Positions 1 through 64,000 of a stretch of 64,000 nucleotides of DNA are shown one piece after another. This stretch comes from Haloarcula taiwanensis (GTDB lineage Archaea; Halobacteriota; Halobacteria; Halobacteriales; Haloarculaceae), in the NCBI GenBank assembly GCA_002844335.1, contig CP019157.1, positions 1 through 64,000 of the forward strand, given 5' to 3'. How positions within the stretch are numbered: the stretch's first letter is position 1; the number at the start of each line of letters is the position of its first letter. The translations under genes and the position numbers were made by a program. The notes under the pieces were generated by a model. That model did not search any database, was not told where the DNA came from, and saw only the letters and a list, made by a program, of their open reading frames with translations.

Positions 1-40
1 AAGACAACGACTTCTAGAGGTATCCCAATTACCTCCTTAC

Positions 41-259
41 TCAGACAGGATCTCCCTGCATGAGCTGGACAACCGCGTAGCCGGCGACGACCAACACAAG
101 CACGAAAACGTCGGGGGTAACCAGCGTCCTCAGTGGGGTTCCGCCACTGAATGTCTGCAGTGCCACGACACAATTGACCCCGACAATTGCGATCCATCGG
201 CCAACTGTGAACTCACCGAGCCGCTGCAGTATGATGAACGACCCGACCGCGAGAGCCAC
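41..259 (-). CDS. Small two-TM protein, paralogue of the C-terminus of the big surface protein
   Basis: 72 residues from a GTG that directly follows an in-frame TAA. Two hydrophobic helices (about 5-35 and 50-66) flank a short polar loop. The whole chain aligns with the last ~70 membrane residues of the surface protein at 1495-5454: both have LQR[IL]GEFT, RWIAIVGV and a closing FVLV-VAG-AV-QL helix. It is therefore a free-standing copy of that membrane anchor. It is the last gene of the operon visible here and lies 24 nt after the preceding stop. It could be a partner subunit or a relic of a partial duplication. Confidence 0.7.
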   Translation of the reverse strand: MALAVGSFIILQRLGEFTVGRWIAIVGVNCVVALQTFSGGTPLRTLVTPDVFVLVLVVAGYAVVQLMQGDPV

Positions 260-283
260 TTAGCGATAGAACAGCGAAGAGCA

Positions 284-667
284 TCACGGCCCCTCCGTAA
301 GAGTGCAGCCGGCGGTCAGCTGGCGCTCGGCGAGGACATCGGCTTCCCCACCGAAGTCAACCGCGACAGCAGTCACCGTCGAGTTCGCTGGCACGTCGAA
401 TCCCCACGTTGTCGGCCTGTCGATGGTCATGGAGGCCGTTTCACGGCCAGCGACATCTATCAGGATACGGTCAGCGCTTCCGGGGTCCGCGTGCCCGCGC
501 AGATGGCAGTCCCCTGGCGAGACACTGTCAGCGCCAGAGAGTTCGACGGACGGGCCTGCAGTGTCCGAGAGCGCGCCGGCCGCCCCCATCGCGAGCGCCA
601 CCGCGACGAAGCCCAGCACGACCACGCCCACTACCCCAGGATGTGGCACGCAGATTCGCTTACTCAT
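284..667 (-). CDS. Exported or membrane-anchored small beta-rich protein, unknown
   Basis: 127 residues. An N-terminal hydrophobic segment (about 12-32) after a basic start looks like a signal anchor or signal peptide. The rest is polar and beta-prone, with two cysteines (near residues 54 and 121) that could form a disulphide outside the cell. The start overlaps the stop of the upstream gene by 4 nt (ATGA), so it is translationally coupled within the minus-strand operon. I recognise no family. Confidence 0.65.
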   Translation of the reverse strand: MSKRICVPHPGVVGVVVLGFVAVALAMGAAGALSDTAGPSVELSGADSVSPGDCHLRGHADPGSADRILIDVAGRETASMTIDRPTTWGFDVPANSTVTAVAVDFGGEADVLAERQLTAGCTLTEGP

Positions 668-870
668 GCTGCCCTCCGGTCGACGGCCGGGTCCGTTTCA
701 TCGCCCCAGTAGGCTACCAACTGCCCGACAGCAAGACTCGACAGCGCGAGCCCCAGCCACCACAGCATCGGGCCGCCGATCCCGACCAGCCCCAGCCCGA
801 CGACCAGCGAAGCGAGCTTCCGTGGGTGACCGCGGGCTTCGGCAACCCACGAACCCTCGGGCACAATCAC
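664..870 (-). CDS. Small two-TM membrane protein, unknown
   Basis: 68 residues with two hydrophobic stretches (about 20-37 and 38-54) separated by a tight glycine/tryptophan turn, and a charged tail. It overlaps both neighbours by 4 nt (ATGA at each end), as expected for a real operon gene. No recognisable domain. It sits between a winged-helix regulator and an exported protein. Confidence 0.6.
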   Translation of the reverse strand: MIVPEGSWVAEARGHPRKLASLVVGLGLVGIGGPMLWWLGLALSSLAVGQLVAYWGDETDPAVDRRAA

Positions 871-1190
871 GAGTCTCCCCCCAGCGCCCGGTCAAGACTG
901 TCCCGCATCCCGGCCAGCACCTCATGGCCGTCCTCGGTCACCGAGTACGTTTCTCGTCGCTTGTTCGGTCCCGACGCTTCGACCAGCCCCGCCGCTTCCA
1001 GTTCCGAGAGTTGTTCCCGGACCCAGCGGTCACTCGTGCCGAGTCCCTCCTGTGCTTTCTGTGCGATGAGTCCGCGCCAGCCGTCGCCGTCGTGGGCTTC
1101 GACCACAAGCAGGCAGGTCTGTGCGACCGGCGAGAGGTTCGCGAAGGCCGCCCAGTCCGGGTCGTCCTCGACGCCACCGAGGTCCGTCAT
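867..1190 (-). CDS. Winged helix-turn-helix DNA-binding protein
   Basis: 107 residues from the ATG that overlaps the upstream stop (ATGA). The order is helix (AQTCLLVVEAHDG), helix, recognition-like helix (SDRWVREQLSELEAAGLVE), then a wing with a basic tip and TYSVTEDGHEVL. This is the MarR/PadR-like archaeal winged-helix pattern. An upstream extension to 1244 lacks such structure and was rejected. Being inside the membrane-protein operon, it may regulate the element itself; its target is not visible. Confidence 0.75.
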   Translation of the reverse strand: MTDLGGVEDDPDWAAFANLSPVAQTCLLVVEAHDGDGWRGLIAQKAQEGLGTSDRWVREQLSELEAAGLVEASGPNKRRETYSVTEDGHEVLAGMRDSLDRALGGDS

Positions 1191-1495
1191 CCAAGCACCT
1201 CCGTTGTGAGCCAGTCGACGGCCCCTTTCCCGGCCACGTCCCACGCGGTGCCAGCCCCAGAGACGATATCACCGATCATCTGGCCCACGTCGACGCTGAC
1301 CCAGCCCGTCGCCATCCCCAGCACGAGTGCCCCGACGGTGAGCGCGCCAAACGTCGCGACTGTGCCGACGGCCGCCACCAGCCCGCCGATGATACTCTTG
1401 ATACGCCGGAACTTGTAGCCGCCGTACACGACAGCAGTGACCAGCGCCACCTCTTTCCCGAACTCGGCAACGAGCGCGCCGAACCAGTCGAACAT
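1187..1495 (-). CDS. Small membrane protein, unknown
   Basis: 102 residues. A basic patch (KFRRIKS, about 28-34) precedes a long glycine/alanine/valine-rich hydrophobic stretch (about 35-66), followed by an amphipathic tail ending near a tryptophan. Probably one or two membrane helices. It starts at the final base of the big surface-protein gene (1-nt overlap) and ends overlapping the winged-helix start. Unknown family. Confidence 0.65.
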   Translation of the reverse strand: MFDWFGALVAEFGKEVALVTAVVYGGYKFRRIKSIIGGLVAAVGTVATFGALTVGALVLGMATGWVSVDVGQMIGDIVSGAGTAWDVAGKGAVDWLTTEVLG

Positions 1496-4400
1496 CAGTC
1501 GTCACTCCCTCTGTTGCCGCCACTGCGACGAGCGATGATGTTCACCTGCGGTTGGTCGTCATCGGGCGAGTTGTTCGCGCGATACTCTCGCACGAGTTGG
1601 ATGACCGCGAAGCCAGCGATGACCACCACCAGCACGAACGCATCGGAGTTCACCAGCGCTGTCAGCAGGTCGCCCTCACCGAGCCATTGCAGCGCCAAAA
1701 CACCGAGTACACCGACAATCGCAATCCACCGGGCCGTCGTGAACTCGCCGATCCGCTGCAGGAATACGAGCGATCCGATAGCGAGACCGGTGACCGCCAG
1801 CATCGCGCCCAGTTCCGGTCCGATATCGATGTAGCCCGACTGAATGGCTGCCACCAGTGCCGCCGCGCCGACAGCGCTGGTCAATATGGTGTTCTCACCG
1901 AGCGTGACGATGGCGTCACCGAGCGCTTCGATGCTGCTGGTGACGCCGTCCTCGACGATCCCGCCGACGCGGGGCAGCTGTCCGGCAGCCGCCCCGGCGC
2001 TGGCCGCGAGTGAGTCAACCACGTTACGGGAGCGCTTGGGCCGCCGGCCGATCACGAACAGCATCGCAATCGAGCCGAACAGTGCGACCAGCCCGACGAG
2101 GTTGCCCTGGTCGGCCGCGCCGAAGATTGTCGACGCCCCGTCCGGGTTGGCCGTCGGTGCCGACGCCGTTTTGACTCGAATCACCGAATCGATGTTGTCT
2201 TTCGGCACCGTCATCGGCTCACGGCCTTGCACGCGGTCGAATCGCTTGGTCGTGTCAACCTCATAGACGCCGTACCACGAGCCCTCGGTCGCGCCCAGAT
2301 ACTCGACGGTGAACGACTCACCCGAGCGCTGTCCCGGAGCGACGGTAAACGCCGGGCTGGTGGCGTTCGTCTGTTGTTCTGGCACGCTCGCCCGGATAGT
2401 GCCATTGACCGGCGAGAGTTGAACGGGTGCGGTTCGGACGCCGACCTCGCTGCCTGCAGTGGCTTCCGGGAAGTGAACCCGCTGGGCGTGGCGTGTCGAG
2501 AGTTCGGCGTAATCGCCCTCTGCTGAGTAACTCTCGTTGACGCCGTAGTGAAGCTGCTGGGACTGTGACGTGTTCCCGACACTGATGTAGGAATCGCTGG
2601 CCCAGCTGTCCAGCCGGACCCGCGAATCGAGATCAGTCCCGACGGGTGTCGCATCGAGGACAGTCACCGCGCCGTTGTGAACGTCGACCTTCGAGCCGAC
2701 CGAGCGCACTTCGACGGTCGTTCCCTTCGGGACGGTGCCGCCGGTCAGTTCGGCAATGTCGATCTGCAGTTCGGTGCCCTGCATGGTGCGGGCCGACGCC
2801 GGTATCTGGGTCCAGCTCCCGGACTGCCCGACCCGCACTTCGAGCGACCGCAGGGAGATGATGTTCTGTGCGTGCGGTATCGTCAGCGTGGCACTCTCGC
2901 GGCTGGAAAGGTACGTTCGCGAGATGTTGTAGCGCTCGCTGAACGCTTCGTCTTGGAAGGTGACCGCCCGCCGGGTCGTCAGCTCGTGCTGGTAGTCAAC
3001 GTCGACGGTCGGCGCTGGGGCATCAGTGCCGGTGTCGCCATCGCCAGCGACGACGGTGACGTTGTTCTGGCCGGACTGCAGCCAGCTCTGATTCGCCGTG
3101 AGCGTCGTCGTGTCGTCTTGGCTGAGCGTGCCGGACATCCGCACCGGCTGGCCGTTGATAATGACACCAGCGTCCTCGGTGACCGTGCGTTCCGTGTAGC
3201 CGATAGCCACGTCGACAGCGCCCGACTGCGTGCCGACTGTGGCATTGCTGACCGACGAGTCGAACTGGTCAATCTGGACGGTCTGCGATTCGCCCTCATT
3301 GAGCTTGCCCAAGTATTCCGCTTCGGCCATGCCGTCGCCGTCGATATCCAGCGTTGGGTCCTCGGTCGTCGTGGTGACCGTCGAGCCGGCTTCGACGCCG
3401 ACCTTGTGGCCGGTCGCCACCTGTGCGGTTTGTGACCCGGACTGGATGTCCGGCAGCGACCGCGTAACCGTCTCGCCATCCATCAGGACGCCGTCATACG
3501 AGGCATCAGCCGTCCCGTCGCCGTTGATATCTATCGACGGGTTCTTTGTCGCCGTGCGCTCGGTGAACGAGAGGTCTGTATCGACTTTACCATCGTCAAG
3601 TGAGACCGTCGCAGTGTGTGAGCCGGTTGGGACGTTCGATGCGCTGACCGTCGCTGTCTGTCCTGGTTGAAGGATGCCAGAGTAGCTTGCATCGGTGGAG
3701 CCGTCGCCGTTGATGTCGATGCTCGGGTTTTCGGTTCCGGTACGGGCTGTATAATCAAGCGAGTAGTCGACTGCCCCAGCACCGCTCACGGATATACTGT
3801 CACCCAGAGCGACCGGGAAACTCTTAGTTTGCGACCCTCCACCCTCCACAAAAAAGCTCTTAGACGTGCCGCTGCCCGCCGAAATTGTCACATCTGCCCC
3901 GGTTTTGTAATCAATATGGATGTACGAATCGTAGGTATATCCGTCGTAGACGAATGATTGAGCACCGCCACCGCTCCGTTCAAAATGGATATCATGGTCT
4001 GGACTCTTGTCTTTTTTAACGGAGAGAGTGACATTATCCGAATTTTTTGGGTCCCATGTCTCAATATCGACGGTTTTGGTTCGCTTGTTGAAACTCACTC
4101 CAGACGCCACTAGCGTCCCTTCAGTGTGGTCTTCGTCTACTCCTTCACGAGTGAGATATATTTCATAGGACCCACCACTAGAATATTCCTCCATATGAAA
4201 TGTAATCTCAGTAATTGCCGAATTTGGAACCCGTTTTAATTCGGATGACCACTTATTACCAGCTACGTAGGTATGCTCTCCCTGAGAGTATGAGTCTCCG
4301 CCAGAGACGGTGAGTTGCTCGTTGCTCGGGTTTAGGTTTCCTTCGAGGTTCAGCGAGTCCGACCCGCCAGCCGATAGCGTGCCACTGTCTGAGGCCGATT

Positions 4401-5454
4401 TTAACGACGAATCTCCTTTAAACGTCACCGACACGTCGTTCGCCAGAGTGTTCCCATCTGCCGTGTAGCTGAACGTGTCGCCGTTGGCAAGGTTCGAGGC
4501 TGAAACCGTCCGGCGGTTTGATGTCGACTTACCGATGAACGTCGTGGAAACGTTCGTCGCTGGCTGGTTCCCATCGATATTGTAATCGATAGTCTCACCG
4601 TCCGACAGCGTTGTCGAGAACAGTCCCGCGTCCGTCGTGGTCTGTTCGACGCCCGTGAACGTCACTTCGGGATTGCGTGGCTCGAGGTTGTCGCCAGCGA
4701 CAGACAGTGGAATCAGCTGGCTGTCGATCGCACCGATGACCTGTTTCGTGTCGCGTTCGGTGTTGACCTGCCCGGTCAGCGTTATCTCGGGGTCCGTCGC
4801 ACTGTCGAGGTCCCGAACCTCATACAGGTGGGTCGTGCCGGTCGTCGCCGGCTGACCGTCGATCTGCAGTGTCCCGCCGAACGTGATCGTGTTCGTCGAG
4901 AACCCGCTCACCCAGAACTGGGCTTCGCCATCGCGGACGTGCACCTCTTCTTGATATACCGCGCCGGACTCATGCACGACACCGACGACGGCTGGCACCG
5001 ACCCGTGCTGTTGTTCCAGCCAGTCCGTTGAGACGCCGACCCAGCGTCCGTCGTGGGTTCGGTCGTCAGTCAGATTCAGCGCGGGCTCGCCGTCGACAGT
5101 CGTTGTCGACGCCCGGAGTGTCTGTGCGCCCGCCGAGGCCGACAGCGACGGTTTGGTCGTGTTACTCTCGACGTGCGTGTCTGGTACCTTCGACAATGGT
5201 TTGTCTGGGTCGCGTGGCGCGGTACTCAGCTCTTCGATAGGGTCGCTGGCTGGCTCGGCTGGCGTCGACGCTGACTCTGCCTGCTGGCCGTCAGCAGTCG
5301 GCGTCGAGTAGACGGTCCCGCTGTTCGCGTCGTCGGGGGCGTTCGACTGTGGTGCGAACAGCATCGGCGCGGCGACGGACACGACGACGACCGCCAGCGC
5401 CATGCCGACAATCGACAGTTGTTCGCGAGAGAGTGGCAGGTCATCACTGTCCAT
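1495..5454 (-). CDS. Giant membrane-anchored surface protein with DxDGDG repeats
   Basis: 1,319 residues. The ATG at 5454 is preferred because a strong GGAGGTG site lies just upstream; a TTG 15 nt earlier is the alternative. Order: N-terminal membrane helix (about 15-35), Ser/Thr/Pro-rich stretch, long beta-rich extracellular region, then about five C-terminal membrane helices (from ~1118 to ~1290) and a short charged tail. Around residues 575-770 there are repeats of about 65 residues, three with calcium-binding-like loops (DINGDG twice, DIDGDG once) and a fourth degenerate. The middle part (about 400-520) is more AT-rich and Lys/Asn-rich, suggesting local replacement. A role as surface, spike or adhesion protein is inferred from architecture only. 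Confidence 0.8.
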   Translation of the reverse strand: MDSDDLPLSREQLSIVGMALAVVVVSVAAPMLFAPQSNAPDDANSGTVYSTPTADGQQAESASTPAEPASDPIEELSTAPRDPDKPLSKVPDTHVESNTTKPSLSASAGAQTLRASTTTVDGEPALNLTDDRTHDGRWVGVSTDWLEQQHGSVPAVVGVVHESGAVYQEEVHVRDGEAQFWVSGFSTNTITFGGTLQIDGQPATTGTTHLYEVRDLDSATDPEITLTGQVNTERDTKQVIGAIDSQLIPLSVAGDNLEPRNPEVTFTGVEQTTTDAGLFSTTLSDGETIDYNIDGNQPATNVSTTFIGKSTSNRRTVSASNLANGDTFSYTADGNTLANDVSVTFKGDSSLKSASDSGTLSAGGSDSLNLEGNLNPSNEQLTVSGGDSYSQGEHTYVAGNKWSSELKRVPNSAITEITFHMEEYSSGGSYEIYLTREGVDEDHTEGTLVASGVSFNKRTKTVDIETWDPKNSDNVTLSVKKDKSPDHDIHFERSGGGAQSFVYDGYTYDSYIHIDYKTGADVTISAGSGTSKSFFVEGGGSQTKSFPVALGDSISVSGAGAVDYSLDYTARTGTENPSIDINGDGSTDASYSGILQPGQTATVSASNVPTGSHTATVSLDDGKVDTDLSFTERTATKNPSIDINGDGTADASYDGVLMDGETVTRSLPDIQSGSQTAQVATGHKVGVEAGSTVTTTTEDPTLDIDGDGMAEAEYLGKLNEGESQTVQIDQFDSSVSNATVGTQSGAVDVAIGYTERTVTEDAGVIINGQPVRMSGTLSQDDTTTLTANQSWLQSGQNNVTVVAGDGDTGTDAPAPTVDVDYQHELTTRRAVTFQDEAFSERYNISRTYLSSRESATLTIPHAQNIISLRSLEVRVGQSGSWTQIPASARTMQGTELQIDIAELTGGTVPKGTTVEVRSVGSKVDVHNGAVTVLDATPVGTDLDSRVRLDSWASDSYISVGNTSQSQQLHYGVNESYSAEGDYAELSTRHAQRVHFPEATAGSEVGVRTAPVQLSPVNGTIRASVPEQQTNATSPAFTVAPGQRSGESFTVEYLGATEGSWYGVYEVDTTKRFDRVQGREPMTVPKDNIDSVIRVKTASAPTANPDGASTIFGAADQGNLVGLVALFGSIAMLFVIGRRPKRSRNVVDSLAASAGAAAGQLPRVGGIVEDGVTSSIEALGDAIVTLGENTILTSAVGAAALVAAIQSGYIDIGPELGAMLAVTGLAIGSLVFLQRIGEFTTARWIAIVGVLGVLALQWLGEGDLLTALVNSDAFVLVVVIAGFAVIQLVREYRANNSPDDDQPQVNIIARRSGGNRGSDD

Positions 5455-5656
5455 CAGAATCACCTCCAACAGCGTTCAGGGGGGTCCCCCCTTCCGTTCC
5501 TGTTCCAGATACGCGCGCGTACCGTACGGAACTTTTCTTCCGCTCGCGGTGATCGGGGCCGCGGCGCCCGCCAATCCGGCCGCCACAGCCGATTGTCGTG
5601 AACGTAAAAGGCCGGTCGATATCGGTCATGACTAGCGGCGTTGCTGGGTCAGTCAT
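5444..5656 (-). CDS. Small basic protein, unknown
   Basis: 70 residues; overlaps the ATPase stop by 4 nt (ATGA) and the surface-protein start by 11 nt. Gly/Arg-rich centre (about 24-48) with no membrane segment. The two overlaps argue for translation, but composition alone would not. Function unknown. Confidence 0.45.
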   Translation of the reverse strand: MTDPATPLVMTDIDRPFTFTTIGCGGRIGGRRGPDHRERKKSSVRYARVSGTGTEGGTPLNAVGGDSDGQ

Positions 5657-7194
5657 CGGCCACGACCTCCGGTCGCGCCGGGGCCAGTGCGTCTCGGGAT
5701 GCGTGCCGCCACGATCTCCGTGCTACTGTCGGGGTTGAACATAATATCATAGTGGTTCTGGGTCGTTTTGATCGGGTTCTCCGGGAACGTGCCGTCAGCA
5801 TACGGGCTCGAAAGTTGCTCGAGCACCTCTGGCGCGTCACCAGAGATATCGATGATGCCGTCGCCGGGCGCGAGGACACGCAGCTCGTGCACAGCGCCAC
5901 CGGCCGCGCGGTACTCGTTGAGAATTGTCGGCTGGTCCTCGTCGTCGGTCGCCACCTGAAGCTCCTCGACGACCATGCCGTCGTCGTCGCTGGTCGACAC
6001 GTCGACGGCTTCTGGAATCCCGAGCCGCAGCTGGAACTCTGGCGTGTCGTGTGGGTAGCCGAGGTCCGAGAACTGGAACTCCGAGAACCGGTTCTCGTTG
6101 TAGCACAGCCCGAAGCCAATTGGTCGCTTCGAGAGGAGATCGTTGTCTTGCTCGATATCGCGGAACGGCTTTGGAGCCTCGCTCTTGGTCGTCCGATTCC
6201 CGCGTTCATTATTCGACAGCTCGACCCAGAAGTCGAACTCTTTGAGCCAGTGATTATGGACGTCTTGTTCGTGGTGGCCGTAGCCGATTAGCGACAGCCC
6301 AGCCGACCGCATTTCCTTCGAGATGTTCGCCATGATCCGCACGCACTCATACGTCCAGTGGCCGGATTCACCGCCAGACGCAGATTCCGGAGCGACCATG
6401 CCGAACTCGTCGATATGCGCGGTCATCCAGTTACGCTCGCCATCATCGTCAACACGGAGTCCATCGAACGTGCGAGCGGCCAAGAACCCGAACCACCAGT
6501 GCGATGCCGGCGTCGGGTTCGCCTCGTTTTTCGGCACGAACTCAGGCTGCTTGACTGTCGCATCCGCCGTCGACAGCGCATCCTCACATTTCCGGAAGTA
6601 CGGGTCCGGGAACACCACGTTGTACGTGCCCTTAGGGTGATCCTGTAGCCGCTCAACGAGTTCATAAACGTCACTGTAGTATCGCACGTCCCGACAGAGT
6701 TCGTCGGGATCGGGCTCGCCACGGTCGACCACTTCCATCCACCGGCCTTCGATATCGACACCACTGGGCAGCCACAGCGTTGTCCAGTCACGCATCCGTC
6801 GCCAGTCCGAGCTTTTCTGCCGTCCATTTCTGACGATACGCTCATCGTTGTGTTCCATCTGGTACGTGGCAAACTGGTCAGCGACGGTCGATTTCCCGGA
6901 GCCCTTCGGGGCTTCAACCATCGTCAGTGACGCTCCGGGTGAGCTCACCGTCGACGGCCCCTCTGCAGCGCTCTCGATATGCACGAGAAAGTCCGGGTAC
7001 ACGCCCGATAGCGCCGCTCCCTCGCGTGGATAGAACGCCTCTGGGTCGAACGCCGGGATATCGAACCGGGTTCGAATCTCTTCAGCGTCCTCGTTCCACA
7101 TCGGGTCTGGCTCGTTGCCATAGACGATCTGTGCGCCCTGTTTCGTCTGTTCGGTGAATCCGTCCTGTTCTGACTTTGGTTTTCTCTGTGACAT
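5653..7194 (-). CDS. P-loop ATPase of HerA/VirD4-like type
   Basis: 513 residues. Walker A APKGSGKST lies near residues 95-103 and a Walker B-like HIDEFG near 261-266. A later GHHEQDVH stretch sits where HerA/FtsK/VirD4-type motors carry a sensor motif. No membrane helix is evident, so it probably acts in the cytoplasm. It lies between the MCM helicase and the big surface protein in an operon full of membrane proteins. Its job may be DNA packaging, DNA transfer or assembly. The P-loop is secure; the subfamily is an inference. Confidence 0.7.
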   Translation of the reverse strand: MSQRKPKSEQDGFTEQTKQGAQIVYGNEPDPMWNEDAEEIRTRFDIPAFDPEAFYPREGAALSGVYPDFLVHIESAAEGPSTVSSPGASLTMVEAPKGSGKSTVADQFATYQMEHNDERIVRNGRQKSSDWRRMRDWTTLWLPSGVDIEGRWMEVVDRGEPDPDELCRDVRYYSDVYELVERLQDHPKGTYNVVFPDPYFRKCEDALSTADATVKQPEFVPKNEANPTPASHWWFGFLAARTFDGLRVDDDGERNWMTAHIDEFGMVAPESASGGESGHWTYECVRIMANISKEMRSAGLSLIGYGHHEQDVHNHWLKEFDFWVELSNNERGNRTTKSEAPKPFRDIEQDNDLLSKRPIGFGLCYNENRFSEFQFSDLGYPHDTPEFQLRLGIPEAVDVSTSDDDGMVVEELQVATDDEDQPTILNEYRAAGGAVHELRVLAPGDGIIDISGDAPEVLEQLSSPYADGTFPENPIKTTQNHYDIMFNPDSSTEIVAARIPRRTGPGATGGRGR

Positions 7195-7196
7195 CG

Positions 7197-9146
7197 TTAG
7201 CTCACTCCAGTCAAATCAGCCGGCTCACGGCGGTTCACGTCGCCCCCGCCGAGCCCGGCGTTGTGGACAATCGGGATATCGAGGTCGGCCAGCGACCGGC
7301 TGACCATTTCCTTCGCGACTTCGACATCCGCCATCGTAATCTCTTCACGCAGGTTCGCCCGAGCGCTCGCCTGTGCGACACGTCGAGCGGCCCCGAGCTT
7401 GCGGGCAGTCACGGGTACGGGCGGGCCATGATACCGGCCGTCCGCGTCCGCGAGTGCATCGCGATAGCGCTCGGGCAGCGCCATCTTTTGCTCTTCAAAC
7501 CACGCGGCCAGCGCCTCGATGACCCTGTCGTTCGCGGGCGTGGGATGCAGCTGTCGGGCCCGCATCAGGACTGCACGGTACTCATCCATCGATAGCACTG
7601 GGTCGATAGCATCGGCGTCAGCCGTGTCGAGTGCCTGCCCAGTCGCGTCTTTCAGCGATGCTGACCACGTCCGAATCATCGACTCAGCCAGTTCCCGGAC
7701 GTGTTCGCGGTCCTGCTTCGACCGCATCTGCATGATAAGGTCAAACCGCGACAGCAGCGGGCTGTTGATGCCCAGCGCGTCGACCAGCGACTCGTCACCA
7801 GCGAAGTGACCACCGAGCGGGTTGCACACGCCCAGCAGCCCGCACTCGGCTGGGAGCGTCATCGACTGGCCGGCCAGCGACAGTGGCAGTATCTGGTCGG
7901 CCAGCGCCGAGTGCATCTTTTCGATGGCGTCCTCGCCAGCCTTGTCCAGCTCGTCGACGACCGCGATCCCCTCGTGGGCGCGCACCAGCACGCCGGGCTC
8001 GATGCTGAACCCGCCGTCGGAAAAGTCGTCTTTCACCGCCGCCGCGGTCAGTCCCGGCCCCGACACACGCTCGCCGCTCGCGAACGCCGACCGGGGCGCG
8101 ACCGCCGCGGCCCACTTCGCCAGCACGGACTTCCCTGTGCCCGGGTCGCCGGGTAGCAGGACGTGAACGTCGCCCCGATAGTGCGAGCCGTCCGGCCCGT
8201 CGAACGTCGACGCGCTGACCAGCTGCAGCACGAGCCCGCGAACCACCTGCCGGTCCCGTGGGTGCGAGCCCGACACGAACTTCGGGGCTGCAGCCGCCAT
8301 CAGCACATCCGCAGTCGACGGGTTCTCGATATCCACGTCGAAGGACTCCGGGCGCTCGCGAAGGCGCTCGAAGAGGTCCCGCTGGTCGGCCGTGAACTCT
8401 GCGTCCTGATAGGTCTGGCCGGCCGCTTGCACGGAGTTCACGACGACCTGTGGCTCGGGAATCGGCCCGCCACCGCGGAACTGCAGCTCACCAACGAGCA
8501 CCACGTCCTGACAGTTCGCGATGGCCCCATGTCCCGCGAGGTCGCCCTGCAGGTGCGCGATGATATCCGATGTGTCACCGCCCAGTGCCGCGCTGCTGGG
8601 ATTCTCTAACAGGAGCTTCTGATAGTCCTCATAGCGGGACTGGTCGGGATTGATCCGGAACGGGCCTTTCATCTCACAGCCGACGCACTCGAAGGGCTCG
8701 ATGTACTGTCCGGGCTCGAATGGTATCCGGGTGAGGGTGCCGCAGCGCTGGCACTCGAAGGCCGCTTCGACGAGCCGCGGCTGCACCTGCGTTCGCTTCG
8801 CGACCTGCCCTTCGAGCGCCAGCAGTTGCCCACGTCGGTCGCTCGGTGAGAACTCCCCGGGCGCGGTCGTGTGGGACTCAGGCAGGTTCTCGAAGCGCGG
8901 TGTCGCCTGCCCCAGCGACGTGTCGACCGGCAGCGGCGTGTCCGTGATGCCCGCTTCGACGTACTCAAGCATCGAATCGGGCGCATCGAGGATATCTTCG
9001 GCCAGCGTTGGGTCCCATCGCGCGAGCGCTGTCCAGTCCAGCGTCAGCGACGTGTCATCAGGATAGCGCTGGGCCAGCAGCGCCACCTTGTCGCTGACCT
9101 GCCAGCGGAGATACTGAGCGACCCGCTCGGACAGCTCGTCAGTCAT
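7197..9146 (-). CDS. mcm: MCM-family replicative helicase, divergent
   Basis: 649 residues, near the usual archaeal MCM length. The start ATG overlaps the GINS-like stop by 8 nt (ATGACTGA). The N-terminal domain carries a four-cysteine zinc site (CQRC near 132 and CVGC near 153). The AAA+ core has Walker A GDPGTGKS (~332), Walker B VVDELDK (~397), a sensor-1 asparagine in GVCNP, and an SRFDL arginine-finger motif (~465). The C-terminus has a helical winged-helix-like tail. It unwinds DNA at forks as a hexamer. Linker regions differ clearly from a typical chromosomal MCM, so this is probably the element's own replicative helicase. Confidence 0.92.
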   Translation of the reverse strand: MTDELSERVAQYLRWQVSDKVALLAQRYPDDTSLTLDWTALARWDPTLAEDILDAPDSMLEYVEAGITDTPLPVDTSLGQATPRFENLPESHTTAPGEFSPSDRRGQLLALEGQVAKRTQVQPRLVEAAFECQRCGTLTRIPFEPGQYIEPFECVGCEMKGPFRINPDQSRYEDYQKLLLENPSSAALGGDTSDIIAHLQGDLAGHGAIANCQDVVLVGELQFRGGGPIPEPQVVVNSVQAAGQTYQDAEFTADQRDLFERLRERPESFDVDIENPSTADVLMAAAAPKFVSGSHPRDRQVVRGLVLQLVSASTFDGPDGSHYRGDVHVLLPGDPGTGKSVLAKWAAAVAPRSAFASGERVSGPGLTAAAVKDDFSDGGFSIEPGVLVRAHEGIAVVDELDKAGEDAIEKMHSALADQILPLSLAGQSMTLPAECGLLGVCNPLGGHFAGDESLVDALGINSPLLSRFDLIMQMRSKQDREHVRELAESMIRTWSASLKDATGQALDTADADAIDPVLSMDEYRAVLMRARQLHPTPANDRVIEALAAWFEEQKMALPERYRDALADADGRYHGPPVPVTARKLGAARRVAQASARANLREEITMADVEVAKEMVSRSLADLDIPIVHNAGLGGGDVNRREPADLTGVS

Positions 9147-9468
9147 CGCTGTCCTCCGTGGTCGGCGTGACCGAGTCGCGCCACTCTTCGAGTCGGGCAA
9201 CGAGGTCCTCGACGAGCGCGCGCTCCTGGTCGGTGACGCCATCCCAGTTGACCGCCATCCCGGCAGCCCGGAACGACGCCAGTTTCAGGAGCTTCCCGGC
9301 CCGCTCGTCGGCCAGTTCGGTCGTCAGTTGCACCGCGTCGTCGGTGTCGATCTCCCCGTCGTCGACGGCAGTCTGTGTGCGCTCGAAGATTGTCGGTTCG
9401 GCCAGCTGGACGAGTGACGCCGCGTCCTGTTCGCGAGCCCGGGCCGCCCGGATTGCTTCGATATCCAT
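9139..9468 (-). CDS. GINS-like (Gins51-type) replication factor
   Basis: 109 residues. The N-terminal pattern (MDIEAIRAARAREQDA, then an FERTQTAVDD helix) and the central RAGKLLKLASFRAAG resemble the A-domain signature of archaeal/eukaryal GINS Sld5-Psf1 (Gins51), where an R-GK-L-LA helix is typical. The B-domain appears missing or minimal, so it is shorter than chromosomal Gins51. It sits immediately upstream of MCM with an 8-nt coupled overlap, and a ribosome site (GGAGGTG) precedes its start. GINS activates MCM within the CMG complex. The family call rests on pattern recognition and position. Confidence 0.6.
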   Translation of the reverse strand: MDIEAIRAARAREQDAASLVQLAEPTIFERTQTAVDDGEIDTDDAVQLTTELADERAGKLLKLASFRAAGMAVNWDGVTDQERALVEDLVARLEEWRDSVTPTTEDSDD

Positions 9469-10268
9469 TATCCCGGCGGCACCTCCTTGGCGCGGCCAGC
9501 AACGTCGGCCAGTTCGTTGCTATTGGTCACGAGTTCCGACAGCGACGAGTTCATCGCCGGGAATATCTCGCTGGCCAGCAGCCACTCAAGCCGGACTGAC
9601 GGCCCGCGAGTCAGTGAGTGCCACCAGTCGCCGTGGCGGTCCAGCACGTCCTCGATGAACCCGCTACGGACGTGCCCTTCGGTCATGTGGATGATATCCT
9701 CAGCCCACGCCATCACCTCAGACTCGACGCGGGGCGGGTCCCGTAGCGTCCACCGAAGCATCCCATGCTGTTCGACGGCGCGCTGATGCAATCGTGGCCG
9801 CCCAGCGACGTACTGAATCCGTTCGGCGTCTTTGACGCCCTCTTCATCAGAGAACTCCCCGACCCGCTCACGCAGCAGTTCAGTGGCGTCCTGAAACGCC
9901 GGCAGCAGCACCTTCCGAATGAGCCGCCGCCGGAACGCATCAGCAGTCTCGTCGTCGCTGGGTGCCTGGTCACAGATTGCGACCCGGTCGTCCGCATCTG
10001 CCATGAGGCAAGCGACTTCCCAGCGGTCTTGCACGAGCTCCTCGTGCCACGTCTCCGGGGTTTGCCCGCCCGACACCACGTCGACGGCGTGGCACCACTC
10101 CAAGACCTCGGTGCGACTCTGGAACCCATCGCGAAGGGACTGCTGCAGGTGCCGCTGCTGGGCGCGCAGCGAGTCGAGCCCAGCTGCGAACGAGCGGTCG
10201 ACCGACCCGTCGTCGCTCGCGAGCCATTTGAGGGCATGATGCCCGTCGGCCGCCATCGGGTCAGTCAT
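9468..10268 (-). CDS. Element protein of unknown function upstream of GINS-MCM
   Basis: 266 residues from the ATG that overlaps the upstream stop by 8 nt; an open frame extends further upstream only as a shadow of the preceding gene. Mostly helical, acidic and soluble, with many Trp residues in the second half and no membrane segment. It ends on the first base of the GINS-like start. Position suggests a replication or assembly accessory factor. I recognise no motif. Confidence 0.65.
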   Translation of the reverse strand: MTDPMAADGHHALKWLASDDGSVDRSFAAGLDSLRAQQRHLQQSLRDGFQSRTEVLEWCHAVDVVSGGQTPETWHEELVQDRWEVACLMADADDRVAICDQAPSDDETADAFRRRLIRKVLLPAFQDATELLRERVGEFSDEEGVKDAERIQYVAGRPRLHQRAVEQHGMLRWTLRDPPRVESEVMAWAEDIIHMTEGHVRSGFIEDVLDRHGDWWHSLTRGPSVRLEWLLASEIFPAMNSSLSELVTNSNELADVAGRAKEVPPG

Positions 10269-12069
10269 CCGCATCAACCCCCTGTTGTGGCGACGACGGC
10301 GAGAGGTTCGTTGACGGGTTGTTCCCGCCGTGTTCGTCGTCGAGCGCTTTCTGAATCTCCGTGCGAACACGGTCGACGATCTGCTGGCCTTTCTCGTGGT
10401 CAGACCATTCCAGCTCGGTGACTGCCTGCAGAACTTGGTCGAAGGTCTTGCGCTCTTCGTACTCGTGGCGCTCGGTCTGGACCTGTGCCTGCACGTCGTT
10501 CCAGTGGGACGGTCCCCAGTCGACTTCGAGCGAGCCGTCACGGGCTTCGTGGCCCTCGATCAGCGCCGGCAGCATTGCCAGCCCCAGCCCGATAATCGAC
10601 GAGCCCAGCGCCGCGACTGTCCCGAGGTAGACCGCTGCCCCGCCACCCAGCGCTATCGCGATGAATCGCCAGTTCCGACGGGCTACCCAGTTTGACACCG
10701 TTGCCGAGATAGCCGCCGGCAGTGCCGCGATGCCCTCACCTTCGGGCGGGTCCGCGAGGTCCGCTTCGTCGACCTCTTTCGTCAGTGTTGGCGAGAACTT
10801 CAGCCGCGCCGGCTTGTGCCGCAGCACCTTGTCGGACTCTGGGTCGACCTCGAAGAGTTGGTCGAGGTCGCCTTCGCCGCTGTCGTAGGACTTCCAGTCC
10901 TCGGTCGGTATCTTCGCCGGGTCAGCCCAGTAGCGGGCCAGCATCGGCCGAAGGCCGGCTATCGGCGCGTACAACTGGTCGCCGTGTCGGTACACAGACT
11001 TGATTTTGTTCGGCACACGCCGCGTCCCGACCGTTTCGTCACCACTCGGTGAGATAGCGCCCTGCCGGAGTTTTCGCTGGAAAAACCCGGCTTTCGAGAG
11101 GTCGCTGTCCCGGATGGAAAGCATCACCGGCAACGCCAGCAATCCCATCAGGATGCCGACCGCGATGGGTGCGTTCGCGAGGATAATCGACGTTTGCCAC
11201 GTACCAACTATCGCTGCGATGCCGATCACGACGGCGACCACGCCGGCCCAGTAACTCACTCCTTTTAGCGTCCCGAGAATCGTTCGCGAGAGGATGTGCT
11301 TCGCTGATGCCCCCGAGAACATGATGCCACAGATAGCCGGGATAATCAGATTCAGCGCACCCCAGCGCCAGAGGTCGCCTTTCGAGTTCGTCGGGTAGGC
11401 CGGGGATGCCGTCAGCGGGTTCGTTTGGTGCGCGAACCGCCAGCGTGCGCCTTCGACCCGGCTGCCGTCTTGTTCCAGCCACGCCGTTGCCTGCCACTGC
11501 TGGTCGTAATGGGACTGCAGTTTCAGCTTCGACGCCGAGTAACCGCTATCTGCCTCGAAGCTAATCCGCTGGACAGTCTGGTTCGCCGCGTAGGTCTGCT
11601 GTGTCCCGTTGACGCTCGTCGTCCGCTCTTGCCAGAACACCACGACGAACTCGTAGTCACCGACACTCTCGCCGAATGCGGATGTGTAGGCCAGCAGGTA
11701 GTCCGTTTTGAGTGCCTGATTCCGACCGAGCGGCTGGTAGGACGACTGGGCCGGATTCAACGGCAGGTACTTCAGCACGATCCCCCCGGTCGGGAGCATC
11801 CGCGTCGATTCCGGCGGCCCCTGTGAGCCACCACTTGATATCTGGTCGCCGCCCGTCCGCAGCTCCGAGATGTTGAACGGTCCCGGCGCTGTCCAGTCGC
11901 TCGACGCGCTGTCGCCCGTCTCGTTGGTCGCTTGGTAGTGTCCGTCAGCCACCGCTGCCGATGCGGGCATCGCGAACGCGCCCGCCACGGTGACAGCGAC
12001 GAGGACGACCGCAACACTAACCGCGGCGACGGCGGCCCTATCACCTCCCGAGAGTGCGTGTCTGCTCAC
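10261..12069 (-). CDS. Multi-pass membrane protein with extracellular N-domain
   Basis: 602 residues. Order: signal peptide (about 12-38, ending ASA), extracellular beta-rich domain of about 190 residues with several N-glycosylation sequons, three closely spaced membrane helices (about 235-320), cytoplasmic domain (about 325-460), two more helices (about 470-510), and a charged helical tail of about 90 residues. The layout recalls polytopic hubs of secretion or virion assembly (for example VirB6-like proteins), but I see no diagnostic motif. It follows a 44-residue gene by 2 nt. Confidence 0.7.
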   Translation of the reverse strand: MSRHALSGGDRAAVAAVSVAVVLVAVTVAGAFAMPASAAVADGHYQATNETGDSASSDWTAPGPFNISELRTGGDQISSGGSQGPPESTRMLPTGGIVLKYLPLNPAQSSYQPLGRNQALKTDYLLAYTSAFGESVGDYEFVVVFWQERTTSVNGTQQTYAANQTVQRISFEADSGYSASKLKLQSHYDQQWQATAWLEQDGSRVEGARWRFAHQTNPLTASPAYPTNSKGDLWRWGALNLIIPAICGIMFSGASAKHILSRTILGTLKGVSYWAGVVAVVIGIAAIVGTWQTSIILANAPIAVGILMGLLALPVMLSIRDSDLSKAGFFQRKLRQGAISPSGDETVGTRRVPNKIKSVYRHGDQLYAPIAGLRPMLARYWADPAKIPTEDWKSYDSGEGDLDQLFEVDPESDKVLRHKPARLKFSPTLTKEVDEADLADPPEGEGIAALPAAISATVSNWVARRNWRFIAIALGGGAAVYLGTVAALGSSIIGLGLAMLPALIEGHEARDGSLEVDWGPSHWNDVQAQVQTERHEYEERKTFDQVLQAVTELEWSDHEKGQQIVDRVRTEIQKALDDEHGGNNPSTNLSPSSPQQGVDADD

Positions 12070-12071
12070 GG

Positions 12072-12206
12072 TTAGCCCCCCGACAGAGCGCTCGCGACGC
12101 CGTTGACGTAGTCTGTCGTTGCCTCCGGGGCCACGAACATCGCGATGGCGACGAGCCCGACCGCGGCCAGCATGACCGCACCCCAGCCCGAGATGTTAAT
12201 CTGCAT
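12072..12206 (-). CDS. 44-residue single-TM protein
   Basis: Begins MQINISGWGAVMLAAVG and has one membrane helix (about 8-27) followed by APEATTDYVNGVASALSGG. GGAGGCGG lies just upstream of the ATG. It overlaps the end of the upstream 119-residue gene by 11 nt and stops 2 nt before the next start, a tight operon fit. Size and shape resemble small major coat or pilin-like subunits, which is only a suggestion. Confidence 0.6.
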   Translation of the reverse strand: MQINISGWGAVMLAAVGLVAIAMFVAPEATTDYVNGVASALSGG

Positions 12207-12555
12207 CCACCGCCTCCTCTGCAGCCGCGCCCGTGTACAGCGCCAGCCCCACGACCAGCGCCGCCAGGAACACGATGAGCGTCTCTTTCGCCGTCAGTCC
12301 GAGAACCACTGTACCACCGCCAGCCAGTGCGCCAGCCCCGATGAACGACGCCGCCGCGCTCCAGAGGAATCCGCCGGCATACACGCCACCGAAAAAGCCG
12401 CCCACCAGTCCCGTCGTCAGCCGGGCCGGGCGGCCTTTGAACCACTTGATCGGGTAGGCTGTCTTTGTCAGCACCGACGTGTACTCGCCGATCACGTAGA
12501 ACACCATCCCGATGATGGCCCAGCCGGTCACCGTTGCCGTCGTCACGTCTGGCAT
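12196..12555 (-). CDS. Three-to-four-TM membrane protein, unknown
   Basis: 119 residues with hydrophobic segments at about 8-26, 47-65, 66-85 and 92-112, and a basic loop KWFKGRPAR between the first two. A clear GGAGGTGAG ribosome site precedes the ATG. The acidic C-terminus (EEAVDAD) overlaps the next gene. No known family. Confidence 0.65.
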   Translation of the reverse strand: MPDVTTATVTGWAIIGMVFYVIGEYTSVLTKTAYPIKWFKGRPARLTTGLVGGFFGGVYAGGFLWSAAASFIGAGALAGGGTVVLGLTAKETLIVFLAALVVGLALYTGAAAEEAVDAD

Positions 12556-12623
12556 CGGCTCACCTCCACGCTGTCCGCCGTTCTTGCTCGATACGTCCGC
12601 TTGATGTGTTCGTTCTGAATCAT
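12543..12623 (-). CDS. Possible 26-residue basic peptide
   Basis: A short frame reading MIQNEHIKRTYRARTADSVE then VSRCQT fills the only gap in this part of the operon and overlaps the next start by 13 nt. Its composition is basic, unlike its neighbours. It could be a real micro-protein or just leader sequence carrying the ribosome site of the next gene. Confidence 0.25.
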   Translation of the reverse strand: MIQNEHIKRTYRARTADSVEVSRCQT

Positions 12624-12627
12624 GAGT

Positions 12628-12912
12628 TTAGCCGTCCGTTCGGTTGTCAATCTGTTCGCGAGCTTTCAGCAGCAGTTTCAGCAACAACAGCGCCGCCAGC
12701 CCAGCGACGAACTTCGAGGCCGTCGCCTGCGTGATCGGCAGGACCGGCGTGGAGCTGACCAACAACGTCGCCCCGTAGAACAACTGTCCGAGGTTCGCCC
12801 AGCCCCACTGCAGTAGCACCGCTAGCACGTCGAACTGGAATGCCCCGAACAGTGTCGTCGCCGTTGCCGTTGCCGCACTTGCTGGGTGGGTGAGAAAGTC
12901 TTTGAGCGACAT
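12628..12912 (-). CDS. Small multi-TM membrane protein
   Basis: 94 residues, hydrophobic from about 14 to 80 (probably three helices), ending with a basic KAREQIDNRTDG tail. It overlaps the stop of the upstream 152-residue gene. One of a run of small membrane proteins; unknown family. Confidence 0.6.
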   Translation of the reverse strand: MSLKDFLTHPASAATATATTLFGAFQFDVLAVLLQWGWANLGQLFYGATLLVSSTPVLPITQATASKFVAGLAALLLLKLLLKAREQIDNRTDG

Positions 12913-13370
12913 CAGTTGATGAAGGCACCTCCGCCGGGGATGAAGTCCAGCGCAATCTCGATGGCTGTCCGCAGGTACGTCGAGTACGCGACCACGACAA
13001 TCGCGAACACAATCGCCGCGCCCAGCAGTCCCGCCGGTCCCGTCCAGTTGAAAAAGTCGATTAGCAACTGGACACCAGAGCCGATGACACTGAGCACTGG
13101 CTCACCGATTGCGGACCCAGCGTCGATGAGCGTCGTCGCGATGACGACCGGCACATCCACGAGCCCGAGGTCACCAACTGTCGACGACCGCGAATGGCCG
13201 AAAAACACGTAGTTGATGGCCCAGAGGACTTTCTCAACGACTCCCTCGACGCCGTTCAGCAGCGGCGTCAAGATGAGCCCCAGAATGAAGCCGGTCGGAG
13301 AGGACGCGAATGCTTTCAGCGACGGCGGGAGGGCAGGGCCATCGCCGCCGCCGTTGGATGACTGTGACAC
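12912..13370 (-). CDS. Membrane protein with amphipathic helices, unknown
   Basis: 152 residues. A polar Gly-rich start (about 1-14) precedes hydrophobic stretches at about 25-52, 65-85 and 110-140, and the chain ends in FIPGGGAFIN. The gap to the upstream gene is 2 nt. Pore-like glycine/valine-rich helices suggest a membrane assembly component. No homologous family recognised. Confidence 0.6.
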   Translation of the reverse strand: MSQSSNGGGDGPALPPSLKAFASSPTGFILGLILTPLLNGVEGVVEKVLWAINYVFFGHSRSSTVGDLGLVDVPVVIATTLIDAGSAIGEPVLSVIGSGVQLLIDFFNWTGPAGLLGAAIVFAIVVVAYSTYLRTAIEIALDFIPGGGAFIN

Positions 13371-13372
13371 TG

Positions 13373-13816
13373 TCAGTCACCCCCGGAAAGCCGTTGGGCT
13401 CCCTCTCGAAGGCCGCGCACGACGACGAACAGCGTCAACAGGGTGAACCCCACCGCAACGAGGTAGCCCCAGAGTCCGAACTGTTCGACGCTGCTGGCCC
13501 AGAGGTCCTGTTGATACCACTGCAGAATCGGGACGAACAGCTCACCCAGCACGCCCGATCCTGTCGGGGTCTCGCCGGTCGACACTTCCCCGACGAACGA
13601 CGTTGCGCCCTCGATGAGCCGCTCCGGGATGCCGAACAGCTCGTCGATATACCGCCGAAGGCCGATGTACACCGTCGCGACCGTCGACAGGAGTATCGAC
13701 GCGCCGACGCGAGTCCAGTTGACCGGGTTCGCCGTATCGACGATGCGGTAATCTTCAAACTTCGAGTTGGAGTCGGCGTTATTAATCAAGCCCGTCAGCC
13801 CCGAGTCATCAGCCAT
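13373..13816 (-). CDS. Two-TM membrane protein, unknown
   Basis: 147 residues with membrane helices at about 36-54 and 117-138, a loop containing VGEVSTGETPTGSG, and a basic tail. A GGAGGTCG ribosome site precedes the ATG. Part of the contiguous membrane-protein block. Confidence 0.6.
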   Translation of the reverse strand: MADDSGLTGLINNADSNSKFEDYRIVDTANPVNWTRVGASILLSTVATVYIGLRRYIDELFGIPERLIEGATSFVGEVSTGETPTGSGVLGELFVPILQWYQQDLWASSVEQFGLWGYLVAVGFTLLTLFVVVRGLREGAQRLSGGD

Positions 13817-13852
13817 CGGCAGCGACCTCCGAGTTGTGGGGCTGGCGAGCCG

Positions 13853-14134
13853 TCATTCGTCGACCGTCTCCTCCTCAGTTAGGCGGTCTGCCAGCCACTC
13901 TGGCACCGACATCGGCGGCATGGGCGGACCAGACCGCTCTAATCGGATAAACGAGGCAATCAACCAAGCGCTGCTGGCAGCAGCGACGATGCCTGCCGAC
14001 AGCACAGGATTCGTCGCGAATGGACGAACGATGAGGGTTGCAATGGCGGCACTGAAGTCGGCAGTCGGGACCACCACAACGGACCCAAACAGCAATACGA
14101 CCACTCCCAGCAAGTCAAGCTGGCGAGCCGTCAT
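13853..14134 (-). CDS. Two-TM protein with EEETVDE tail
   Basis: 93 residues with two hydrophobic helices (about 7-28 and 40-65) and a polar C-terminus ending LTEEETVDE. The upstream 170-residue protein ends VEEEETIDE, and the DNA around both gene ends is a 35-bp near-identical repeat (33 of 35 bases). The start overlaps the upstream stop (ATGA). The shared tail may be a sorting or interaction signal, or a mark of duplication. Confidence 0.6.
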   Translation of the reverse strand: MTARQLDLLGVVVLLFGSVVVVPTADFSAAIATLIVRPFATNPVLSAGIVAAASSAWLIASFIRLERSGPPMPPMSVPEWLADRLTEEETVDE

Positions 14135-14643
14135 TCGTCTATCGTCTCCTCCTCTTCGACGCCGAAGATATCCGTTGGCACGTCGATAGGCAGGCCCGGC
14201 AGCACATCGCCAGTCTCGTCCTCACGGAGATAGCGCACGACTGCGTACAGCCCGATCATCACCAGCCCGACAGTCACTGGGAACGCGAACAGTCCGGCCA
14301 ACGTCTCGCCCAGAACCGAACGCAGGACGGTTTCCGAGACATCCGCACCAGCAATCAGCAGATTCCCGGGAGCCTCGAAGAGCCCAGTCAGCAATGACCC
14401 AATCGCATCGCCCGCGTTGTTGAACGGCTGGGCAAAGAAGTTCGCCACCGCGTTGATGACATCAATGACTGCGACGACTGGCGAGACAATCAGGCCGACA
14501 ATCGACGCAGACAGCACTTTACCCGCGTCTCCACCATTCTGAAGGAAGTTCGTGATGCCGCTCAGAGACTCCTGTCCGCTGCCGTCACCGAGGCTAAGAC
14601 TCGGATCATCGCTGCCTCCGCCATCAGCACCGGTCTGGTTCAT
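14131..14643 (-). CDS. Membrane protein with acidic EEETIDE tail
   Basis: 170 residues. A polar Gly/Ser/Asp-rich N-terminus (about 1-35) is followed by hydrophobic stretches at about 40-66, 85-100 and 122-143, then an acidic tail ending VEEEETIDE shared with the next protein. GGGGTGAG lies before the ATG. Probably a two- or three-pass protein of the same assembly as its neighbours. Confidence 0.6.
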   Translation of the reverse strand: MNQTGADGGGSDDPSLSLGDGSGQESLSGITNFLQNGGDAGKVLSASIVGLIVSPVVAVIDVINAVANFFAQPFNNAGDAIGSLLTGLFEAPGNLLIAGADVSETVLRSVLGETLAGLFAFPVTVGLVMIGLYAVVRYLREDETGDVLPGLPIDVPTDIFGVEEEETIDE

Positions 14644-14649
14644 CCCGTC

Positions 14650-15237
14650 TCACCCCGCAATCCGGCGCTTGATCGGGTCGAACAGCCCCAGTAGGAACGC
14701 CGCCGCCCCCAGCAGCGCTGCAATGAGGATGTTCACCGGCGTCAGCAGGCCATCCCCGCCACCGCCGAAGATGCCACCGCCGCCCGATTCCTGCTGGACG
14801 ATCTCGCCGATCTCGATGGACTCCGCAGATTCGGAGTCGCTGTCCGTGCCGTCCTCTTCGACGAGGATACGGTAGCTGTCGTACTCCGACGAGTCAACGG
14901 CGAAGGTTTTCTCCGTGGTCTCGCCGCTGGCCGCCGACACCTGCCCAGAGTCAACCTGCGTAGTGATGCCGTCAGACACGCCATAGACAGTGTAATCGAC
15001 GCTCTGCCCGCTGGTGTTGGTCACTTCGAGGTAGACCTGCTGGGTCTGGTTGTCCACTGCGACGGTCTTGTCCGCCAGCGTGTCCGAGGTCGAAGTCTCC
15101 GTCGCTGTCGCGGTCTCGGTCGTCGCTGCGGCCGCGCCGCCAACGCCAGCGACGGCCATGCTGGCACAGATAAGGCCAGCCAGCAGCAGCGCAATCGGTC
15201 GTGAACTGTTCTTGTCAGTCGAGAATAGTCCTATCAT
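14650..15237 (-). CDS. Exported protein with C-terminal membrane anchor
   Basis: 195 residues: signal peptide (about 14-38, GGAAAA), Thr/Ser/Glu-rich linker, a beta domain of about 90 residues (KTVAVDNQTQQVYLEVTN onward), then a glycine-rich hinge and a C-terminal helix (about 165-187) closing with basic KRRIAG. This N-out, single-anchor layout is typical of archaeal surface or virion proteins. Overlaps the upstream stop by 4 nt. Confidence 0.65.
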   Translation of the reverse strand: MIGLFSTDKNSSRPIALLLAGLICASMAVAGVGGAAAATTETATATETSTSDTLADKTVAVDNQTQQVYLEVTNTSGQSVDYTVYGVSDGITTQVDSGQVSAASGETTEKTFAVDSSEYDSYRILVEEDGTDSDSESAESIEIGEIVQQESGGGGIFGGGGDGLLTPVNILIAALLGAAAFLLGLFDPIKRRIAG

Positions 15238-15776
15238 AGGTCTGAATCCCCGGTTTCGGGCTGGGGAACGCCCTGGTTGTCTGTCTGTTCGGTGCCGCCG
15301 TCGGTGGCCGCCAGCCGGGCAGCTGCAGTCGAGTCGTCAACCCTCGACGGACTCTGCAGCCGCCGTCGGTCAGCATCGGCATCAGCGCAATCGCCAGAAC
15401 AGTAGTAGAAGGCCGCTTGTCGTCGGAGCATCACCACCGACAGCGGCCCGAGTCGGCCCCGCCGCGGGCCCGAACTGCAGTGGACGACGGTATGCTCGTC
15501 AAAGCTGTCCCGGCCGGAGTGGTTGACAATCCGGTCGCCACAGTGGTCGCACGAGCCATCTACCTCCGGCGTGGCAACCTCATAGGCCACATAGCCGCCC
15601 AGCAGGGCAGCACCGACGCCGACGACCAGTCCGTCGACGATGCCGCCGCCGACAGTTGCCGCAGTCATCAGCGTCCAGCCGGCGTAGGCCAGCCCAGTGG
15701 CGGCGAGTCCGATACCGAGCCAGCCGACCACCGAGAGGTCCGACCGGCGCGCGTTGTCGACTTCGATGACGCTCAC
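15234..15776 (-). CDS. Membrane protein with cysteine zinc-knuckle domain
   Basis: 180 residues from a GTG preceded by GGAGGTGG. Two membrane helices (about 16-35 and 41-66) are followed by a soluble part with CDHC (~75), HC (~100) and YCSGDC (~127), a Cys/His set able to bind zinc. The tail is polar. It overlaps the stop of the first operon gene. The cytoplasmic zinc domain may be regulatory or a protein-docking site. Confidence 0.6.
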   Translation of the reverse strand: MSVIEVDNARRSDLSVVGWLGIGLAATGLAYAGWTLMTAATVGGGIVDGLVVGVGAALLGGYVAYEVATPEVDGSCDHCGDRIVNHSGRDSFDEHTVVHCSSGPRRGRLGPLSVVMLRRQAAFYYCSGDCADADADRRRLQSPSRVDDSTAAARLAATDGGTEQTDNQGVPQPETGDSDL

Positions 15777-15952
15777 ACGCCACCTCCAGCGATCAGGGTT
15801 GCTGTGAGATCCCGACTCGCGCCGGCAATCTCATGCCGTGTTCGCACGCGTCGACGGGTGTCGACCCTGTGCCATTCGGTTCGATACGGTTGATACGCGG
15901 GCTTGGCCGCGTTGGCCGGCGATTGTCGGTCGCCGGGGTCGTGTTCGCGCAT
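15773..15952 (-). CDS. First gene of the minus-strand operon, 59 residues
   Basis: Begins MREHDPGDRQSPANAAKPAY; basic, soluble and rich in Arg and Thr. Its TGA overlaps the GTG of the next gene, so it seems coupled. A TATA-like TTTATC lies about 57 nt upstream of the ATG. It may be a small regulator or a leader peptide. Confidence 0.5.
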   Translation of the reverse strand: MREHDPGDRQSPANAAKPAYQPYRTEWHRVDTRRRVRTRHEIAGASRDLTATLIAGGGV

Positions 15953-16002
15953 GGGTAGGGGTACTGTCCGAAGCTAGACTACGGACGCGACGGGAGTCGC
16001 GA

Positions 16003-16152
16003 TGGCCGGATAAACACCCTAGTAAAATTACAAGAGTCTGTACGATGCTGTCAGGGCCTGAAACACTGCTGTAAGATGCTGTAAGAGCTATGTAAGAGTT
16101 GACTGCCACCTGAGCCGATGGCTTTATTCTAGAATGTTGCCAATGAAGTCAT
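16003..16152. promoter_or_regulatory. Divergent control region with three helically phased TGTAAGA repeats
   Basis: Separates the minus-strand operon (TATA-like TTTATC at 16009-16014, minus) from the plus-strand genes (TTTATT at 16123-16128, about 25 nt before the ATG at 16153, so probably leaderless). Between them are direct repeats TGTAAGA at 16070-16076, 16080-16086 and 16091-16097, spaced 10-11 bp, one helical turn. That fits an operator for a protein binding one face of the DNA and controlling both directions. Confidence 0.55.
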
Positions 16153-16527
16153 ATGTCACAGACAGCGATTCTGGGGCGGGACATTATCCTACGGGGGCAG
16201 GTTTCACTGTATTTGAGCATTGACGCTGACTGGGTGTCCCGTGCGGGGCTTGATATGGAAGACACGTGCCGACTGCAGCTTGGCGGTGTTGAGGATGGCG
16301 CACTGACTGTCACGCTGTTTATCGACCAAGATTACAGCGATAGTGACAACCCACCGGGACAGTTCGACATCGATCCCGTCGACGTCCAAACGGACATTCA
16401 GTGGTGCCTGCCCTCCGACATCCGTCACGACCGTGGGATTACCGGAGAGTTCGGGTACAATGCGGAGTATCTCGGCGACGGCCGCATTGAGTACCGTTTG
16501 GTGTCTCCGTCCGCTCGTGATGACTGA
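16153..16527 (+). CDS. Small acidic protein, possible AbrB-like fold
   Basis: 124 residues, very acidic and beta-prone. The opening (ILGRDIILRGQVSLYLSID) faintly resembles a swapped-hairpin AbrB/SpoVT strand pattern but lacks the usual VTIP core, so I leave it unassigned. Probably leaderless: TATA-like TTTATT about 25 nt upstream. First gene on the plus side of the divergent control region and a candidate regulator. Confidence 0.55.
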   Translation: MSQTAILGRDIILRGQVSLYLSIDADWVSRAGLDMEDTCRLQLGGVEDGALTVTLFIDQDYSDSDNPPGQFDIDPVDVQTDIQWCLPSDIRHDRGITGEFGYNAEYLGDGRIEYRLVSPSARDD

Positions 16528-16633
16528 CTGCTGGCGTGACTGGTGGGCTCGTTATCGTCGGTTCTGGCTGCTATGGAGGGCATATCTCTCAATTAGTGCT
16601 CATCCGGAGGTACATGTGGCGCAACATGTATGA
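16520..16633 (+). CDS. 37-residue Trp/Arg-rich peptide
   Basis: Starts with an 8-nt coupled overlap (ATGACTGA) with the preceding gene, reads MTDCWRDWWARYRRFWLLWR, and continues into a short hydrophobic stretch. The coupling favours translation, although the palindrome at 16611-16630 lies inside its 3' end. Unusually tryptophan- and arginine-rich, so possibly membrane-active. Unknown. Confidence 0.35.
   Translation: MTDCWRDWWARYRRFWLLWRAYLSISAHPEVHVAQHV
16611..16630. promoter_or_regulatory. Palindromic operator candidate
   Basis: Perfect 7-bp arms TACATGT and ACATGTA around a 6-bp spacer, ending 27 bp before the preferred AbrB-family start. Position and symmetry suggest an autoregulatory site for that dimeric regulator. 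Confidence 0.5.
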
Positions 16634-16656
16634 CGTACGCAGCGGTACTACCGAGT

Positions 16657-16926
16657 ATGGCAGCAGACGACGCTCCTGAAGAGACAAAGGTTAGCGACCG
16701 GGGGATGGTTACGATTCCGGCATCGCTGCGTCGTCGGCTCGATATCGAGCCAGGCGACAAACTCCGCTGGGACACTGACGATGATGGGACGCTCGTCGTA
16801 GAGGTTGTCAAGCAACACTACGGTGCGTTTGATGACTTTGAGCCTGTCTCGATGGGTGGCGATGGGCAAGAGACGCACGACCTCGCTGGACATGAGGATG
16901 AGTCTGGCTTTACCAGTAGATGGTAG
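16657..16926 (+). CDS. AbrB/SpoVT-type DNA-binding protein
   Basis: 89 residues from the ATG reading MAADDAPEETKVSDRG; a start 27 nt upstream is possible. Residues about 12-50 form the swapped-hairpin AbrB core: V-DRGMVTIPASLRRRLDIEPGD followed by a strand ending VVEVVKQ. The acidic tail is disordered-looking. Such proteins bind DNA as dimers and act as regulators or as antitoxins. No toxin follows, so a regulatory role for the element is more likely. Confidence 0.8.
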   Translation: MAADDAPEETKVSDRGMVTIPASLRRRLDIEPGDKLRWDTDDDGTLVVEVVKQHYGAFDDFEPVSMGGDGQETHDLAGHEDESGFTSRW

Positions 16927-17129
16927 CGCGATTTCTTTATTCAGTATCGGGCAGAAACTAAGATGAGCTAATTCCAAGATGAAGAATGAGGAATACTAGG
17001 CCGAGGTGTTTTGATAATTATTGTCATATAACCGGCATTCGGTGCCGAATATTGAGCAAGTCAGCAGTTAGATCCCATTGGCTCCGGGCAATACTCTCGA
17101 ATAATCTACTCACCGAGCGTGCATATCGT

Positions 17130-18095
17130 TCACTCCAGACCTAAAGAATCTACAACCTTCCCTAGACCCTCAGGACGCTGGACTGGATTGCCATCTTCAT
17201 CAAGATCTGTTGGTGGGCCACCAGGTTGATATGCTGCAAATGCGGTGTGATATTTTTCACTGACTATTCTATATTTCATTTCGTCGGACTCAACTTTTTG
17301 GACACCTGGAGACAAAGAATTTAATTTCATTATTGCTTCGATTTCGGACACACCCCATATATCAGACATTTCTTCTGGAGTAACTTCTTGCTCCATTCGG
17401 TCAAGTAATTCATCAGGTAACTCAGCTTCTCCGGCCGAAGGCATTACCTCTGGATGGGTAGTAACGAATTCGAGGATCTTGTAGACCGCCAGTCCGCCAG
17501 TGATACTTATCCCAATATCTCTCAAAACCCCAAGTACTCTATCATTCAAATCTGGTGATTGTTCCCGTTCACCAATATATTTAATCAAATCAGCCTCATC
17601 AGCTTTGTCGATAAGCAAAAGATGACACTCTGGATCTAATATCCCCGTGCCTAGTCCCTCCTGATAATGATGCTCTGCAACCATATTTTCTGCTAACTCC
17701 CCTATTTTATCACCATTTATGTCAATTATATTTTCATCAACTAATTCCTCTACTTCCTTTTCTATTACAGCACTTAAATTAGAAGAATACGGAACAAATA
17801 CTAAATAATCTTCCTCTCTCTCTTGGCCGAGTGCGACTAACTTCAGTTCACAGTCTACTTCCCCTTGTAAATCCTCCTGTATTCTATCAGCGTTTTCTGG
17901 AACATCAAAGAACACTCGACCCTGCGAGTCAAGCTGTACCGTTTCTTCATCGTAATTAAGGCTTGTCGGTGATGGAGTTGACCCATCAGAGCATTCATAG
18001 TAGTTCACATACTCCCCTGCCGAGTGGCCTATAAGCATAACATCAACATCACACGCCAGTTTTATTAATTTTGAATTTACAGTAGTTGGTAGCAC
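17130..18095 (-). CDS. Unknown acidic protein, AT-rich insert
   Basis: 321 residues from a GTG; the open frame begins only a few codons earlier after a TGA inside the inverted repeat at 18105-18116, so the true N-terminus may be missing. Contains a glycine-containing hydrophobic stretch (about 200-212) in an otherwise acidic chain, and a late helix (EEMSDIWGVSEIEAIMKLNSL) that looks like a helix-turn-helix. Base composition is clearly more AT-rich than the neighbouring element genes, a sign of separate origin. No known family. Confidence 0.6.
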   Translation of the reverse strand: MLPTTVNSKLIKLACDVDVMLIGHSAGEYVNYYECSDGSTPSPTSLNYDEETVQLDSQGRVFFDVPENADRIQEDLQGEVDCELKLVALGQEREEDYLVFVPYSSNLSAVIEKEVEELVDENIIDINGDKIGELAENMVAEHHYQEGLGTGILDPECHLLLIDKADEADLIKYIGEREQSPDLNDRVLGVLRDIGISITGGLAVYKILEFVTTHPEVMPSAGEAELPDELLDRMEQEVTPEEMSDIWGVSEIEAIMKLNSLSPGVQKVESDEMKYRIVSEKYHTAFAAYQPGGPPTDLDEDGNPVQRPEGLGKVVDSLGLE

Positions 18096-18104
18096 AATTT
18101 CTTC

Positions 18105-20938
18105 ATATCAGTTGTTGGCAATGTGGTCGAAGTTATTCAGGGTGAGATCGGAAAGTTAAGTCGTGATTTGAGAGCACTCGTAGTTTGTGAATCCCAACGC
18201 ATTTCCCATCAGTACGATTATAATACCTCTCCATCGGACGATGGGTTTCAATTGCAATCTGATCAAGATTTTAAACAGCAGCCTCACCCGAGAAACTGAT
18301 TTACATTCCAACAGGCAGTCATAATGCGTTACTCAAAACACATTCGCAGGATGTGATTCGCTCATTCTGCTCCGGATCAAGGTCAGAACGTATGCTGAAC
18401 TCCTTATCACTATCCGCTTCCACAGTTATCTCTGATGATGGGGTTGTGAGCAAAATGTCGTCTTCAGTATAGAGCTTAGCAATAACGAAGACAGTCACAT
18501 CCACACTACTCGTATTTTGAATTACCCCTTTTGCCACAGTACGGTCGGTGTCAAATTCACATTTGCTGAGATCAAGACCCCTGAGATTCCCCTTTCGAGG
18601 CACCCATGAATCTACTGTCCATTCGACGGAAAACTCCGCTTCCTCAGCCTCTTCAGGTACAATCATTTTCACCGGAAGTGCGCCTTCAAAAGCACTTCCG
18701 CCATATTCCTTATTGTATCTAAACCTATGTGTTCCCCACTGCTGTTGTGGTGGACGCGTTTCCCAATACTCACCCGCATCCAGAGAATAGGCACGGAAAG
18801 TCACCGTTCCAAGGATGACATCTTCGCCCTCATGTAGTAGATAGAGAGTTCCTTTAATGCTGACTGACCGCTGCTCCTCAAGATCGTTGCTCAATAGGAC
18901 ACTAGCAACCGGATTAATGATAGTTTCCGAGTTTGTTTCATTTTCCCGCTCTAGCTTAGAATGGATTACTCGAACATCATCTGTTGAAAGATCAATGCCA
19001 AGTCGAGTATCTATTTGACTCACCGTGAAGGAGCGTAGATTACCGTAGATCTTGCCCAAATAGCGATACCAGGCATTCCAGAACCGTGGCGGGTTGTGGT
19101 TGATCTCTATTTCATCGTAACCAACATCAAACTCAATTACGCCTTTCCGAGGACTGTACGATTGACATCCAGCAGAATACTCTAACTGATACGTTTCGAA
19201 CTGTTCAAGATGGATTTCTCCATAAAATATGGGAAATTCTGCCTCGTTATACACAGTGTCCTCAATGAAAATGTGATTTATCTCACCAGAAGCTAAAAAA
19301 TAGGTATCGATATCATGGCGGATATCAAGAACAGAGTCTACTTTGCGCACAACGTCTTCAGAATCGGTTTGAGTATTCTCGTCTTCGTTTTCTTCTGTGT
19401 CAGATACCTCCTCATCGGAATCATCATCTTTCTCATCGGAGTCCTTCGTAGAGACTGACACGTCCCAGTCTATTCTTCTCCGCTGTTTTCCAAAGTTCCA
19501 ATCAGGTAACCGCATTTCAATATAAGTGTCTTCAGCATATCGAAACCCATTATTAACAATAATAAAATTTAGATGGCTCTTCACACCATCATCGCGGAGG
19601 AAATCTCGTTCCTTCTCCACTTTCAACTGGATTCTAGGTCGTTGAATTATGAATTTATGAATCCCAATTGATGCAGTGAGTATTGTGAGTATTATGCCCG
19701 CAATTTGAAGATCAGTTGGTGACGTTGTTGGCATTTATTCACCTATACTTCCTTTCGGAGGAAGAAGTCCTTCCTAATCATCTTACTGTACTCAGCCAGC
19801 TCACCCTCACCGATTTCTCCAATTTCGATTTGTTTTGGGTCGTCAGTCATGTTACTCAAGAATACGACCGCCTTCCAGTATTTCCCGTCTTCACCCAAGT
19901 CGTGATCGCCATCCCGGTCGGCACCAACCGCGTTCGCCACTGTCCACATGTTGTACAGCAGCACCGCGTACCCGAACAGGAACATCCGGTGTTCGATCTG
20001 ACCCGACCTGATTGTGGCAAGAACCGATTCTTGATCACCCGATATGAAGTCTTTACACCCCATCTTCCGCGGAATTTCTCAGCCAGAACTTCCGCGCCGT
20101 TTCGTTCATCAGTGGCGAATTCGCGCGGGTCACGATTAGTGTAGAACTGCGTCAGTGCGTCAGTTGGGTCGCCAAAGTCCTCTTTCTGGAGACGCGACTT
20201 CTTCTCTTCCGGCAGTACGAATATGTAGTCCCGTCCGTCCTTGACGTCGCCGACGCCCCACCGGAAGTCGTCCCACTCCTTGTCTTCTTCGATGAACCGC
20301 TCTTTGACCTCCTGAAGTTTGTCTGAGCCCTTCTTCCCCTTGATGATGAAATCGGCCTCGCTCCGGACGTTGTTCGCCACGCCGCCCTGGTAGAACTCGC
20401 TGTCCAGATAGACCCAATCGATGTCGAACTTTGCCGTTGCGAACCGGAGCAGTCGGTCTACGACGCTATCCAAGTTCGAGGCCGACTTCACCGGTAGCGA
20501 CACGACCGTGATCGGCGTGTTCGTGCCGACGAGAGCCAGCGTAGCGAACTTCCACGCGTAGGCGTAGTTGCGACCGGCCTTCGTCCCCGAGACCCACTCG
20601 GGTATCTCGCCGTCTTCGTACTTGCCGAACCACGGCCACGGCGTCACGTCGATGGCGACTTCCACCGTGTCCCCGAAGTAGTCGTACTCCTCTTCGAGCA
20701 GCTGAATCATCGACTCGTTCGCCGCCAGATACATCGACATAATTTCCCGGCGGTCGGACTTCGAGACGTGAGTGAGGAAGTTTCGGCGCTTTGGCGGTTC
20801 GCCGCTCCACATCCACGGCTTCCCCTCGATCACCTCCTGTGACGTCTGCATGGTCGTCCCGTGGAGGCAGGCGACATCGAGCAGCTTGAACATCACGCGG
20901 TTCCGTGAATAAAGAAATGTATTCACAACAACTGATAT
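18105..20938. repeat. 12-bp inverted repeat bracketing a 2.8-kb segment
   Basis: ATATCAGTTGTT at 18105-18116 and its exact reverse complement at 20927-20938 enclose the 471-residue gene and the transposase remnant. They could be ends of a degraded transposon. No target duplication is visible just outside, so the interpretation is weak. Confidence 0.3.
18319..19734 (-). CDS. Membrane-anchored protein of unknown function, AT-rich insert
   Basis: 471 residues. One N-terminal membrane helix (about 9-29) is followed by a large beta-rich domain. A very acidic Asp/Glu low-complexity stretch (about 97-126) interrupts the first part. The C-terminal ~100 residues look immunoglobulin-like (a strand series with DVTVFVIAKLYTEDD). 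AT-rich, like the 321-residue neighbour. The gene ends between copies of a 12-bp inverted repeat. Function unknown; accessory cargo of an insertion is plausible. Confidence 0.6.
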   Translation of the reverse strand: MPTTSPTDLQIAGIILTILTASIGIHKFIIQRPRIQLKVEKERDFLRDDGVKSHLNFIIVNNGFRYAEDTYIEMRLPDWNFGKQRRRIDWDVSVSTKDSDEKDDDSDEEVSDTEENEDENTQTDSEDVVRKVDSVLDIRHDIDTYFLASGEINHIFIEDTVYNEAEFPIFYGEIHLEQFETYQLEYSAGCQSYSPRKGVIEFDVGYDEIEINHNPPRFWNAWYRYLGKIYGNLRSFTVSQIDTRLGIDLSTDDVRVIHSKLERENETNSETIINPVASVLLSNDLEEQRSVSIKGTLYLLHEGEDVILGTVTFRAYSLDAGEYWETRPPQQQWGTHRFRYNKEYGGSAFEGALPVKMIVPEEAEEAEFSVEWTVDSWVPRKGNLRGLDLSKCEFDTDRTVAKGVIQNTSSVDVTVFVIAKLYTEDDILLTTPSSEITVEADSDKEFSIRSDLDPEQNERITSCECVLSNAL

Positions 20939-20941
20939 CAC
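19743..20941 (-). pseudogene. Inactivated IS4-type transposase
   Basis: DDE elements are visible: aspartates in DVTPWPWFGK and YLDSEFYQ. The YREK-like region reads RGRWGVKTSYRVIK, where the catalytic Glu of RWG[IV]ETSYR is Lys (AAG instead of GAG). Soon after, near 20010, the frame shifts: the continuation (TIRSGQIEHRMFLFGYAVLL) lies in another frame ending at 19743. The N-terminus is also short. With a missing catalytic residue, a frameshift and a truncated start, it should be dead. Confidence 0.8.
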
Positions 20942-21208
20942 TCGACTAGAGACGGCGGATAATCCGTTCTAGTGAACCGCTAGACGGAGCTTGATCCAAC
21001 TTTGCCGTCACACCCGTTGTGAACGACTGAACTGCTCTGGTCGCTCCGTTCGTGTTACGACCACTCACTACACTCCTGAAAACAGGGGGTCGCTCCCGGT
21101 TCCTGCAGCTAGCAGACAGCGGCGTCAGCGGCGGCAGGGCACGTGCCACCGCGTCCAACAGCGTCGGATCAGTGGCGATTGTCGTTCTATTCGGTGTGTG
21201 TCACAGGG

Positions 21209-22090
21209 TTAGGGCGAGGACTCCACCACAACGGGTGTGACGCCACCCATCGTGGCTTTGTGGTCGCTGTTCTCCAACAGATCGAGGCCGACGTAGCGCT
21301 TCTCAAGCAACCCTTCGGCTGTTGCCGTATCCATCGCGAGAATCTCGGTTTGCGTCTGGTCGCGTCCGACCTGCCGGGTTTTCTCGACGATGTCGCCGCC
21401 GCCGATCTCGATCAGTTTCTCCCAGACGCGCTTGATTGTCTGGCGATGGGGTTCCTTCCCGAGTTCGGCGGTCAGGGCCGTCTCGATATCGTTTTTCGTC
21501 ATGAACACGCCGCTGCCGTCGGTTCGTGTCGTGGCAAATTCCGGCCAGCGCTTGGCGATGCTGATGGCACGGTAGGTGTTCTGGCGGTTCGAGCGCTCGA
21601 CGAACATCGTCTTGACTTTCGACTGCCGGCAGTTCGCGAAGAAATCAAGCGGCGAACTGCTGGGTTCGATGCCCTCGGGCAGTTGCTCGGCGTCTTCCTG
21701 GTGGTCGCTATCGGCTTCGAGTTGCTGGGCTTTCGCGATGGCACTCTTGGCGACATCGTGGGTCGCCTCCTGCTGAGTTTCGAGATCGTCGAGGCGCTGG
21801 TCGTTCGTGGCGGCGTTGCCGACCGCTGTGGTCGCAACGTCATGGGTCCGTTCGACGTCGTCCTCCAGGTCGTCGACGCGTTCCTGGAGGCCCTCGATGG
21901 TCCCGACCAGCAGCTCAAGAACACTCGAAACGGGGGGTGGCACTTCCTCGTCGAGCGCCGTGACGAATGACTGGAGTTCGTTGATGTCCACCCCATCTTC
22001 TCTGATATCCATGCCGAGTTCGTCGGCGAGCGCTTGATCGGTGGCTGTGCTGTCGGTCCCGCTGTCGTCGTTGGTGGGTTGTCGTGGCAT
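21209..22090 (-). CDS. Coiled-coil plus winged-helix element protein
   Basis: 293 residues. A disordered acidic start is followed by a coiled coil (about 50-130, heptads such as VDDLEDDVERTHDVATTAV). The C-terminal DNA-binding-like part runs from SPLDFFANC through TYRAISIAKRWPEFATTRTDGSG and HRQTIKRVWEKL to a wing. Proteins of this build are, to my knowledge, common on haloarchaeal plasmids and proviruses. The ATG at 22090 is chosen because further upstream the frame runs through the tRNA-like fold at 22102-22148. Probably replication or partition related. Confidence 0.7.
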   Translation of the reverse strand: MPRQPTNDDSGTDSTATDQALADELGMDIREDGVDINELQSFVTALDEEVPPPVSSVLELLVGTIEGLQERVDDLEDDVERTHDVATTAVGNAATNDQRLDDLETQQEATHDVAKSAIAKAQQLEADSDHQEDAEQLPEGIEPSSSPLDFFANCRQSKVKTMFVERSNRQNTYRAISIAKRWPEFATTRTDGSGVFMTKNDIETALTAELGKEPHRQTIKRVWEKLIEIGGGDIVEKTRQVGRDQTQTEILAMDTATAEGLLEKRYVGLDLLENSDHKATMGGVTPVVVESSP

Positions 22091-22101
22091 TGTGACCACA
22101 G

Positions 22102-22148
22102 TGCCCGTCCCCGGAATCGAACCGGGCAGTGCCGACCACGGCACGGGC
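22102..22148 (-). ncRNA. Miniature tRNA-like fold
   Basis: On the minus strand GCCCG opens, a TGCCG-TGGT-CGGCA hairpin follows, then CTG, then a canonical T-arm (CCCGG, loop TTCGATT, CCGGG), then GACGGGC whose CGGGC pairs with the opening GCCCG, then A as discriminator. The T-loop matches the TTCRANY consensus exactly. Anticodon and D arms are reduced to one hairpin, so this is not a decoding tRNA. It lies 12 nt before the start of the coiled-coil gene. Options: an attachment-site remnant, a regulatory mimic, or a processing signal. Confidence 0.5.
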
Positions 22149-22257
22149 TATCGGCGACGTAGCGGGCGTTATCCCGACGCGGTAGTTGGCTCGTGGCAAT
22201 GCCGGGTAGTCCAGCGAATTTGCCTTGTGGCAACAAACTGGAAGCAACCAGCACCAC

Positions 22258-22359
22258 TCATTGGGTGGCTCCGGTGTCGGTGGATTCAGACGCCTGTCGC
22301 CACCCCGGTGGCTCGCAGTCGTCTAAATCGACGCCGTAGTGGTTGCCGTGACCCGTCAT
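22258..22359 (-). CDS. 33-residue small protein
   Basis: Reads MTGHGNHYGVDLDDCEPPGW and continues to a TGA at 22258. Its ATG overlaps the upstream stop by 4 nt (ATGA), the same coupling as its neighbours. Polar and acidic, with no clear domain. Coupling is the main argument that it is real. Confidence 0.45.
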   Translation of the reverse strand: MTGHGNHYGVDLDDCEPPGWRQASESTDTGATQ

Positions 22360-22568
22360 CTGTCGACCACCGCCCGGCGCTCGATGACAACGTCGTGGGC
22401 GTAGTCACCGCGGCGGTACTGGTCGTAGTAGTTCTCGATGGTGGGGAAGTCGGCCGTCCACTCGGTGTAGTGTTCCAGGTCGCCGACCATGTAGCGGAGT
22501 CGCCACTGATCGGGTTCTGTGGTCGCTGTGTCGGTCGCAGTGCCCGGCGCTGGGTCGGCGCGGGCCAT
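22356..22568 (-). CDS. Small acidic protein, unknown
   Basis: 70 residues with a polar Thr/Ala-rich start and a compact part rich in Tyr/Trp (WRLRYMVGDLEHYTEW). A GAGGATG ribosome site precedes it. It begins on the last base of the upstream gene. Looks like a conserved small element protein; function unknown. Confidence 0.6.
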   Translation of the reverse strand: MARADPAPGTATDTATTEPDQWRLRYMVGDLEHYTEWTADFPTIENYYDQYRRGDYAHDVVIERRAVVDR

Positions 22569-22867
22569 TAGGCATCCTCCCCTTCGAAAGGACCAGGACG
22601 GCTGCTGTCGCGTTCAACTAGCGCACAATCTGTGGTCGGGACCGTGAACGACATTAGCTCGTCAGTCCGACCGATGGCCTGCGCCAGTTGCTGGCGTGTG
22701 GCTGTGTCGGGTTCGGACGCCCGCAGCCGATGGAGCGTTTCCGTTGCGAGGTCGGCCAGTAACACGCCCGTAGCGTACCCCTCGTGGCAGTGACAGACCA
22801 GCAACAGCGGCTCGCTGTCGGTGGTCGTGATGGCGACGATCTCGCCGACACTCGGCTGGGCGGTCAT
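22568..22867 (-). CDS. Small soluble protein, unknown
   Basis: 99 residues, first gene of a short minus-strand operon leading to the coiled-coil protein. A strong GGAGGTGG site precedes the ATG. An SH3-like beta opening (VGEIVAITTTDSEPLLLVCH) is followed by a helical middle. No family recognised. Confidence 0.6.
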   Translation of the reverse strand: MTAQPSVGEIVAITTTDSEPLLLVCHCHEGYATGVLLADLATETLHRLRASEPDTATRQQLAQAIGRTDELMSFTVPTTDCALVERDSSRPGPFEGEDA

Positions 22868-23077
22868 CGGGCCACCTCCCGGTGGCGGGAGCGGCCTATC
22901 AGCGGGTTCGCGCTGGGTAGCGAATGAGTAAACTGCGGGAGGATATCACAGACGTTTTGCTTACCAAGTGAGTACCGGTCGGTTGGGTTCTGGTCCCCGC
23001 TCCATCTCCCTATGGATCCCACCCAATTCATCGATTGGCCCGGGACCAGGACCTGTCGTCGTGGATGACGACTTCCA

Positions 23078-23329
23078 ATGGTGCGTTGCACGCCACTCCC
23101 CCCCGGCTGCCCACCATTCCTTGCATTGCCTACACAGCGAAATCGGTCGTTTTGGCTAGTCTTGGGCGACGCCGTACCTGCAGTGTGTCTAGCGTCGGGC
23201 ATACCAGTCATGTGACCGCGCCGCTGTGACCAGCCGCCACAAGACTTATTTATGATGTTTTGTTTACACCTATGCGGGTGTTGTTCCCGACTCTGGAGCC
23301 CTCGCCGCCGGGTCCGTGCAACGCACCAT
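23078..23329. repeat. Pair of 14-bp inverted repeats
   Basis: ATGGTGCGTTGCAC at 23078-23091 recurs as its exact reverse complement at 23316-23329. They flank the AT-rich patch (23240-23266), an arrangement seen in archaeal origins where initiator sites flank an unwinding element. It is not a canonical haloarchaeal ORB. Confidence 0.55.
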
Positions 23330-23673
23330 CTTGGGACCAGCACCCCGGGGGGTTTTTGATACCAGCAGATGAGTGGCTTCAGCTGGGCTCCCTGTAGCTG
23401 GCAACCAGTGGTCTGCTGACCGACACTGTGAACTCGTGCGTTCTCACGACGCTTCTGAGTCAGTGTGACTTCAGCGGCGGGTTGGGGCACCTCACACAGG
23501 CGTGCGTCTGATACCTGTGCCAGTTGTTTCGGTCCCAGAGGCTGTCTTCCGAGACATCGGGAGATATATTCAGGCTCTAATGTGAACCGCAAATCCCATT
23601 TATTGTTGTGAGCTAGATCACGACTGCCAGCACAAGGTTGGGCACTTTGTACTGGGATATTGTCAGAGGCACG

Positions 23674-23720
23674 CGATCCGGTCCGCCGTCGCGTTTGGCG
23701 GCGGACTGGCTCACGGATCG
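23674..23720. repeat. Long two-part hairpin
   Basis: CGATCCG (23674-23680) pairs with CGGATCG (23714-23720). Inside it GTCCGCCG (23681-23688) pairs with CGGCGGAC (23699-23706) around a 10-nt loop, with a 7-nt bulge on one side. Could be a double-strand initiation site, a protein target or an RNA fold. Confidence 0.5.
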
Positions 23721-23891
23721 AACTGTGAACGACGACCTGACAGCAACGGTTATGTAGGAGCTCTCTGATTATTACCGTAGGGTACCAGTCGGTAATCACC
23801 CGCCCAGTGATACCGTGCCTCTGACAACATCGACCGACTGTGCCCTCCCTTTTGACTACTGAAGGCCGGCGCTGCGTTGGGTGCCGGGCCA

Positions 23892-24209
23892 TTACTGTGT
23901 CCCTCCGTCAGCGACGGGTCGGGGCAGTTCACAGAGTTGTGCGAGCGTTTCGGCGTGGCGCTGGAGCTTGTGTCTGCCAGCGTCAGTCAGCGTATACACG
24001 TTGGTGCGGGCGTCGAGGGCGTCGCGGTTGATGAGGTCTTGTTCAACGAGCTGGTCGAGGTTCTGGTAGAGGCGGCTGTGGTTGATGGGGTCGGCGTAGC
24101 GCTCGTCGAGGTAGTCCTTGAGCGCGAGGCCATACGGGTCGTCGTCGACGGCGGCGATGGCTTCCAGGAGGTCGCGCTGGAAGCCCGTCAGCTCGTGATA
24201 GGTCGTCAT
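23892..24209 (-). CDS. PadR-like winged-helix regulator
   Basis: 105 residues. ELTGFQRDLLEAIAAVDDDP, then a helix with KDYLDERYADPINHSRLYQNLDQLVEQ (recognition helix) and a wing ending VYTLTDAGRHKL, the standard PadR/MarR-like layout. GGAGGAG precedes the ATG, which overlaps the upstream stop by 4 nt. Its opening resembles that of the upstream protein (LQRDLLKAIADHD), so the two are paralogous modules. Confidence 0.75.
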   Translation of the reverse strand: MTTYHELTGFQRDLLEAIAAVDDDPYGLALKDYLDERYADPINHSRLYQNLDQLVEQDLINRDALDARTNVYTLTDAGRHKLQRHAETLAQLCELPRPVADGGTQ

Positions 24210-24790
24210 CGGTCTCCTCCCGGCTCGCTGGTGTCGGTGTCGACGCGCCGCAACGTCGCTGGCTGTGGCTGATAACAGTCGCCCTGCACCAGAAGGTCCA
24301 ACAGCGCCGTCATCGCCCGCTGGGCTCCGTACTCGCAGGCGAGCGTGTCCAGTACGTCCCCGGCGGGTGCGCCGTGGCCGTCCTCACGGGTGGCGATAAC
24401 CTCAAGCGCGTGGCTGCGGATTGCGGGCTCGGCGTGGGTCCCGACGACGAAGCCGTCCGTGTTCCGGAGGTAGGTGCTGACAGCGTCCAGCAGTTCGAGT
24501 TCCTCGTCAGCGAGGGCAGGTTCGGCGGCCTGCAGGACGGTGTCGAGTCGGGTGGCTGCCGCCGTGTGTGAGGGGATGGTGGTGCCGCCGTCGGTGGTGG
24601 TGACAAGGTCGTTGGCTTCGAGCTCGGCGAGGCTGTCCGTGACGCGGGCATCGTCGAGCGTGGCCTCGCGTCGGGTTTCGACGGCGATCTGGAGGGCGTC
24701 GGCGGTGGCCGCGCGGTCGTAGTGGTCGTGGTCGGCAATCGCTTTCAGGAGATCCCGCTGGAGGGCGGTGCAAGTGTGCCAGGCGGTCAT
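24206..24790 (-). CDS. Winged-helix protein with extra C-terminal domain
   Basis: 194 residues. The N-terminal winged-helix domain (about 8-80) opens ALQRDLLKAIADHDHYD. A second helical domain (about 88-180) follows with no recognisable motif. GGGAGGCAACCA precedes the ATG. First gene of a two-gene minus-strand operon whose upstream region carries the iteron-like repeats at 24859-25000; this protein or its neighbour may bind them. Confidence 0.65.
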   Translation of the reverse strand: MTAWHTCTALQRDLLKAIADHDHYDRAATADALQIAVETRREATLDDARVTDSLAELEANDLVTTTDGGTTIPSHTAAATRLDTVLQAAEPALADEELELLDAVSTYLRNTDGFVVGTHAEPAIRSHALEVIATREDGHGAPAGDVLDTLACEYGAQRAMTALLDLLVQGDCYQPQPATLRRVDTDTSEPGGDR

Positions 24791-24858
24791 TGGTTGCCTC
24801 CCGTGATATGCATCTGGCTACTGCTGGGAGATGACATGGTAAGAGCCTGGGGCGCGCG

Positions 24859-25000
24859 TGAACGGAAGTGGATTTTCGGGGTTCGAATTTCGTCTCTGGC
24901 CCGCTGTGGCGTGTTCGTGGGTCGCTCAGGCGATGAACGGAAACTGAACGGAAGTGAGCGAATGTTCCGCCGTCTGGTGGTTTCCGAATGACCGGAAGTG
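24859..25000. repeat. Four iteron-like TGAACGGAAGTG repeats
   Basis: Copies at 24859-24870, 24934-24945 (variant TGAACGGAAACT), 24945-24956 and 24989-25000 (variant TGACCGGAAGTG), all in the same orientation. They fill the otherwise gene-free 24791-25136 upstream of the winged-helix operon. Direct repeats of this sort are binding sites for replication initiators or repressors. Confidence 0.6.
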
Positions 25001-25136
25001 CCGGTCGGTGGCGAGCGATGCGACTCTTCGTGGGTGGGCTTGCCGGTTGTCATGGGTCAGTGCGACGCTGTGTCCGAGAGTAGGCGTCGCCTATCTCAGA
25101 CTGTTATGCTGACCGTACTTAACCTTTGGTACGTGC

Positions 25137-25442
25137 ATGAGGAAAAGCATGGCAGGGTTGATAACTGGTGCCCCGGTTTTGTCACGTGTGCCTCGCGGTC
25201 CTGACCCAGAGATAGAACCGATAGATATCCTTCGTCAGTTCGTCGTGTCACCAGAGCCTGCATTCGTTGCGAAGGAAATCGCAGAGAGCCTTGACGTGAC
25301 GAAAGAGGGGGCACGACACCAGATGGAGAGATTAGTGGAAAGAGGACTGCTCGCGCGAAAAAAGCCAACATCTCGCGTTGTCATCTATTGGATTACAGAT
25401 GAAGGACGCCGACACTACGCTGACAATGCCGACCCATCGTGA
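25137..25442 (+). CDS. Winged-helix DNA-binding protein
   Basis: 101 residues; the N-terminus is uncertain, and MAGLITGAPV 12 nt later is also possible. The core PEPAFVAKEIAESLDVTKEG, then RHQMERLVERGLLARKKPTS and a short wing with VIYW, is a winged helix. The convergent gene encodes a paralogue with the same PEPAF, EIAE, RKKPTSR and VIxW motifs, and the two genes overlap by 28 bp at their 3' ends. Likely a repressor-like regulator. Confidence 0.7.
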   Translation: MRKSMAGLITGAPVLSRVPRGPDPEIEPIDILRQFVVSPEPAFVAKEIAESLDVTKEGARHQMERLVERGLLARKKPTSRVVIYWITDEGRRHYADNADPS

Positions 25443-25654
25443 TCTGAGTCAGTCCACCAAATGACTGTCCTTGATGTTGGCTTCTTTCGATAAACGTGCT
25501 TCCCATCCCGAAGGGCTTCTAATCTCCTGCGCATTCCCTCAGCTGTCATATCAAACTTTTCAGCGATTTCAGCGGTTGTAAAGGCAGGCTCTGGTGTTTC
25601 ACGCATCCACTGTACGATTTCGCTGTCTGTGACTGTCTTCTCACCTTGTGGCAT
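25415..25654 (-). CDS. Winged-helix DNA-binding protein, paralogue of the convergent gene
   Basis: 79 residues from MPQGEKTVTD; a start 30 nt upstream is possible but the A/T-rich box near 25690 suits the shorter one. Carries PEPAFTTAEIAEKFDMTAEG, RKKPTSRTVIWW and a short tail. Shares most recognition-helix and wing residues with the convergent protein, so the pair may bind related operators. Overlaps its 3' end. Confidence 0.7.
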   Translation of the reverse strand: MPQGEKTVTDSEIVQWMRETPEPAFTTAEIAEKFDMTAEGMRRRLEALRDGKHVYRKKPTSRTVIWWTDSDHDGSALSA

Positions 25655-25726
25655 CGTGTCTGAACTATATTCTGCTACGTGCAAAAGGTTTTATGGTGGT
25701 TGAGATATACATATAGAATAGGAACA

Positions 25727-25802
25727 CACGCGCTGCTGGTCGATTTCTCACGAAATCGCCCCGGTGTTGTAGCACCGAGGCGCGTGGTTCCGGGAAAGAA
25801 CC
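25727..25802 (+). promoter_or_regulatory. Structured 5' leader with a three-way junction
   Basis: CACGCGC (25727-25733) pairs with GCGCGTG (25780-25786) to close a junction holding two hairpins: CGATTTC-tcac-GAAATCG (25741-25758) and CGGTG-TTGTAG-CACCG (25762-25777). A third hairpin GGTTC/GAACC (25786-25802) ends one base before the ATG at 25804 and shares G25786 with the closing helix, so the folds may be mutually exclusive. That suggests a translational switch. The second gene copy at 37255 lacks this leader. Confidence 0.5.
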
Positions 25803-25803
25803 A

Positions 25804-26100
25804 ATGGCAACTACGCAATCCAATCCACAAGAACGTACCGCTCGTGAACTACTAACCCAAGGCCGACCGCTGTTTCTCGGCGTCGACGGCGAGGGTGCAG
25901 CCCACTACTGGGACAGCTACGAGTTCGCCGTGGCTGTTGTTTCGGTCGATGGTGAATCAGAGAAGGTTGTGCTGGCAGAGACGCCCTTCGAGACGCTCTC
26001 GGATTGGTGCGAATACACGCGCTCGGAGCGCGGCTGGGACGTTGGCCCGCATGTCGGTGGGTCGCTCGTCGGGGATCTCGTGCGAGGTGTCGAGGCGTGA
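25804..26100 (+). CDS. Conserved small protein, first of a duplicated gene pair (copy A)
   Basis: 98 residues. A short polar start is followed by TARELLTQGRPLFLGVDGEG, then AHYWDSYEFAVAVVSVDG, a charged middle, and WCEYTRSERGWDV. An alpha/beta single domain with no catalytic motif I know. The next gene starts at a GTG inside its stop (GTGA). A diverged copy of the pair lies at 37255-37808 and fragments occur elsewhere. Possibly a toxin-antitoxin-like or immunity pair; unproven. Confidence 0.65.
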   Translation: MATTQSNPQERTARELLTQGRPLFLGVDGEGAAHYWDSYEFAVAVVSVDGESEKVVLAETPFETLSDWCEYTRSERGWDVGPHVGGSLVGDLVRGVEA

Positions 26101-26348
26101 GCTGCACTGTAGAGGAACGGCGGCGGGTTCGTCGAGCCGCGCGGGCGATTCGAGACGAAGTAGCTACTGAATCGGTGGACGTGCTTGCGCCGAGCGCAAG
26201 TCAGTACGGAGAATGGACGCTCGATGCTGTGTTGCGTGATTCGGAGGGTGTGCCGCCCGAAGTTTTGCGAGAGTTGGCGTTGGCCGGATTGACGTTACAG
26301 CCGACGCCGTCGCAAGCCGAGTTTCAGCACGTGGCGGCGACAGTGTAG
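26097..26348 (+). CDS. Conserved small protein, second of the duplicated pair (copy A)
   Basis: 83 residues from the GTG overlapping the upstream stop (GTGA); the other copy uses the same GTG. A basic N-terminus (VEERRRVRRAARAIRDEV) suggests nucleic-acid or partner binding; a helical centre with LAPSASQYGEWTLDAVLRD follows. Directly downstream is the recurrent CTAACCAAC hairpin. Function unknown. Confidence 0.65.
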   Translation: MSCTVEERRRVRRAARAIRDEVATESVDVLAPSASQYGEWTLDAVLRDSEGVPPEVLRELALAGLTLQPTPSQAEFQHVAATV

Positions 26349-26356
26349 GGTAGAGC

Positions 26357-26400
26357 GCTAACCAACAACAGCTGGCCGATACCTGCGATTGTTGGTTAGC
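26357..26400. repeat. Recurrent CTAACCAAC hairpin (copy 1)
   Basis: Perfect 12-bp arms GCTAACCAACAA (26357-26368) and TTGTTGGTTAGC (26389-26400) around a 20-nt loop, 8 bp after the gene-pair stop. The same stem sequence recurs at 36449, 37820 and 56647. The loops differ, so the conserved arms seem to be what matters: a terminator or a recombination site. Confidence 0.6.
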
Positions 26401-26630
26401 CAATGGCCGATTGGTTTCCGACTGTTGTTTGTTTCTCACAATCTTACCAGAAGTGCCTGCTCAGAGAGTACGCGAACTGACAGTCGAGATCTCTACCAAT
26501 TCAGAGAGATGTTCTGATATCTGTGCAAGATGCAACGCGCGTATGCAGTACCCACTGCACTGAGTACCTGAATTGTTTGACCTGTAAGTGAGGGGAATAA
26601 GCTTATTCCGAGAGACTATGATTACAAATC

Positions 26631-27473
26631 GTGAGCGAACTTAGAGAGTTCATATATTTAGATGATGATAGCCTGAATAGTAACCTTTCCTCACTTGGCC
26701 AAGGGATTCCCTCGGAGATCGTTCACTCGGCAGAAGGCGAGACCGAAAAAGGAGGGAATGCGGGAGGAGGTTTTATGGGATTCAGTTTAGGCGGGAAGTA
26801 TTCCAATATTGACCGTGATGCCGTTGAGACAACAATGACGATTACTGCCCCCTACCGATTTCAAGATTTCCTAGAAATACTACGTGAAAAAGATATCGAG
26901 ATTCATGAAAACCCTGACCCGCAATCTCTTGACCGGGGAGACGTTGTTCGCATAGAGGGTTCTGCGCGACCGATGTCTCTGTTCAAATTTGAAGTTGCTA
27001 TAAAAACCATACGGACACTGCTTAATGCGGAAATGCAAGAATCGATGGAAGAGTTAGACGAGGAGCTAGATGATGTCGATCAAGAAGAATTGGGCCAGCT
27101 CTCTGTAATCGAGAATTTGATTGAGCAATTCACAGGAGAGAATATTCCACTCCGATTTGAATCGGACGACTGGCAGTACGGGGTATCTTTGGACCGAAGT
27201 AAGATGCGTGTTGACCCACCGTCGGCATTTTTAGACGAACCAGAATTTAAATTAATTGGACGAGTAGAACGGCACATTCCAGATGGAGGCTATTGGGACC
27301 CGATTCAAGCTACGAGTATATTAGATCGGTATCTCCCCGAAAACGAAGCCTCTGATGAATTGAGAAGTCAGTTGGAAATTGTAGCAGCTGAAATGAATAT
27401 TCCAATGGAGCCTGATGATTGGCAGCTCGAGGGTCAGACTGCCACGATTAACCCAATCGCCGTCTTTTGGTAG
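26631..27473 (+). CDS. DUF6414-like protein
   Basis: 280 residues from a GTG. The opening REFIYLDDDSLNSNLSSLGQG followed by a glycine-rich GGNAGGGFMGFSLGGKY fits the DUF6414 family as I recall it. The middle is helical and acidic (about 130-160); the end is beta-rich. Its composition is AT-rich next to the pair upstream. Biochemical role unknown. It stands alone at the edge of a block of defence-type genes. Confidence 0.55.
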   Translation: MSELREFIYLDDDSLNSNLSSLGQGIPSEIVHSAEGETEKGGNAGGGFMGFSLGGKYSNIDRDAVETTMTITAPYRFQDFLEILREKDIEIHENPDPQSLDRGDVVRIEGSARPMSLFKFEVAIKTIRTLLNAEMQESMEELDEELDDVDQEELGQLSVIENLIEQFTGENIPLRFESDDWQYGVSLDRSKMRVDPPSAFLDEPEFKLIGRVERHIPDGGYWDPIQATSILDRYLPENEASDELRSQLEIVAAEMNIPMEPDDWQLEGQTATINPIAVFW

Positions 27474-27736
27474 GAATTATTAATATATATTCTGGGTTTC
27501 TAGAGACCTTTTAACCTCGTCTCCATTTACTGGACTAAATACTCAATACGCAATTAAACTGATAGGGTGGTTCAGTGGAGAGTAGCTGAAAGAAACGAAG
27601 TTGCTGTGCTGACTTGATCCTCTATATTCAGCACCTCACTCCTGACAGTCTTTGGGTAGTTGCCCGCTTGGTGTGCTTTGGTAATAAAATAACCAGCCAA
27701 CAGAAAATGTGAGATAGGACAGATACGTTCCGCTGG

Positions 27737-28501
27737 TCACTTCACGACCTCAAGAAGGTCATCTCGTTCTGACCAAGGGACGACAGCGTCGGAATCGTCG
27801 AACAACGTCATCATTCGCTCTTTTTTGAACTCTCCATTGATATCATCAAGCACTGTAATGAATCGTGCATTTGGCTCAGCACGGTTGATTCTGATCCATT
27901 TCAGCGCCGTGTCTCGACTCTTGTTCTCTAGATCGCTTCCATTTCGGGCCTGAATCGCCTCAAGATAAGTACCATATCCGTGCGTATCCAGACGGAAGTC
28001 AACTTCTTCCTCATCGGTCCCGGTACTCACTTTGACATCCTCTTCAAACGGTAGCTCATTCTGCCGTAGGAAGCCGGCAACTTTGTCCCTGAAATAACTT
28101 GGCGAATAAGGCCGCCGCGTGTAGATGAGAAACGAAATCCACTGAACGGCCTGATACGCATCAAGCAATCTGGACCCTAACTCATCAGCCGAAGCGGTGA
28201 GTGTGATCTCTGTCTTCGATGTGTCGAGGTCGAACCGCTCTCTAGCGGCCTCGACTCGATTTTCCCGCTTTTCAGTGTCAATATCCACGCCTGAGGTCAA
28301 CAGCATTCCATGTGTCTCCCCCTCATCTGATATCTGATACTGGTCGTCTTTCTCGGTCACGTAGAGAATTATTGGGTCGCCGTCGACACGATAGAACGGA
28401 AGGACCACGCGACAATCACCTTGATCTTCGTCGATAGAGACTCGCCCGTCAAACGCGTCTCGAAGCCGGTCGCGGATAAGGGCGTTACAATTAGTCATCA
28501 T
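27737..28501 (-). CDS. DUF1828-domain protein
   Basis: 254 residues from the ATG overlapping the upstream stop region. N-terminal half: a DUF1828-like pattern with IILYVTEKDDQYQISDEGET and GMLLTSGVDID. C-terminal half: VDFRLDTHGYGTYLEAIQA with acidic and Lys residues that could be a degraded nuclease-like core. Translationally coupled to the DUF6978-like gene. Such pairs are, to my knowledge, found in mobile DNA of both domains and may be defence or toxin-antitoxin related. Confidence 0.6.
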   Translation of the reverse strand: MMTNCNALIRDRLRDAFDGRVSIDEDQGDCRVVLPFYRVDGDPIILYVTEKDDQYQISDEGETHGMLLTSGVDIDTEKRENRVEAARERFDLDTSKTEITLTASADELGSRLLDAYQAVQWISFLIYTRRPYSPSYFRDKVAGFLRQNELPFEEDVKVSTGTDEEEVDFRLDTHGYGTYLEAIQARNGSDLENKSRDTALKWIRINRAEPNARFITVLDDINGEFKKERMMTLFDDSDAVVPWSERDDLLEVVK

Positions 28502-28922
28502 ACTCACCCATACGACCCTGATAGGTCGCTCTGGAAGCTAGTTCTATTGATTCTTCGTCGAGGAAGTCGAAAAAGGCTTGCCGCACATCGGAAGTGGATA
28601 CATCATCGACATTGTATGCCCAGTCATCCTCGTGACCTTCCTCATATCGGTGTTTGTGTGGCCCCTCGACTAGTTTTCCGTCTGGATTCCGATGTCCAGG
28701 ATGGTTGCCCCAACGACGGATAGTAATCGCATTTCGATAGATAAGCGAATATGAGTATCGCCGGTCATTCACCCAGCCAACAAGACGGAGTATATCATCC
28801 CGGTCTTGACACTCTACCCGAACACTTCCGTGGTATTTTGATCCATCCCATTCCCAAATGAAATCCTCGAATATGATTTTGGGTGCATTGTGGAGGGCCT
28901 CGGCTTCTTCAGTAGATATCAT
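28491..28922 (-). CDS. DUF6978-like protein
   Basis: 143 residues. The strand IEDFIW-like start and the diagnostic stretch HRNPDGKLVEGPHKHRYEEG followed by DDWAY match the DUF6978 pattern I know (HRNPDG, PH-H-Y-EG, WAY). First gene of a two-gene unit with the DUF1828-like protein, overlapping by about 11 nt. Cellular role unknown; histidine-rich loops might bind metal. Confidence 0.65.
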   Translation of the reverse strand: MISTEEAEALHNAPKIIFEDFIWEWDGSKYHGSVRVECQDRDDILRLVGWVNDRRYSYSLIYRNAITIRRWGNHPGHRNPDGKLVEGPHKHRYEEGHEDDWAYNVDDVSTSDVRQAFFDFLDEESIELASRATYQGRMGEYDD

Positions 28923-29060
28923 AGGGAAGTTTCTGTATCAGATGGTTACCAGAAGTAGTTAGCTGGATATAATTCTAGGGTCATGTTTATTTTCCATGAT
29001 GAACGTCTTGCATAGCAAATCAGAGAACCAGAAGTGATCTTTACGGTCCGATAAGGGTCA

Positions 29061-29290
29061 TCAGAATGCGTCATTTCCCAACCGCTTCCTCAACAATCTC
29101 GATTTCCCCGTCGGTCAACCCAGCTCGTAAACAATCTCGTCGATCAGCTCGTCGGTCCGCTCGATCTTCGCTTTCAATTCGTCAGCTCGCTCCACCGTCT
29201 CCATGTAACTCGCCAATCCATCGCGAAGGTCGTCGACGGCGGGCAACGTCAGCTTCCGCAGCCGATCCACAAGCGAGTTCGTCTTCGCTA
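29061..29290 (-). pseudogene. C-terminal scrap of a restriction-methylase type gene
   Basis: On the minus strand a helical stretch (LVDRLRKLTLPAVDDLRDGL, ASYMETVERADELKAKIERT) leads to TDELIDEIVYEL. The frame then breaks (stop after VYELG) and continues in another frame as LTDGEIEIVEEAVG. This Y-LT-EEI-I-E ending is typical of type IIG/PglX-like enzymes. The rest of that gene is absent, so it is a relic. The remaining 28,923-29,398 shows nothing else. Confidence 0.5.
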
Positions 29291-29398
29291 CAGAGGTCAG
29301 TGAATCACCGGTTCAGTCAGCTATCAGTAGGATCAGAATGTTCACATCTGACCTCTCATTAAGCAATCGTGTACGGGCGATCCGCTGGAATTGAATTT

Positions 29399-30919
29399 TC
29401 AGTTATTTTCTGTATCAGACTTATCTGACACATAAAATGGCATTTCTAATTCTGGAATATCAGCATCAGTGCTTGCCACTCGACCGAGCGAATAAATTAT
29501 GAATGTTTCAAGTAACCCATCGAGGTGCAGTACTTCCATAGAATCAAACGTGAAGGTTTTGTCATCTGGGTGCAGTCCACCAGCAATATCGAAGGGGAGC
29601 CGATTGATGCCAGCCAGCGCCTCAGACAGGTATTCCGGTACCTCAATATCAAAGGGCGAAGCAACCTGTTCAGGTGATTCGTAGAATGGGTTTGCTGCGA
29701 CAATTTCTTCCTGTACAAACTCAGCAGAGGGGTTGAACGTCACTTGCTGTGTCTCTTGGAGCTCTGCATCTCCATTAATGCGTAATAACTGTAAACGTGT
29801 CTGCTCCTGAAATCCTCGCGGGTTCCACCCCCACTCGTCGCTCAGTTCTTTATATGGTGCTGTGTTGAACGGTATGTTCTGCATGAGCAACTGTATTGAG
29901 CTCCGGCCACGTCGTAACGTATCACCGTCCCATTGCAGTTCGAGTATTCCGACACCTCCCGAGACAGGGAAAGAAAGAACGCCGATTGGGCGCACTCTGT
30001 CATCAGCAGTTTTGTTACCCGGCGTAAGCCGGTCGCAAATCTTTGAGATCCGATATGCATCCTCTATGAAATTCTCTAGACCTCGTCCTACAAGCTGTCG
30101 GGGACCATACTTGATACTGTACGAGTATGATTGGTAAGAGGCGGTAGTGAGTTTGGTATCGATACTTTGGAGACATTGTGGAAGTTCAGACAGTTCCATC
30201 AAATTGATTGAATCCTCTAACCGCACAGTTGAATGGCCTATTTGAAACGGGTCGAGACTAATCTGTCCGAAATTGACTATTTGACGGCCACCTGACTCGA
30301 CAATTAGTCGGTTTTCCGGGGCCGAATACACTGGTGTCTCTGGTGTTGGGAGTGTTTCTGTGGTCGCAGTTCGATAGACGCCACCACTCCAGTCTTGTTG
30401 TCGCGTCTGATCGGTGGTAGATGTCTGACTGTCCTTCTTTTGTTCAAGACCGTCTACAGTTTCAATCGCTGGGTTTGATGATGAAAGATGTCCGTATGCA
30501 CGAGCGATTTCAAACCCGCTGAGATACCGGGTTGTTGAACCGTGCCGAATTGGAAATGTTGGCTTACCACTGGGCCTCCAAGAATGAAGGACATTCGCGT
30601 CTTCAACAGCAATCTCAATGAGTGTCTTCGACTGGTATTCAACAGTTCCGAACTCCAATTCAATAACAGGGTCAACAGTATCTCGGATTGAGTTGTGTAG
30701 GGCCTCCTCAAGGCCACCCGGATCTCCATTCGCTTCTACATCCTCAACAGTAGCGATTTTTCCATCGCTATCATCCACACCGACTATTACTCTACCCCCT
30801 TCCTGATTGGCCAATGCAACCAGCTCTTTGACTATGCCACTAGGACGTGCAGAGGTGGATTTGTATTCCAACTGTTCATTCTCTCTAATCTCTGCCTCAA
30901 TTAACTCGGAAACATCCAT
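29399..30919 (-). CDS. Schlafen AlbA_2-domain protein
   Basis: 506 residues. The first ~135 residues form an AlbA_2/Schlafen domain: ENEQLEYKST, then IVKELVALANQEGGRVIVGV. The long C-terminal part is unassigned, beta- and helix-mixed, with no membrane segment. AlbA_2 proteins are often regulators or RNases, and many sit in defence loci. It lies 59 nt downstream of the methylase gene on the same strand, so the two may be one transcript. The C-terminal domain may sense the invader, an inference. Confidence 0.7.
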   Translation of the reverse strand: MDVSELIEAEIRENEQLEYKSTSARPSGIVKELVALANQEGGRVIVGVDDSDGKIATVEDVEANGDPGGLEEALHNSIRDTVDPVIELEFGTVEYQSKTLIEIAVEDANVLHSWRPSGKPTFPIRHGSTTRYLSGFEIARAYGHLSSSNPAIETVDGLEQKKDSQTSTTDQTRQQDWSGGVYRTATTETLPTPETPVYSAPENRLIVESGGRQIVNFGQISLDPFQIGHSTVRLEDSINLMELSELPQCLQSIDTKLTTASYQSYSYSIKYGPRQLVGRGLENFIEDAYRISKICDRLTPGNKTADDRVRPIGVLSFPVSGGVGILELQWDGDTLRRGRSSIQLLMQNIPFNTAPYKELSDEWGWNPRGFQEQTRLQLLRINGDAELQETQQVTFNPSAEFVQEEIVAANPFYESPEQVASPFDIEVPEYLSEALAGINRLPFDIAGGLHPDDKTFTFDSMEVLHLDGLLETFIIYSLGRVASTDADIPELEMPFYVSDKSDTENN

Positions 30920-30978
30920 TGGTCTACCTCAGTTTGCTCTTACGACATAGTTCTTCAGATGGATTAGTACTGGCTGTG

Positions 30979-33900
30979 TCATTCCATCGGCCCCTCGTCA
31001 GCCAACTCGTCGTACTTTTCTAACACCATCTCAAAGTACTCGTCAGTCATTATGCGTGGGTTCTGGACTCGATGGAAGTCATCAAGAACAAATTTGGTTT
31101 CATCTCGGCCAAGCCCGTAAGCATGGAATGCGGCCGCATCAATTTCTGTTCGCAACCGCTTTCGCTCCTCTAAATTGGTGACTGGTTCTACCTCATCGAG
31201 CCGTTCACGCATTTCATCGAATGGACTGCCGTACGTATTCAATTGGTAGGCACGCCTCCAAATGTACTCAAACCAGTCGTCACCTTCTGTGAGACGGGGC
31301 ATCTGTGACTCTTGAAGCTTAAACCTAACAAGGTGACGCTCTATTTTTGTTCTCATAAGGAAATCGAACGGAATACTATTGAACAAGCCCACGATTACAA
31401 AGAGCTCTTGATTACTGTATGCCCGATTGTAGGCACTGTGTAGTGGATAATCAGAAAGGTTGTCCTCTTCTGGCTGAATGACATATGGCGAAAATGTCTG
31501 CAAAGTATGAACGCAGGCAATATCTTTCGGAAGAACAGTTGCCACCATTGTTCGTTCGTTTGTAGCATTAGTAATATCTCGGTAGACAATTCGATACTCC
31601 GTGAAGTCTGGCAGAACGTCATCCATTGAGAGTGGCTTTCCACGATGTTCATCCAAGAGGTCGTTAACGAATTGCTTCTGAGATTTACTTGTATTTTCAC
31701 CCCCAAATGAATTATAAATAGCTTTCTTCAAATCGCCACTATTGTAGCTTCTTTCGCGTATTCTGAACTTCGCACTGTTTTCTGGATCATCTTCAGAGAC
31801 ACTCCAGAGCGCCGGTGCATCTACCCACTCGAAAATAGAGTTATCATAAACAAACTGGTGAATATTCTTACCCCCATATACTGGATAGTCACCGCTGTCA
31901 GCGTCTTCTACAAAACGGTCTGCAGCACGGGCCCGATCCAATTCTCGGTGTGGGACTACGTTCCAAGTATCTTCGATTTTATCACCTAAAGATGGATGAC
32001 TTAGTATATCTTCGAGAACTTCCACTTCTTTTTGACTACTTACAAAGGGGAATATCCCTCCCTCGCGTGAATACTCAGTGAGTACATCACGAGGTATATT
32101 TACAGCAACTTTCTCAAGTGACTGCAAGACATCAAGGTCATATTGCGTAAAAATTCCTTGCAGTGATTCTGTATAACCTGAATTGTCAAACACGACCACA
32201 CCGAATCGGAATTGCCGGTGCAACGCATCGAAAATCCCTCTATTCTGAAATTCCACGAGCGCCTTGATATTTGCCTCATCAAGCATCTGTGTGCGCAGGT
32301 CTTTCGCAAATGACCCGCTGAATATTACACCTGGGAGAATCTGTGAGATGTATGCATCGTCTCTTGCAAGGCTGAAGACCCGCTCTAAGAACAGTGCAGC
32401 CAGATTGTTCTCATTAGGGTCTTTTCGCCCGGCAACAGTAGGTGTCTGCAACTCATAAGCAGATCCATCAGTAAAGTAGCGCATCTGCCGGTCGATATTC
32501 GTCTGATACTCTTCCCACCCCTCAGCTATCGAATCATTATTTAGCAACTCCGCCTCTGTTGCATCCTTATCAGCCGGCATCCGGCTTCGGAACCGCTCGT
32601 CGTATCGAGAGAAGTAATCGTCACGACTGGGACGGAGTTGGTCCCACGGAGGATTCCCAACAATCACATCAAATCCGCCGTCGGCGTAGACACTGGCGAA
32701 TTCAAGCACCCAGTGGAAGGGGTCGAAGGCCTGCACCTGCTCCAGCGTGATTTCTTCGACGCCGGCCTCCCGAAAATCACCAAGTACCTTCTCATCCAAG
32801 TCTTCACGATATTCCGAAAGCAAGTCTTCCGCTTCCTCCAGATACTGTTGTGCTTCCTTCGTATCCGTCGCCTGCTTGTGTCGCTCAACCTTCGCGATGA
32901 TGTTGCCGTACTTTGACCGGACACTGTCGGGGCCCCATGCATCTAACTGAGCCTGTGCCCCATCACCGGTCGTCTCCATCAATTCCGTATAGCCGATCAG
33001 GCTGTTGCCTTGCCGGACGTTGAATACGACGTTGGGTAGCGCCAACTCGTCATCATCGTATTCGTCGACGGTCGCTGGATCAACCTCGGCGATGATCGAC
33101 AGCCACAGCCGCAATTTCGCGATCTCCACAGCCGGATCGACGATATCGACGCCGTAGATATTCTGGACGACGGTCTGCTTGTGGAGTTCCCAGTTCGCAG
33201 GATCGTCATCATGCTTCTCGTATAACGCCTTCCGAATCCCGACGATTTCACTCTGGACGCTCGTCAAGAAATGCCCGCTCCCACAGGCAGGGTCCAGCGC
33301 TCGGAAGTGGTCAACAATATCCAACAGATCGTCGATAACGTCGGTATTGGTCGCCGGCAGCGCCTCGATGAGCGAATAGACATCATCGTATCCAGCAGCC
33401 ATCTCCTCAGTCCAGCCCCAGTCAGCGACCATACGGTCGGCAAACCGCTCTTTAAGTGCTGGCTGGACGGTCTCCTCGGCACAGAACCGCGTAATCTCGT
33501 CGGGTGTGTAGTAGGCACCCAGCTCCTTCTGAGTGTCCGCCGAGTCGGTCGTGATGTGGTTAATGGTCTTCTCGAAGACGTTCCCTAGCACGCTTGGATC
33601 CAGATCAGTCGGTCCACCGTCAGCAGAGAAACTGTAGCGCTCTAACAGATCGATAATAGCAATCAGAACCGAGTCCCGAACATCGAAGTCCCTATCCGAA
33701 AACCCATTCGAACCCTCGATACTCGGTCGGAACAGTCCGCCGTTCAGATAGGGAATATCATCGTAGATGTCCATCTGCTGAACATGGTCTGGCCGGTCGT
33801 CCGGGAGTTCATCAAGAACGCCGAAGAAGAGCGGTTCTAAATATGCCTTGTAGAACCGCTGGGGGACCCCTGCTGATTCGTACTCGTCGACGAGGTCCTG

Positions 33901-34878
33901 CAGCAATGTCTCTCCAACCAGACCCTTATCTTCAAGAAACTTGATGAAGATGAGCCGGTTCATCAGGCCGACCGAGAACAGCCGGATATCATCGCCAGTC
34001 GCAGATTCTGGCGCGATGACACCGTCGCCGACCAGCGACCGAGCGGTTTCTTCTCCGTCGTCATACTCCCCGAAAACCAGCCGGACATAGTCGTCATAGA
34101 ATTCGTCGGTTATCGCTTCTTTGCGCTCTCGAATGACCTCGCGAGCTTCGCCGGCGATAGTCCGGAAGTTCCGCCATCCGAACGACCGGAGGAACTCCGT
34201 GGCAATCGTCTTGGTGGCGTCGTCCAGCCATTCGTCCAGCGGTACCTTTTGACCCGTGAGGTTCTCGAAGGCGGCAAGATACAATGGCTGCAGATTCACC
34301 TCTGCGAGCGTATCGTAGCTATACGTATCAGCGTCATACTTGATTAGGACCCACCGGACGCCATCGGTTGCGATACCGAAATCGGCAGCGAAGTGGCGTT
34401 TCTCAAGCCAGTCTTTCACCTGACCGATGCCGTGGGCTTCTTGATCAAGCGGTTTATTCAGCGGCTCGGCTTCGATCAACAACCGCTCAGAGTCAATCTC
34501 ATCGTAGTCCCGCAGCGATACCGAATAGTCGGCTTGCTGGCCGTATTCCTCTGAGAGGTCACCGGCTTCAACGGCCAGTTCAGGATAGCCCAGTTCCTCA
34601 AGTAGGGGCTTGATCAGGGCCCGCTGTGTAAGGGGCTCTGGATCTTCATTTTCCGTCGAGTCGTTTGAGACTAGAGTCGCTCCGCCGGGATGGCTCCGTA
34701 GCAATGCCTCCAACCGATCATCGGAATCAATGTTTTCGCGGAGTGTCTGGACGTGGGCCTCTACAGCTGTCGCGAGGTCCCTGATAGCGTCTTCCGTAAC
34801 TTCTGTTTCGAAGGCGTCGGTGACAAACTCCGTTGCCACAGAATGGGCCGGGTTTGCAGATGGATCAGTAGAACTCAT
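30979..34878 (-). CDS. Large type IIG/PglX-like DNA methyltransferase, possible restriction enzyme
   Basis: 1,299 residues. The N-terminal ~200 residues resemble the nuclease-like domain of HsdR/type IIG proteins (RALIKPLLEELGY, then YSVSLRDYDEIDSERLLIEA). The methyltransferase core has SAM motif I DPACGSGHF near residue 529 and catalytic motif IV NPPW near 740. The C-terminal ~400 residues look like a target-recognition region. Adenine-N6 methylation is the expected chemistry. Gene order: separate nuclease upstream, this gene, Schlafen protein downstream. Whether it cuts DNA by itself is uncertain because the N-terminal catalytic residues are unclear. Confidence 0.85.
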   Translation of the reverse strand: MSSTDPSANPAHSVATEFVTDAFETEVTEDAIRDLATAVEAHVQTLRENIDSDDRLEALLRSHPGGATLVSNDSTENEDPEPLTQRALIKPLLEELGYPELAVEAGDLSEEYGQQADYSVSLRDYDEIDSERLLIEAEPLNKPLDQEAHGIGQVKDWLEKRHFAADFGIATDGVRWVLIKYDADTYSYDTLAEVNLQPLYLAAFENLTGQKVPLDEWLDDATKTIATEFLRSFGWRNFRTIAGEAREVIRERKEAITDEFYDDYVRLVFGEYDDGEETARSLVGDGVIAPESATGDDIRLFSVGLMNRLIFIKFLEDKGLVGETLLQDLVDEYESAGVPQRFYKAYLEPLFFGVLDELPDDRPDHVQQMDIYDDIPYLNGGLFRPSIEGSNGFSDRDFDVRDSVLIAIIDLLERYSFSADGGPTDLDPSVLGNVFEKTINHITTDSADTQKELGAYYTPDEITRFCAEETVQPALKERFADRMVADWGWTEEMAAGYDDVYSLIEALPATNTDVIDDLLDIVDHFRALDPACGSGHFLTSVQSEIVGIRKALYEKHDDDPANWELHKQTVVQNIYGVDIVDPAVEIAKLRLWLSIIAEVDPATVDEYDDDELALPNVVFNVRQGNSLIGYTELMETTGDGAQAQLDAWGPDSVRSKYGNIIAKVERHKQATDTKEAQQYLEEAEDLLSEYREDLDEKVLGDFREAGVEEITLEQVQAFDPFHWVLEFASVYADGGFDVIVGNPPWDQLRPSRDDYFSRYDERFRSRMPADKDATEAELLNNDSIAEGWEEYQTNIDRQMRYFTDGSAYELQTPTVAGRKDPNENNLAALFLERVFSLARDDAYISQILPGVIFSGSFAKDLRTQMLDEANIKALVEFQNRGIFDALHRQFRFGVVVFDNSGYTESLQGIFTQYDLDVLQSLEKVAVNIPRDVLTEYSREGGIFPFVSSQKEVEVLEDILSHPSLGDKIEDTWNVVPHRELDRARAADRFVEDADSGDYPVYGGKNIHQFVYDNSIFEWVDAPALWSVSEDDPENSAKFRIRERSYNSGDLKKAIYNSFGGENTSKSQKQFVNDLLDEHRGKPLSMDDVLPDFTEYRIVYRDITNATNERTMVATVLPKDIACVHTLQTFSPYVIQPEEDNLSDYPLHSAYNRAYSNQELFVIVGLFNSIPFDFLMRTKIERHLVRFKLQESQMPRLTEGDDWFEYIWRRAYQLNTYGSPFDEMRERLDEVEPVTNLEERKRLRTEIDAAAFHAYGLGRDETKFVLDDFHRVQNPRIMTDEYFEMVLEKYDELADEGPME

Positions 34879-34984
34879 CGATAGCAGGGAAGTGGTTAGC
34901 TAGCTCATGCGAGTGGCAATATATAAACCCATGTTACTTATTTACCAACTTGTACCGACGCTGTCCAAAGCTTTAGGTTCCTAA

Positions 34985-35692
34985 TCACTCCCATACGCCG
35001 TCCAGCGATGCCTGTAGTGACTCGTGTTCACTCAAGAATTCGGCTCGATACGTCGGTGGCATCTTTTCCAGCGCCCAGGCATCCAATTCATCGGCATGGA
35101 ACGTCCGCGGGAACGCCTCAATCTGGTCGATACCGGTCGCCCGAATCTTCGACGAAAGCAAGTCCTCTTCCCAGTGCCCCTCCACCAGTGCAACGGTCTT
35201 GAGCGCATCAGCCAGCGAACAGCGCTTGCGAACGACCGGATTCGAGGTTCGGCCGCCGTCATCCGGCGGGCCAAAGACGAGCCATTCGGCACCGTCAGTT
35301 AGTATGCCATAGGGTGCCATGAACCCATCAATTCCCAGGTATTCCTTGATTTCTTCGCGCCCACTCTCGATATCATTCAGTGCTTTCACCTCCCCGATAT
35401 AGGGAATTGCTGAGCTCGTGAGCTTGATATCCGGCCACCGATCTCGGTTAATATCGGTACTCCGCGGTTCGAGTTGATACTCCAGATCGATGGCTGTCAG
35501 CAGTGGTTCAACGAGGTTGAACCGTGTGTATGTCTCAGGCTTGTAGCCGAGATCAACGTCCCCAAGCGTCTGTTTCCCGAACAGGAGCCGCTTGAACGCA
35601 CGCTTGGAGACATCGTCAGCCAAGGTGGCGAGGAACTCATCGAGGACGCGGTTTACCGCCAAGGCGGTCGCGTCAGCAACATCCTCATGCAT
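34985..35692 (-). CDS. PD-(D/E)XK nuclease-like protein
   Basis: 235 residues. The nuclease core shows WPDIKLTS (PD at 87-88) and YIGEVKAL (E101, K103), spaced as in PD-(D/E)XK enzymes. GYKPETYTRFNLVEPLL and GIDGFMAPYGILTDGAEWLV match HsdR-N/type IIG nuclease domains. It is a free-standing domain 106 bp upstream of the methylase on the same strand. It may be the cutting subunit of a two- or three-part restriction system. Confidence 0.75.
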   Translation of the reverse strand: MHEDVADATALAVNRVLDEFLATLADDVSKRAFKRLLFGKQTLGDVDLGYKPETYTRFNLVEPLLTAIDLEYQLEPRSTDINRDRWPDIKLTSSAIPYIGEVKALNDIESGREEIKEYLGIDGFMAPYGILTDGAEWLVFGPPDDGGRTSNPVVRKRCSLADALKTVALVEGHWEEDLLSSKIRATGIDQIEAFPRTFHADELDAWALEKMPPTYRAEFLSEHESLQASLDGVWE

Positions 35693-35818
35693 GCCCCAAT
35701 CTGGTACTGGGCCGCCGTATGTGTCTTTCTGATGACCGCTACTGGCTCACTGTGGGTCCGTCCGCCGTTTGCACGACGAGATCAGTGATGAGATCGGTCA
35801 GCTGCTCCATATCAATCT

Positions 35819-36340
35819 GTGTCTCCGCCGTTGACTCGCTGGCAGGCCTTAGACGAACTCCAGCAGGCCGGTGTGTCGGTGTTCGTCTCGATGTCACCAA
35901 CGTATCCGACGATGGGCGAAGACGACTTTCACGAACTACTCAGCTATGTTAGAGCGCTCGGTGAGGTTGTCGTCTTCCACGAGCCAATCAATCCCCGTGG
36001 CGCGAATTTCCAACAGTGTCTGACCGCCGCCAAAGAAGCCGGCTACGACGACGTGGCCGAGGAACTCCAGCAGATGCAGGACAGCCACCAGTACTGGGTT
36101 GAGTACGCCCTCGAACAGTTGAACACGGTCCAGCAGGTGGCAACGCGCTTCGACGGGCTCGAAGTCCATTTCTGGCCAGACGATGAGCTGGTGCGCTCGA
36201 CGAGCGGCCAACTGCGGTCGAAGCTCAACGCGATGCAACAGGCCGTCTCACCGGAGTCGTTCTCTAAGCGTGATATGCACACCTCGCCTCAGCAGTCCGA
36301 GTTAGCCCGGGACGGCGAGTCTATAGAGCATCTCATCTGA
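35819..36340 (+). pseudogene. C-terminal fragment of a radical SAM protein
   Basis: An open frame of 173 residues from a GTG. RWQALDELQQAGVSVFVSMS, PTYPTM and VVFHEPINPRG are characteristic of the C-terminal part of SPL-like radical SAM enzymes. The iron-sulphur CxxxCxxC domain is absent, so the protein cannot be an active radical SAM enzyme. A shorter copy with nearly the same left breakpoint lies at 41670. It may still be translated but I regard it as a relic. Confidence 0.6.
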
Positions 36341-36368
36341 CGTGTCTATCAGGCACCGCGTCAGGGTT

Positions 36369-36561
36369 TGGCCGGGTTGACGTTGCAACCGACGCCGTCA
36401 CAAGCCGAGTATCAGCACGTGGCGGCGACAGTGTAGAGTAGCAGAGCTCTAACCAACAAACGTAGGCAATACTGCTTGTTTGTTGGTTAGCCAACTCCCA
36501 ATCCGCTTTCTGACCGTCGTTTGTTGCTCGGTTGCTCACCTGAAACGACTGCTCGGTATGA
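36369..36561. repeat. 193-bp direct repeat, left copy
   Basis: Matches 37741-37933 base for base in length. Both begin TGGCCGGGTTGACG (3' end of the second gene of the duplicated pair), run through the CTAACCAAC hairpin, and end CGACTGCTCGGTATGA. The two copies bracket the MazEF-type module and gene-pair copy B, giving a 1,372-bp repeat unit. Confidence 0.7.
36449..36490. repeat. Recurrent CTAACCAAC hairpin (copy 2)
   Basis: 13-bp arms starting CTAACCAACAAAC (36449-36461) and ending GTTTGTTGGTTAG (36478-36490). It follows a fragment of the second pair gene, as at 26357 and 37820. Confidence 0.6.
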
Positions 36562-36622
36562 GTGCGAATTGAATGACCATGCCACCGACATCTATATCAG
36601 TATGAAAAAAGTATGAATAGGT

Positions 36623-36892
36623 ATGCCTGAACACAAACGGAAAGTCGGAGATCGGGGGCAGGTGACGATTCCGAAGGAACTGCGAGACCGTCGTGGCATC
36701 GAAGGCGGTGACGAAGTTGAATTCGTCGAAGTGAATGACGAGATCATAATCAAACCGCCGACAGATGAGGAACGGCTTGCTGAAGGATACCGAAAGAGAG
36801 CCGAGCGGTCTCGTGAGTTGGCTGAAGAAATGGAAGAAGCATCCTCAGAAGCAACCGGGCATCTCGGTGACGCGCCCGGTTGGAGCGAGTGA
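36623..36892 (+). CDS. AbrB/MazE-type antitoxin
   Basis: 89 residues. The AbrB core HKRKVGDRGQVTIPKELRDR continues into EVNDEIIIKPP; the C-terminal half is charged and helical (RAERSRELAEEMEEASSE) and would wrap around the toxin. Directly followed by a MazF/PemK-type toxin gene 15 nt downstream. It neutralises the toxin and probably represses its own promoter. Confidence 0.85.
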   Translation: MPEHKRKVGDRGQVTIPKELRDRRGIEGGDEVEFVEVNDEIIIKPPTDEERLAEGYRKRAERSRELAEEMEEASSEATGHLGDAPGWSE

Positions 36893-36907
36893 ATTCTGGA
36901 GTCAATT

Positions 36908-37258
36908 GTGCAGGTACGCCGCAGCGACATTGTCATTGTTGAACTGAATCCCACAAAAGGGAGTGAGCAGCAAGGGAAGAGCAGGCCCTGTGTTGTCATC
37001 CAAAACAATGTTGGGAATCAGTACTCGCCGACAACCATCATCGCTCCATTCACAAAGCAGTACACATCTGGAGACACGTACCCGTTCGAGGTAGAAGTAC
37101 TGGCTTCGGATACTGTCCTTGATCACGATTCAGTGGCAGACCTAAGTCAAATCCGGGTTGTCGACATCGACGAACGTGTAAAAAAGAACATTGGGTCTGT
37201 CCCGTCATCAGACATGGTGAAAATCGACTCGGCAATCAAAGATAGCCTCGGCATTTGA
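36908..37258 (+). CDS. MazF/PemK-type endoribonuclease toxin
   Basis: 116 residues from a GTG. It opens MQVRRSDIVIVELNPTKGSE and continues KSRPCVVIQNNVGN and TTIIAPFT, the MazF/PemK barrel hallmarks (R-x-D-I-V, G-E-Q-x-G-x-RP-VVIQ). It would cleave mRNA at specific sequences when free of the antitoxin. Located between direct repeats, so possibly moved or duplicated with them. Confidence 0.9.
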   Translation: MQVRRSDIVIVELNPTKGSEQQGKSRPCVVIQNNVGNQYSPTTIIAPFTKQYTSGDTYPFEVEVLASDTVLDHDSVADLSQIRVVDIDERVKKNIGSVPSSDMVKIDSAIKDSLGI

Positions 37259-37560
37259 GCGAAAAGTTCCGTCAGTGTATAGTCTATACTGACCGTACCG
37301 CTCGTGAACTACTTACCCAGGGCCGACCACTCTTCTTGGGCGTTGACAGCGAGGGTGCCGCCCACTACTGGGACAGCTATGAGTTTGCCGTGGCTGTTGT
37401 GGCGGCTGATGTGGACGCTGAGAAAGTCGAGCTGGCCGAGACGCCTTTCGAGACATTTTCTGAGTGGTGCGAATACACGCGCTCGGAGCGCGGGTGGGAC
37501 GTTGAGCCGCACGTCGGTGGGTCGCTCGTCGGCGATCTTATCCGAGGTGCTGAGGCGTGA
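37255..37560 (+). CDS. Conserved small protein, first of the duplicated pair (copy B)
   Basis: 101 residues from a TTG overlapping the toxin stop; the proper start is doubtful. From TARELLTQGRPLFLGVDSEG onward it matches copy A (25804-26100) closely, including HYWDSYEFAVAVV and WCEYTRSERGWDV. The native 5' end and structured leader are lost and replaced by toxin-end sequence, so this copy may be expressed only by read-through from MazEF. Confidence 0.6.
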   Translation: MSEKFRQCIVYTDRTARELLTQGRPLFLGVDSEGAAHYWDSYEFAVAVVAADVDAEKVELAETPFETFSEWCEYTRSERGWDVEPHVGGSLVGDLIRGAEA

Positions 37561-37808
37561 GCTGCACTGTGGAAGAACGCAAGCGTGTTCGTCGAGCTGC
37601 GAGGGCGATTCGGGAGGAGGTGGCTACTGAGTCCGTGGATGTGCTTGCACCGAGTGCGAGTCAGTACTGTGAGTTGACACTTGATGCCGTGCTTCGGGAC
37701 GCGGAGGGTGTGCCGCCGGAAGTGCTCAGGGAGTTAGCGTTGGCCGGGTTGACGCTCCAGCCAACACCGTCGCAGGCTGGATATGAGCACGTGGCGGCGA
37801 CGGTGTAG
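37557..37808 (+). CDS. Conserved small protein, second of the duplicated pair (copy B)
   Basis: 83 residues from a GTG overlapping the upstream stop (GTGA). Same basic opening (VEERKRVRRAARAIREEV) and LAPSASQY as copy A. Its 3' end is part of the right 193-bp repeat. Function unknown. Confidence 0.65.
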   Translation: MSCTVEERKRVRRAARAIREEVATESVDVLAPSASQYCELTLDAVLRDAEGVPPEVLRELALAGLTLQPTPSQAGYEHVAATV

Positions 37809-37933
37809 AGTAGCAGATCGCTAACCCACAAACGGTGGATAGCGCCCACGCTCGTTGGTTAGCCACTTTCCAATCCGCTTTCTGAACTTCGTTTGTTGCT
37901 CGGTTGCTCACCTGAAACGACTGCTCGGTATGA
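37741..37933. repeat. 193-bp direct repeat, right copy
   Basis: Partner of 36369-36561; diverged most in the gene-end part and best conserved after the hairpin (AATCCGCTTTCTGA and TCGTTTGTTGCTCGGTTGCT are shared). Confidence 0.7.
37820..37863. repeat. Recurrent CTAACCAAC hairpin (copy 3, degraded)
   Basis: GCTAACC (37820-37826) pairs with GGTTAGC (37857-37863), and AACG (37831-37834) with CGTT (37853-37856), with a bulge between. It follows pair gene B. Confidence 0.5.
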
Positions 37934-37944
37934 ATGCAGACCTA

Positions 37945-38226
37945 CTAGTCGTCGTCACTGCGGTAGGCATCGCCACCGCGTTTACGAATCCGCAAAACGT
38001 AGAGGACTCTCTCGGTGCGGTCAATACGACACCCGAGTCGGAACGGGCCAACACGGAGCTTTTGATGGGGCGCACCCTGAAGTGGTTCAAGATGTTCGGG
38101 TGGGTCGCGCCATTCGTCGGTAGCTATCTCGTCGAGTTTGCTGGCGATGCGGTCACGTGCATACTCATCTAATCCGTCGAAATCCCGCCGTGCCGTGTCG
38201 GTGAGTTCCCAGTCCCAGTCACTCAT
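37945..38226 (-). CDS. RelE/ParE-type toxin
   Basis: 93 residues from MSDWDWELTDTA; an upstream start was rejected because the chosen ATG overlaps the antitoxin stop by 8 nt. Motifs: DFDGLDEYARDRIASKLDEI, then PPEHLEPLQG and the strand LRVGPFRLGCRID with RVLYVLRIRKRG, the RelE fold with basic residues for mRNA or ribosome contact. It pairs with the upstream ribbon-helix-helix gene. Confidence 0.85.
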   Translation of the reverse strand: MSDWDWELTDTARRDFDGLDEYARDRIASKLDEIATDEWRDPPEHLEPLQGAPHQKLRVGPFRLGCRIDRTERVLYVLRIRKRGGDAYRSDDD

Positions 38227-38506
38227 CGCTGTCGCGTGCTGTCTCGTCAAGCCCGTACTCGGCCTTCACATCATCACTACTGTGGGTGCGACCTTCACGA
38301 ATCTCAACTTCACCCGCGAGCATCGCTTTCAGGTCCGCACGATTGAATTCGGGATGCTTGAGCGCGTCACGCAGTACAGCTCGGATGAATTCACTCCGAC
38401 TGTTGAATCCGTGGTCTTCCCACGTCGTATCGACATCTTCCAAGAACGTCTCTGTCATCCGGATATTGACCGTCGTTTTCTCAGGTGGAGATTCCGATTC
38501 AGCCAT
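38219..38506 (-). CDS. Ribbon-helix-helix antitoxin
   Basis: 95 residues. TTVNIRMTETFLEDVDTTWE then NSRSEFIRAVLRDAL is a MetJ/Arc-type ribbon-helix-helix; the acidic tail (about 55-95) would bind the toxin. First gene of the module, coupled to the RelE-type toxin. Probably autorepresses. Confidence 0.85.
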   Translation of the reverse strand: MAESESPPEKTTVNIRMTETFLEDVDTTWEDHGFNSRSEFIRAVLRDALKHPEFNRADLKAMLAGEVEIREGRTHSSDDVKAEYGLDETARDSDE

Positions 38507-38561
38507 ATTTTGTGTTGAATCTGTGTATACAAAAGCATTACGTCAGTCGGCATATGCCCTG

Positions 38562-38655
38562 TACTGACCGACCTCACGCGAACTACTCACCCAGGGCCGC
38601 CCACTCTTTCCCGGCTTCTCGACGGCCTTGACGATTGCGTGGATGTTGCGGTGAT
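38562..38655 (+). pseudogene. Fused cassette scraps
   Basis: 38562-38610 resembles the start of pair gene 1 (TACTGACCG through CCAGGGCCG and CCACTCTT). It joins directly to 38613-38655, which matches 41598-41640 over 43 bp (GGCTTCTC to CGGTGAT). Both are truncated, so this is a recombination junction. The rest of 38,507-38,834 holds only the antitoxin promoter and one half-hairpin (GCTAACCAAAACA at 38676). Confidence 0.55.
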
Positions 38656-38834
38656 ATGACGGGTGTCAGTTGGGTAGCTAACCAAAACACCCCGGCGTCA
38701 CCGAGACCATTATACGACGACTCAGCTATCAGCAGTATGGCTATTCATAGCCGTCCCCAGAAAACCGCTACAAGCCACCTGACCCCAGTCGCTACCAGAG
38801 AGTCGAACGTCCGTGCGATAGTGTCGAGAGGCCG

Positions 38835-39821
38835 TTATCCGCTCGTGTTGTTCACCACTGTTACGGTCGACTCGTCGAGGTCGATAGCGACGCTATCAGT
38901 CTGTTCGGATGTATTTTCGGCTTCGGCCTGGCCGTCTCCGTCGGCCATTTCGATGTTCTCTTCAGCTATCTGGAGTTCGACCCAAGTGTGGGTAACGGTC
39001 TCCGCGTCGAGATCGACCGTCAGCATGACCGTACTCCCGTTTCCGTCGGGCCGCTGGAGTTCGATATCGACGGCACCATCGGCGGTCGCTTCCGTGACTG
39101 TCGCTTCCAGCGTCGTTGCGTCCAGATGTGTCCGAACGTTGTAGCTTGTCTGTCCGTCGGCCACGACAAGATGCTCTATCAGTTCTCGGTCATCCTGATC
39201 GAGCACGCCGACCTCGTCGACGAAGTTCAGATTCACCTCGTCGACGTCTGGCCGGACAGTTCGCACGTCGACCGTCTCGTTGGTTCGGTTGACTGTCCCC
39301 CGAACCGACGGGAGGCAGTCGTCGACAGGTCGGACGTGAATTCCGGCAACGTCCAGCGGTTCCACTCGCTCTGTGGACTCGTAGTACTGATTGACCTGTA
39401 CTTCGAGGTGGCTGTATTCACCGAGCCCTGCGCGGTCGCTCGTCTCGTCGACGGCGAGTTCGGCAAGCCGCTGGCGACCGATTGCGTCGACTGTCGCACC
39501 ATCGTGGTGGGTGACAAGTGTGACGGTCACGTCTCTGACCTGATGGCGGGTGCTGTTGCGCTCGGGACTGTCGAGGCGAAGGGCACCGCTGCATGTGCGT
39601 TGCGCTTGCTGGAAGGTGTACTCACTGTCGTCGGTCCGGGTCGCCGTTACGTTGATCTGCTGGTCCGTGTCCAGTCGCATGTCAACCGTCTCATTGGCCG
39701 GGGCGTCGGACGTCTCGTTGATTGGGCCGTCGATCCCACCAGATTGGGTCGCGCCACTGGCGATTAACAACACGGTCGAGATGCCGAGGGCGTACATCGC
39801 GAGTCTGTAGTCACGTTGCAT
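38835..39821 (-). CDS. Exported protein of unknown function
   Basis: 328 residues from MQRDYRLAMYALGIS. Signal peptide or anchor at about 8-24, then an acidic beta-rich ectodomain with many N-glycosylation sequons (NET, NVT, NNT) and no C-terminal anchor. The upstream frame to 39935 was rejected as unlike coding DNA. Divergent from the membrane regulator pair at 40098-41275, which may control it. Confidence 0.7.
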   Translation of the reverse strand: MQRDYRLAMYALGISTVLLIASGATQSGGIDGPINETSDAPANETVDMRLDTDQQINVTATRTDDSEYTFQQAQRTCSGALRLDSPERNSTRHQVRDVTVTLVTHHDGATVDAIGRQRLAELAVDETSDRAGLGEYSHLEVQVNQYYESTERVEPLDVAGIHVRPVDDCLPSVRGTVNRTNETVDVRTVRPDVDEVNLNFVDEVGVLDQDDRELIEHLVVADGQTSYNVRTHLDATTLEATVTEATADGAVDIELQRPDGNGSTVMLTVDLDAETVTHTWVELQIAEENIEMADGDGQAEAENTSEQTDSVAIDLDESTVTVVNNTSG

Positions 39822-40097
39822 GATTTTCACTCCATGTGGATTGATTCGGGTGCATTGGTTACTCCGACACCAGTCGGGCGGGGACCTGCAGGGCGACCCC
39901 GGCCAGCGTCGAGCCAGAGCCGCGGTCGGCTGCATACGGTCGTCCGACTGCTGTGGTCGTGGCTTACAAGAAAGTCCTTGTAAAGTACCGTTGGAAACAG
40001 CTGTGGAACACGAATGAAACGCGTTTCACCGGCGTTTCACAGGCTGAAACTGATGAAAACCATCAGGTTCATATCACCGATGTTTCGAGAATCAACC

Positions 40098-40739
40098 ATG
40101 TCCCCAGTCCCTCCCTCCAGACTGGTGCTGGTCCTCTCGCTGATCGTCCTCGGGAGCAGCCTCGCAGTATTTGGCAGTGTCAGTGGCATCGTCCCCGACG
40201 ACACCCACGAGTTCGCCGTCGAGGACGACACACTCATCGCCACGACTGATAGCGGACAGCGGCACGAACTGGTCGAAGACGTGCACACGGTGTCCCGAAT
40301 CGAGATCAGCCACAGTGACAGTCAGTACGTCGTCCGAACGGTCGACCGTGAGCCGCCAGCAGTCGGTACGCAAATGCGTGTCCGAGCACAGCAAATCGTC
40401 ACATCCGTCGAGACAGTCGGCGGCGACATCCCGGCGGCAGACAGCGCTGCGTACACCGTCCATCGGATTCCGACACAGCTCTCCAGCGACCGCGCAGCAG
40501 TGCTCGGAGCCACTCCGAACGCGTCCCTGCAGGCGGTGGTCGCCCCCAACGCGTCTGCGTTCACCGTCCGACAGCACGACGACACCGTGGTCTTCGAGCG
40601 ACGCGAGCCGCAATGGAGCGACGACCGCGTGCTCGTCGTCGTGACATCACCTGACTCCGGGACCGAGTACAGTGTCGTCGTCAACCTTCGCACCGAGACC
40701 GTCGACTCGCTCGTTCGACTCGACAGGGGTGCCCGATGA
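40098..40739 (+). CDS. Membrane-anchored ectodomain protein, partner of a membrane regulator
   Basis: 213 residues from MSPVPPSRL. N-terminal hydrophobic helix (about 9-30), then an ectodomain with DTHEFAVEDDTLIATTDSGQ and helical and strand segments up to LVRLDRGAR. Its stop overlaps the next ATG. Exported domain plus membrane-bound winged-helix protein looks like a one-component signalling pair, by inference. Confidence 0.6.
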   Translation: MSPVPPSRLVLVLSLIVLGSSLAVFGSVSGIVPDDTHEFAVEDDTLIATTDSGQRHELVEDVHTVSRIEISHSDSQYVVRTVDREPPAVGTQMRVRAQQIVTSVETVGGDIPAADSAAYTVHRIPTQLSSDRAAVLGATPNASLQAVVAPNASAFTVRQHDDTVVFERREPQWSDDRVLVVVTSPDSGTEYSVVVNLRTETVDSLVRLDRGAR

Positions 40740-41275
40740 GACCGCTTCGCTCCCGCCCACGATCCGAGGTACTCGCAGCTGGGATTCTCGTCATCGCTAC
40801 CGCTATCCTCGTCACACAGTTCCTGCAGGCGACCCCAACCGTCGTGGCTGGTGGTGAGCGTATTGGAATCAGTAGCTGGCAGTTCTCCCTCGGTGACGCG
40901 GTCGTCATCGCGGTCGGGGCGTGTGCTGCGGGAGCGAGCGCGACAGTGCTGCTCAGCGGCGCTGGTTCGTCAGCGGTGGCCACAGCGGACACCGAACGCT
41001 CAGATCCACCGGCCCAGCAGCCCGACGACGCTAGCAACGAGTTGCTGCAGGCTCGTCGACGGGAATGGGAGACCACCTCGGAACGACTCGCGAGCAACGA
41101 AAAACTAGTTTATCAGACGGTGCTTGACGCCGATGGCGTCCTGCCTCAGAGTGAGATTGTCGACCGAACGGACCTCTCGAAAGCGACGGTCAGCCGCACG
41201 CTCGACAGTCTGGAGGCCCGTGATCTCGTCGAACGCAAACGCCGTGGAATGGGGAATATAGTGTTACTCACGTAG
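40736..41275 (+). CDS. Membrane-bound winged-helix regulator
   Basis: 179 residues. Two membrane helices (about 12-30 and 50-72) precede a linker rich in Pro/Gln/Arg and a C-terminal winged helix (LVYQTVLDADGVLPQSEIVD, DLSKATVSRTLDSLEARDLV, KRRGMGN). This matches haloarchaeal membrane-tethered MarR-like regulators. It could read the state of the upstream ectodomain and act on nearby promoters, for example the divergent gene at 39821. Confidence 0.75.
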   Translation: MRPLRSRPRSEVLAAGILVIATAILVTQFLQATPTVVAGGERIGISSWQFSLGDAVVIAVGACAAGASATVLLSGAGSSAVATADTERSDPPAQQPDDASNELLQARRREWETTSERLASNEKLVYQTVLDADGVLPQSEIVDRTDLSKATVSRTLDSLEARDLVERKRRGMGNIVLLT

Positions 41276-41460
41276 GTAGTCTGGTGCATGTGGCAGTGGT
41301 GGAAACACTCACACTGGGAGTAAATCCGAGCGACAGGACATGAGAGCCATCGCTGTCACTCGTGAGCGTCGATCCAGTGTACGCCACCACCGGACCACGG
41401 ACGACGGTCCACACCGATCGCATCGCCCGCTCGACTCGCCGTCGGCGCCATGGAGGGAGC

Positions 41461-41639
41461 ATGAACAGCGATCAGTACGAACTCCCCGCGAAGATCACGC
41501 TCTTCGTCGCGAAACTGCCGGCGCTGTCGTCGTCCTGACCCAGCTGTACGACCTGCCGAAAGCCTCTCTTCTCGGGGTGCTGGTCGTCGCGACAATGGGC
41601 TTCTCAACAGTCTTGACGATGGCGTGGATGTCACGGTGA
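41461..41639 (+). pseudogene. Broken small membrane-protein gene
   Basis: MNSDQYELPAKITLFVAKLP stops after a shift; the rest (VVLTQLYDLPKASLLGVLVV, then GFSTVLTMAWMSR) lies in another frame. Together they would give a protein of about 60 residues with one helix. The last 43 bp recur at 38613-38655. Broken or ancient. Confidence 0.5.
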
Positions 41640-41669
41640 TCGTTTCGTTCAAAGTACGATGTTCTGTCG

Positions 41670-41802
41670 ATGACGCGCTGGCAGGCGTTAGACGAGCTGC
41701 AGCAGGCCGGTGTGTCGGTGTTCGTCTCGATGTCGCTACATACCCGACGATGAGCGAAGACGACGTTCACGAGCTACTCAGCTATGTTAGAGCACTCGGG
41801 GC
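41670..41802 (+). pseudogene. Short radical SAM fragment, second copy
   Basis: MTRWQALDELQQAGVSVFVS matches the fragment at 35819 and starts at nearly the same place, then a 1-nt deletion shifts the frame; similarity ends after TTAGAGCACTCGG. The following ~130 bp (to 41935) carry a minus-strand Cys-containing scrap (WHCIGDWFEATEDGELPE). The whole 41,276-42,011 interval is debris. Confidence 0.6.
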
Positions 41803-42011
41803 AGGTCGTCGGTTCTGGCAGCTCCCCATCCTCGGTTGCCTCGAACCAATCGCCGATACAGTGCCAGCGCTGTTCGTAACCGGGACAGTACGGCGAGCCC
41901 GTGCCCCAGCGTTGTGTCGGGAGGTCGAGACCCTGGCTAACACTTATTTCCGAAGACAGGCAATTTTTGCGTGGACGGACCACTGTCACACGCTCCATTC
42001 ATCCCCTTTCC

Positions 42012-42164
42012 ATGCCTGATGACACGCGAAGTCTCGGTCGCTGTCCAAACTGCGACGAGCGTATCACAACTCCGTGGCTGCTGGTTGAATACGAGAAAGA
42101 CGATGGGACAGACGGAATCTGGGCCGAGTGTCCAATGTGTGAAGACGTCGTTGCGCCGGAGTAG
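42012..42164 (+). CDS. 50-residue zinc-knuckle protein (copy 1)
   Basis: Two CPxC pairs: CPNC at 11-14 and CPMC at 40-43, able to hold one zinc ion. This resembles the haloarchaeal zinc-finger micro-proteins. A paralogue with 80% or more of the same residues lies at 56446. About 50 bp upstream are also conserved (TTTTTGCGTGGA to CCCTTTCCATG), hinting at shared regulation or recent duplication. Partner unknown. Confidence 0.75.
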   Translation: MPDDTRSLGRCPNCDERITTPWLLVEYEKDDGTDGIWAECPMCEDVVAPE

Positions 42165-42261
42165 CTGTTTATTAGTCAATACTATCGTCCGACAGAGACA
42201 GTGTTCAAGCACGCCTATAAGATTCACCAATTTTTTACTAAATCAGTAAACCACTACTGAT

Positions 42262-42654
42262 ATGGTTCCCCTCGAGGTGTTAGTTACCCCCCTCCAAAGC
42301 AGTGATGCCGGTGGTATTGTGCTCCTCCTGTTCAACCTACTGATTGCTGGCATCCAGATTGCCGGGATGTGGATGGTATTCAAGAAAGCTGGTCATGCAG
42401 GGTGGAAGGCAATCATTCCGCTATACAACCTCTATATCATGCTTCGGATCGGGGAGAATGCATGGTGGTGGTTGCTCCTCATATTTATTCCGGTGATAAA
42501 TCTATACGCGCTGTATAAGATTCATGCTGGAGTAGCTCGAGCGTTTGGGAGAGGTATCGGGTTTGGGCTTGGGCTCACCTTCCTTGGTATCCTCTTCTTC
42601 CCACTGCTGGGCTTTGGCGATTATCAGCATCGTCAGTCTGGTGGGCTCGCATAA
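42262..42654 (+). CDS. DUF5684-like membrane protein
   Basis: 130 residues with four membrane helices (about 18-40, 47-65, 73-95 and 103-120). WMVFKKAGHAGWKAIIPLYN is the DUF5684 hallmark. Proteins of this family occur alone in haloarchaea; function unknown. An A/T-rich stretch (42220-42245) precedes it. Confidence 0.75.
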   Translation: MVPLEVLVTPLQSSDAGGIVLLLFNLLIAGIQIAGMWMVFKKAGHAGWKAIIPLYNLYIMLRIGENAWWWLLLIFIPVINLYALYKIHAGVARAFGRGIGFGLGLTFLGILFFPLLGFGDYQHRQSGGLA

Positions 42655-42927
42655 TCTCAGAAGCTGAGACCGGCGTTCTCAATGTATATCGAACTATCTT
42701 CCTTTGATGGCCCCAACTGGAGGTCTGCTCGACAAACTGCAACAGAATGCAGTCTGTAGCAGTCCAAGCCGATACGCTTAGTCGCGTTCCAGTTGGCGGC
42801 ACTGGTGATGTGTGACACCGAGAGTGATACACTATCGCGAGGATGTGATTCCATCATATCGTACACATCCCCGATCGGAGAGTCACCAGTATTGAGCGGA
42901 GAATGGAACGACGAGAGGTTGGTGGGG

Positions 42928-43671
42928 TTACCTCTCGTAGCCCTCTCCCTCGATTGGGCCGCTAAACACGCCGTAGAGGAATTTGAAGTACCACAGTACC
43001 AGCAGCAAGACCGGAAACCCGAGGACGGTCACGAGGTTCAGCGCTAGTGGCGACACGACCGCTTCTCTAACCAACAACCCGGTCGGCGGGTAAATCGTCG
43101 GGTACAGCAGCATTGCGACCAAGATCGTCAACAGTGTGGGCAGTGCCAGTGCGCTCGCGAGCCAGGCTCGGTACCGGTCGCGTCTGGCCAGTACGCTCCC
43201 GCTCAGCCCGACGGCGACCGAGAGAGCGACGACTGCAGCGACGGGCAGCGAGAGCACCGCGTCGGCAGCACCGCCCACATCGGTCAGGACGACGGTTCCC
43301 AGCAGGACGACCACACCGCCAAGGTACGCCACTGTCGCACCGATACCGTACGCTCGCAGTTCCGATGCCAGACCGGGCTCGGTCTTGGCTGCGAGGAACG
43401 CCGCCCCCGTGACTATCGAGACGGCGACTAGGCCGACGCCAGTCAACGCTACTGGTAGCGTCGCCCCGCCGAACAGCCAGCGACCCGCGAGCATCCCCAA
43501 CAGGAGCGGCGCGAACACGCTCCCGCTGATGAACGCGTAGTCGGTGTAGCGCTTCCAGCGCTCGTCGTCGCGCTGCTCGCGGAGCTCCGGACCGAGACCG
43601 CGAAACACCAACGCGACGACGAATCCGAGCGCGAGCAGACATTGAAATGACCGCTCAGTAAGCGTGCGTGT
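42928..43671 (-). pseudogene. cydB: N-terminally truncated cytochrome bd oxidase subunit II
   Basis: From FQCLLALGFVVALVFRGLGP to LYPTIYPPTGLLVREAVVSP and LGFPVLLLVLWYFKFLYGVF, the frame matches CydB with about seven membrane helices. The N-terminal ~100 residues of CydB are replaced by an unrelated stretch beginning near 43671, and no cydA neighbour is present. Probably a stranded fragment. The open frame continues to 43803, so a fusion protein could still be made. Confidence 0.7.
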
Positions 43672-43765
43672 TGAGTTTTTCAGGTTAGCAGCAGCTGTTC
43701 CCGGCGGGATTCCATCGTTTGCCACACAAGTATTAATGCCTGTCAACGCGAACGTCAACGTACCA

Positions 43766-44005
43766 ATGGCGACCGCAGATGAGCAGATTCGAGTTAGTGA
43801 CACGGTGAAGCGAGAGCTTGACCGCCGCCGCCGGGAGGGCGAGAGCTATAACGATGTGTTGCAGCGGATGCTTGAGGACGACCGCGACCTCATGGCTGGG
43901 TTCGGCCGGTGGTCAGACGAACAGGCTGACCGGGCCCGAGAGACACGTGAGAAGTCCAAGCAGAAGTCGAAAGACCGGATGCGTCGGCTGGCGGATGACG
44001 AATGA
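43766..44005 (+). CDS. VapB-type antitoxin
   Basis: 79 residues from MATADEQIRVSDTVKRELDR. An RHH-like start (QIRVSDTVKRELDRRRREG, SYNDVLQRML) is followed by a highly charged helical tail. Ends 4 nt inside the toxin start (ATGA). The upstream extension to 43664 belongs to other DNA. Typical haloarchaeal VapB partner of a PIN toxin. Confidence 0.85.
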   Translation: MATADEQIRVSDTVKRELDRRRREGESYNDVLQRMLEDDRDLMAGFGRWSDEQADRARETREKSKQKSKDRMRRLADDE

Positions 44006-44394
44006 AAGTACTCGACGCGACATTTCTCATCGACTATCTCAACGGTATCGACGCCACCGCTGAGTATCTACTAGCCCATGACGATGAACGGTTCATTATC
44101 CCGGCTCCAGCATACGCCGAGGTCCTTGTCGGAGAGGGGAATGCCCCGGACGGCGATGTAGCAGCGGTAAAAGCTGACCTGTCGTGGGGTGAAGTTTATG
44201 AGACCGACGCGGAGACAGCCGAGATAGCTGGCGAAATCGCTAGCGAGGTAGGACCGCAAGGCCCGTTCCTCGCGGGGATGGACGGTCTCATCGCCGCTGT
44301 GGGCCGAGAACTTGATGCACCTGTGGTCTCCGGTGACAGTGATCTCACGCACGAAGAGACCAAGCGCGTCGTAGACGTTGAAGAGTATCGCTGA
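44002..44394 (+). CDS. vapC: VapC-type PIN-domain ribonuclease toxin
   Basis: 130 residues. PIN acidic set visible: D5 in VLDATFLIDYL, E near 40 in AYAEVLVG, D near 93 in GMDGLIAA, and D near 111 in VVSGDSDL. Standard length. It would cut RNA (tRNA or rRNA targets in known VapCs) unless bound by VapB. Coupled by an ATGA overlap. Confidence 0.9.
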   Translation: MKVLDATFLIDYLNGIDATAEYLLAHDDERFIIPAPAYAEVLVGEGNAPDGDVAAVKADLSWGEVYETDAETAEIAGEIASEVGPQGPFLAGMDGLIAAVGRELDAPVVSGDSDLTHEETKRVVDVEEYR

Positions 44395-44820
44395 GACCGA
44401 CGATGCTGGCGTCAAGCTCGTCGACTTTCCGGACAGCCCGGTCAAGCTGTTTGTAGGAGTCGAAGTGCAGTATCAGAGAGAACGCCGCGTTTCTAGACCT
44501 GAATCGACGTTCGCACGGTCGTAGTCGCCTCGGAGAGTTGCAGCAGTGCGGCCCTACCGTTGACGTTGATTCCGAGCGATTCGAGCGCTTTGGGGCCCGT
44601 TTCGCCGGTTGTCCGGATGGCGCGAGTAGTCTTCGACGTGAATTTGGCACCGTTGTCGTTGATTCACTTCCAGGTATCCGAGTCCATCTCGCGCAACTTC
44701 TGAGTCGTCCGCTGGCGGGCGGGCAATCAGTTGCGAAATTCGTCAAAAGAGGGGACCGATCAGCTACTTCTCGGTGCCGCCGAGTCTCTCACGTAACTCA
44801 TCTAACAGTGGTTCGACGTA
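44395..44820 (-). other. Gene-free interval with a decayed frame
   Basis: No intact gene. On the minus strand two out-of-phase pieces look coding (NGRAALLQLSEATTTVRTSI and LHFDSYKQLDRAVRKVDELD), interrupted by a stop and a shift. The first 55 bases next to 44820 continue the frame of the next gene after its TAG. Probably a decayed small gene. Confidence 0.35.
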
Positions 44821-45102
44821 CTAAGAATCAGCATCGGGATCGTACTCCCGGATGGTATCAAGATACGTCTGGGCCGCGTCAGCAATGGTTTCGGCGAGCG
44901 CTTGCGTCGGCGCGACGGCTTCCGGCTCGGAAAGTTTCGGTGATTGTTCCCCGCGGTAGTCGGGGTTTTCGACGGCCTCTTCGCTGTAGCAGAACGTGAG
45001 ATTCGTCCGTCCATCGCCGGCCGGTTCGAACACGAGATACATCGCGTCGATATAATAGTCATAGACGGCAACGTGGGGTGGCTGACCGTCGGTCACGCTC
45101 AC
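44821..45102 (-). CDS. Small acidic protein with possible TAG interruption
   Basis: 93 residues. A beta start (VAVYDYYIDAMYLVFEPAGD, LTFCYSEE) and a helical end. Directly after its TAG the same frame reads YVEPLLDELRERLGGTEK and then stops, a plausible amphipathic C-terminal helix. The TAG may be a recent nonsense change, or be read through. Divergent from the 74-residue gene 6 bp away. Confidence 0.6.
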   Translation of the reverse strand: MSVTDGQPPHVAVYDYYIDAMYLVFEPAGDGRTNLTFCYSEEAVENPDYRGEQSPKLSEPEAVAPTQALAETIADAAQTYLDTIREYDPDADS

Positions 45103-45108
45103 ATAGGT

Positions 45109-45333
45109 ATGTTATCGATCCTTGCGATCGTCGTCGGATCGCAAGTAGACGCTCTGAACGTGGTCGGTCGAGCACGTCAGGCTACTACTGGGCTGTATCT
45201 CGTGGGTCAGTGGCTCCTCCCGACGGCGATTTGGGTGGTCACCGCGACGGACATCGCAATCGTGGGAATGTCGACGCTGCTGTGGGGGCTCTGTCTCGTT
45301 GTCAGCATGCTTATTATGGCCCACCAGGCCTAG
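45109..45333 (+). CDS. Small two-to-three-TM membrane protein
   Basis: 74 residues, MLSILAIVVGSQVDALNVVG then hydrophobic runs at about 28-48 and 50-70. Starts 6 bp from the divergent gene, so the promoters must overlap or lie inside the neighbour. No family recognised. Confidence 0.55.
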   Translation: MLSILAIVVGSQVDALNVVGRARQATTGLYLVGQWLLPTAIWVVTATDIAIVGMSTLLWGLCLVVSMLIMAHQA

Positions 45334-45455
45334 ACTGCTGGGTCCGGTGGGGATGCCTCCGGTGGAGTGTCGACCTCGATTGCTGATTGAGTCGACCTGT
45401 GCAATGCTCCCTGGATAGTGCTGCCTGAGGGGGGTTCGAGCAGGTAACCGTGGTG

Positions 45456-46541
45456 TCAGTAGTTCGGGTCAGCCCCAGTCGGTAGCACATGGAGGCGGCC
45501 GTCGCTATCCAGAATCTCGGGTTGTAAGGCGTCTGCCGACAGGGCATCGAGGAAGGCAGCCTCTCGCGGGCCCGGAGCACCAGTCGTGAACAGTGGAACC
45601 GGATAGGTAGCGGGGTAGCCGATATCTCCCGGTCCACGGGGCTCGCCATCGACTTCGATCTGCAATATCCGGTAGTCGGTTGTCCCGCCGTCACGAAGGC
45701 TCCTGACATCTCGAACCGGAATTCGCGTAATTGTGTCGTCTCTGTCGCTGACGGTGTCCACCTTCCGGTCGACCTGGCCAAACAGTTCGTCCGCGCCGCC
45801 TCTGGGTTGCCCCGCGAGGACGGTCTCTTTGAATATCTCCGGCCCACCTTGCACGTCAACTGTCCCGGCCAGGTGGATCTCACGAGCCGGCCCGCCCAGC
45901 GATGCCCAGTTGTCTAGGCGCCCGTTGTAGATGCCGAGTAGGTCCGCCCTCGTGATCGAGGTCACGCCACTGTCGTAGAGCGCCGTACTTACGACAATCA
46001 CCGTCCCCGCTCGAAAGAGGTCGTGCCGGACGAATCCAGAGAGATCCAGTTCGCTGTCGATCGGGGCGTACGCCTCGGTGCCGAGCCCGGCAATCGAAAT
46101 CGATCCTGTAGCGAGCGCGTCACGGGCGTCGGTCTGGGTTGCGCTGGCGACCGTAATCTCGAAAGGTGGGGACAACGCCTGTCGAGTCGGGGACAGTCCG
46201 TGCTGGCGCCCGAAATATCCCGCCAGTCTGGGCCCGTCGCTTCCGAGGGTGTCGGCCAGCGACCTGCCGTACTCGTCGTCCGTCGGCAGGGGGTTCCCGT
46301 TCCAGAGCGTCGCAGCGCGGGCGACCGGACCAGTGAGCGCCACCGTTGCGATGTTGAGTGGCTCGGCAGTTGTTTCGGTTTCCGTCGGGGTGGCTGAGGC
46401 CGTCGCCGAGCGGTCGGCACGGTCAGTGGTGGAGTACCGTTCCGTCGGTCTGTCCCTGCCGAAGATTCCTGTACATCCAGCTGAGAGCCCCGGTGGACAT
46501 AGAGCAGCGACACCCCGGAGAAAGGCTCTACGGGAGGGCAT
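45456..46541 (-). CDS. PstS-like substrate-binding lipoprotein
   Basis: 361 residues. Tat-lipoprotein signal SRRAFLRGVAALCPPGLSAGC at the start (lipid Cys near 23), Ser/Thr linker, then a periplasmic-binding-protein fold of the phosphate (PstS) type: ATAATLWNG-like start, ATGSISIAGLG, and RADLLGIYNGRLDNWASLGG, which is the PBP signature loop. No permease or ATPase genes lie nearby, so transport is unproven. It could be a sensor or an orphan binding protein. Confidence 0.7.
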   Translation of the reverse strand: MPSRRAFLRGVAALCPPGLSAGCTGIFGRDRPTERYSTTDRADRSATASATPTETETTAEPLNIATVALTGPVARAATLWNGNPLPTDDEYGRSLADTLGSDGPRLAGYFGRQHGLSPTRQALSPPFEITVASATQTDARDALATGSISIAGLGTEAYAPIDSELDLSGFVRHDLFRAGTVIVVSTALYDSGVTSITRADLLGIYNGRLDNWASLGGPAREIHLAGTVDVQGGPEIFKETVLAGQPRGGADELFGQVDRKVDTVSDRDDTITRIPVRDVRSLRDGGTTDYRILQIEVDGEPRGPGDIGYPATYPVPLFTTGAPGPREAAFLDALSADALQPEILDSDGRLHVLPTGADPNY

Positions 46542-46853
46542 CTGATTCGGACATACTGGCGACTATATGTAATAGTCGGGGGTATTCTCCTCCCAGCAGT
46601 GAGGGGGTGATAATCATTCCACGACTGGCAGCCACAGCACGGTGCAGAGGGGTACGGAGTCCCTCTGGCAGGTCTGGTGGGTATCTTTCCACTCGCACAG
46701 CGCACCACGAGGTCGGACACTCGGGATGCGGAACTCGATATCCCCAGTCCAGACTCCACAGCACGGGAAGGTATAGGTACCCTGATCAGGTCATGAGAGT
46801 CCAGAGTTCAACCACACCAGACTCTTGTGTGTGAGCTCTGGCGTGGAATCTGT
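46542..46853. other. Intergenic, nothing clear
   Basis: 312 bp between the minus-strand lipoprotein and the next plus-strand gene. It should hold two divergent promoters. Open frames here have no coding character, and I see no strong repeat. Confidence 0.4.
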
Positions 46854-46997
46854 ATGCTTGACGCAGAATTCGAAGTATGCACCGAGTGTGGCAACCTGCA
46901 CATGGAAGGCGGCTCTGCACCCGACCACGTGGATGCGTGTGCCGTTTGTGACGGGCATCTCACCGACGTCGAACTGGACGACATTATCGGGCTGTAG
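46854..46997 (+). CDS. 47-residue zinc-knuckle protein
   Basis: MLDAEFEVCTECGNLHMEGG then CAVC and an acidic end (VELDDIIGL). CTEC (9-12) and CAVC (~32-35), with a histidine between, give a plausible zinc site. This is a typical haloarchaeal micro-protein layout. Overlapping frames lack such a pattern. Confidence 0.65.
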   Translation: MLDAEFEVCTECGNLHMEGGSAPDHVDACAVCDGHLTDVELDDIIGL

Positions 46998-47475
46998 TAC
47001 AGCTTGACCACCCCTCTCATCAGGCCGGCTTCAGAGTGGTGTGAGTCGAAATCGACGTCTCCCGAGCCAGCAGGACCGACAGGGTATCGTCTATCGGGAC
47101 GTCCGTTCGTGCTGAACCAGTCAGGACGACTGAATACTGGACGGTGGATTTCCGAAGGGGTTCGGTGGGTGGACCGTCACTTCGCCGTCTCGACATCCGT
47201 AATCGGTAGAGCCTCGGTGCGACTCATCAAAGATACGCACCTTCTATCACCGTCAGCTCATCAGTCTCGGTAATAACACCTACCACAGTGTCATTTAGTT
47301 TATCAGGCGTTGAAATACTACTATGATTACTGAGACAGAACTTATAGCTCTCCAAACCAATGCCGTTGATCGAGTGCTGTTAACCGTTCTACAGAGCGTG
47401 TCATAGAAAGCTTCGCACCGTCTGTCTATCCACTTCTTGTCAAAACTCGCGTGCGAGATGGAGGGCGCGTATCGG
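46998..47475. other. Mostly empty interval
   Basis: One short frame (MITETELIALQTNAVDRVLL, 27 residues, 47323-47406) could be the start of a lost gene. The rest shows no coding signal, repeat or RNA fold that I can support. Confidence 0.35.
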
Positions 47476-47580
47476 TCACGGGGCGTCCGGGAGGATGCCG
47501 AGTTGTCTCATCATGCCGAGTGCATCGTAACTCGCCCATCGTTCCGCAATCATCCCGTCCTCGATACGGGCGAATATGAT
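47476..47580 (-). pseudogene. C-terminal scrap of a SnoaL-like cyclase
   Basis: The frame reads IIFARIEDGMIAERWASYDA then LGMMRQLGILPDAP and a stop. R-EDGKI-E-W-SYD-LGMM-QLG is the ending of SnoaL-like ester cyclase or hydratase proteins. No upstream part exists. Relic. Confidence 0.55.
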
Positions 47581-47716
47581 TCAGCGGGTGCGGGAAACGG
47601 TCAAACAGTACCTTGAGTCGGGTGCAGAGAACCACACCGCAGTTGATGCGTGCATAGAGTGTGGGGACCCATCGTTCATAGGCGCTGGCCGGTGTGCTGA
47701 TTGTTTAGACAACTAA
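47576..47716 (+). CDS. 46-residue zinc-ribbon-like peptide
   Basis: MIQRVRETVKQYLESGAENH, then CIEC and CADC separated by 13 residues. Could be a small zinc ribbon or the tail of a larger lost gene, as the start sits against the cyclase scrap. Confidence 0.4.
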   Translation: MIQRVRETVKQYLESGAENHTAVDACIECGDPSFIGAGRCADCLDN

Positions 47717-47763
47717 TTGTGACTAACCCGGGAGAGACTGTCCCTTACTAAAGACAGCAGCCT

Positions 47764-48966
47764 TTAGCGAGTATTGGTTACTATTTGCTCAATTTCGTCA
47801 CCAGTGAGTCCAGTCTGGTAAATACGAAGATCGGCTAACTTTCCGACCATCAGATTATACCAGTCCGGATTTCTGGTACCATACCAGCTCCCGACAGTCT
47901 CATGCGACCAGTAGTCTGAGACGTTGGGACTGTACCCGGGCATGGTTTCGTCAACGAAGCGCTGCTCTCCATCGAGGAAGAATCTCACTGACGACTGCGG
48001 ATCAACGACATACATAAAATGATGCCATTCATTTATCGGGATAGTCATCTCGCCAGTGGTCTGATCTTCAGTTGAGTAGCTAACACCACCTCTCTGTGAT
48101 CTGATACTCAGTCGTAGTCGCACTTGATCGTCTACGGGGACACCCTGAACCACATACTCTGCGTCATTCCTGAAGATGTGATGTATCGGCTGGTCGTTAT
48201 TTTGATGCCGCATCCCGGAAGGCTGGTCAAAATACACCCAGCCGCCGATACTTGCTGGTCCGCTGTTAGAAGCCATGATGCTCAACTCCTCGTTTGCGCC
48301 GCGAGCGATCATCATACCAACAGAACCATCCAACGAAACCGACTCTCGTTCCTGATACGTTCCGAGTTCAGGATTGCCTCGCTCAATCGAGATATCGTTG
48401 TCACCGGCAACATCACTAAATCCGGACTGGAACGGCCATCGACTCACCAGCGCTTCCTCTGCAACGGTCTCTGTCGCAGGTTGCCTCGTTGCGTCCGTCT
48501 CGGTTTCTGTACCAGACTGCTGCCTCGGCTGCGATTGGCGCGCTTGATTTTCTGTTTCAAATGTCGCAAGCGTTGTTGGTGATTCCCCGTCAATCATGTA
48601 GACTACCCTGATTGCCGTACCAGCGGCCACTGGTTGCTCCCAGTTGACAACTGCTGGGCCAATAGTCGCCGTTGCGCTTGAGGACAGGGCTGTGTCCGCT
48701 TGTGCCTGTGTTGAACCAAGTTGGTTCCAAGAGGCCACAGTTCCAGCGTTGCTACGAATCTCAAGTTGCTGCGCTACCAGTGATCCCCCACCTTCGTATA
48801 TAATTCGCAGTCGTTCATCGGATCGCTCGAACCGAAAGTTTGCAGCCTCTAATCCACCAGAGTTCTCACTACCACCGATCATCCGGAGACAACCGCTCAA
48901 TCCAGCTGTGCCGAGCCCTGCAGCGGACGTAAGTACACGCCGCCGCATCCAGCCCTTATAAACCAT
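47764..48966 (-). CDS. Lipoprotein with pilin-like N-domain and LamG-like C-domain
   Basis: 400 residues. Tat lipobox MRRRVLTSAAGLGTAGLSGC. A beta domain (about 38-150) shares GGGSLVA-QL, WNQLGSTQAQADT and VRVVYMIDGESPTTLATFE with the 379-residue lipoprotein at 54051. A Gln/Thr linker follows, then a concanavalin/LamG-like domain (about 185-400: VGMMIARGAN, INEWHHFMYVVD, MVGKLADLRIYQTGLTGDEI). LamG domains bind sugars or proteins. ATATAAAA upstream and a nearly leaderless ATG support the start. Confidence 0.75.
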   Translation of the reverse strand: MVYKGWMRRRVLTSAAGLGTAGLSGCLRMIGGSENSGGLEAANFRFERSDERLRIIYEGGGSLVAQQLEIRSNAGTVASWNQLGSTQAQADTALSSSATATIGPAVVNWEQPVAAGTAIRVVYMIDGESPTTLATFETENQARQSQPRQQSGTETETDATRQPATETVAEEALVSRWPFQSGFSDVAGDNDISIERGNPELGTYQERESVSLDGSVGMMIARGANEELSIMASNSGPASIGGWVYFDQPSGMRHQNNDQPIHHIFRNDAEYVVQGVPVDDQVRLRLSIRSQRGGVSYSTEDQTTGEMTIPINEWHHFMYVVDPQSSVRFFLDGEQRFVDETMPGYSPNVSDYWSHETVGSWYGTRNPDWYNLMVGKLADLRIYQTGLTGDEIEQIVTNTR

Positions 48967-49262
48967 GTATTATCGTGAATGTCCAGATGACATATAGTTT
49001 TATATCGATTATTAGATGTTGTAATTAGGCTACGTAATCGACAACAAGCAGCCTCTCACTAACGAATATTGGGTCTCAGGGCCTGGTTATTATAATCTTC
49101 TCAGTACGACAGAAGTGTTTCACTAAATGCCCAGAAGAAGCAGTTGGATACATCATCACAGAGATATAGGACGACATCCATTTTGGAGAGAATAATCGTA
49201 CGGGCGTCAATTAATCTCAGCGCCGAGTTATCCAGATATCACACGTCGATATACTCGCAAGA

Positions 49263-49796
49263 TCAGGCGACGCGCTTGGCACACGTTCGAATGGTATCGT
49301 AGACAGCCTCAGGCTCGTCAACGTTCTCTAGTCGAAGCGGACCCAGCCCACGGTTCATCGAGATTGTTCCGTACCCCAAAATCGACTGAATACGATTCTG
49401 GTTGAGTTCATGACTGCGAATTTTATCGAATCGAATGCCCTTCGAATGGGTACGGAATAGGAGTTCGTACTCCTGTTCAACACGGCTGCTCGTCACGACA
49501 TAGGTTGTCCGGACGAGAATAATAGTTCGGACCAGAAACCGGACGGTCAAGACGAGTCCGAGCAGCAAAACAACGAGTGCAGCCGTATTTGTGATGTCGG
49601 GTGACCCCAGCGCTTCAGGATTAAGTTGGAGGTATCCAACCACACCCAGACTGAGGAATAAGACGACAGCCAGTCGAATCAACGTTGGCTTGGTCGTCGG
49701 ATTGGTTTCGAGAATGACTTCGTTGTGGTCATTCGGCTGGTCTGCGGTGGTCGACTGACTCGATCCATTCGAAGTCTGTTGGTCTTGTTGTGACAT
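49263..49796 (-). CDS. bPH2 (bacterial PH-like, DUF304-type) membrane protein
   Basis: 177 residues from MSQQDQQTSN. Two helices (about 42-60 and 70-95), then TYVVTSSRVEQEYELLFRTH and KGIRFDKIRSHELNQNRIQS and GYGTISMN, the bPH2/YdbT-type pattern. Adjacent (1-nt gap) to the Yip1-domain protein, so a membrane pair. The family function is poorly known. Confidence 0.8.
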   Translation of the reverse strand: MSQQDQQTSNGSSQSTTADQPNDHNEVILETNPTTKPTLIRLAVVLFLSLGVVGYLQLNPEALGSPDITNTAALVVLLLGLVLTVRFLVRTIILVRTTYVVTSSRVEQEYELLFRTHSKGIRFDKIRSHELNQNRIQSILGYGTISMNRGLGPLRLENVDEPEAVYDTIRTCAKRVA

Positions 49797-49797
49797 G

Positions 49798-50589
49798 TTA
49801 GGCGATGATGTATGCGACGATGGACCCGGTAACGTACACAACCGGTGAGAGGGCGACGGCGACGACAGCAATCGCCGCGTTACTCCGCGTTGCCCGGTGA
49901 TTTATTCGAGCACCGAGGTACAGCGAGAAGAGATAATACAGTAGCGTCAGTGTGAGTATCGCCAGTATCCACTGTCCTTCGGCTGAAATAGTGGTGACAC
50001 CGAGAGAATCTGGTCGACCGCCGGGAAGCTCGACGCCCGCTCCAAGCGCATCAATGATAGCGTAAACGAACGCGGCCTGGAGGTTCCTGATGAGCTGGCG
50101 TGCACCACTGACGCCTGCTTGATTAGTCAGATACCAGACCGCGGAGAACGTCGCGACGAGATACGCACTTGTCGTGTACACGACAGTGTGCATACTCTGG
50201 ACGATCCCCTGCGAATCTCGAACGATGAGGACGCCCACATGGAACGTCACCAGTGTGATTGCAGTTGCTATCGAAATAAACAGGGAGTTCTGAACGAATG
50301 CCGTGAGCAACTGCCAACTGGCCACCGGATCAATACCATATGAACCAGCGATTCTAGCGAAGTCCTCCGGAGCAGACTGTGAAGACTGAACACCAATGCC
50401 GGCGAGGGTAAGCGGGACCGCGTATGCGGCAAGGTTCACAAAGTAGACTCCCAAGAGTGAACCCAATTGTCGGATCACACCAAGCCGGGAAGCCCCATAC
50501 GAATCTGTTTGAAATTCCACAAATTTGTGTGGGCGGAAGATGGCATCGAATCCACCACGTAGTATTGCCCCCACACCTCTCACAGGCAT
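49798..50589 (-). CDS. Yip1-domain membrane protein
   Basis: 263 residues. The start RGGFDAIFRPHKFVEFQ (RP-xF) and five or so membrane helices (about 45-65, 95-115, 122-140, 150-170, 205-260) are typical of Yip1-domain proteins. With the PH-like gene it forms an operon on the minus strand. Role in membrane organisation is possible but not shown. Confidence 0.75.
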   Translation of the reverse strand: MPVRGVGAILRGGFDAIFRPHKFVEFQTDSYGASRLGVIRQLGSLLGVYFVNLAAYAVPLTLAGIGVQSSQSAPEDFARIAGSYGIDPVASWQLLTAFVQNSLFISIATAITLVTFHVGVLIVRDSQGIVQSMHTVVYTTSAYLVATFSAVWYLTNQAGVSGARQLIRNLQAAFVYAIIDALGAGVELPGGRPDSLGVTTISAEGQWILAILTLTLLYYLFSLYLGARINHRATRSNAAIAVVAVALSPVVYVTGSIVAYIIA

Positions 50590-50683
50590 ATACCCTCCCT
50601 ATTTTATCAAGGATACTTATTTTTTGCTTTCATAGTACTTCTGAATAGTCTGTTTTTAGTATCGACAATTGTATTGGTTGAAT

Positions 50684-51202
50684 ATGACTCGCCGGGCTGG
50701 GAGATTACCCCTGATCATTACTGTGGCTGTGTCACTCTGGACTGCCGGACTCGTGCTCGGGTACTTGCTCACCCTCGGGTCTCCCCGAGAGCTATTTTTC
50801 GCCTGTTGGGGGGCTTCAGTTGTTCTGGTGCCCGTTGTACTTCTTGACAGTCTCCGATCTGGGACATTCTCGTGGCTGGTCATCGTCGGTGTCCTCGTTC
50901 CAGGACTCAATCTACTCGTCGGAGCAACATACGCCCTGTCGCAGTTCCGGCGTCGGCACGGGAAGGCGAACACTCGTCACGGCTTGCTCTTCTTTTCTGG
51001 TGTCTGCAGTTCCACACTCGCTGTTGTCATTGCCCCGTACGTACTCGGCCCAATCGCCCTCGTCTGTGGCTACGTGGTTCGGCGACAGTACAGCACCCGG
51101 GAAGGGGCGCTTATGCTGACAGCCGGAAGCGTCACCATGCTGTTCGGATTAGCACTGAACGCCGTCGTGTTCCTGTTCGTTCGCCCTGGTCCAATTCTCT
51201 GA
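50684..51202 (+). CDS. Multi-pass membrane protein, unknown
   Basis: 172 residues from MTRRAGRLPLIITVAVS. About five helices spread over the chain, with a short basic loop QFRRRHGKAN in the middle. A start 15 nt earlier is possible. Divergent from the Yip1 gene. Unknown family. Confidence 0.65.
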   Translation: MTRRAGRLPLIITVAVSLWTAGLVLGYLLTLGSPRELFFACWGASVVLVPVVLLDSLRSGTFSWLVIVGVLVPGLNLLVGATYALSQFRRRHGKANTRHGLLFFSGVCSSTLAVVIAPYVLGPIALVCGYVVRRQYSTREGALMLTAGSVTMLFGLALNAVVFLFVRPGPIL

Positions 51203-51569
51203 GAACCGTGAATGTTTGAGTGGGTTACTGTTGATGTCGGAATGGCTGACGTCTGATAGCTCATACACGTTGTAATAGCAATATATATCAGGTATGTTGC
51301 CCGTTTGAAAACCATTTTATTATAGATATTCTTGGCATGATTATGCTGCGCTATCGGCCCCGATTACTGCTCTTCGTTGTCATTAGCAGCGTCTTCGAAC
51401 CGTTGATACAAGCCACCATACCACCTCTGGCTCGCTTGAGAACAAAATTGGATTTTGAGCCGTTTTCATCGAGAACTACACATTGGCAACAGGCTTCAAA
51501 ACGGCTGCCCCGGTTGACTATCTCTGAGTCACACCGAGGCAATGCCTCTCAGTTGTTCTGGTGTCGCTC
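51203..51569. other. Intergenic region before the propeller lipoproteins
   Basis: An AT-rich patch (51280-51330, with ATATATCAG and TTTTATTATAG) could supply a promoter. A frame at 51337-51573 overlaps the next start and looks non-coding. Nothing else seen. Confidence 0.35.
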
Positions 51570-52790
51570 ATGACCGAGTCAAGTCTGACAAAATATAGTC
51601 GACGGACGCTACTGGCGACGCTTGGTAGCGGACTCCTCACTGGGTGTCTGAGAACGGGGACTGAGACACCATCGACAGCGACTCCAACCGAGGCGCAGTC
51701 GACCACAGAAAGTTCGACAACCGAAGTGACGACATCACCTTCGGTGACAAGTACACCGGAACCACCAGTGTCACTGGCCCGCGAATGGAACGCATTTTTC
51801 AATCCGATAGGAAGCGCTGTCGTAGACGACAACGTGGTCTATTCCGGATCCCGTGAGGGTGTGCGGGCGCTTTCTGTGACCAATGGTGCAGAGCGCTGGC
51901 AGACGAAGCAAGACCGCATCTCACTGCTCGGAACAGTTGACAGCGATACACTCTACTATACATCGTTTTTAGAGCCTGGGCTGTACAAAGCGAGCACTGA
52001 AACCGGAGAAATCGCCGGGACAGCGGATATCGGTCCTGCTGGCGGGCCACCTGCCGTTACGGACGATTATGTCGTGGTTGGAACCGACCACAACTCAAAT
52101 GATGGCACAACAAACAAAGTCGTCGGATTATCGAAACGTGATTTCAGTCAGGTTTGGTCGGTTTCTGAAACGGACAGATCGTACACGGGCGGTATTGCGT
52201 TTAATGGACAGGCTATCGTCGGATTCGGTACTAGGGATCAAAATCGAATCGAAGCTCGGAATCCGGCCACGGGAACTGTCACTTGGACCGTTGACGGCTA
52301 CGTGACCGCGCCGCTCCGGCAGTACGACGGAAGTCTGTACGCGCCAGTTGCTGGTGGGGGTGGCGTGGAGCTAGTGAAAATCGACTCCGACGGTTCGGTT
52401 GCCTGGCGGCATCTACTCGAGGAACAGACCGACTCCATGTATGTCTACACTGCGGCACCGACCTTCCATCGCAATCGTGCGTATTTTGCGTCCTACTCAC
52501 AGGTACACGCAGTCGACCTTGATACAGGTGAGACGGTGTGGCAGACGACCACCGACCGACCAATGAAATCATCACCAGCTATCGTCGGCGACCACGTATG
52601 GGTTACGCCGACCGAATTGCCCGACGAAGAGCGCAATCGAGAGTTGTACGGGTTCGACATTGAAACAGGAGAACAGCAGGTCCGAACTCGCTTCGCTGCG
52701 TCAACACACGACGCCCTCGCGTTAGGAAACACGTTGGCAGTCGTGATGGAAAACCAGATGGTGGCGTTCTCGCTGGAGACAAACACATGA
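51570..52790 (+). CDS. PQQ-like beta-propeller lipoprotein (first)
   Basis: 406 residues from MTESSLTKYS. Tat lipobox SRRTLLATLGSGLLTGC, Thr-rich linker (about 30-65), then repeated blades with GAERWQTKQ, TGTVTWTVDG, GSVAWRHLLE and TGETVWQTTT, the tryptophan-docking pattern of PQQ/WD-like repeats. No catalytic site seen. Coupled to the next gene by ATGA; both encode the same architecture. Confidence 0.8.
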   Translation: MTESSLTKYSRRTLLATLGSGLLTGCLRTGTETPSTATPTEAQSTTESSTTEVTTSPSVTSTPEPPVSLAREWNAFFNPIGSAVVDDNVVYSGSREGVRALSVTNGAERWQTKQDRISLLGTVDSDTLYYTSFLEPGLYKASTETGEIAGTADIGPAGGPPAVTDDYVVVGTDHNSNDGTTNKVVGLSKRDFSQVWSVSETDRSYTGGIAFNGQAIVGFGTRDQNRIEARNPATGTVTWTVDGYVTAPLRQYDGSLYAPVAGGGGVELVKIDSDGSVAWRHLLEEQTDSMYVYTAAPTFHRNRAYFASYSQVHAVDLDTGETVWQTTTDRPMKSSPAIVGDHVWVTPTELPDEERNRELYGFDIETGEQQVRTRFAASTHDALALGNTLAVVMENQMVAFSLETNT

Positions 52791-53935
52791 AACGACGGGA
52801 GTTACTCACAGTACTGGCAGCGTCCGGAACCGGTGGTTGCCTGAGTTTCCAAGACGCTGATGAGTCGGAAACAGCGACACAGGCAGGGTCAGCCGCGACG
52901 GCCGGTTCTCAAGGCACACAAAGAGCGACCAGCACACCGTCGGAGTATGCGTCGACAGCCGCATCGGTTGAGACAGTACAAACACTCTCGATGGATATCA
53001 GCGCACTCTCATCTGCTGGAACATCGTATCTGGTCGCCACGCTCGACGAGGTTCAACTCCGCGACTTTGGCTCGTCGACCCCGCTAGCTACGCTTGCAGC
53101 GCCGGTCAACAGTTCGGTCGTCGAATTGACCGATTCGGACTGCTACGTCGGCAGCCAGGCAGCCGACGACACCGTCTCGACGATTTACCGGTTCGACGCG
53201 GAGAATGGAGAGCGACAGGCAGAGACCGAGATTCAGGGAAACATATCGAGACTCACCACGGTCGGAGACCTGCTCGTCTGCAGCACAGTCGAAGAGTCAA
53301 CCGAGTATGAAGGATACGCGAACCGTATCATTGTATTAGATCGAACTAGTCTCAATGAAAAATGGAGGAATACGGTCGGAAACAGCGCGTACCCAAGTGG
53401 AGTATGCCGATTAAATGACACACTCCATATCGGCTTTGCGAACTTTTTCGCCGGCTTTGCGGTGGCAGATGGAACGATCCAGTACCGCGCACCGTTGAAC
53501 GTCGGATACCCAGTGACTTACCAGGGCGATCTGGTCGCCGATGTGGATCGAGAGCTACGCAGACTCGATCCCGGGACGTTAGAGTACGAGTGGAGTGTCG
53601 GAAGTGAGGTCGCCGGACGACCAGTGATCGTGGGAGAGAACGTTATCGTCCCGACAACGGATGGCCTCCTCTGTGCTAGTGTCAGAGATGGGCAACAGCG
53701 CTGGTCGCGTACCTTGGAGAATGACAGTGGCTTTACCCCGGAGCTGCTGGTGTACCAAGGCGGCCTCCTGTGGTACGGTACTGCTGTTGAGGAACTGTAC
53801 GGCCTTGTTCCGACATCAGGCGAAACAGCGTTTTCAATGTCGGCCGATCTCACGTTCATCGCTGCGACGAACTCTGGAGTCGTCATCAACTCGGGATACA
53901 GAACACTTGAGCTCCGAGCCGCCTCAGTGGAGTAG
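52787..53935 (+). CDS. PQQ-like beta-propeller lipoprotein (second)
   Basis: 382 residues. Tat lipobox KRRELLTVLAASGTGGC, linker, then propeller blades (LNEKWRNTVG, LEYEWSVGSE, GQQRWSRTLE). Shorter and more diverged than the upstream partner, to which it is coupled. The two probably form a surface complex. A CTAACCAA half-hairpin follows its stop. Confidence 0.8.
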   Translation: MKRRELLTVLAASGTGGCLSFQDADESETATQAGSAATAGSQGTQRATSTPSEYASTAASVETVQTLSMDISALSSAGTSYLVATLDEVQLRDFGSSTPLATLAAPVNSSVVELTDSDCYVGSQAADDTVSTIYRFDAENGERQAETEIQGNISRLTTVGDLLVCSTVEESTEYEGYANRIIVLDRTSLNEKWRNTVGNSAYPSGVCRLNDTLHIGFANFFAGFAVADGTIQYRAPLNVGYPVTYQGDLVADVDRELRRLDPGTLEYEWSVGSEVAGRPVIVGENVIVPTTDGLLCASVRDGQQRWSRTLENDSGFTPELLVYQGGLLWYGTAVEELYGLVPTSGETAFSMSADLTFIAATNSGVVINSGYRTLELRAASVE

Positions 53936-54050
53936 TGCTAACCAATCAAAAATTGCGAGTAACATTATCCGACCGTCAAAACGGAACGTTGTAATCAGCG
54001 CAACCAGTAATGCCAATACAATATCGAAAACGCAACACCGATTACATTCT

Positions 54051-55190
54051 TCAGCGGTCGTTTTCAACGGCGTTCCAATAGAGATGTGCTAAGTCCATGG
54101 TGATCTTGTATCCGCGCCGTCCTGCAACGCGGACGGCGTATGGGAGCGGATCGCTGACTCCTGTCTCGACAGTCGCAGAAATCTGGTACTCTTCGGGTCG
54201 GGAATCAGTTGTGGGCCAGATCATCGCCTCTGCCTCTCCGGTCTCTTCGTCGACATAGCCTTCGATTTTGTACCACACCGACGGCTGCCAATCCATGCTA
54301 TGTCCATCTGATGAATCGGCTACGCCACCACCGATCCATTTGAACGGTTCGTCAACGCCGGCTCCATCGGTATCAAACACTCGGAGACCCAACATTCGGT
54401 CGGTCATCCCCTCTCGATGGCCTCGCCACATGATGTCGTTCTTATTCCAAGGTCCGTCAACGGAGTACTCGGAACAACGGAGGAGAAATTCGAATGTGTA
54501 TGACCTGTCCCAAGTTGTCGTCTTATTCGAAATCGCGGTGACACGGGTCCCTTGACCCGAGTCGTTCTCCATTATGCGACCGCAGTACTCTCCCCCGTCG
54601 GGTGCATCAATTTGTACCGTTCCCCAGTCGTACGATCGAGAGTCAACTGTGTCCATGCGATATGGGTTCATTTGATGATCACTCTCGAAGTCGTCACCGG
54701 CGATCAGTGTGCCTCTTGGAGTGTTAATCGCGTCTGATTGGGTTTGGTCAGGAGTAGGCGTCTGTGACGCCTCACGTTCTTGTTCAAATGTTGCGAGAGT
54801 CGACGGTGATTCGCCGTCGATCATGTAGACTAATCTAACCGTCGTGCCCGGGCGGATAGCTTGGCCCCAATTGACTATTGCTGGACCGACCGTTGCTTCG
54901 GCCCCCGAGGATAGTGTCGTGTCTGCCTGGGCCTGCGTCGAGCCGAGCTGGTTCCATGTCGAAACAGTGCCGCTACTACTACGAACCTGAAGTTGTCGTG
55001 CCACCAGTGACCCGCCACCTTCATAGACAATATTCAATCGCTCACCAGTGCGTTCGAATCGAAACGACGCATCTTGTAGCTCATTCGACCCACCACCGCC
55101 AATCATTCGTAAACACCCGCTCAATCCGATTATACCCGACCCCACCACGCCAGTAAGGAATTTTCGTCTGGATCCACTGTGTTCGCCCAT
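54051..55190 (-). CDS. Lipoprotein sharing the pilin-like N-domain, with a different C-domain
   Basis: 379 residues from MGEHSGSRRKFLTG. Tat lipobox SRRKFLTGVVGSGIIGLSGC. The N-domain of about 110 residues is the paralogue of that at 47764. The C-domain (GDDFESDHQMNPYRMDTVDS, later YKIEGYVDEETGEAEAMIWP) looks like a LamG or polysaccharide-lyase-type jelly roll, not the same as the other. Shared base with swapped tops suggests modular surface proteins. Confidence 0.7.
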   Translation of the reverse strand: MGEHSGSRRKFLTGVVGSGIIGLSGCLRMIGGGGSNELQDASFRFERTGERLNIVYEGGGSLVARQLQVRSSSGTVSTWNQLGSTQAQADTTLSSGAEATVGPAIVNWGQAIRPGTTVRLVYMIDGESPSTLATFEQEREASQTPTPDQTQSDAINTPRGTLIAGDDFESDHQMNPYRMDTVDSRSYDWGTVQIDAPDGGEYCGRIMENDSGQGTRVTAISNKTTTWDRSYTFEFLLRCSEYSVDGPWNKNDIMWRGHREGMTDRMLGLRVFDTDGAGVDEPFKWIGGGVADSSDGHSMDWQPSVWYKIEGYVDEETGEAEAMIWPTTDSRPEEYQISATVETGVSDPLPYAVRVAGRRGYKITMDLAHLYWNAVENDR

Positions 55191-55316
55191 ACAGTTCGTT
55201 ATTAGATTTATCCTATATGTAATTCCCATTTTTAGTACTATAGCAACGCTAATCTACATTTCGTCCTTATAATATAACCAAATACTTAATAACTATTAGT
55301 AATTTTCACGTAGTAT

Positions 55317-56303
55317 ATGACAGGTCTATCTCGCCGTGACTTGCTTAAAATCGGTGGGGCTGTCGGTATCGGACACACCGCAGGCTGTCTCCGGTTGCAG
55401 GGCGACTCCGGTGGAGAAGAAACGGTGACGCCGAACCCAAGTACCGACACCACCACAGAAGCGCAACCTGTTGATGAAAACGCAGCCGGCACTTCAGCCG
55501 CAAGCAGCGGTTCCCATGAAATAAACAGGTTCTATTTAGACCATTTCGACGATGGAGATCTTCGTGATACGGAAACCCTGTACGCCAGAGCGAACGGGAA
55601 TCGAGTAGAAATCAACGGCACGTGGGAAGGTGATACTTCCATCATGTCTCGTCAGACCTGTGCAAGGTACTCGTTTGAGGTTCTAGAGGACGGGTCAGTT
55701 ATCGCTTCAAGTGGTGAGAAACTTCTCATTTATGGCTATCAGTACGTCTTTGCACAGTCCACAGAGGCGGCATTCATCACCCATCATCCATCAATTTCGG
55801 CTGAGTGGGAACGAACACTCAGACTGTCGTATCCAAGTGGCGAATCCGAGGTCACCCCGGAGGTACGACCTGACGAAGGTGTGTTTGAATTTAATTTCGC
55901 TGACTCGAATGTGGAGCCTGGCCGCTATGACTGGATATTAGAGATTACACCCCCCAATAGTTACACTATCGAGGTCGGAACATTTTTCGACCAGCTCATA
56001 CAGGTCAACCCTCCTGAAGATAGTCCGTTCCCCAGTAGCTCTGATGCGATGCAAGATGCAGGGGCCGTATCGAATTCGTCTGCAACACCGGTCCAGCCAT
56101 CGCAAAAAACCACAAATGACGGTCTGAGAATACAAGATAGCGGACACGGCGGCGGAACGAGCAGCGACACCACAGGTCGTTTCCTCACCAGAGATGTCGG
56201 TATCGAATGCTCTACAGGCTGTGCTTTCGGGGCAGAAGCGAATCGTAAGTTCCGTATCAACAATCTAACTTCTGGAACATCGCTCACGTTCACTCCAAGA
56301 TGA
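55317..56303 (+). CDS. Tat lipoprotein of unknown function
   Basis: 328 residues. SRRDLLKIGGAVGIGHTAGC signal, Thr/Ser linker, a beta-rich domain with an Asp-rich start (FYLDHFDDGDLRDTE) and paired cysteines near the end (CSTGC). Divergent from the lipoprotein at 55190. Unassigned. Confidence 0.65.
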   Translation: MTGLSRRDLLKIGGAVGIGHTAGCLRLQGDSGGEETVTPNPSTDTTTEAQPVDENAAGTSAASSGSHEINRFYLDHFDDGDLRDTETLYARANGNRVEINGTWEGDTSIMSRQTCARYSFEVLEDGSVIASSGEKLLIYGYQYVFAQSTEAAFITHHPSISAEWERTLRLSYPSGESEVTPEVRPDEGVFEFNFADSNVEPGRYDWILEITPPNSYTIEVGTFFDQLIQVNPPEDSPFPSSSDAMQDAGAVSNSSATPVQPSQKTTNDGLRIQDSGHGGGTSSDTTGRFLTRDVGIECSTGCAFGAEANRKFRINNLTSGTSLTFTPR

Positions 56304-56445
56304 GGACCAAAGGGCAGGTGTCGAGAGCTTAGCGATAACAGTACTAAATGTATTCACTCTGAACCATAGCAGACGCTTATACTCGATACCGATCGAATTT
56401 TTGCGTGGAAGGAACACTGTCACGCGCTCCTTCCATACCCTTTCC

Positions 56446-56598
56446 ATGTCCGACGACACGCACAGTCTCGGTCGCTGCCCAAACTGCGACGAGCGTATCA
56501 CGACTGCATGGCTGCTGGTTGAATACGAGAAAACTGACGACACGGAGGGTATGTGGGCCGAGTGTCCAACGTGTGAAGACATCGTTCCACCAGAGTAA
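56446..56598 (+). CDS. 50-residue zinc-knuckle protein (copy 2)
   Basis: CPNC (11-14) and CPTC (40-43), nearly identical layout to 42012-42164, and the same upstream block (TTTTTGCGTGGA to CCCTTTCCATG). Differences are mostly conservative. It is followed by the CTAACCAAC hairpin and the convergent recombinase gene. Confidence 0.75.
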   Translation: MSDDTHSLGRCPNCDERITTAWLLVEYEKTDDTEGMWAECPTCEDIVPPE

Positions 56599-56646
56599 TC
56601 CCAGAGGGAGCCTGGGGACTTCTCCGCAGGGACTGTCTCGGAAGAG

Positions 56647-56686
56647 CTAACCAACAAAAAGAGTTTTACGCGTTTTCGTTGGTTAG
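56647..56686. terminator. Hairpin between convergent genes (copy 4 of the CTAACCAAC stem)
   Basis: CTAACCAAC (56647-56655) pairs with GTTGGTTAG (56678-56686), extended by an A-run against a T-run. It ends one base before the recombinase stop codon. Position between convergent genes suits a bidirectional terminator, but the arm sequence equals those at 26357 and 36449. Confidence 0.6.
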
Positions 56687-56687
56687 T

Positions 56688-57710
56688 CTACCCACCAGAG
56701 ATGATATCGTTCGCTTCGTCACGTGTCCGCTTTGCAGCCTCCTGAGCGTAGCCTTCATGCGTGGTCTCGATGGATTTGTGGCGGAGTACATCCTGTGCCA
56801 GCTGTGGGTTCTCACGATAGATCTCCCGCCCGAGCCCACGGCGGGCACCGTGAGGTTTTAGCGGCTCTTCAAACTCGTAGTCTGCACACTCACACAGGTC
56901 GGCCAGGATGTTTCGAGCAGACTGTGTAGTGATCGAGGGCGTCGGCTCTATTGCTTTCGCCGCATTGTCCAGTCGGGGAAACACGGCTTCGTCTTCGGCA
57001 GGGTCACGGAGTTGCTTCCAGCGTCGGAGCGGGTCGATTGCCTCGTCGAGGATCGGCGCGGCCTCCCGGGTGCGGTTCTTGCCGAACACCTGCATGGTGC
57101 CGTCCTCAAGGTTGACGTGTCGCCACTGGAGCCCGTTCCGTGCTTCGTCATCAGAGACGGCGACGAGTTCGGCGCTACGCGCACCTGAGTAGGCAAGTAG
57201 GAAGACGAGTGCTTGGTCACGGTAAGCCGCCCTGCGGTTGATACCGTCGCTTTCGCTGGCTTCGTCGACGCGAGCGGTGGCTGTCGCACAAATAGCGTCG
57301 CGGTCCCGTGTGGTCCAGTACTGCTGGTCACTCTCGGTTTCGTCTGTCGGCAGTGGTCCCTCAGCGTGGTTGGTTTTGGCCGGGTTTGTTGGAACCAGGC
57401 CCTCGTAGACGGCCCACGTGAGAAAGGAGCGGACGTACGCGAAGTACCGGCGTGCCGTTTCGGGGGAGATGTCGTCCCGATCTTCAGCTCGCGCGAGGTC
57501 GCGAGCGTACTGTCGGCAGACATTCTCGTCGATGTCGTCGGGGCTGGCGACGCCGTGGCGGTCGCGAGCCCATGTGGCGAACTTGCGGAGGACGCTCGCG
57601 ACGTTCGTTCGGTAGCGCCCGGAGTCGATATCGACCAGTCGTTTCTCGATGGCTGCTTCGAGGGCGTCATCCCCGGGAGTAGCGTCGTATGCAGGCGGAA
57701 GACGATCCAT
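56688..57710 (-). CDS. Tyrosine recombinase (integrase)
   Basis: 340 residues from MDRLPPAYDATPGD; a start 57 nt upstream is possible. SAM-like N-domain (about 20-110), then the catalytic domain: Arg in YSGARSAELVAV, Lys in GKNR, HGARR (HxxR), LRHKSIETTHEGY (His and nucleophile Tyr). All catalytic residues are present. It may drive integration of the accessory region, or act on the recurrent hairpin sites. No tRNA target is visible nearby. Confidence 0.9.
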   Translation of the reverse strand: MDRLPPAYDATPGDDALEAAIEKRLVDIDSGRYRTNVASVLRKFATWARDRHGVASPDDIDENVCRQYARDLARAEDRDDISPETARRYFAYVRSFLTWAVYEGLVPTNPAKTNHAEGPLPTDETESDQQYWTTRDRDAICATATARVDEASESDGINRRAAYRDQALVFLLAYSGARSAELVAVSDDEARNGLQWRHVNLEDGTMQVFGKNRTREAAPILDEAIDPLRRWKQLRDPAEDEAVFPRLDNAAKAIEPTPSITTQSARNILADLCECADYEFEEPLKPHGARRGLGREIYRENPQLAQDVLRHKSIETTHEGYAQEAAKRTRDEANDIISGG

Positions 57711-58066
57711 GCTTCCCGTACAGCGGCGGTCCGGGTAAAACTGGTGGTGCTTACTGCAATAATACAAACCTACTGCTGAAAGTCGAATTATGGCGTTTCA
57801 GTGCCTGTAACGTGCGGAGTCAGGCAATTCCCGAATTGATAAAGTTCATATCGCTATACCCAATATCGGCTAGTGGTGAAGTTGAGACTACAGCGGGTTT
57901 AGCGGGCCTATGATGCGTGGTTTCGGCCGTTTCAGTGATCGGGAATTGGCTCAGATTGCTCTCCAAACGGCTATTCCTATTGAACTTCCAACGGCATGCG
58001 CGAATTTCGGCGACTTCCGACAGCATTGCCACTCAGACGCTACGCTAACACGGGTAAAACCTCTCT
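57711..58066. other. Gene-free segment beside the recombinase
   Basis: 356 bp upstream of the recombinase and up to the transposase stop. It should include the recombinase promoter (TATTGCAGTAAG-like A/T stretch near 57755), possibly an attachment site, and one end of the IS. No tRNA or clear repeat found. Confidence 0.35.
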
Positions 58067-59743
58067 CTATCCGATTCCGGTTTCCTTCTTCAACAGCGTC
58101 AGCGTGTTATCGGCCGTCACAATTGGCGAATGCTCGTAGTCGTCGGTCAACTCAACTTGTACCAGCAGGTCCACCGCTCGCCAAATCGAGTACAGGAGAC
58201 ACGCGAACGCGAAATAAAAGAACCGTAACCCGAAATCCTTCGATGTCGTTGCGGCCATGAATCGCTTAATCGACCTGTAGCCACTCTCGATCTCCCAGCG
58301 ATAGCCGTATTCAGTGAGGAAGCTACTACCGCGATTGGACATGAACACCGAGTATTGCCGGTGATCATCATATTCGGAGTCCTCCTTCCGGCGGTAGATC
58401 AGCATCGTCTCGTGCCACTCGTTCTTCCCGAGATGGAGTTTGCGGTCGGTTTCGTATCGGTCTTGACCCCGCTGGAGCAACCGTTTGGCCTGCGCTTTCT
58501 CGCTGGTTTGCATCCGCTTCGGGACTACATACGACAGTCCACGTTGGCTGAGCATCTCTAGAATATGCTGACTGTCGAACTCCCGGTCCATCAATACGTT
58601 ATCGACGTGAACGAGATCCTCGGCAGAGTCGAGTAGATCCTCGACAATCTCCTTGCGAGTCTCGCCTTTCCGAACCGGGCGTGCATCTAACACAATTGGG
58701 ACGGCATTGCCGACTAACTGGACCGTCGCCCACTGATACGCGTACTCATCGGTCTTTTCTTTTGTCCCAATAATCTCATCTTCGTGTCCGGTTCTGTCGC
58801 CTGTGAATGGGTCTGCTTCAGTAATATCGATAGCAACAATCCCTGCTCGGAAGAACTCCTCCGTCTCCGCTGCTTCCCCCAACAGTCGAGTCACAGCCTG
58901 CCGATACATCTCCCGAATCTGTTCAATCGATAAGTCGCGGATGTGCTCGCGATGGGCGTGGCCCAACGGTGTCCGATCCCGTCTCGACTCATAGACGAAA
59001 CTGCGGGCACCTTCGTTAGCAGCCAGCCCCTCACGAAGTCCGAGATACGTTTGTAAGTCCCAGTAAGCGTTCTCGTGGATTTCACAGCCATTGTCGCGAT
59101 TCAGTGAGAATGCCGGGAAAACGACGTGACTGATATGGTCCGTGATCGATCCGGCTTCATTGAGGATAGCTTGATCGTCTGGGTATGATTTATCCGCTAC
59201 GTTATCCCGTGATGGAAAGTTTCGTTCTGGCTCGCGTGGAACAGCAACGTCCGCGTCTTGAGCTTTGATCAGAATCGTCCGCGCAGCTGCCTCAATTGTC
59301 TCGTGAAGCTCTGCAGTGAACCGATTATCCCAGCTGCGCCACAGCGTCGACTGGTCTGGGACTGTTTCCATGCCCAGTTGTTCACGGAGGTCAGGATGGT
59401 GAGGGAGATACGTGAGGAGTGCCGTTTCGTGGGTCCAGCCGTGAAGTTCTTTGAGTAGAAACAGTCGGAACAGTTGGGCCATCTCGTACTGAGTAGCTCC
59501 AGAATACCGGTCATGTGGCTCAAACTCGACATACGCTACTGGGTAGTGAGACACGAACTCGTCAACGGAGTCGTGAGCCTCGTGGTCGAACCATGTGGAC
59601 GCAACGGTCCAAATGTCTTCTTCGAGGCCGGCGAGAGAACTCCGGTCATAGAGTGGCGTCGAATCATACGCTGGCCATTCAGCGTATGACTGCTGGGCGA
59701 TTCGTCGAAAGACACTGCGTTGAGAATCACAGCTCGCAACCAC
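58067..59743 (-). CDS. IS4-type DDE transposase
   Basis: 558 residues from a GTG. DDE: aspartates in AIDITEADPFTGD and VLMDREFDS, and the IS4 signature Y-x2-R-x3-E-x6-K exactly in YGYRWEIESGYRSIK. Uninterrupted, so probably functional. Terminal inverted repeats could not be defined by eye. The insertion separates the recombinase from the chromosomal TetR gene. Confidence 0.85.
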   Translation of the reverse strand: MVASCDSQRSVFRRIAQQSYAEWPAYDSTPLYDRSSLAGLEEDIWTVASTWFDHEAHDSVDEFVSHYPVAYVEFEPHDRYSGATQYEMAQLFRLFLLKELHGWTHETALLTYLPHHPDLREQLGMETVPDQSTLWRSWDNRFTAELHETIEAAARTILIKAQDADVAVPREPERNFPSRDNVADKSYPDDQAILNEAGSITDHISHVVFPAFSLNRDNGCEIHENAYWDLQTYLGLREGLAANEGARSFVYESRRDRTPLGHAHREHIRDLSIEQIREMYRQAVTRLLGEAAETEEFFRAGIVAIDITEADPFTGDRTGHEDEIIGTKEKTDEYAYQWATVQLVGNAVPIVLDARPVRKGETRKEIVEDLLDSAEDLVHVDNVLMDREFDSQHILEMLSQRGLSYVVPKRMQTSEKAQAKRLLQRGQDRYETDRKLHLGKNEWHETMLIYRRKEDSEYDDHRQYSVFMSNRGSSFLTEYGYRWEIESGYRSIKRFMAATTSKDFGLRFFYFAFACLLYSIWRAVDLLVQVELTDDYEHSPIVTADNTLTLLKKETGIG

Positions 59744-59781
59744 TAAGAGATGCTGCCAACGACACGCCCAAAAATTCGTCT

Positions 59782-59815
59782 GACTGGTAATAGAACCCGA
59801 AGAGAACTACCAGTC
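59782..59815. repeat. Hairpin GACTGGTA/TACCAGTC
   Basis: 8-bp perfect arms (59782-59789 and 59808-59815) around an 18-nt loop, between the transposase and the TetR gene. May be the TetR terminator or part of an IS end. Confidence 0.4.
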
Positions 59816-59882
59816 AATGCCCGGTGGCGGCATGACGGTTGACGGTGGCAGTAATCGCGTAGCGAAACGCAACTGTGAAAGG

Positions 59883-60482
59883 CTACGCGGAGAGCAGACA
59901 GTCCTCGACATACCGCTGAAACTCGTCTCTTACATCGTCGATAGTTTCCTCATCACTGGTAATCCGTTCCGCCTGGATCCCGACTAAAACTGTATGGAAT
60001 AGCGCGGCTGTCTGTGATGGGTCTTCGACGTCAAATGCGCCTGTATCAACACCGGCTTGGATGACACGCGCGATTTGTTTTCGAATGAAATCATCAATCC
60101 TTCGAAAGAGACGGCTGTAATCGTCGTCATGTGCTGCTTGCGCTCGCAGTTCAATTACGGCCTGCGAAAACTCGATATCACTGTTGCTGCTGGTGCCAAA
60201 TATTTCATCGACGATTATCTCAATATACTCTTCAGGGGACTGGTTGGGAAGTGGGACCTGATTTTCGACCTGCTCCAGCATATAATCCAGAAGATCTACC
60301 AACAGCTCGTCCTTATTATCGTAATGGTGATATATGAGCGACTGACTCTTCCCGAATTCGTCACCTATCTTTGAAATAGTCAGATCCGCGTACCCGTATT
60401 GACGTAATGCATAGAATGTAGCTTCAAGAATCTCCTCGCGGGTTCCATCTGGGTTCTGGAAAAAGGATATCTCGTTAGTCAT
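59883..60482 (-). CDS. TetR/AcrR-family regulator
   Basis: 199 residues. The helix-turn-helix ILEATFYALRQYGYADLTIS followed by KIGDEFGKSQSLIYHHYDNK is the TetR signature; the ligand domain fills the rest. Divergent from the CARDB/RND operon, as is usual for repressors of exporters, so it probably controls that operon and itself in response to a small molecule. Confidence 0.9.
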   Translation of the reverse strand: MTNEISFFQNPDGTREEILEATFYALRQYGYADLTISKIGDEFGKSQSLIYHHYDNKDELLVDLLDYMLEQVENQVPLPNQSPEEYIEIIVDEIFGTSSNSDIEFSQAVIELRAQAAHDDDYSRLFRRIDDFIRKQIARVIQAGVDTGAFDVEDPSQTAALFHTVLVGIQAERITSDEETIDDVRDEFQRYVEDCLLSA

Positions 60483-60965
60483 CTTTAGGTCGACCGTTTC
60501 CTGTTTGTCTGGTACGGTTCAAATGGCTCACGGTTTCACTACTCTCTCTGTAGAGCACAAGACCAATCTGGGTTGTATTTTTTATCATTGAACTGGATAG
60601 CGGGTACAGTTGCACATAACTATAAATTTGAATATACATTCAATAAACTTAAGCGTATTGTCGTCCGCTGTATCAGCGGAGTACATTGGACTGTACTCTG
60701 GTTCGCTCTATTCATAGAGACACCTCTCTGCTGCCTCAAACCGTCTAATGTCCCATTATACCTGTAGAAACTGTGTTAAAGGCGGTAGATAGTGAGCTAG
60801 TGTGGCTTTGACTGGGTACCTGTTTTCGTCTCCCCGAAAGACACGAAAGCACTATATGTGATTGAACGTTTAGTCAACATCAGGAAATGGCTACTCACAA
60901 ACGAAGAATTCCGAGACGGAGTGTCGCTAGAAACGAGACGCGGTTTGAACGAAACCTCAAGTAAC
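60483..60965. promoter_or_regulatory. Divergent promoter region of TetR and exporter operon
   Basis: ACTATATG (60851-60858) is a good TATA-like box about 110 nt before the ATG at 60966. Just after it, TTGA (60862-60865) and TCAA (60874-60877) form a symmetric site across the expected transcription start, a natural TetR operator position. An AT-rich tract (60570-60660) lies nearer the TetR gene. No gene seen in between. Confidence 0.45.
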
Positions 60966-62900
60966 ATGGCCTCTACAAAGTATAAACTGCTACTTCTGGC
61001 TGTAGTCGGGATTATCGTTACCAGCGGAACGGCAACCGCTGCGGTCGTTGGAAGCCCCGATATCGTGGCAACGCTTGAAGATGATACTGTTGCCCCGGGC
61101 GAACAAAAGACCATAGAAATTTCACTGGTCAACAGCGGGGAGCTTGACAGCGGCTCCACTCGAAACCCAGCTTTGAACAACGAGGTAACAACGGCAAAGG
61201 GGCTTACTGTATCACTCGGATCTGGTGACGCACCTATCTCGGTCAAGAACTCGAAACGAAGCCTCGGCACGCTACAGGCCGGACCGAAAGTGACAGTGCC
61301 GTTTACTATCAGCGTGGATGAAGACGCCAGTTCTGGAACGTATGAGGCACAACTGAAACTCAATTACAAGCATACAAGCTACATTTCTGAGGGAACAGGG
61401 GCACGAGACGAAGACAGAGAGACCCGAACGGTCGACATCGAAATTGATGTCACCGATGATGCCACGTTTAATGTGACCGACATTGATTCGAATGCACGCG
61501 TCGCCTCCACAGGCACAGTGGCGGTTAGGGTCGAAAACACTGGAGATAGCGCCGCACGGAACGCCGCGGTAACGCTGGAATCACAGAATCAGGACCTCAC
61601 AGTGAGCGGCGGCGCTGCCACTTCGCGATTCGTTGATACGTGGGAACCGGGAGAAGTCCGGACGTTCAACTATCGCGTGAGTTCTGCTGAAGCTGCGGAG
61701 CCGGAGCCGTACGGATTTGAGCTCTCGGTCGCATTCGATAACGAAGAGGGCCTCCGCACACAATCTGTAGCACAGTCCGTCGCAGTCGCACCTGACCCAG
61801 AACAGCGGTTCTCGGTTGTCAATTCAAGTAGTTCTGTCGCGGTCAGTAACACAGGCACGTATGAGGTGCAACTCCGCAACACGGGCCCGTTGACTGTTAA
61901 CGACGCATCTGTCACGTTTGTCTCACAGAACGCCGATATAACGTTTGGAAAGAGTTCGTCCACAACCGCCTACGTGGGGGCATGGGAACCGGGAGAAGTC
62001 CGGACTGTCCGCGTCGACACAACGGCGAGCACCGATGCCGAGGACCGAAGCTACGCGCTATCGGCCAACGTGCAGTATGACGACCAGGAAGGCGATACCA
62101 GCACATACGATGATGTGCAGTTAAGCCTCAGTCCTGCGCCGGAGCAGAACTTCGGCGTGTCCAACATCGAAACGTCGCTGCAGGCCGGTGAAGACGGATC
62201 ACTGAGTGCAACCATCACAAACACTGGTACGCGTGACGTTGAGAACGTCGTCATCGCATGGGAAAGTCAGCAGTCAACACTGTCGCCAAAAGAGTCACAG
62301 TACGCTGTTGGAGATCTCGATGCGGGCGAAGCAGCCAACTTCAGTTTTGGCGTTGATGTATCCAACAGCGCAGAGGCAGGTGCTCGGCAGTTTGACTTCG
62401 GCGTGAGCTACCGCGATGATAACGGCGACAGGGTTGAAGCAGACACGCTTGAGGTCCGCTCAGAGGTGGCTGGTAGCCAGGACGAATTTGACATCGAAAT
62501 ACAGAATTCGACGCTCGGTGTGGGCCAAGACCGGTCAATCACGTTTACGATAACCAACACAAAGGACAAGACGCTGACAAGCATCGAGGGGAAGGCGTTC
62601 GTCAATGATCCCCTCAGCAGCAGTGACGATGAAACGTTCATCGCTGAACTGGCACCCGGAGAGTCAGAAACGGTCTCCGTCCAGCTTTCGGCGGGCAGCG
62701 ATGCGCTGGAGAAGACGTATCCGCTCAACTTGGACTTCCAGTATGAGACGCCTGATGGAGAAAAACGGGTTTCTGACACCTACAGTCTCCCGATAGACGT
62801 CACGAACCAGTCCGGAAGCGGGGGGACGCCACTGTGGCTGATTGGTGGCATTGGACTCCTTGCAGTCGTTGGCGGCGTCGTCTGGTACAGGCGACAGTGA
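60966..62900 (+). CDS. COG1361-type CARDB surface protein
   Basis: 644 residues from MASTKYKLLLLAVVG, chosen over a GTG 108 nt upstream because it gives a clean signal peptide (about 8-26). Four or five CARDB/APHP-like beta repeats follow (VENTGDSAARNAAVTL, RNTGPLTVNDASVTF, TNTGTRDVENVVIAW, TNTKDKTLTSIEG). The C-terminal helix (about 621-640) is followed by basic YRRQ. Genes of this kind often precede RND permeases in haloarchaea and may be the exported partner. Confidence 0.85.
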   Translation: MASTKYKLLLLAVVGIIVTSGTATAAVVGSPDIVATLEDDTVAPGEQKTIEISLVNSGELDSGSTRNPALNNEVTTAKGLTVSLGSGDAPISVKNSKRSLGTLQAGPKVTVPFTISVDEDASSGTYEAQLKLNYKHTSYISEGTGARDEDRETRTVDIEIDVTDDATFNVTDIDSNARVASTGTVAVRVENTGDSAARNAAVTLESQNQDLTVSGGAATSRFVDTWEPGEVRTFNYRVSSAEAAEPEPYGFELSVAFDNEEGLRTQSVAQSVAVAPDPEQRFSVVNSSSSVAVSNTGTYEVQLRNTGPLTVNDASVTFVSQNADITFGKSSSTTAYVGAWEPGEVRTVRVDTTASTDAEDRSYALSANVQYDDQEGDTSTYDDVQLSLSPAPEQNFGVSNIETSLQAGEDGSLSATITNTGTRDVENVVIAWESQQSTLSPKESQYAVGDLDAGEAANFSFGVDVSNSAEAGARQFDFGVSYRDDNGDRVEADTLEVRSEVAGSQDEFDIEIQNSTLGVGQDRSITFTITNTKDKTLTSIEGKAFVNDPLSSSDDETFIAELAPGESETVSVQLSAGSDALEKTYPLNLDFQYETPDGEKRVSDTYSLPIDVTNQSGSGGTPLWLIGGIGLLAVVGGVVWYRRQ

Positions 62901-62927
62901 CCGTCCGAGGCTAACATCTATGTCACA

Positions 62928-64000
62928 ATGCTAGATTATCAGAAATACATCGACATACTGGACGATTGGATTGTCAACCGTGACAAGACAGTCGTCGCTG
63001 TGTTCATTATCGCAACCCTCATTCTGTCGGCGGGGTTCGGTATGACCGCAACCGACTCGGGGACATCACAATTCACTGAAGGCGTTCCCGCGCAAGAAGC
63101 GTTCGACGAGGTCAACGATAACTTCGAGCGCGAACCGTTCGGTGAGGGGACTGGCTCTACAACGCTTATTCAAAAGGACCAGAACGTCCTGTCGAAGCCA
63201 GCTATCCTCAACATGCTGAAAGCACAGAACCGGCTTACAGAGCGTGAATCACAGGACGTTGTCGGGACGACAAGCGTCGCACAGGCAGTCGCACAGACGC
63301 TGGACCCGAACGCAGACACACTCCCAGAGCAGATCGATGCCGTAGAAGCAGCCTCGCAGACAGAGATTAAGTCTGCCACCCGAACCACACTTGAGCGCCA
63401 GCCGGCAGTCGCAGGGCTACTCAGCAACGATCTAAACCGAGAGGAGCCGTCGGCATCTGCAACACTGACGACTGTCACACACGAGGTTTCAGGTGTCTCA
63501 AGCAGTGCTGGGACAGAGGGGTCATCACCACTGACGCCCATTCAACAGGAAGCGGAGTTCATTGTCAGCTCGGTTGACGGTGATATCTCTGTCTTTGGAA
63601 GTGGCCTCATCTCTGCGGAGTTGAGCAGTGTCATCTCCGACTCATTGGGGCTCGTCGTCCCGGCCGCCGTGGTTCTGATTCTGTTCTTCCTCATTATCGC
63701 GTACCGGGACCCGTTTGACCTGCTTATTGGCCTTGTCTCCCTTGCGATGGCGATTGTGTGGACATTCGGGTTCATGGGATGGGCCGGTATCCCATTCACG
63801 CAGATGTTGATCACAGTCCCGCCGTTGCTTCTTGCCATCGGAATCGACTTCGGCATTCACGCTGTGAACCGATACCGTGAAGAACGGATCGAGGACATCG
63901 AACCAACACCCGCGATGCGGACCGCAACTGACCAGTTGCTCCCAGCGTTCTTTATTGTGACAGGAACGACAGTGCTGGGATTCGCCGCAAACGGGACCAG
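62928..64000 (+). CDS. RND/MMPL-family exporter, 3' end beyond window
   Basis: At least 357 residues from MLDYQKYIDILDDWIVN. First membrane helix at about 23-40, a large extracellular loop (about 45-235), then helices with LVVPAAVVLILFFLIIAYRD, LIGLVSLAMAIVWTFGF, PPLLLAIGIDFGIHAVNRYR (the typical RND GxDxxxH-like motif) and FFIVTGTTVLGFAANGT. A proton-driven exporter of lipid or drug type. 27 nt after the CARDB gene, so one operon. Confidence 0.9.
   Translation, partial: MLDYQKYIDILDDWIVNRDKTVVAVFIIATLILSAGFGMTATDSGTSQFTEGVPAQEAFDEVNDNFEREPFGEGTGSTTLIQKDQNVLSKPAILNMLKAQNRLTERESQDVVGTTSVAQAVAQTLDPNADTLPEQIDAVEAASQTEIKSATRTTLERQPAVAGLLSNDLNREEPSASATLTTVTHEVSGVSSSAGTEGSSPLTPIQQEAEFIVSSVDGDISVFGSGLISAELSSVISDSLGLVVPAAVVLILFFLIIAYRDPFDLLIGLVSLAMAIVWTFGFMGWAGIPFTQMLITVPPLLLAIGIDFGIHAVNRYREERIEDIEPTPAMRTATDQLLPAFFIVTGTTVLGFAANGT

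Follow-up and report, generated by a model that had tools for sequence, protein, structure and literature searches.

A candidate particle-forming module on a Haloarcula plasmid and in integrated elements of haloarchaea

Which kind of element joins replication genes to a long series of membrane proteins is the question raised by an operon in the window, the stretch of DNA analysed here, which comprises the initial 64 kb of a circular Haloarcula plasmid of 100,322 bp. A sequence-only reading had proposed an undescribed virus-like, vesicle-forming or DNA-transfer element, and we sought its relatives among haloarchaeal genomes, plasmids, viruses and vesicle-forming elements.

The operon and its proteins

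The operon holds 22 consecutive minus-strand genes, from 15952 down to 41 of the window (Table 1), and runs on into the circular plasmid, with no linear end there. With gene starts corrected by homology to plasmid pNG300, 14 of the 21 junctions overlap by 1-11 nt, four are spaced by 2-6 nt and three are gaps of 24-72 nt. The motif GGAGG or GAGGT lies within 18 nt 5' of 11/22 starts, against a mean of 0.7 and a maximum of 4/22 for random positions on the same strand, and the initial description of about 23 coupled genes with frequent SD-type sites was thus borne out, with some amendments: the MCM gene starts at 9146 and not 9242, the 267-aa gene was reassigned to 9468-10268, and 5444-5656, formerly called a gene, may be regulatory DNA instead. 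Purifying selection is strong, with dN/dS of 0.06-0.33 for 14 genes compared with one Haloarcula relative.

Table 1. Genes of the operon, from first to last (positions in the window)
Gene	Position	Strand	Product and distribution
g22	15773-15952	-	59 aa, first operon gene, no assigned role; homologues in pNG300 and several elements
g21	15234-15776	-	180 aa, TM and Cys-rich segment; accessory
g20	14650-15237	-	195 aa, ectodomain between signal peptide and C-terminal TM anchor; phrog_13810 (5.6e-15)
g19	14131-14643	-	170 aa, multi-TM core protein, g17 paralogue; in nearly all relatives
g18	13853-14134	-	93 aa, membrane protein, lineage-specific; otherwise only in pNG300
g17	13373-13816	-	147 aa, TM core protein, g19 paralogue
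g16	12912-13370	-	152 aa, multi-TM core protein; 19 loci
g15	12628-12912	-	94 aa, TM core protein; 18 loci
g14	12196-12555	-	119 aa, about 3 TM; 9 loci
g13	12072-12206	-	44 aa, TM protein; 4 loci
g12	10261-12069	-	602 aa, core envelope-type protein (AF2 model and searches); 73/391 genomes
g11	9468-10268	-	about 267 aa, soluble core protein, ATPase neighbour
g10	9139-9468	-	109 aa, GINS-like, lineage-specific; 5 loci
g09	7197-9146	-	about 649 aa, MCM helicase, lineage-specific
g08	5653-7194	-	513 aa, core ATPase of the HerA/FtsK superfamily, presumably a DNA pump
g07	5444-5656	-	70-aa ORF containing a conserved DNA block; doubtful as gene
g06	1495-5454	-	about 1319-1324 aa, surface protein, core; presumed spike
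g05	1187-1495	-	102 aa, TM core protein; 17 loci
g04	867-1190	-	winged-helix regulator; phrog_2440/4278 (about 1e-6)
g03	664-870	-	68 aa, TM protein; in pNG300, pNG100 and Har. sebkhae
g02	284-667	-	127 aa, signal peptide; unique to this copy
g01	41-259	-	72 aa, detached copy of the g06 C-terminal TM domain

Most of the predicted protein types also stood. The giant surface protein g06 has an N-terminal signal/TM segment and four predicted TM segments close to its C-terminus, and no match to solved structures was found by sequence. The g01 product is 55-59% identical to C-termini of the g06 type and 85% identical to a pNG100 ORF. The 602-residue polytopic protein g12 and the small membrane proteins were likewise confirmed; the AF2 model of g12 consists of a signal, a beta-sandwich ectodomain, TM helices and a C-terminal coiled coil. 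Sequence comparison of g12 with solved structures gave nothing telling, and its ectodomain resembled nothing more specific than Ig-like folds in general (Z at most 7.6, below the telling level). Among the smaller proteins, the profiles of g17 and g19 recover each other, g20 is kept in Haloarcula, Halomicrobium and part of the Halorubrum lineages, and homology searches found no homologue of g02. No virus record could be traced behind the matches to PHROGs 22963 and 13810.

The P-loop ATPase g08 belongs by its predicted fold to the HerA/FtsK superfamily, from which, or from kin of which, all of the best 50 structure matches come. The best match is HerA (Z 13.3), followed by TrwB (Z 11.8) and the STIV2 packaging NTPase B204 (Z 11.2 over 186/208 residues), and the fold also resembles VirB4 and TcpA. 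Within the g08 family the GK, DE and Arg residues are invariant, in keeping with the Walker A, Walker B and arginine regions of the superfamily. Against a pleolipovirus NTPase profile the probability was 94.9 over 59 columns, and on this profile evidence g08 is a distant relative of that NTPase.

The replication genes have a different standing. The MCM is clear (Pfam MCM, 4.2e-48), whereas the 109-aa g10 protein itself has no match and one of six homologues matches Sld5/GINS at 3.5e-4, which makes a GINS-like identity plausible but weak. The joining of MCM and GINS to membrane proteins is a trait of one lineage; it is missing from most relatives, and both genes are an add-on outside the core module.

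Recurrence and integrated relatives

The core, in fixed order, recurs sporadically, in 73/391 Halobacteria genomes and 26/86 genera, and 12/24 genomes of the same genus in this sample carry it. Gene order is conserved in the 20 loci compared; many copies are chromosomal, and one genome holds two. A fixed chromosomal locus in all relatives, which would have spoken against a mobile element, was not found. The closest parallel is pNG300 (NC_006391) of Haloarcula marismortui ATCC 43049, a circular plasmid typed as non-mobilizable, in which almost every gene of the cluster, MCM and the GINS-like gene among them, has a counterpart in conserved order at 37-97% protein identity. The cluster is thus not new to public records, in which pNG300 is an uncharacterised plasmid with most genes annotated hypothetical; we found few papers naming it, on replication origins and genomes, and no description of the module in the papers and virus records searched.

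Outside plasmids, the module lies inside elements of 28-44 kb that have integrated at tRNA genes, with GC below that of the flanks and intact virus-type integrases; in four elements, att repeats adjoin tRNA-Ile, -Lys, -Pro and -Ala. Empty-site comparison of two elements yielded no clean empty site: the att repeats are longer and imperfect, and in the relatives the left flank was not contiguous with the tRNA gene. The integrated relatives share with SNJ2 and betapleolipoviruses a co-linear backbone of integrase (34-50% identity), accessory protein (50-53%), HTH, Orc1/Cdc6 (33-49%), gp19 Rep-Arvir (25-30%), gp22 and gp25 (57%), which includes the integrase, accessory, Orc1/Cdc6 and Rep-Arvir set of SNJ2-type Pleolipoviridae. 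Rep-Arvir, a rolling-circle initiator that corresponds to DUF7845 (PMC13107129), is present in several elements. With LSV-48N they share integrase (36-53%), the presence of two integrases, Orc1/Cdc6 (33-46%), the 206-aa small recombinase (about 27-34%) and Rep-Arvir (about 25%), the backbone of that group. As judged by these sequence comparisons, the element backbone is that of two proven temperate viruses, the pleomorphic SNJ2 and the lemon-shaped Haloferax virus LSV-48N, and the module lies where these two viruses carry their virion genes.

The window plasmid is about 3x larger than the integrated elements and lacks the SNJ2-type integrase and Rep; of that backbone it shows only an accessory-like ORF, an HTH, a HicB-like ORF and a distant Orc1/Cdc6.

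Comparison with known particle and transfer systems

That known virus modules differ in gene order held for the module itself but not for the whole: the integrated forms have a backbone of the known SNJ2/LSV-48N type and the ATPase is distantly pleolipovirus-like. Of the four-gene virion cluster of Pleolipoviridae (VP3-like, VP4 spike, ORF6-like, NTPase), only the NTPase matched when profiles from 8-9 pleolipoviruses were compared; VP3, ORF5 and ORF6 profiles stayed below 25, and g20 reached 64 against the spike C-terminus over the TM-anchor stretch. The SNJ2 virion proteins (VP3-, spike-, ORF5- and ORF6-type) were not found in the module, and SNJ2, at 17 kb, is smaller than the elements. Comparison of 11 module families with the LSV-48N structural block by hmmsearch and hhalign gave no convincing match (probability about 5% or less); a 904-aa protein of LSV-48N has a signal and a C-terminal TM cluster, a layout as in g06, but no P-loop ATPase was found in the structural block, unlike in the module. 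Besides the ATPase, no core protein matched any known virion-module protein. Sphaerolipovirus SH1 and His1 proteins, also considered, gave only weak profile scores.

Two further systems resemble the module in design. The apHPVs (pR1SE-type) also combine a giant surface protein, many membrane proteins and a B204/VirB4-like ATPase, their ORF25 resembling both (PMC10818511). Identity, for which we asked for at least five of ORF6, 8, 17, 21, 23 and 24 plus the S8 protease ORF7, was rejected: no module profile matches pHTUR05, our representative, inferred to be an apHPV from PMC10818511 and its own S8 peptidase, and gene order differs. The pT26-2 family, represented by pMEFER01, has about 12 conserved, mostly membrane proteins with a HerA-like ATPase, on integrated or free plasmids often carrying MCM. 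Membership, defined by seven core genes, t26-5p to t26-15p, was also rejected, since similarity to pMEFER01 is limited to the P-loop of the ATPase and order differs, although single-sequence templates limit the sensitivity of this comparison.

A particle module on a shared backbone

The sporadic distribution, together with integration at tRNA genes, att repeats and integrases of virus type, supports a mobile, virus-like reading, and the original proposal stands for mobility, virus-like character and an undescribed module, the backbone being known. We consider it probable that the operon serves to form virions or virion-like particles in an undescribed group of temperate, probably non-lytic, membrane-enveloped haloarchaeal elements. 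Apart from the distant HerA/FtsK-type ATPase it has no homology to SNJ2 or LSV-48N virion genes detectable in our comparisons, and it is best read as a third, undescribed virion or particle module on their backbone, captured here by a plasmid. Of these two viruses, LSV-48N has imaged particles (PMC12714723).

A serious rival, if an improbable one, is that the module makes specialised plasmid-carrying membrane vesicles, similar to pR1SE/apHPVs in function, and not a virus. The circular plasmid state of the window copy and pNG300 fits, as does the parallel with the apHPV layout (PMC10818511), but homology to pHTUR05 is lacking, no S8 protease (the subtilisin-like ORF7) was seen in the module, and the integrated forms carry backbones of proven viruses. 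The boundary between a plasmid vesicle and an enveloped virus is thin. We regard as unlikely a conjugation-like or pT26-2-like machine in which the ATPase and membrane proteins pass DNA between touching cells: the resemblance of g08 to TrwB, VirB4 and TcpA and the role hypothesised for the pT26-2 core modules in contact DNA transfer (PMC6972569) suggest it, but among the ten largest module proteins a Pfam scan revealed no relaxase or VirB6/VirB8-type partner, pNG300 is typed as non-mobilizable, the pMEFER01 match is confined to the P-loop, and the module sits where viruses have virion genes. Very unlikely is a domesticated remnant or host-benefit surface locus that has lost mobility; many copies are chromosomal and in a few copies the 602-aa homologue contains stop codons, but the distribution within genera is sporadic, selection is purifying, att repeats are present, integrases are intact, and several lineages share one genome (the one with two copies).

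Under the favoured reading of a particle module, excision and then replication would precede particle formation. The small TM proteins g19/g17, g16 and g15, with g12, may reshape the membrane of the cell; g06, the giant protein anchored at its C-terminus, could act as the host-binding spike, and the g08 ATPase would drive DNA into the budding particle, released without lysis. Here the module would have moved to the 100-kb circular plasmid, where it stands without SNJ2-type integrase and Rep, and gained the MCM and GINS-like genes. More tentatively, and somewhat short of an even chance, it encodes an enveloped archaeal virion of a new kind, unrelated to the known pleomorphic and lemon-shaped ones, and whole-module swaps on a common integration and replication backbone give temperate viruses of haloarchaea their widely differing particle forms. 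One backbone appears to bear three or more particle modules that are unrelated to each other, one for pleomorphic particles, one for lemon-shaped particles and the present one, which makes it a clear-cut example of virion-module swapping.

The third module occurs in about a fifth of the sampled haloarchaeal genomes, yet is missing from the viral collections searched: at the sensitivity used, no relatives appeared in 2.9 million IMG/VR contigs and phage records, which is odd for an abundant virus. Short DNA matches within the genus linked no CRISPR spacer convincingly to the module. Its carriers include the culturable Haloarcula marismortui (pNG300), Halomicrobium katesii, Haloarcula vallismortis and Halorubrum species, in which virus and vesicle can be directly told apart by experiment.

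Structure and distribution of the operon

The window is the first 64 kb of a 100,322-bp contig from a host genome totalling 3.72 Mb. The contig is circular in effect, since the 1.5 kb at its end and the 0.29 kb at its start align to directly adjoining stretches of the Haloarcula marismortui plasmid pNG100. The sequence-only reading had described a tightly coupled operon joining replication and membrane protein genes, which was right in substance: 14 of the 21 gene junctions overlap by 1-11 nt, 18 are spaced by 6 nt or less, and GGAGG/GAGGT is found upstream of 11/22 starts (0.7 expected). The MCM gene it had recognised is clear and the GINS-like gene can be assigned only tentatively. Comparison of 14 operon genes with one Haloarcula relative gave dN/dS values of 0.06-0.33.

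Features of the module and of bounded integrated elements
Feature	Location	Strand	Length	Content or ends
Operon	window 15952 down to 41	minus		22 genes
Integrated element	tRNA-Ile		34.6 kb	terminal exact repeats
Integrated element	tRNA-Lys		28.2 kb	terminal exact repeats
Integrated element	tRNA-Pro		32.6 kb	terminal exact repeats
Integrated element	tRNA-Ala		44.2 kb	terminal exact repeats, 29-bp

The same gene order was then found elsewhere, as the earlier reading had proposed to check. H. marismortui pNG300 carries the cluster in identical order, spanning that record's origin, and the core order g19-g17-g16-g15-g12-g11-g08-g06-g05 is fixed across 20 loci; these encode small transmembrane proteins (g19 and its paralogue g17, g16, g15, g05), a 602-aa protein (g12), a soluble protein (g11), the ATPase (g08) and a giant surface protein (g06). 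Among these loci, the GINS-like gene is confined to one lineage and MCM to that lineage and Halosegnis. On plasmids pNG100/200/400 and pHsi55 the ATPase gene occurs almost or entirely without the rest of the cluster. A divergent module version, along with genes for MCM and a type B DNA polymerase, lies on a Halosegnis marinus plasmid (L015 4686-25453).

The 602-aa protein was detected in 63/391 genomes of the class with a single-sequence query and in 73/391 (26/86 genera) with a profile query, with carriers including Halomicrobium katesii, Haloarcula sebkhae, Haloarcula vallismortis, many Halorubrum, Halorhabdus, Halobellus, Halovivax and Natronolimnohabitans. In the one-sequence search its identity ranged from 93% to under 30% within the window's own genus, compared with 74% in Halomicrobium, and identity among relatives does not mirror host taxonomy. 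Given this scattered distribution, out of step with the hosts, the module is neither a chromosomal locus fixed in all relatives nor a private oddity.

Integrated elements and their backbone

Ten chromosomal or megaplasmid module copies were examined with 20-kb flanks. Four of them are bounded on both sides by exact repeats, of which one lies beside or within a tRNA gene. GC content is 0.59-0.64 in the elements and 0.65-0.70 in the flanks. Common to the four are a ~199-aa protein, an Orc1/Cdc6 gene and, at the left att site, a tyrosine recombinase; a second recombinase (~200-aa) lies near the module in 10/10 copies, and a DUF7845-HTH protein at the right end of at least two elements. Genome G367 (L104 13744-18507) has a typical pleolipovirus-like spike and NTPase ~20 kb from the module, which suggests neighbouring or tandem proviruses.

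The elements resemble SNJ2, a temperate betapleolipovirus, in integrase (34-50%), accessory protein (50-53%), Orc1/Cdc6 (33-49%) and gp19 (25-30%), with HTH, gp22 and gp25 also matched; a 2026 study established gp19/DUF7845 as a rolling-circle initiator, Rep-Arvir (PMC13107129). They likewise match LSV-48N, a Haloferax virus whose lemon-shaped particles have been imaged by microscopy (PMC12714723), in integrase (36-53%), Orc1/Cdc6 (33-46%), small recombinase (~27-34%) and Rep (~25%). Thus, on this backbone, the membrane module occupies the place of the SNJ2 and LSV-48N virion genes.

Module proteins and probable function

The 513-aa ATPase matched the pleolipovirus NTPase profile with a probability of 94.9 over 59 columns. 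Its model, of moderate quality (pTM 0.61, mean pLDDT 60), returned HerA/FtsK-superfamily proteins and kin as all top 50 structure matches, including HerA (Z 13.3, rmsd 4.1, 231 residues), the STIV2 packaging NTPase B204 (Z 11.2, rmsd 3.3, 186 residues), TrwB (Z 11.8) and VirB4 (Z 10.9). The 602-aa protein is predicted to comprise a signal, a beta-sandwich ectodomain, transmembrane helices and a terminal coiled coil, and structure search with its model gave no specific relative. With a signal at its N-terminus and transmembrane segments clustered near its C-terminus, the giant protein is laid out like the 904-aa giant protein in the LSV-48N structural block.

The ATPase excepted, the 11 module families showed no convincing match to pleolipovirus, LSV-48N, His1, SH1, pMEFER01 or pHTUR05 proteins. 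Sequence tests of the module as Pleolipoviridae virion genes, as LSV-48N structural genes, as an apHPV (pR1SE-type vesicle plasmid) and as a pT26-2 element were all negative. The module is most likely particle-forming, since it sits on a backbone of proven viruses, is co-inherited in fixed order, has a membrane and surface character and encodes a presumed DNA-pump ATPase; budding, spike function and DNA pumping would be its roles, as we infer. The window copy and that of pNG300 are plasmid-borne, with MCM and GINS-like genes and without the SNJ2-type integrase and Rep, and the window copy may represent a hybrid resembling phage-plasmids or a vesicle plasmid like the apHPVs. We rate the module as belonging to a known kind, the temperate enveloped haloarchaeal virus-like elements, and consider a new virus family a genuine possibility. 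It is not described in the open-access literature searched, though backbones and analogous systems are, and it may be described elsewhere.

Other features of the plasmid

The 100-kb plasmid looks like a composite of pNG100-, pNG300- and pNG400-like pieces. Just upstream of the operon (window 17000-20000), GC falls abruptly to 0.42-0.44, and the two genes there (321 and 471 aa) differ from the operon in codon use. A tyrosine integrase at window 56697-57710 is ~90% identical to that of pNG100 and differs in type from the SNJ2-like integrase that the integrated elements carry, and a second MCM gene (contig 76565-78394) has 30% identity to the operon MCM. A ~60-nt DNA block at window ~5479-5542, kept in other Haloarcula genomes including pNG400, where it is intergenic and upstream of the ATPase gene, is probably a regulatory site. 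The 72-aa ORF at window 41-259 is a free-standing copy of the giant protein's C-terminal membrane domain; its pNG100 counterpart, 85% identical, adjoins wHTH and ATPase genes, with which it possibly forms an immunity or regulatory mini-set.

Follow-up and report, generated by a model that had tools for sequence, protein, structure and literature searches.

The window, by which the whole stretch of 64,000 nucleotides that was analysed is meant, makes up the first 64,000 bases (1-64000) of contig C4, which has 100,322 bases and belongs to a 3.72-Mb haloarchaeal genome of four contigs. A compact module is located on its minus strand and runs from 15776 to 1495. The GC content is 61-65% per 4 kb across this part of the window (1-16000) versus 46-60% across 16001-64000, a contrast that marks the contig as a mosaic. 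In the direction of reading, the module consists of the following features:

12196..15776, minus strand: eight small, mostly membrane proteins (119, 94, 152, 147, 93, 170, 195 and 180 aa)
10261..12069, minus strand: 602-aa membrane protein
9468..10268, minus strand: 266-aa gene upstream of mini-GINS, start set by analogy with the pNG300 annotation
9480..9486, minus strand: GGAGGTG, a putative Shine-Dalgarno-like signal, 11 nt 5' of the mini-GINS ATG
9139..9468, minus strand: mini-GINS, 109 aa, Gins51-like, GINS A domain only with no linker or B domain (open reading frame, profiles, alignment)
9139..9146, minus strand: 8-nt overlap ATGACTGA of the mini-GINS stop and the MCM start, seen in the sequence, with presumed translational coupling
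7197..9146, minus strand: element MCM, 649 aa, C-terminal winged helix absent (Pfam, NF040949, alignment)
5653..7194, minus strand: 513-aa P-loop protein (ATPase), downstream of MCM, marker of the element family (phrog_22963, E 8.2e-11)
1495..5469, minus strand: 1324-aa membrane-anchored protein

For the 513-aa P-loop protein, a role in packaging or transfer is a guess. Family searches with the 266-aa gene product gave no match. Outside the window, contig C4 also has another, divergent MCM gene (C4:76571-78229) and a strong Orc1/Cdc6 gene (C4:80023-81117), and a further MCM gene lies on contig C3 of the same genome. In the lower-GC part of the window, a Schlafen/AlbA_2 protein (PF04326, E 8.3e-16) stands beside a 1299-aa Eco57I/type IIG-like restriction-modification protein, and this region (29399-34878) is likely a defence locus. 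A DUF6414 protein (PF19952, E 2.5e-34) is encoded at 26631-27473.

The mini-GINS frame opens with an ATG. The MCM frame is listed as 7197-9242, and a start at the ATG at 9146 yields a protein of 649 aa, which equals the annotated length of the pNG300 orthologue (35979-37928). With this start, the 8-nt overlap proposed in the initial, sequence-only reading is exact: ATGACTGA is common to the end of the 109-residue gene and the beginning of the MCM gene. At the other end of mini-GINS, the stop codon of the 266-aa gene overlaps the ATG by 1 nt (TAATG). Based on these 1-nt and 8-nt overlaps and on the GGAGGTG sequence, mini-GINS and MCM are probably co-expressed, with coupled translation.

The downstream partner matches PF00493 (E 3.9e-48) and PF17207 (E 2.1e-14) and retains the OB domain, the zinc Cys pairs, GDPGTGKS, DELDK, the SRFD region and the lid; we take these motifs to be the zinc Cys, Walker A/B and arginine-finger features of MCM. 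The aligned element MCMs stop short of the C-terminal winged helix, a stretch that is present in all four cellular MCMs of the alignment, and NF040949 is matched up to position 595 of 682 by the element MCM versus 680 of 682 by a cellular MCM. Two related MCMs from loci that carry no mini-GINS (L072 and L078) likewise have no winged helix. In the MCM tree, element and host MCMs are separated with support of 100/100. As judged from its domains and its position in the tree, the protein belongs to the MCM helicase family and lies outside the core haloarchaeal MCM clade. MCMs of this shortened kind may need some other aid to loading, and together with the co-synthesis suggested by the gene overlap this would suit a mini-GINS that acts as a regulator or assembly chaperone, one that keeps the element MCM inactive or assists its loading and departs before unwinding. 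A further point in its favour is that an unrelated 131-198-aa ORF precedes MCM in all eight tailed haloviruses examined. Such a role is nevertheless doubtful, as the homology of mini-GINS described below is to a helicase component and not to a loader.

The window copy of mini-GINS has no match in Pfam, NCBIfam or PHROGs, and its link to GINS accordingly rests on relatives and on the host gene. In its own genome, the sole other match is a 314-aa ORF (L002; E 3.3e-6, 39%), which sits directly behind a 392-aa ORF, presumably the primase small subunit PriS. The C-terminal part of the 314-aa protein matches Gins51_C (PF22090) with E 1.3e-5, slightly below the cut-off; it also matches Sld5 with E 0.0058, below the cut-off, and NF053565 with E 1.9e-11. 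By these sequence matches, the genome keeps a separate, intact full-length Gins51 beside primase. The A domain of this host protein has an ERRxGKxxKxAS helix, as does mini-GINS, in which the R-GK-L-LASF string noted in the sequence-only reading is indeed present and reads ERAGKLLKLASF.

To place mini-GINS relative to host proteins, a host-only profile was built from the A domains of four full-length, AB-type Gins51 proteins (three PriS-linked and one from a Salinibaculum plasmid). The window copy scores 49.5 bits against this profile (E 2.7e-12 at Z=100,000) and all seven mini-GINS copies score 40.4-77.0 bits, while the best of 13,739 scored shuffles (14,000 made) reaches 16.6 bits and the 71 window ORFs used as controls score at most 3.6 bits. 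Profile-profile comparison (hhalign) of mini-GINS with Gins51 gives a probability of 99.4% and E 2e-21 over 104 columns. The copy from Halobaculum gomorrense aligns through residues 7-104 with positions 4-100 of the 102 in PF05916, the GINS helical bundle; its 20.8 bits (E 4.6e-4) compare with a cut-off of 22.3 and with 17.3 for host Gins51. Of the seven sequences that a PDB search returned at E≤1, six are GINS chains, with a best E of no more than modest strength (0.037). A search that came back without GINS would have spoken against the original proposal; instead, GINS was found by both the host-only profile and hhalign, and the 109-residue protein can be regarded, from sequence comparison, as a real homologue of the GINS A domain. 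The Gins23 model NF053565 matches three of the four copies scanned (the window copy and L037-L039, the scan leaving out L034-L036), with E 9e-4 for L037, 8e-4 for L038 and 4.5e-8 for L039, all below the cut-off of 120 bits. An assignment to Gins23 was rejected because the host AB-type Gins51 matches the same model.

The alignment with host Gins51 also defines what mini-GINS is missing. The protein ends at the point where the linker starts, and linker and B domain are absent from all seven copies. The Haloarcula-type copies have, in addition, an A domain whose central part is about 20 residues shorter than in host Gins51, which is a full AB protein with an acidic linker. As nothing follows the A domain in any copy and a beta-rich B domain is missing, mini-GINS is not classed as a complete Gins51 or Gins23. 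AlphaFold2 models, which rest on a shallow input of six sequences, show four helices for both the window copy (pLDDT 79.4, pTM 0.64) and the Halobaculum gomorrense copy (pLDDT 75.4, pTM 0.60). The structure-prediction check was at most mildly in favour. Of the VIA-align rows that reach Z≥5 for the window copy, 8 of 10 come from structures of GINS, CMG or the replisome (best Z 5.6), and the top 11 rows for the H. gomorrense copy (Z 4.3-6.3) all do so as well; in rows from large complexes, the chain was taken to be a GINS subunit from its length and range. A Foldseek search with the window-copy model returned nothing significant, with human GINS appearing first at E 2.9. Since, by the yardstick that VIA-align itself supplies, helical bundles can reach Z values of 5.6-6.3 by chance, the fold evidence is supportive and not decisive.

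The loss of a whole domain could suggest that mini-GINS is a functionless remnant, left by an accident that truncated a copy of host Gins51. This explanation is disfavoured and appears highly improbable: the open frame is retained in seven loci whose copies are 44-93% identical to that of the window, and dN/dS (Nei-Gojobori, 10 pairs from five sequences) is 0.17-0.32 for mini-GINS. The corresponding values for the element MCM are 0.06-0.16, and both genes are under purifying selection.

Of the 392 Halobacteriales genomes searched, 382 contain a match with E≤0.01; among the matches listed, nearly all lie in long frames as large as a full-length Gins51. Standalone mini-GINS was found in at least seven genomes. 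Relative to the window copy, the identity is 93% for pNG300, 83% for Haloarcula sebkhae, 85% for another genome of the same genus, 68% for Halomicrobium katesii, 50% for Halobaculum gomorrense and 40% for a second genome of the latter genus (G358). The element form of GINS occurs in 5 of 146 Haloarculaceae and in 2 of the 11 genomes from the genus of Halobaculum gomorrense, although a divergent copy may escape the search. Ten genomes with two matches were considered as sources of further mini-GINS, and in each case the matches proved to be full-length genes, stretches of contig present twice, or one gene split into pieces.

In six loci (the window and five other elements), the module genes that were found share the same order; the small genes are not all matched everywhere, and the 602-aa gene is shortened in Haloarcula sebkhae. 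Five of these six loci have the 8-nt overlap; for Halomicrobium katesii, the chosen start gives one of 29 nt. The seventh locus (L039), on a 2.9-Mb contig, has a rearranged module: a gene for a membrane protein is followed by those for a 277-aa protein, the ATPase and another membrane protein, then by mini-GINS, a 50-codon ORF and MCM, and here too starts and stops overlap. The MCM of this locus shares 43% identity with that of the window. The 50-codon ORF (L039 9277-9429) contains a Cys pair and is joined to its neighbours by TGATG and ATGA overlaps. In all seven loci, MCM thus follows mini-GINS directly or after this one short ORF, and both the overlap and the recurrence bear out the proposed coupling of a GINS-like gene to a mobile-element MCM.

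The 513-aa ATPase marks a wider element family, with 72 places listed in 62 of the 392 genomes. Among the best 27 of these 72, for each of which a stretch of at most 20 kb was covered, seven have MCM and mini-GINS, nine have MCM with no GINS, and 11 have neither; mini-GINS is therefore present in 7 of 16 places with MCM and in 0 of 11 without. Because the seven loci are related, these counts do not represent independent events. Two ATPase-carrying plasmids, pNG400 and pHsi55, have no MCM or GINS in 39-41 kb of each, and neither gene is found on the whole plasmid pNG100. In the stretches covered, mini-GINS occurs only together with MCM, and GINS is lacking from the majority of the more divergent elements that carry MCM, indicating that this MCM family does not need GINS in general.

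In the Gins51 tree, all seven mini-GINS fall on one side (82/86) on long branches. The six loci with the shared gene order have MCMs that group together as a clade (100/100), whose branch is long (1.25), while the L039 MCM pairs with that of L078, a locus without mini-GINS (99/96). This pairing requires at least two changes in the presence of mini-GINS on the MCM tree; either a single gain followed by losses or two separate gains may account for them. A viral origin of mini-GINS was rejected, as no relative was found among 50,697 phage records at E≤1 or in viral_contigs. The latter was scanned with short peptide patterns, which gave no match for mini-GINS, the MCM alignment or the ATPase alignment and is weak evidence of absence. 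The 513-aa ATPase likewise has no match in phages.

That archaeal mobile elements can carry MCM genes is well established, and the activation partners of these MCMs are assumed to be supplied by the host. On balance, mini-GINS is judged from its sequence to be probably an element-dedicated GINS A-domain scaffold for the element MCM, with host Gins51 lending a B arm or with none; the expressions "activator" and "half of a CMG" used in the sequence-only reading describe presumed functions. In this proposal, the A domain would self-assemble or co-assemble with host Gins51, dock on the N-terminal tier of the element MCM ring, and stabilise or activate this ring for element replication. In a mixed tetramer, host Gins51 would contribute the B arm; otherwise the element would dispense with it. 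In Thermococcus kodakarensis, Gins51 cut to Met1-Arg130 (the A domain) forms a stable tetramer with Gins23 and a dimer alone (PMC3114041). A second source places RecJ/Cdc45 and polymerase in contact with the B domain of Gins51; in yeast CMG, it is the N-terminal domains of MCM that meet Cdc45-GINS (PMC12035558). Based on this tetramer and these domain contacts, an A-domain-only subunit should assemble and reach MCM and should not hold Cdc45 or PolD, and since the B domain binds RecJ/Cdc45 and PolD elsewhere in archaea, the element would borrow the arm or go without it. No Cdc45/RecJ-type (DHH) gene is found on contig C4, and all six DHH matches of the genome lie on contig C1. The dedicated scaffold is favoured because of the homology, the occurrence with MCM in all seven loci, the selection, the assembly literature and the lack of a DHH gene on C4. 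Against it stand the nine related MCM-bearing elements with no GINS in the stretch read and the finding that in archaea with both subunits the MCM contact, where mapped, is via Gins23 and not Gins51 (PMC7776575). The same paper describes GINS homotetramers in Thermoplasma, with an MCM contact that depends on GINS51, and a single known GINS homologue in Haloferax volcanii. A bolder possibility, which we consider not very likely, is that the winged-helix-less MCM and the A-domain GINS constitute a two-part minimal helicase, a Cdc45-independent relative of CMG that would escape host control of helicase activation.

As A-domain truncations can assemble (PMC3114041), poisoning of mixed tetramers is also possible. 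In such a scenario, mini-GINS would be a decoy, an A-domain fragment that joins host Gins51 tetramers as a dominant negative with no Cdc45/PolD-binding B arm, and host replication would be slowed or host factors freed for the element. The host does retain one full-length Gins51. However, this explanation is unlikely: a host-directed decoy would not need the element MCM partner that is present in 7/7 loci, mini-GINS is seen in 0/11 MCM-less loci, and it is carried on plasmid-like contigs and one chromosome-sized contig.

Several known systems can be compared with the locus. Tailed haloviruses (BJ1, HSTV-1, HRTV-29 and others) also carry a mobile-element MCM, with 28-35% identity. Eight of 10 distinct viruses (16 records) were examined, with the Altiarchaeum and Methanocaldococcus viruses left out, and in these eight (L145-L152) the ORF of 131-198 aa lies directly 5' of MCM. 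Most of these ORFs look coiled-coil, and some N-termini read like ribbon-helix-helix, by reading and not by a match; they are a possible different companion of MCM. The idea that they are hidden GINS proteins was rejected, as no GINS was detected in any of the eight MCM regions: the best E from the GINS profile was 0.05 for the eight proteins themselves and 0.32 when the regions were scanned, and family matches are mostly of the coiled-coil kind. The window module may also resemble the haloarchaeal plasmid-vesicle plasmids of the apHPV and pR1SE type, which have a core of ORF6-9 and ORF17-25 and for which membrane proteins, an ATPase and, on 20 of 41 plasmids, MCM are described (PMC10818511). 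Plasmid unnamed2 of Salinibaculum sp. KK48 (NZ_CP129994.1, 560 kb) appears from sequence to be a second kind of replicon with GINS and MCM: it encodes a full-length, AB-type Gins51 of 264 aa (L004, 14815-15609; PF22090, E 4.9e-8), and its MCM is ~300 kb away. A separate Gins51 is encoded on another contig of what is apparently the same genome (G447).

The closest counterpart is the pair pNG3052/pNG3053 on plasmid pNG300 of Haloarcula marismortui, in which mini-GINS and MCM are 93% and 97% identical to those of the window, gene order and 8-nt overlap are the same, and nothing essential is different. On pNG300, an annotated AAA family ATPase (L153, 9079-10134) matches Orc1/Cdc6 TIGR02928 with E 3.4e-40, below the cut-off; by this match, the 39.5 kb of the plasmid include an Orc1/Cdc6-like gene as well as MCM and mini-GINS. 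The pairing itself is not new. In one sentence, with data not shown, Kristensen et al. 2014 reported that the pNG300 MCM adjoins a "C-terminally truncated GINS homolog" (PMC3972481). According to that paper, pNG300's is the only one of 13 outlier haloarchaeal MCM genes to adjoin a GINS gene, core haloarchaeal MCM genes do not, and MCM genes beside GINS genes occur in other archaeal groups (MacNeill 2010, cited there). No other report of the pairing was found in open-licence full texts, outside which most subscription papers fall. Added here to the pNG300 sentence are the recurrence of the pair, its domain anatomy and losses, a second gene order, selection and controls. Elements of this kind, with pNG300 as the example, offer a small, genetically tractable system in which one can ask which part of GINS suffices to activate an MCM ring and if the Cdc45-binding arm is dispensable.
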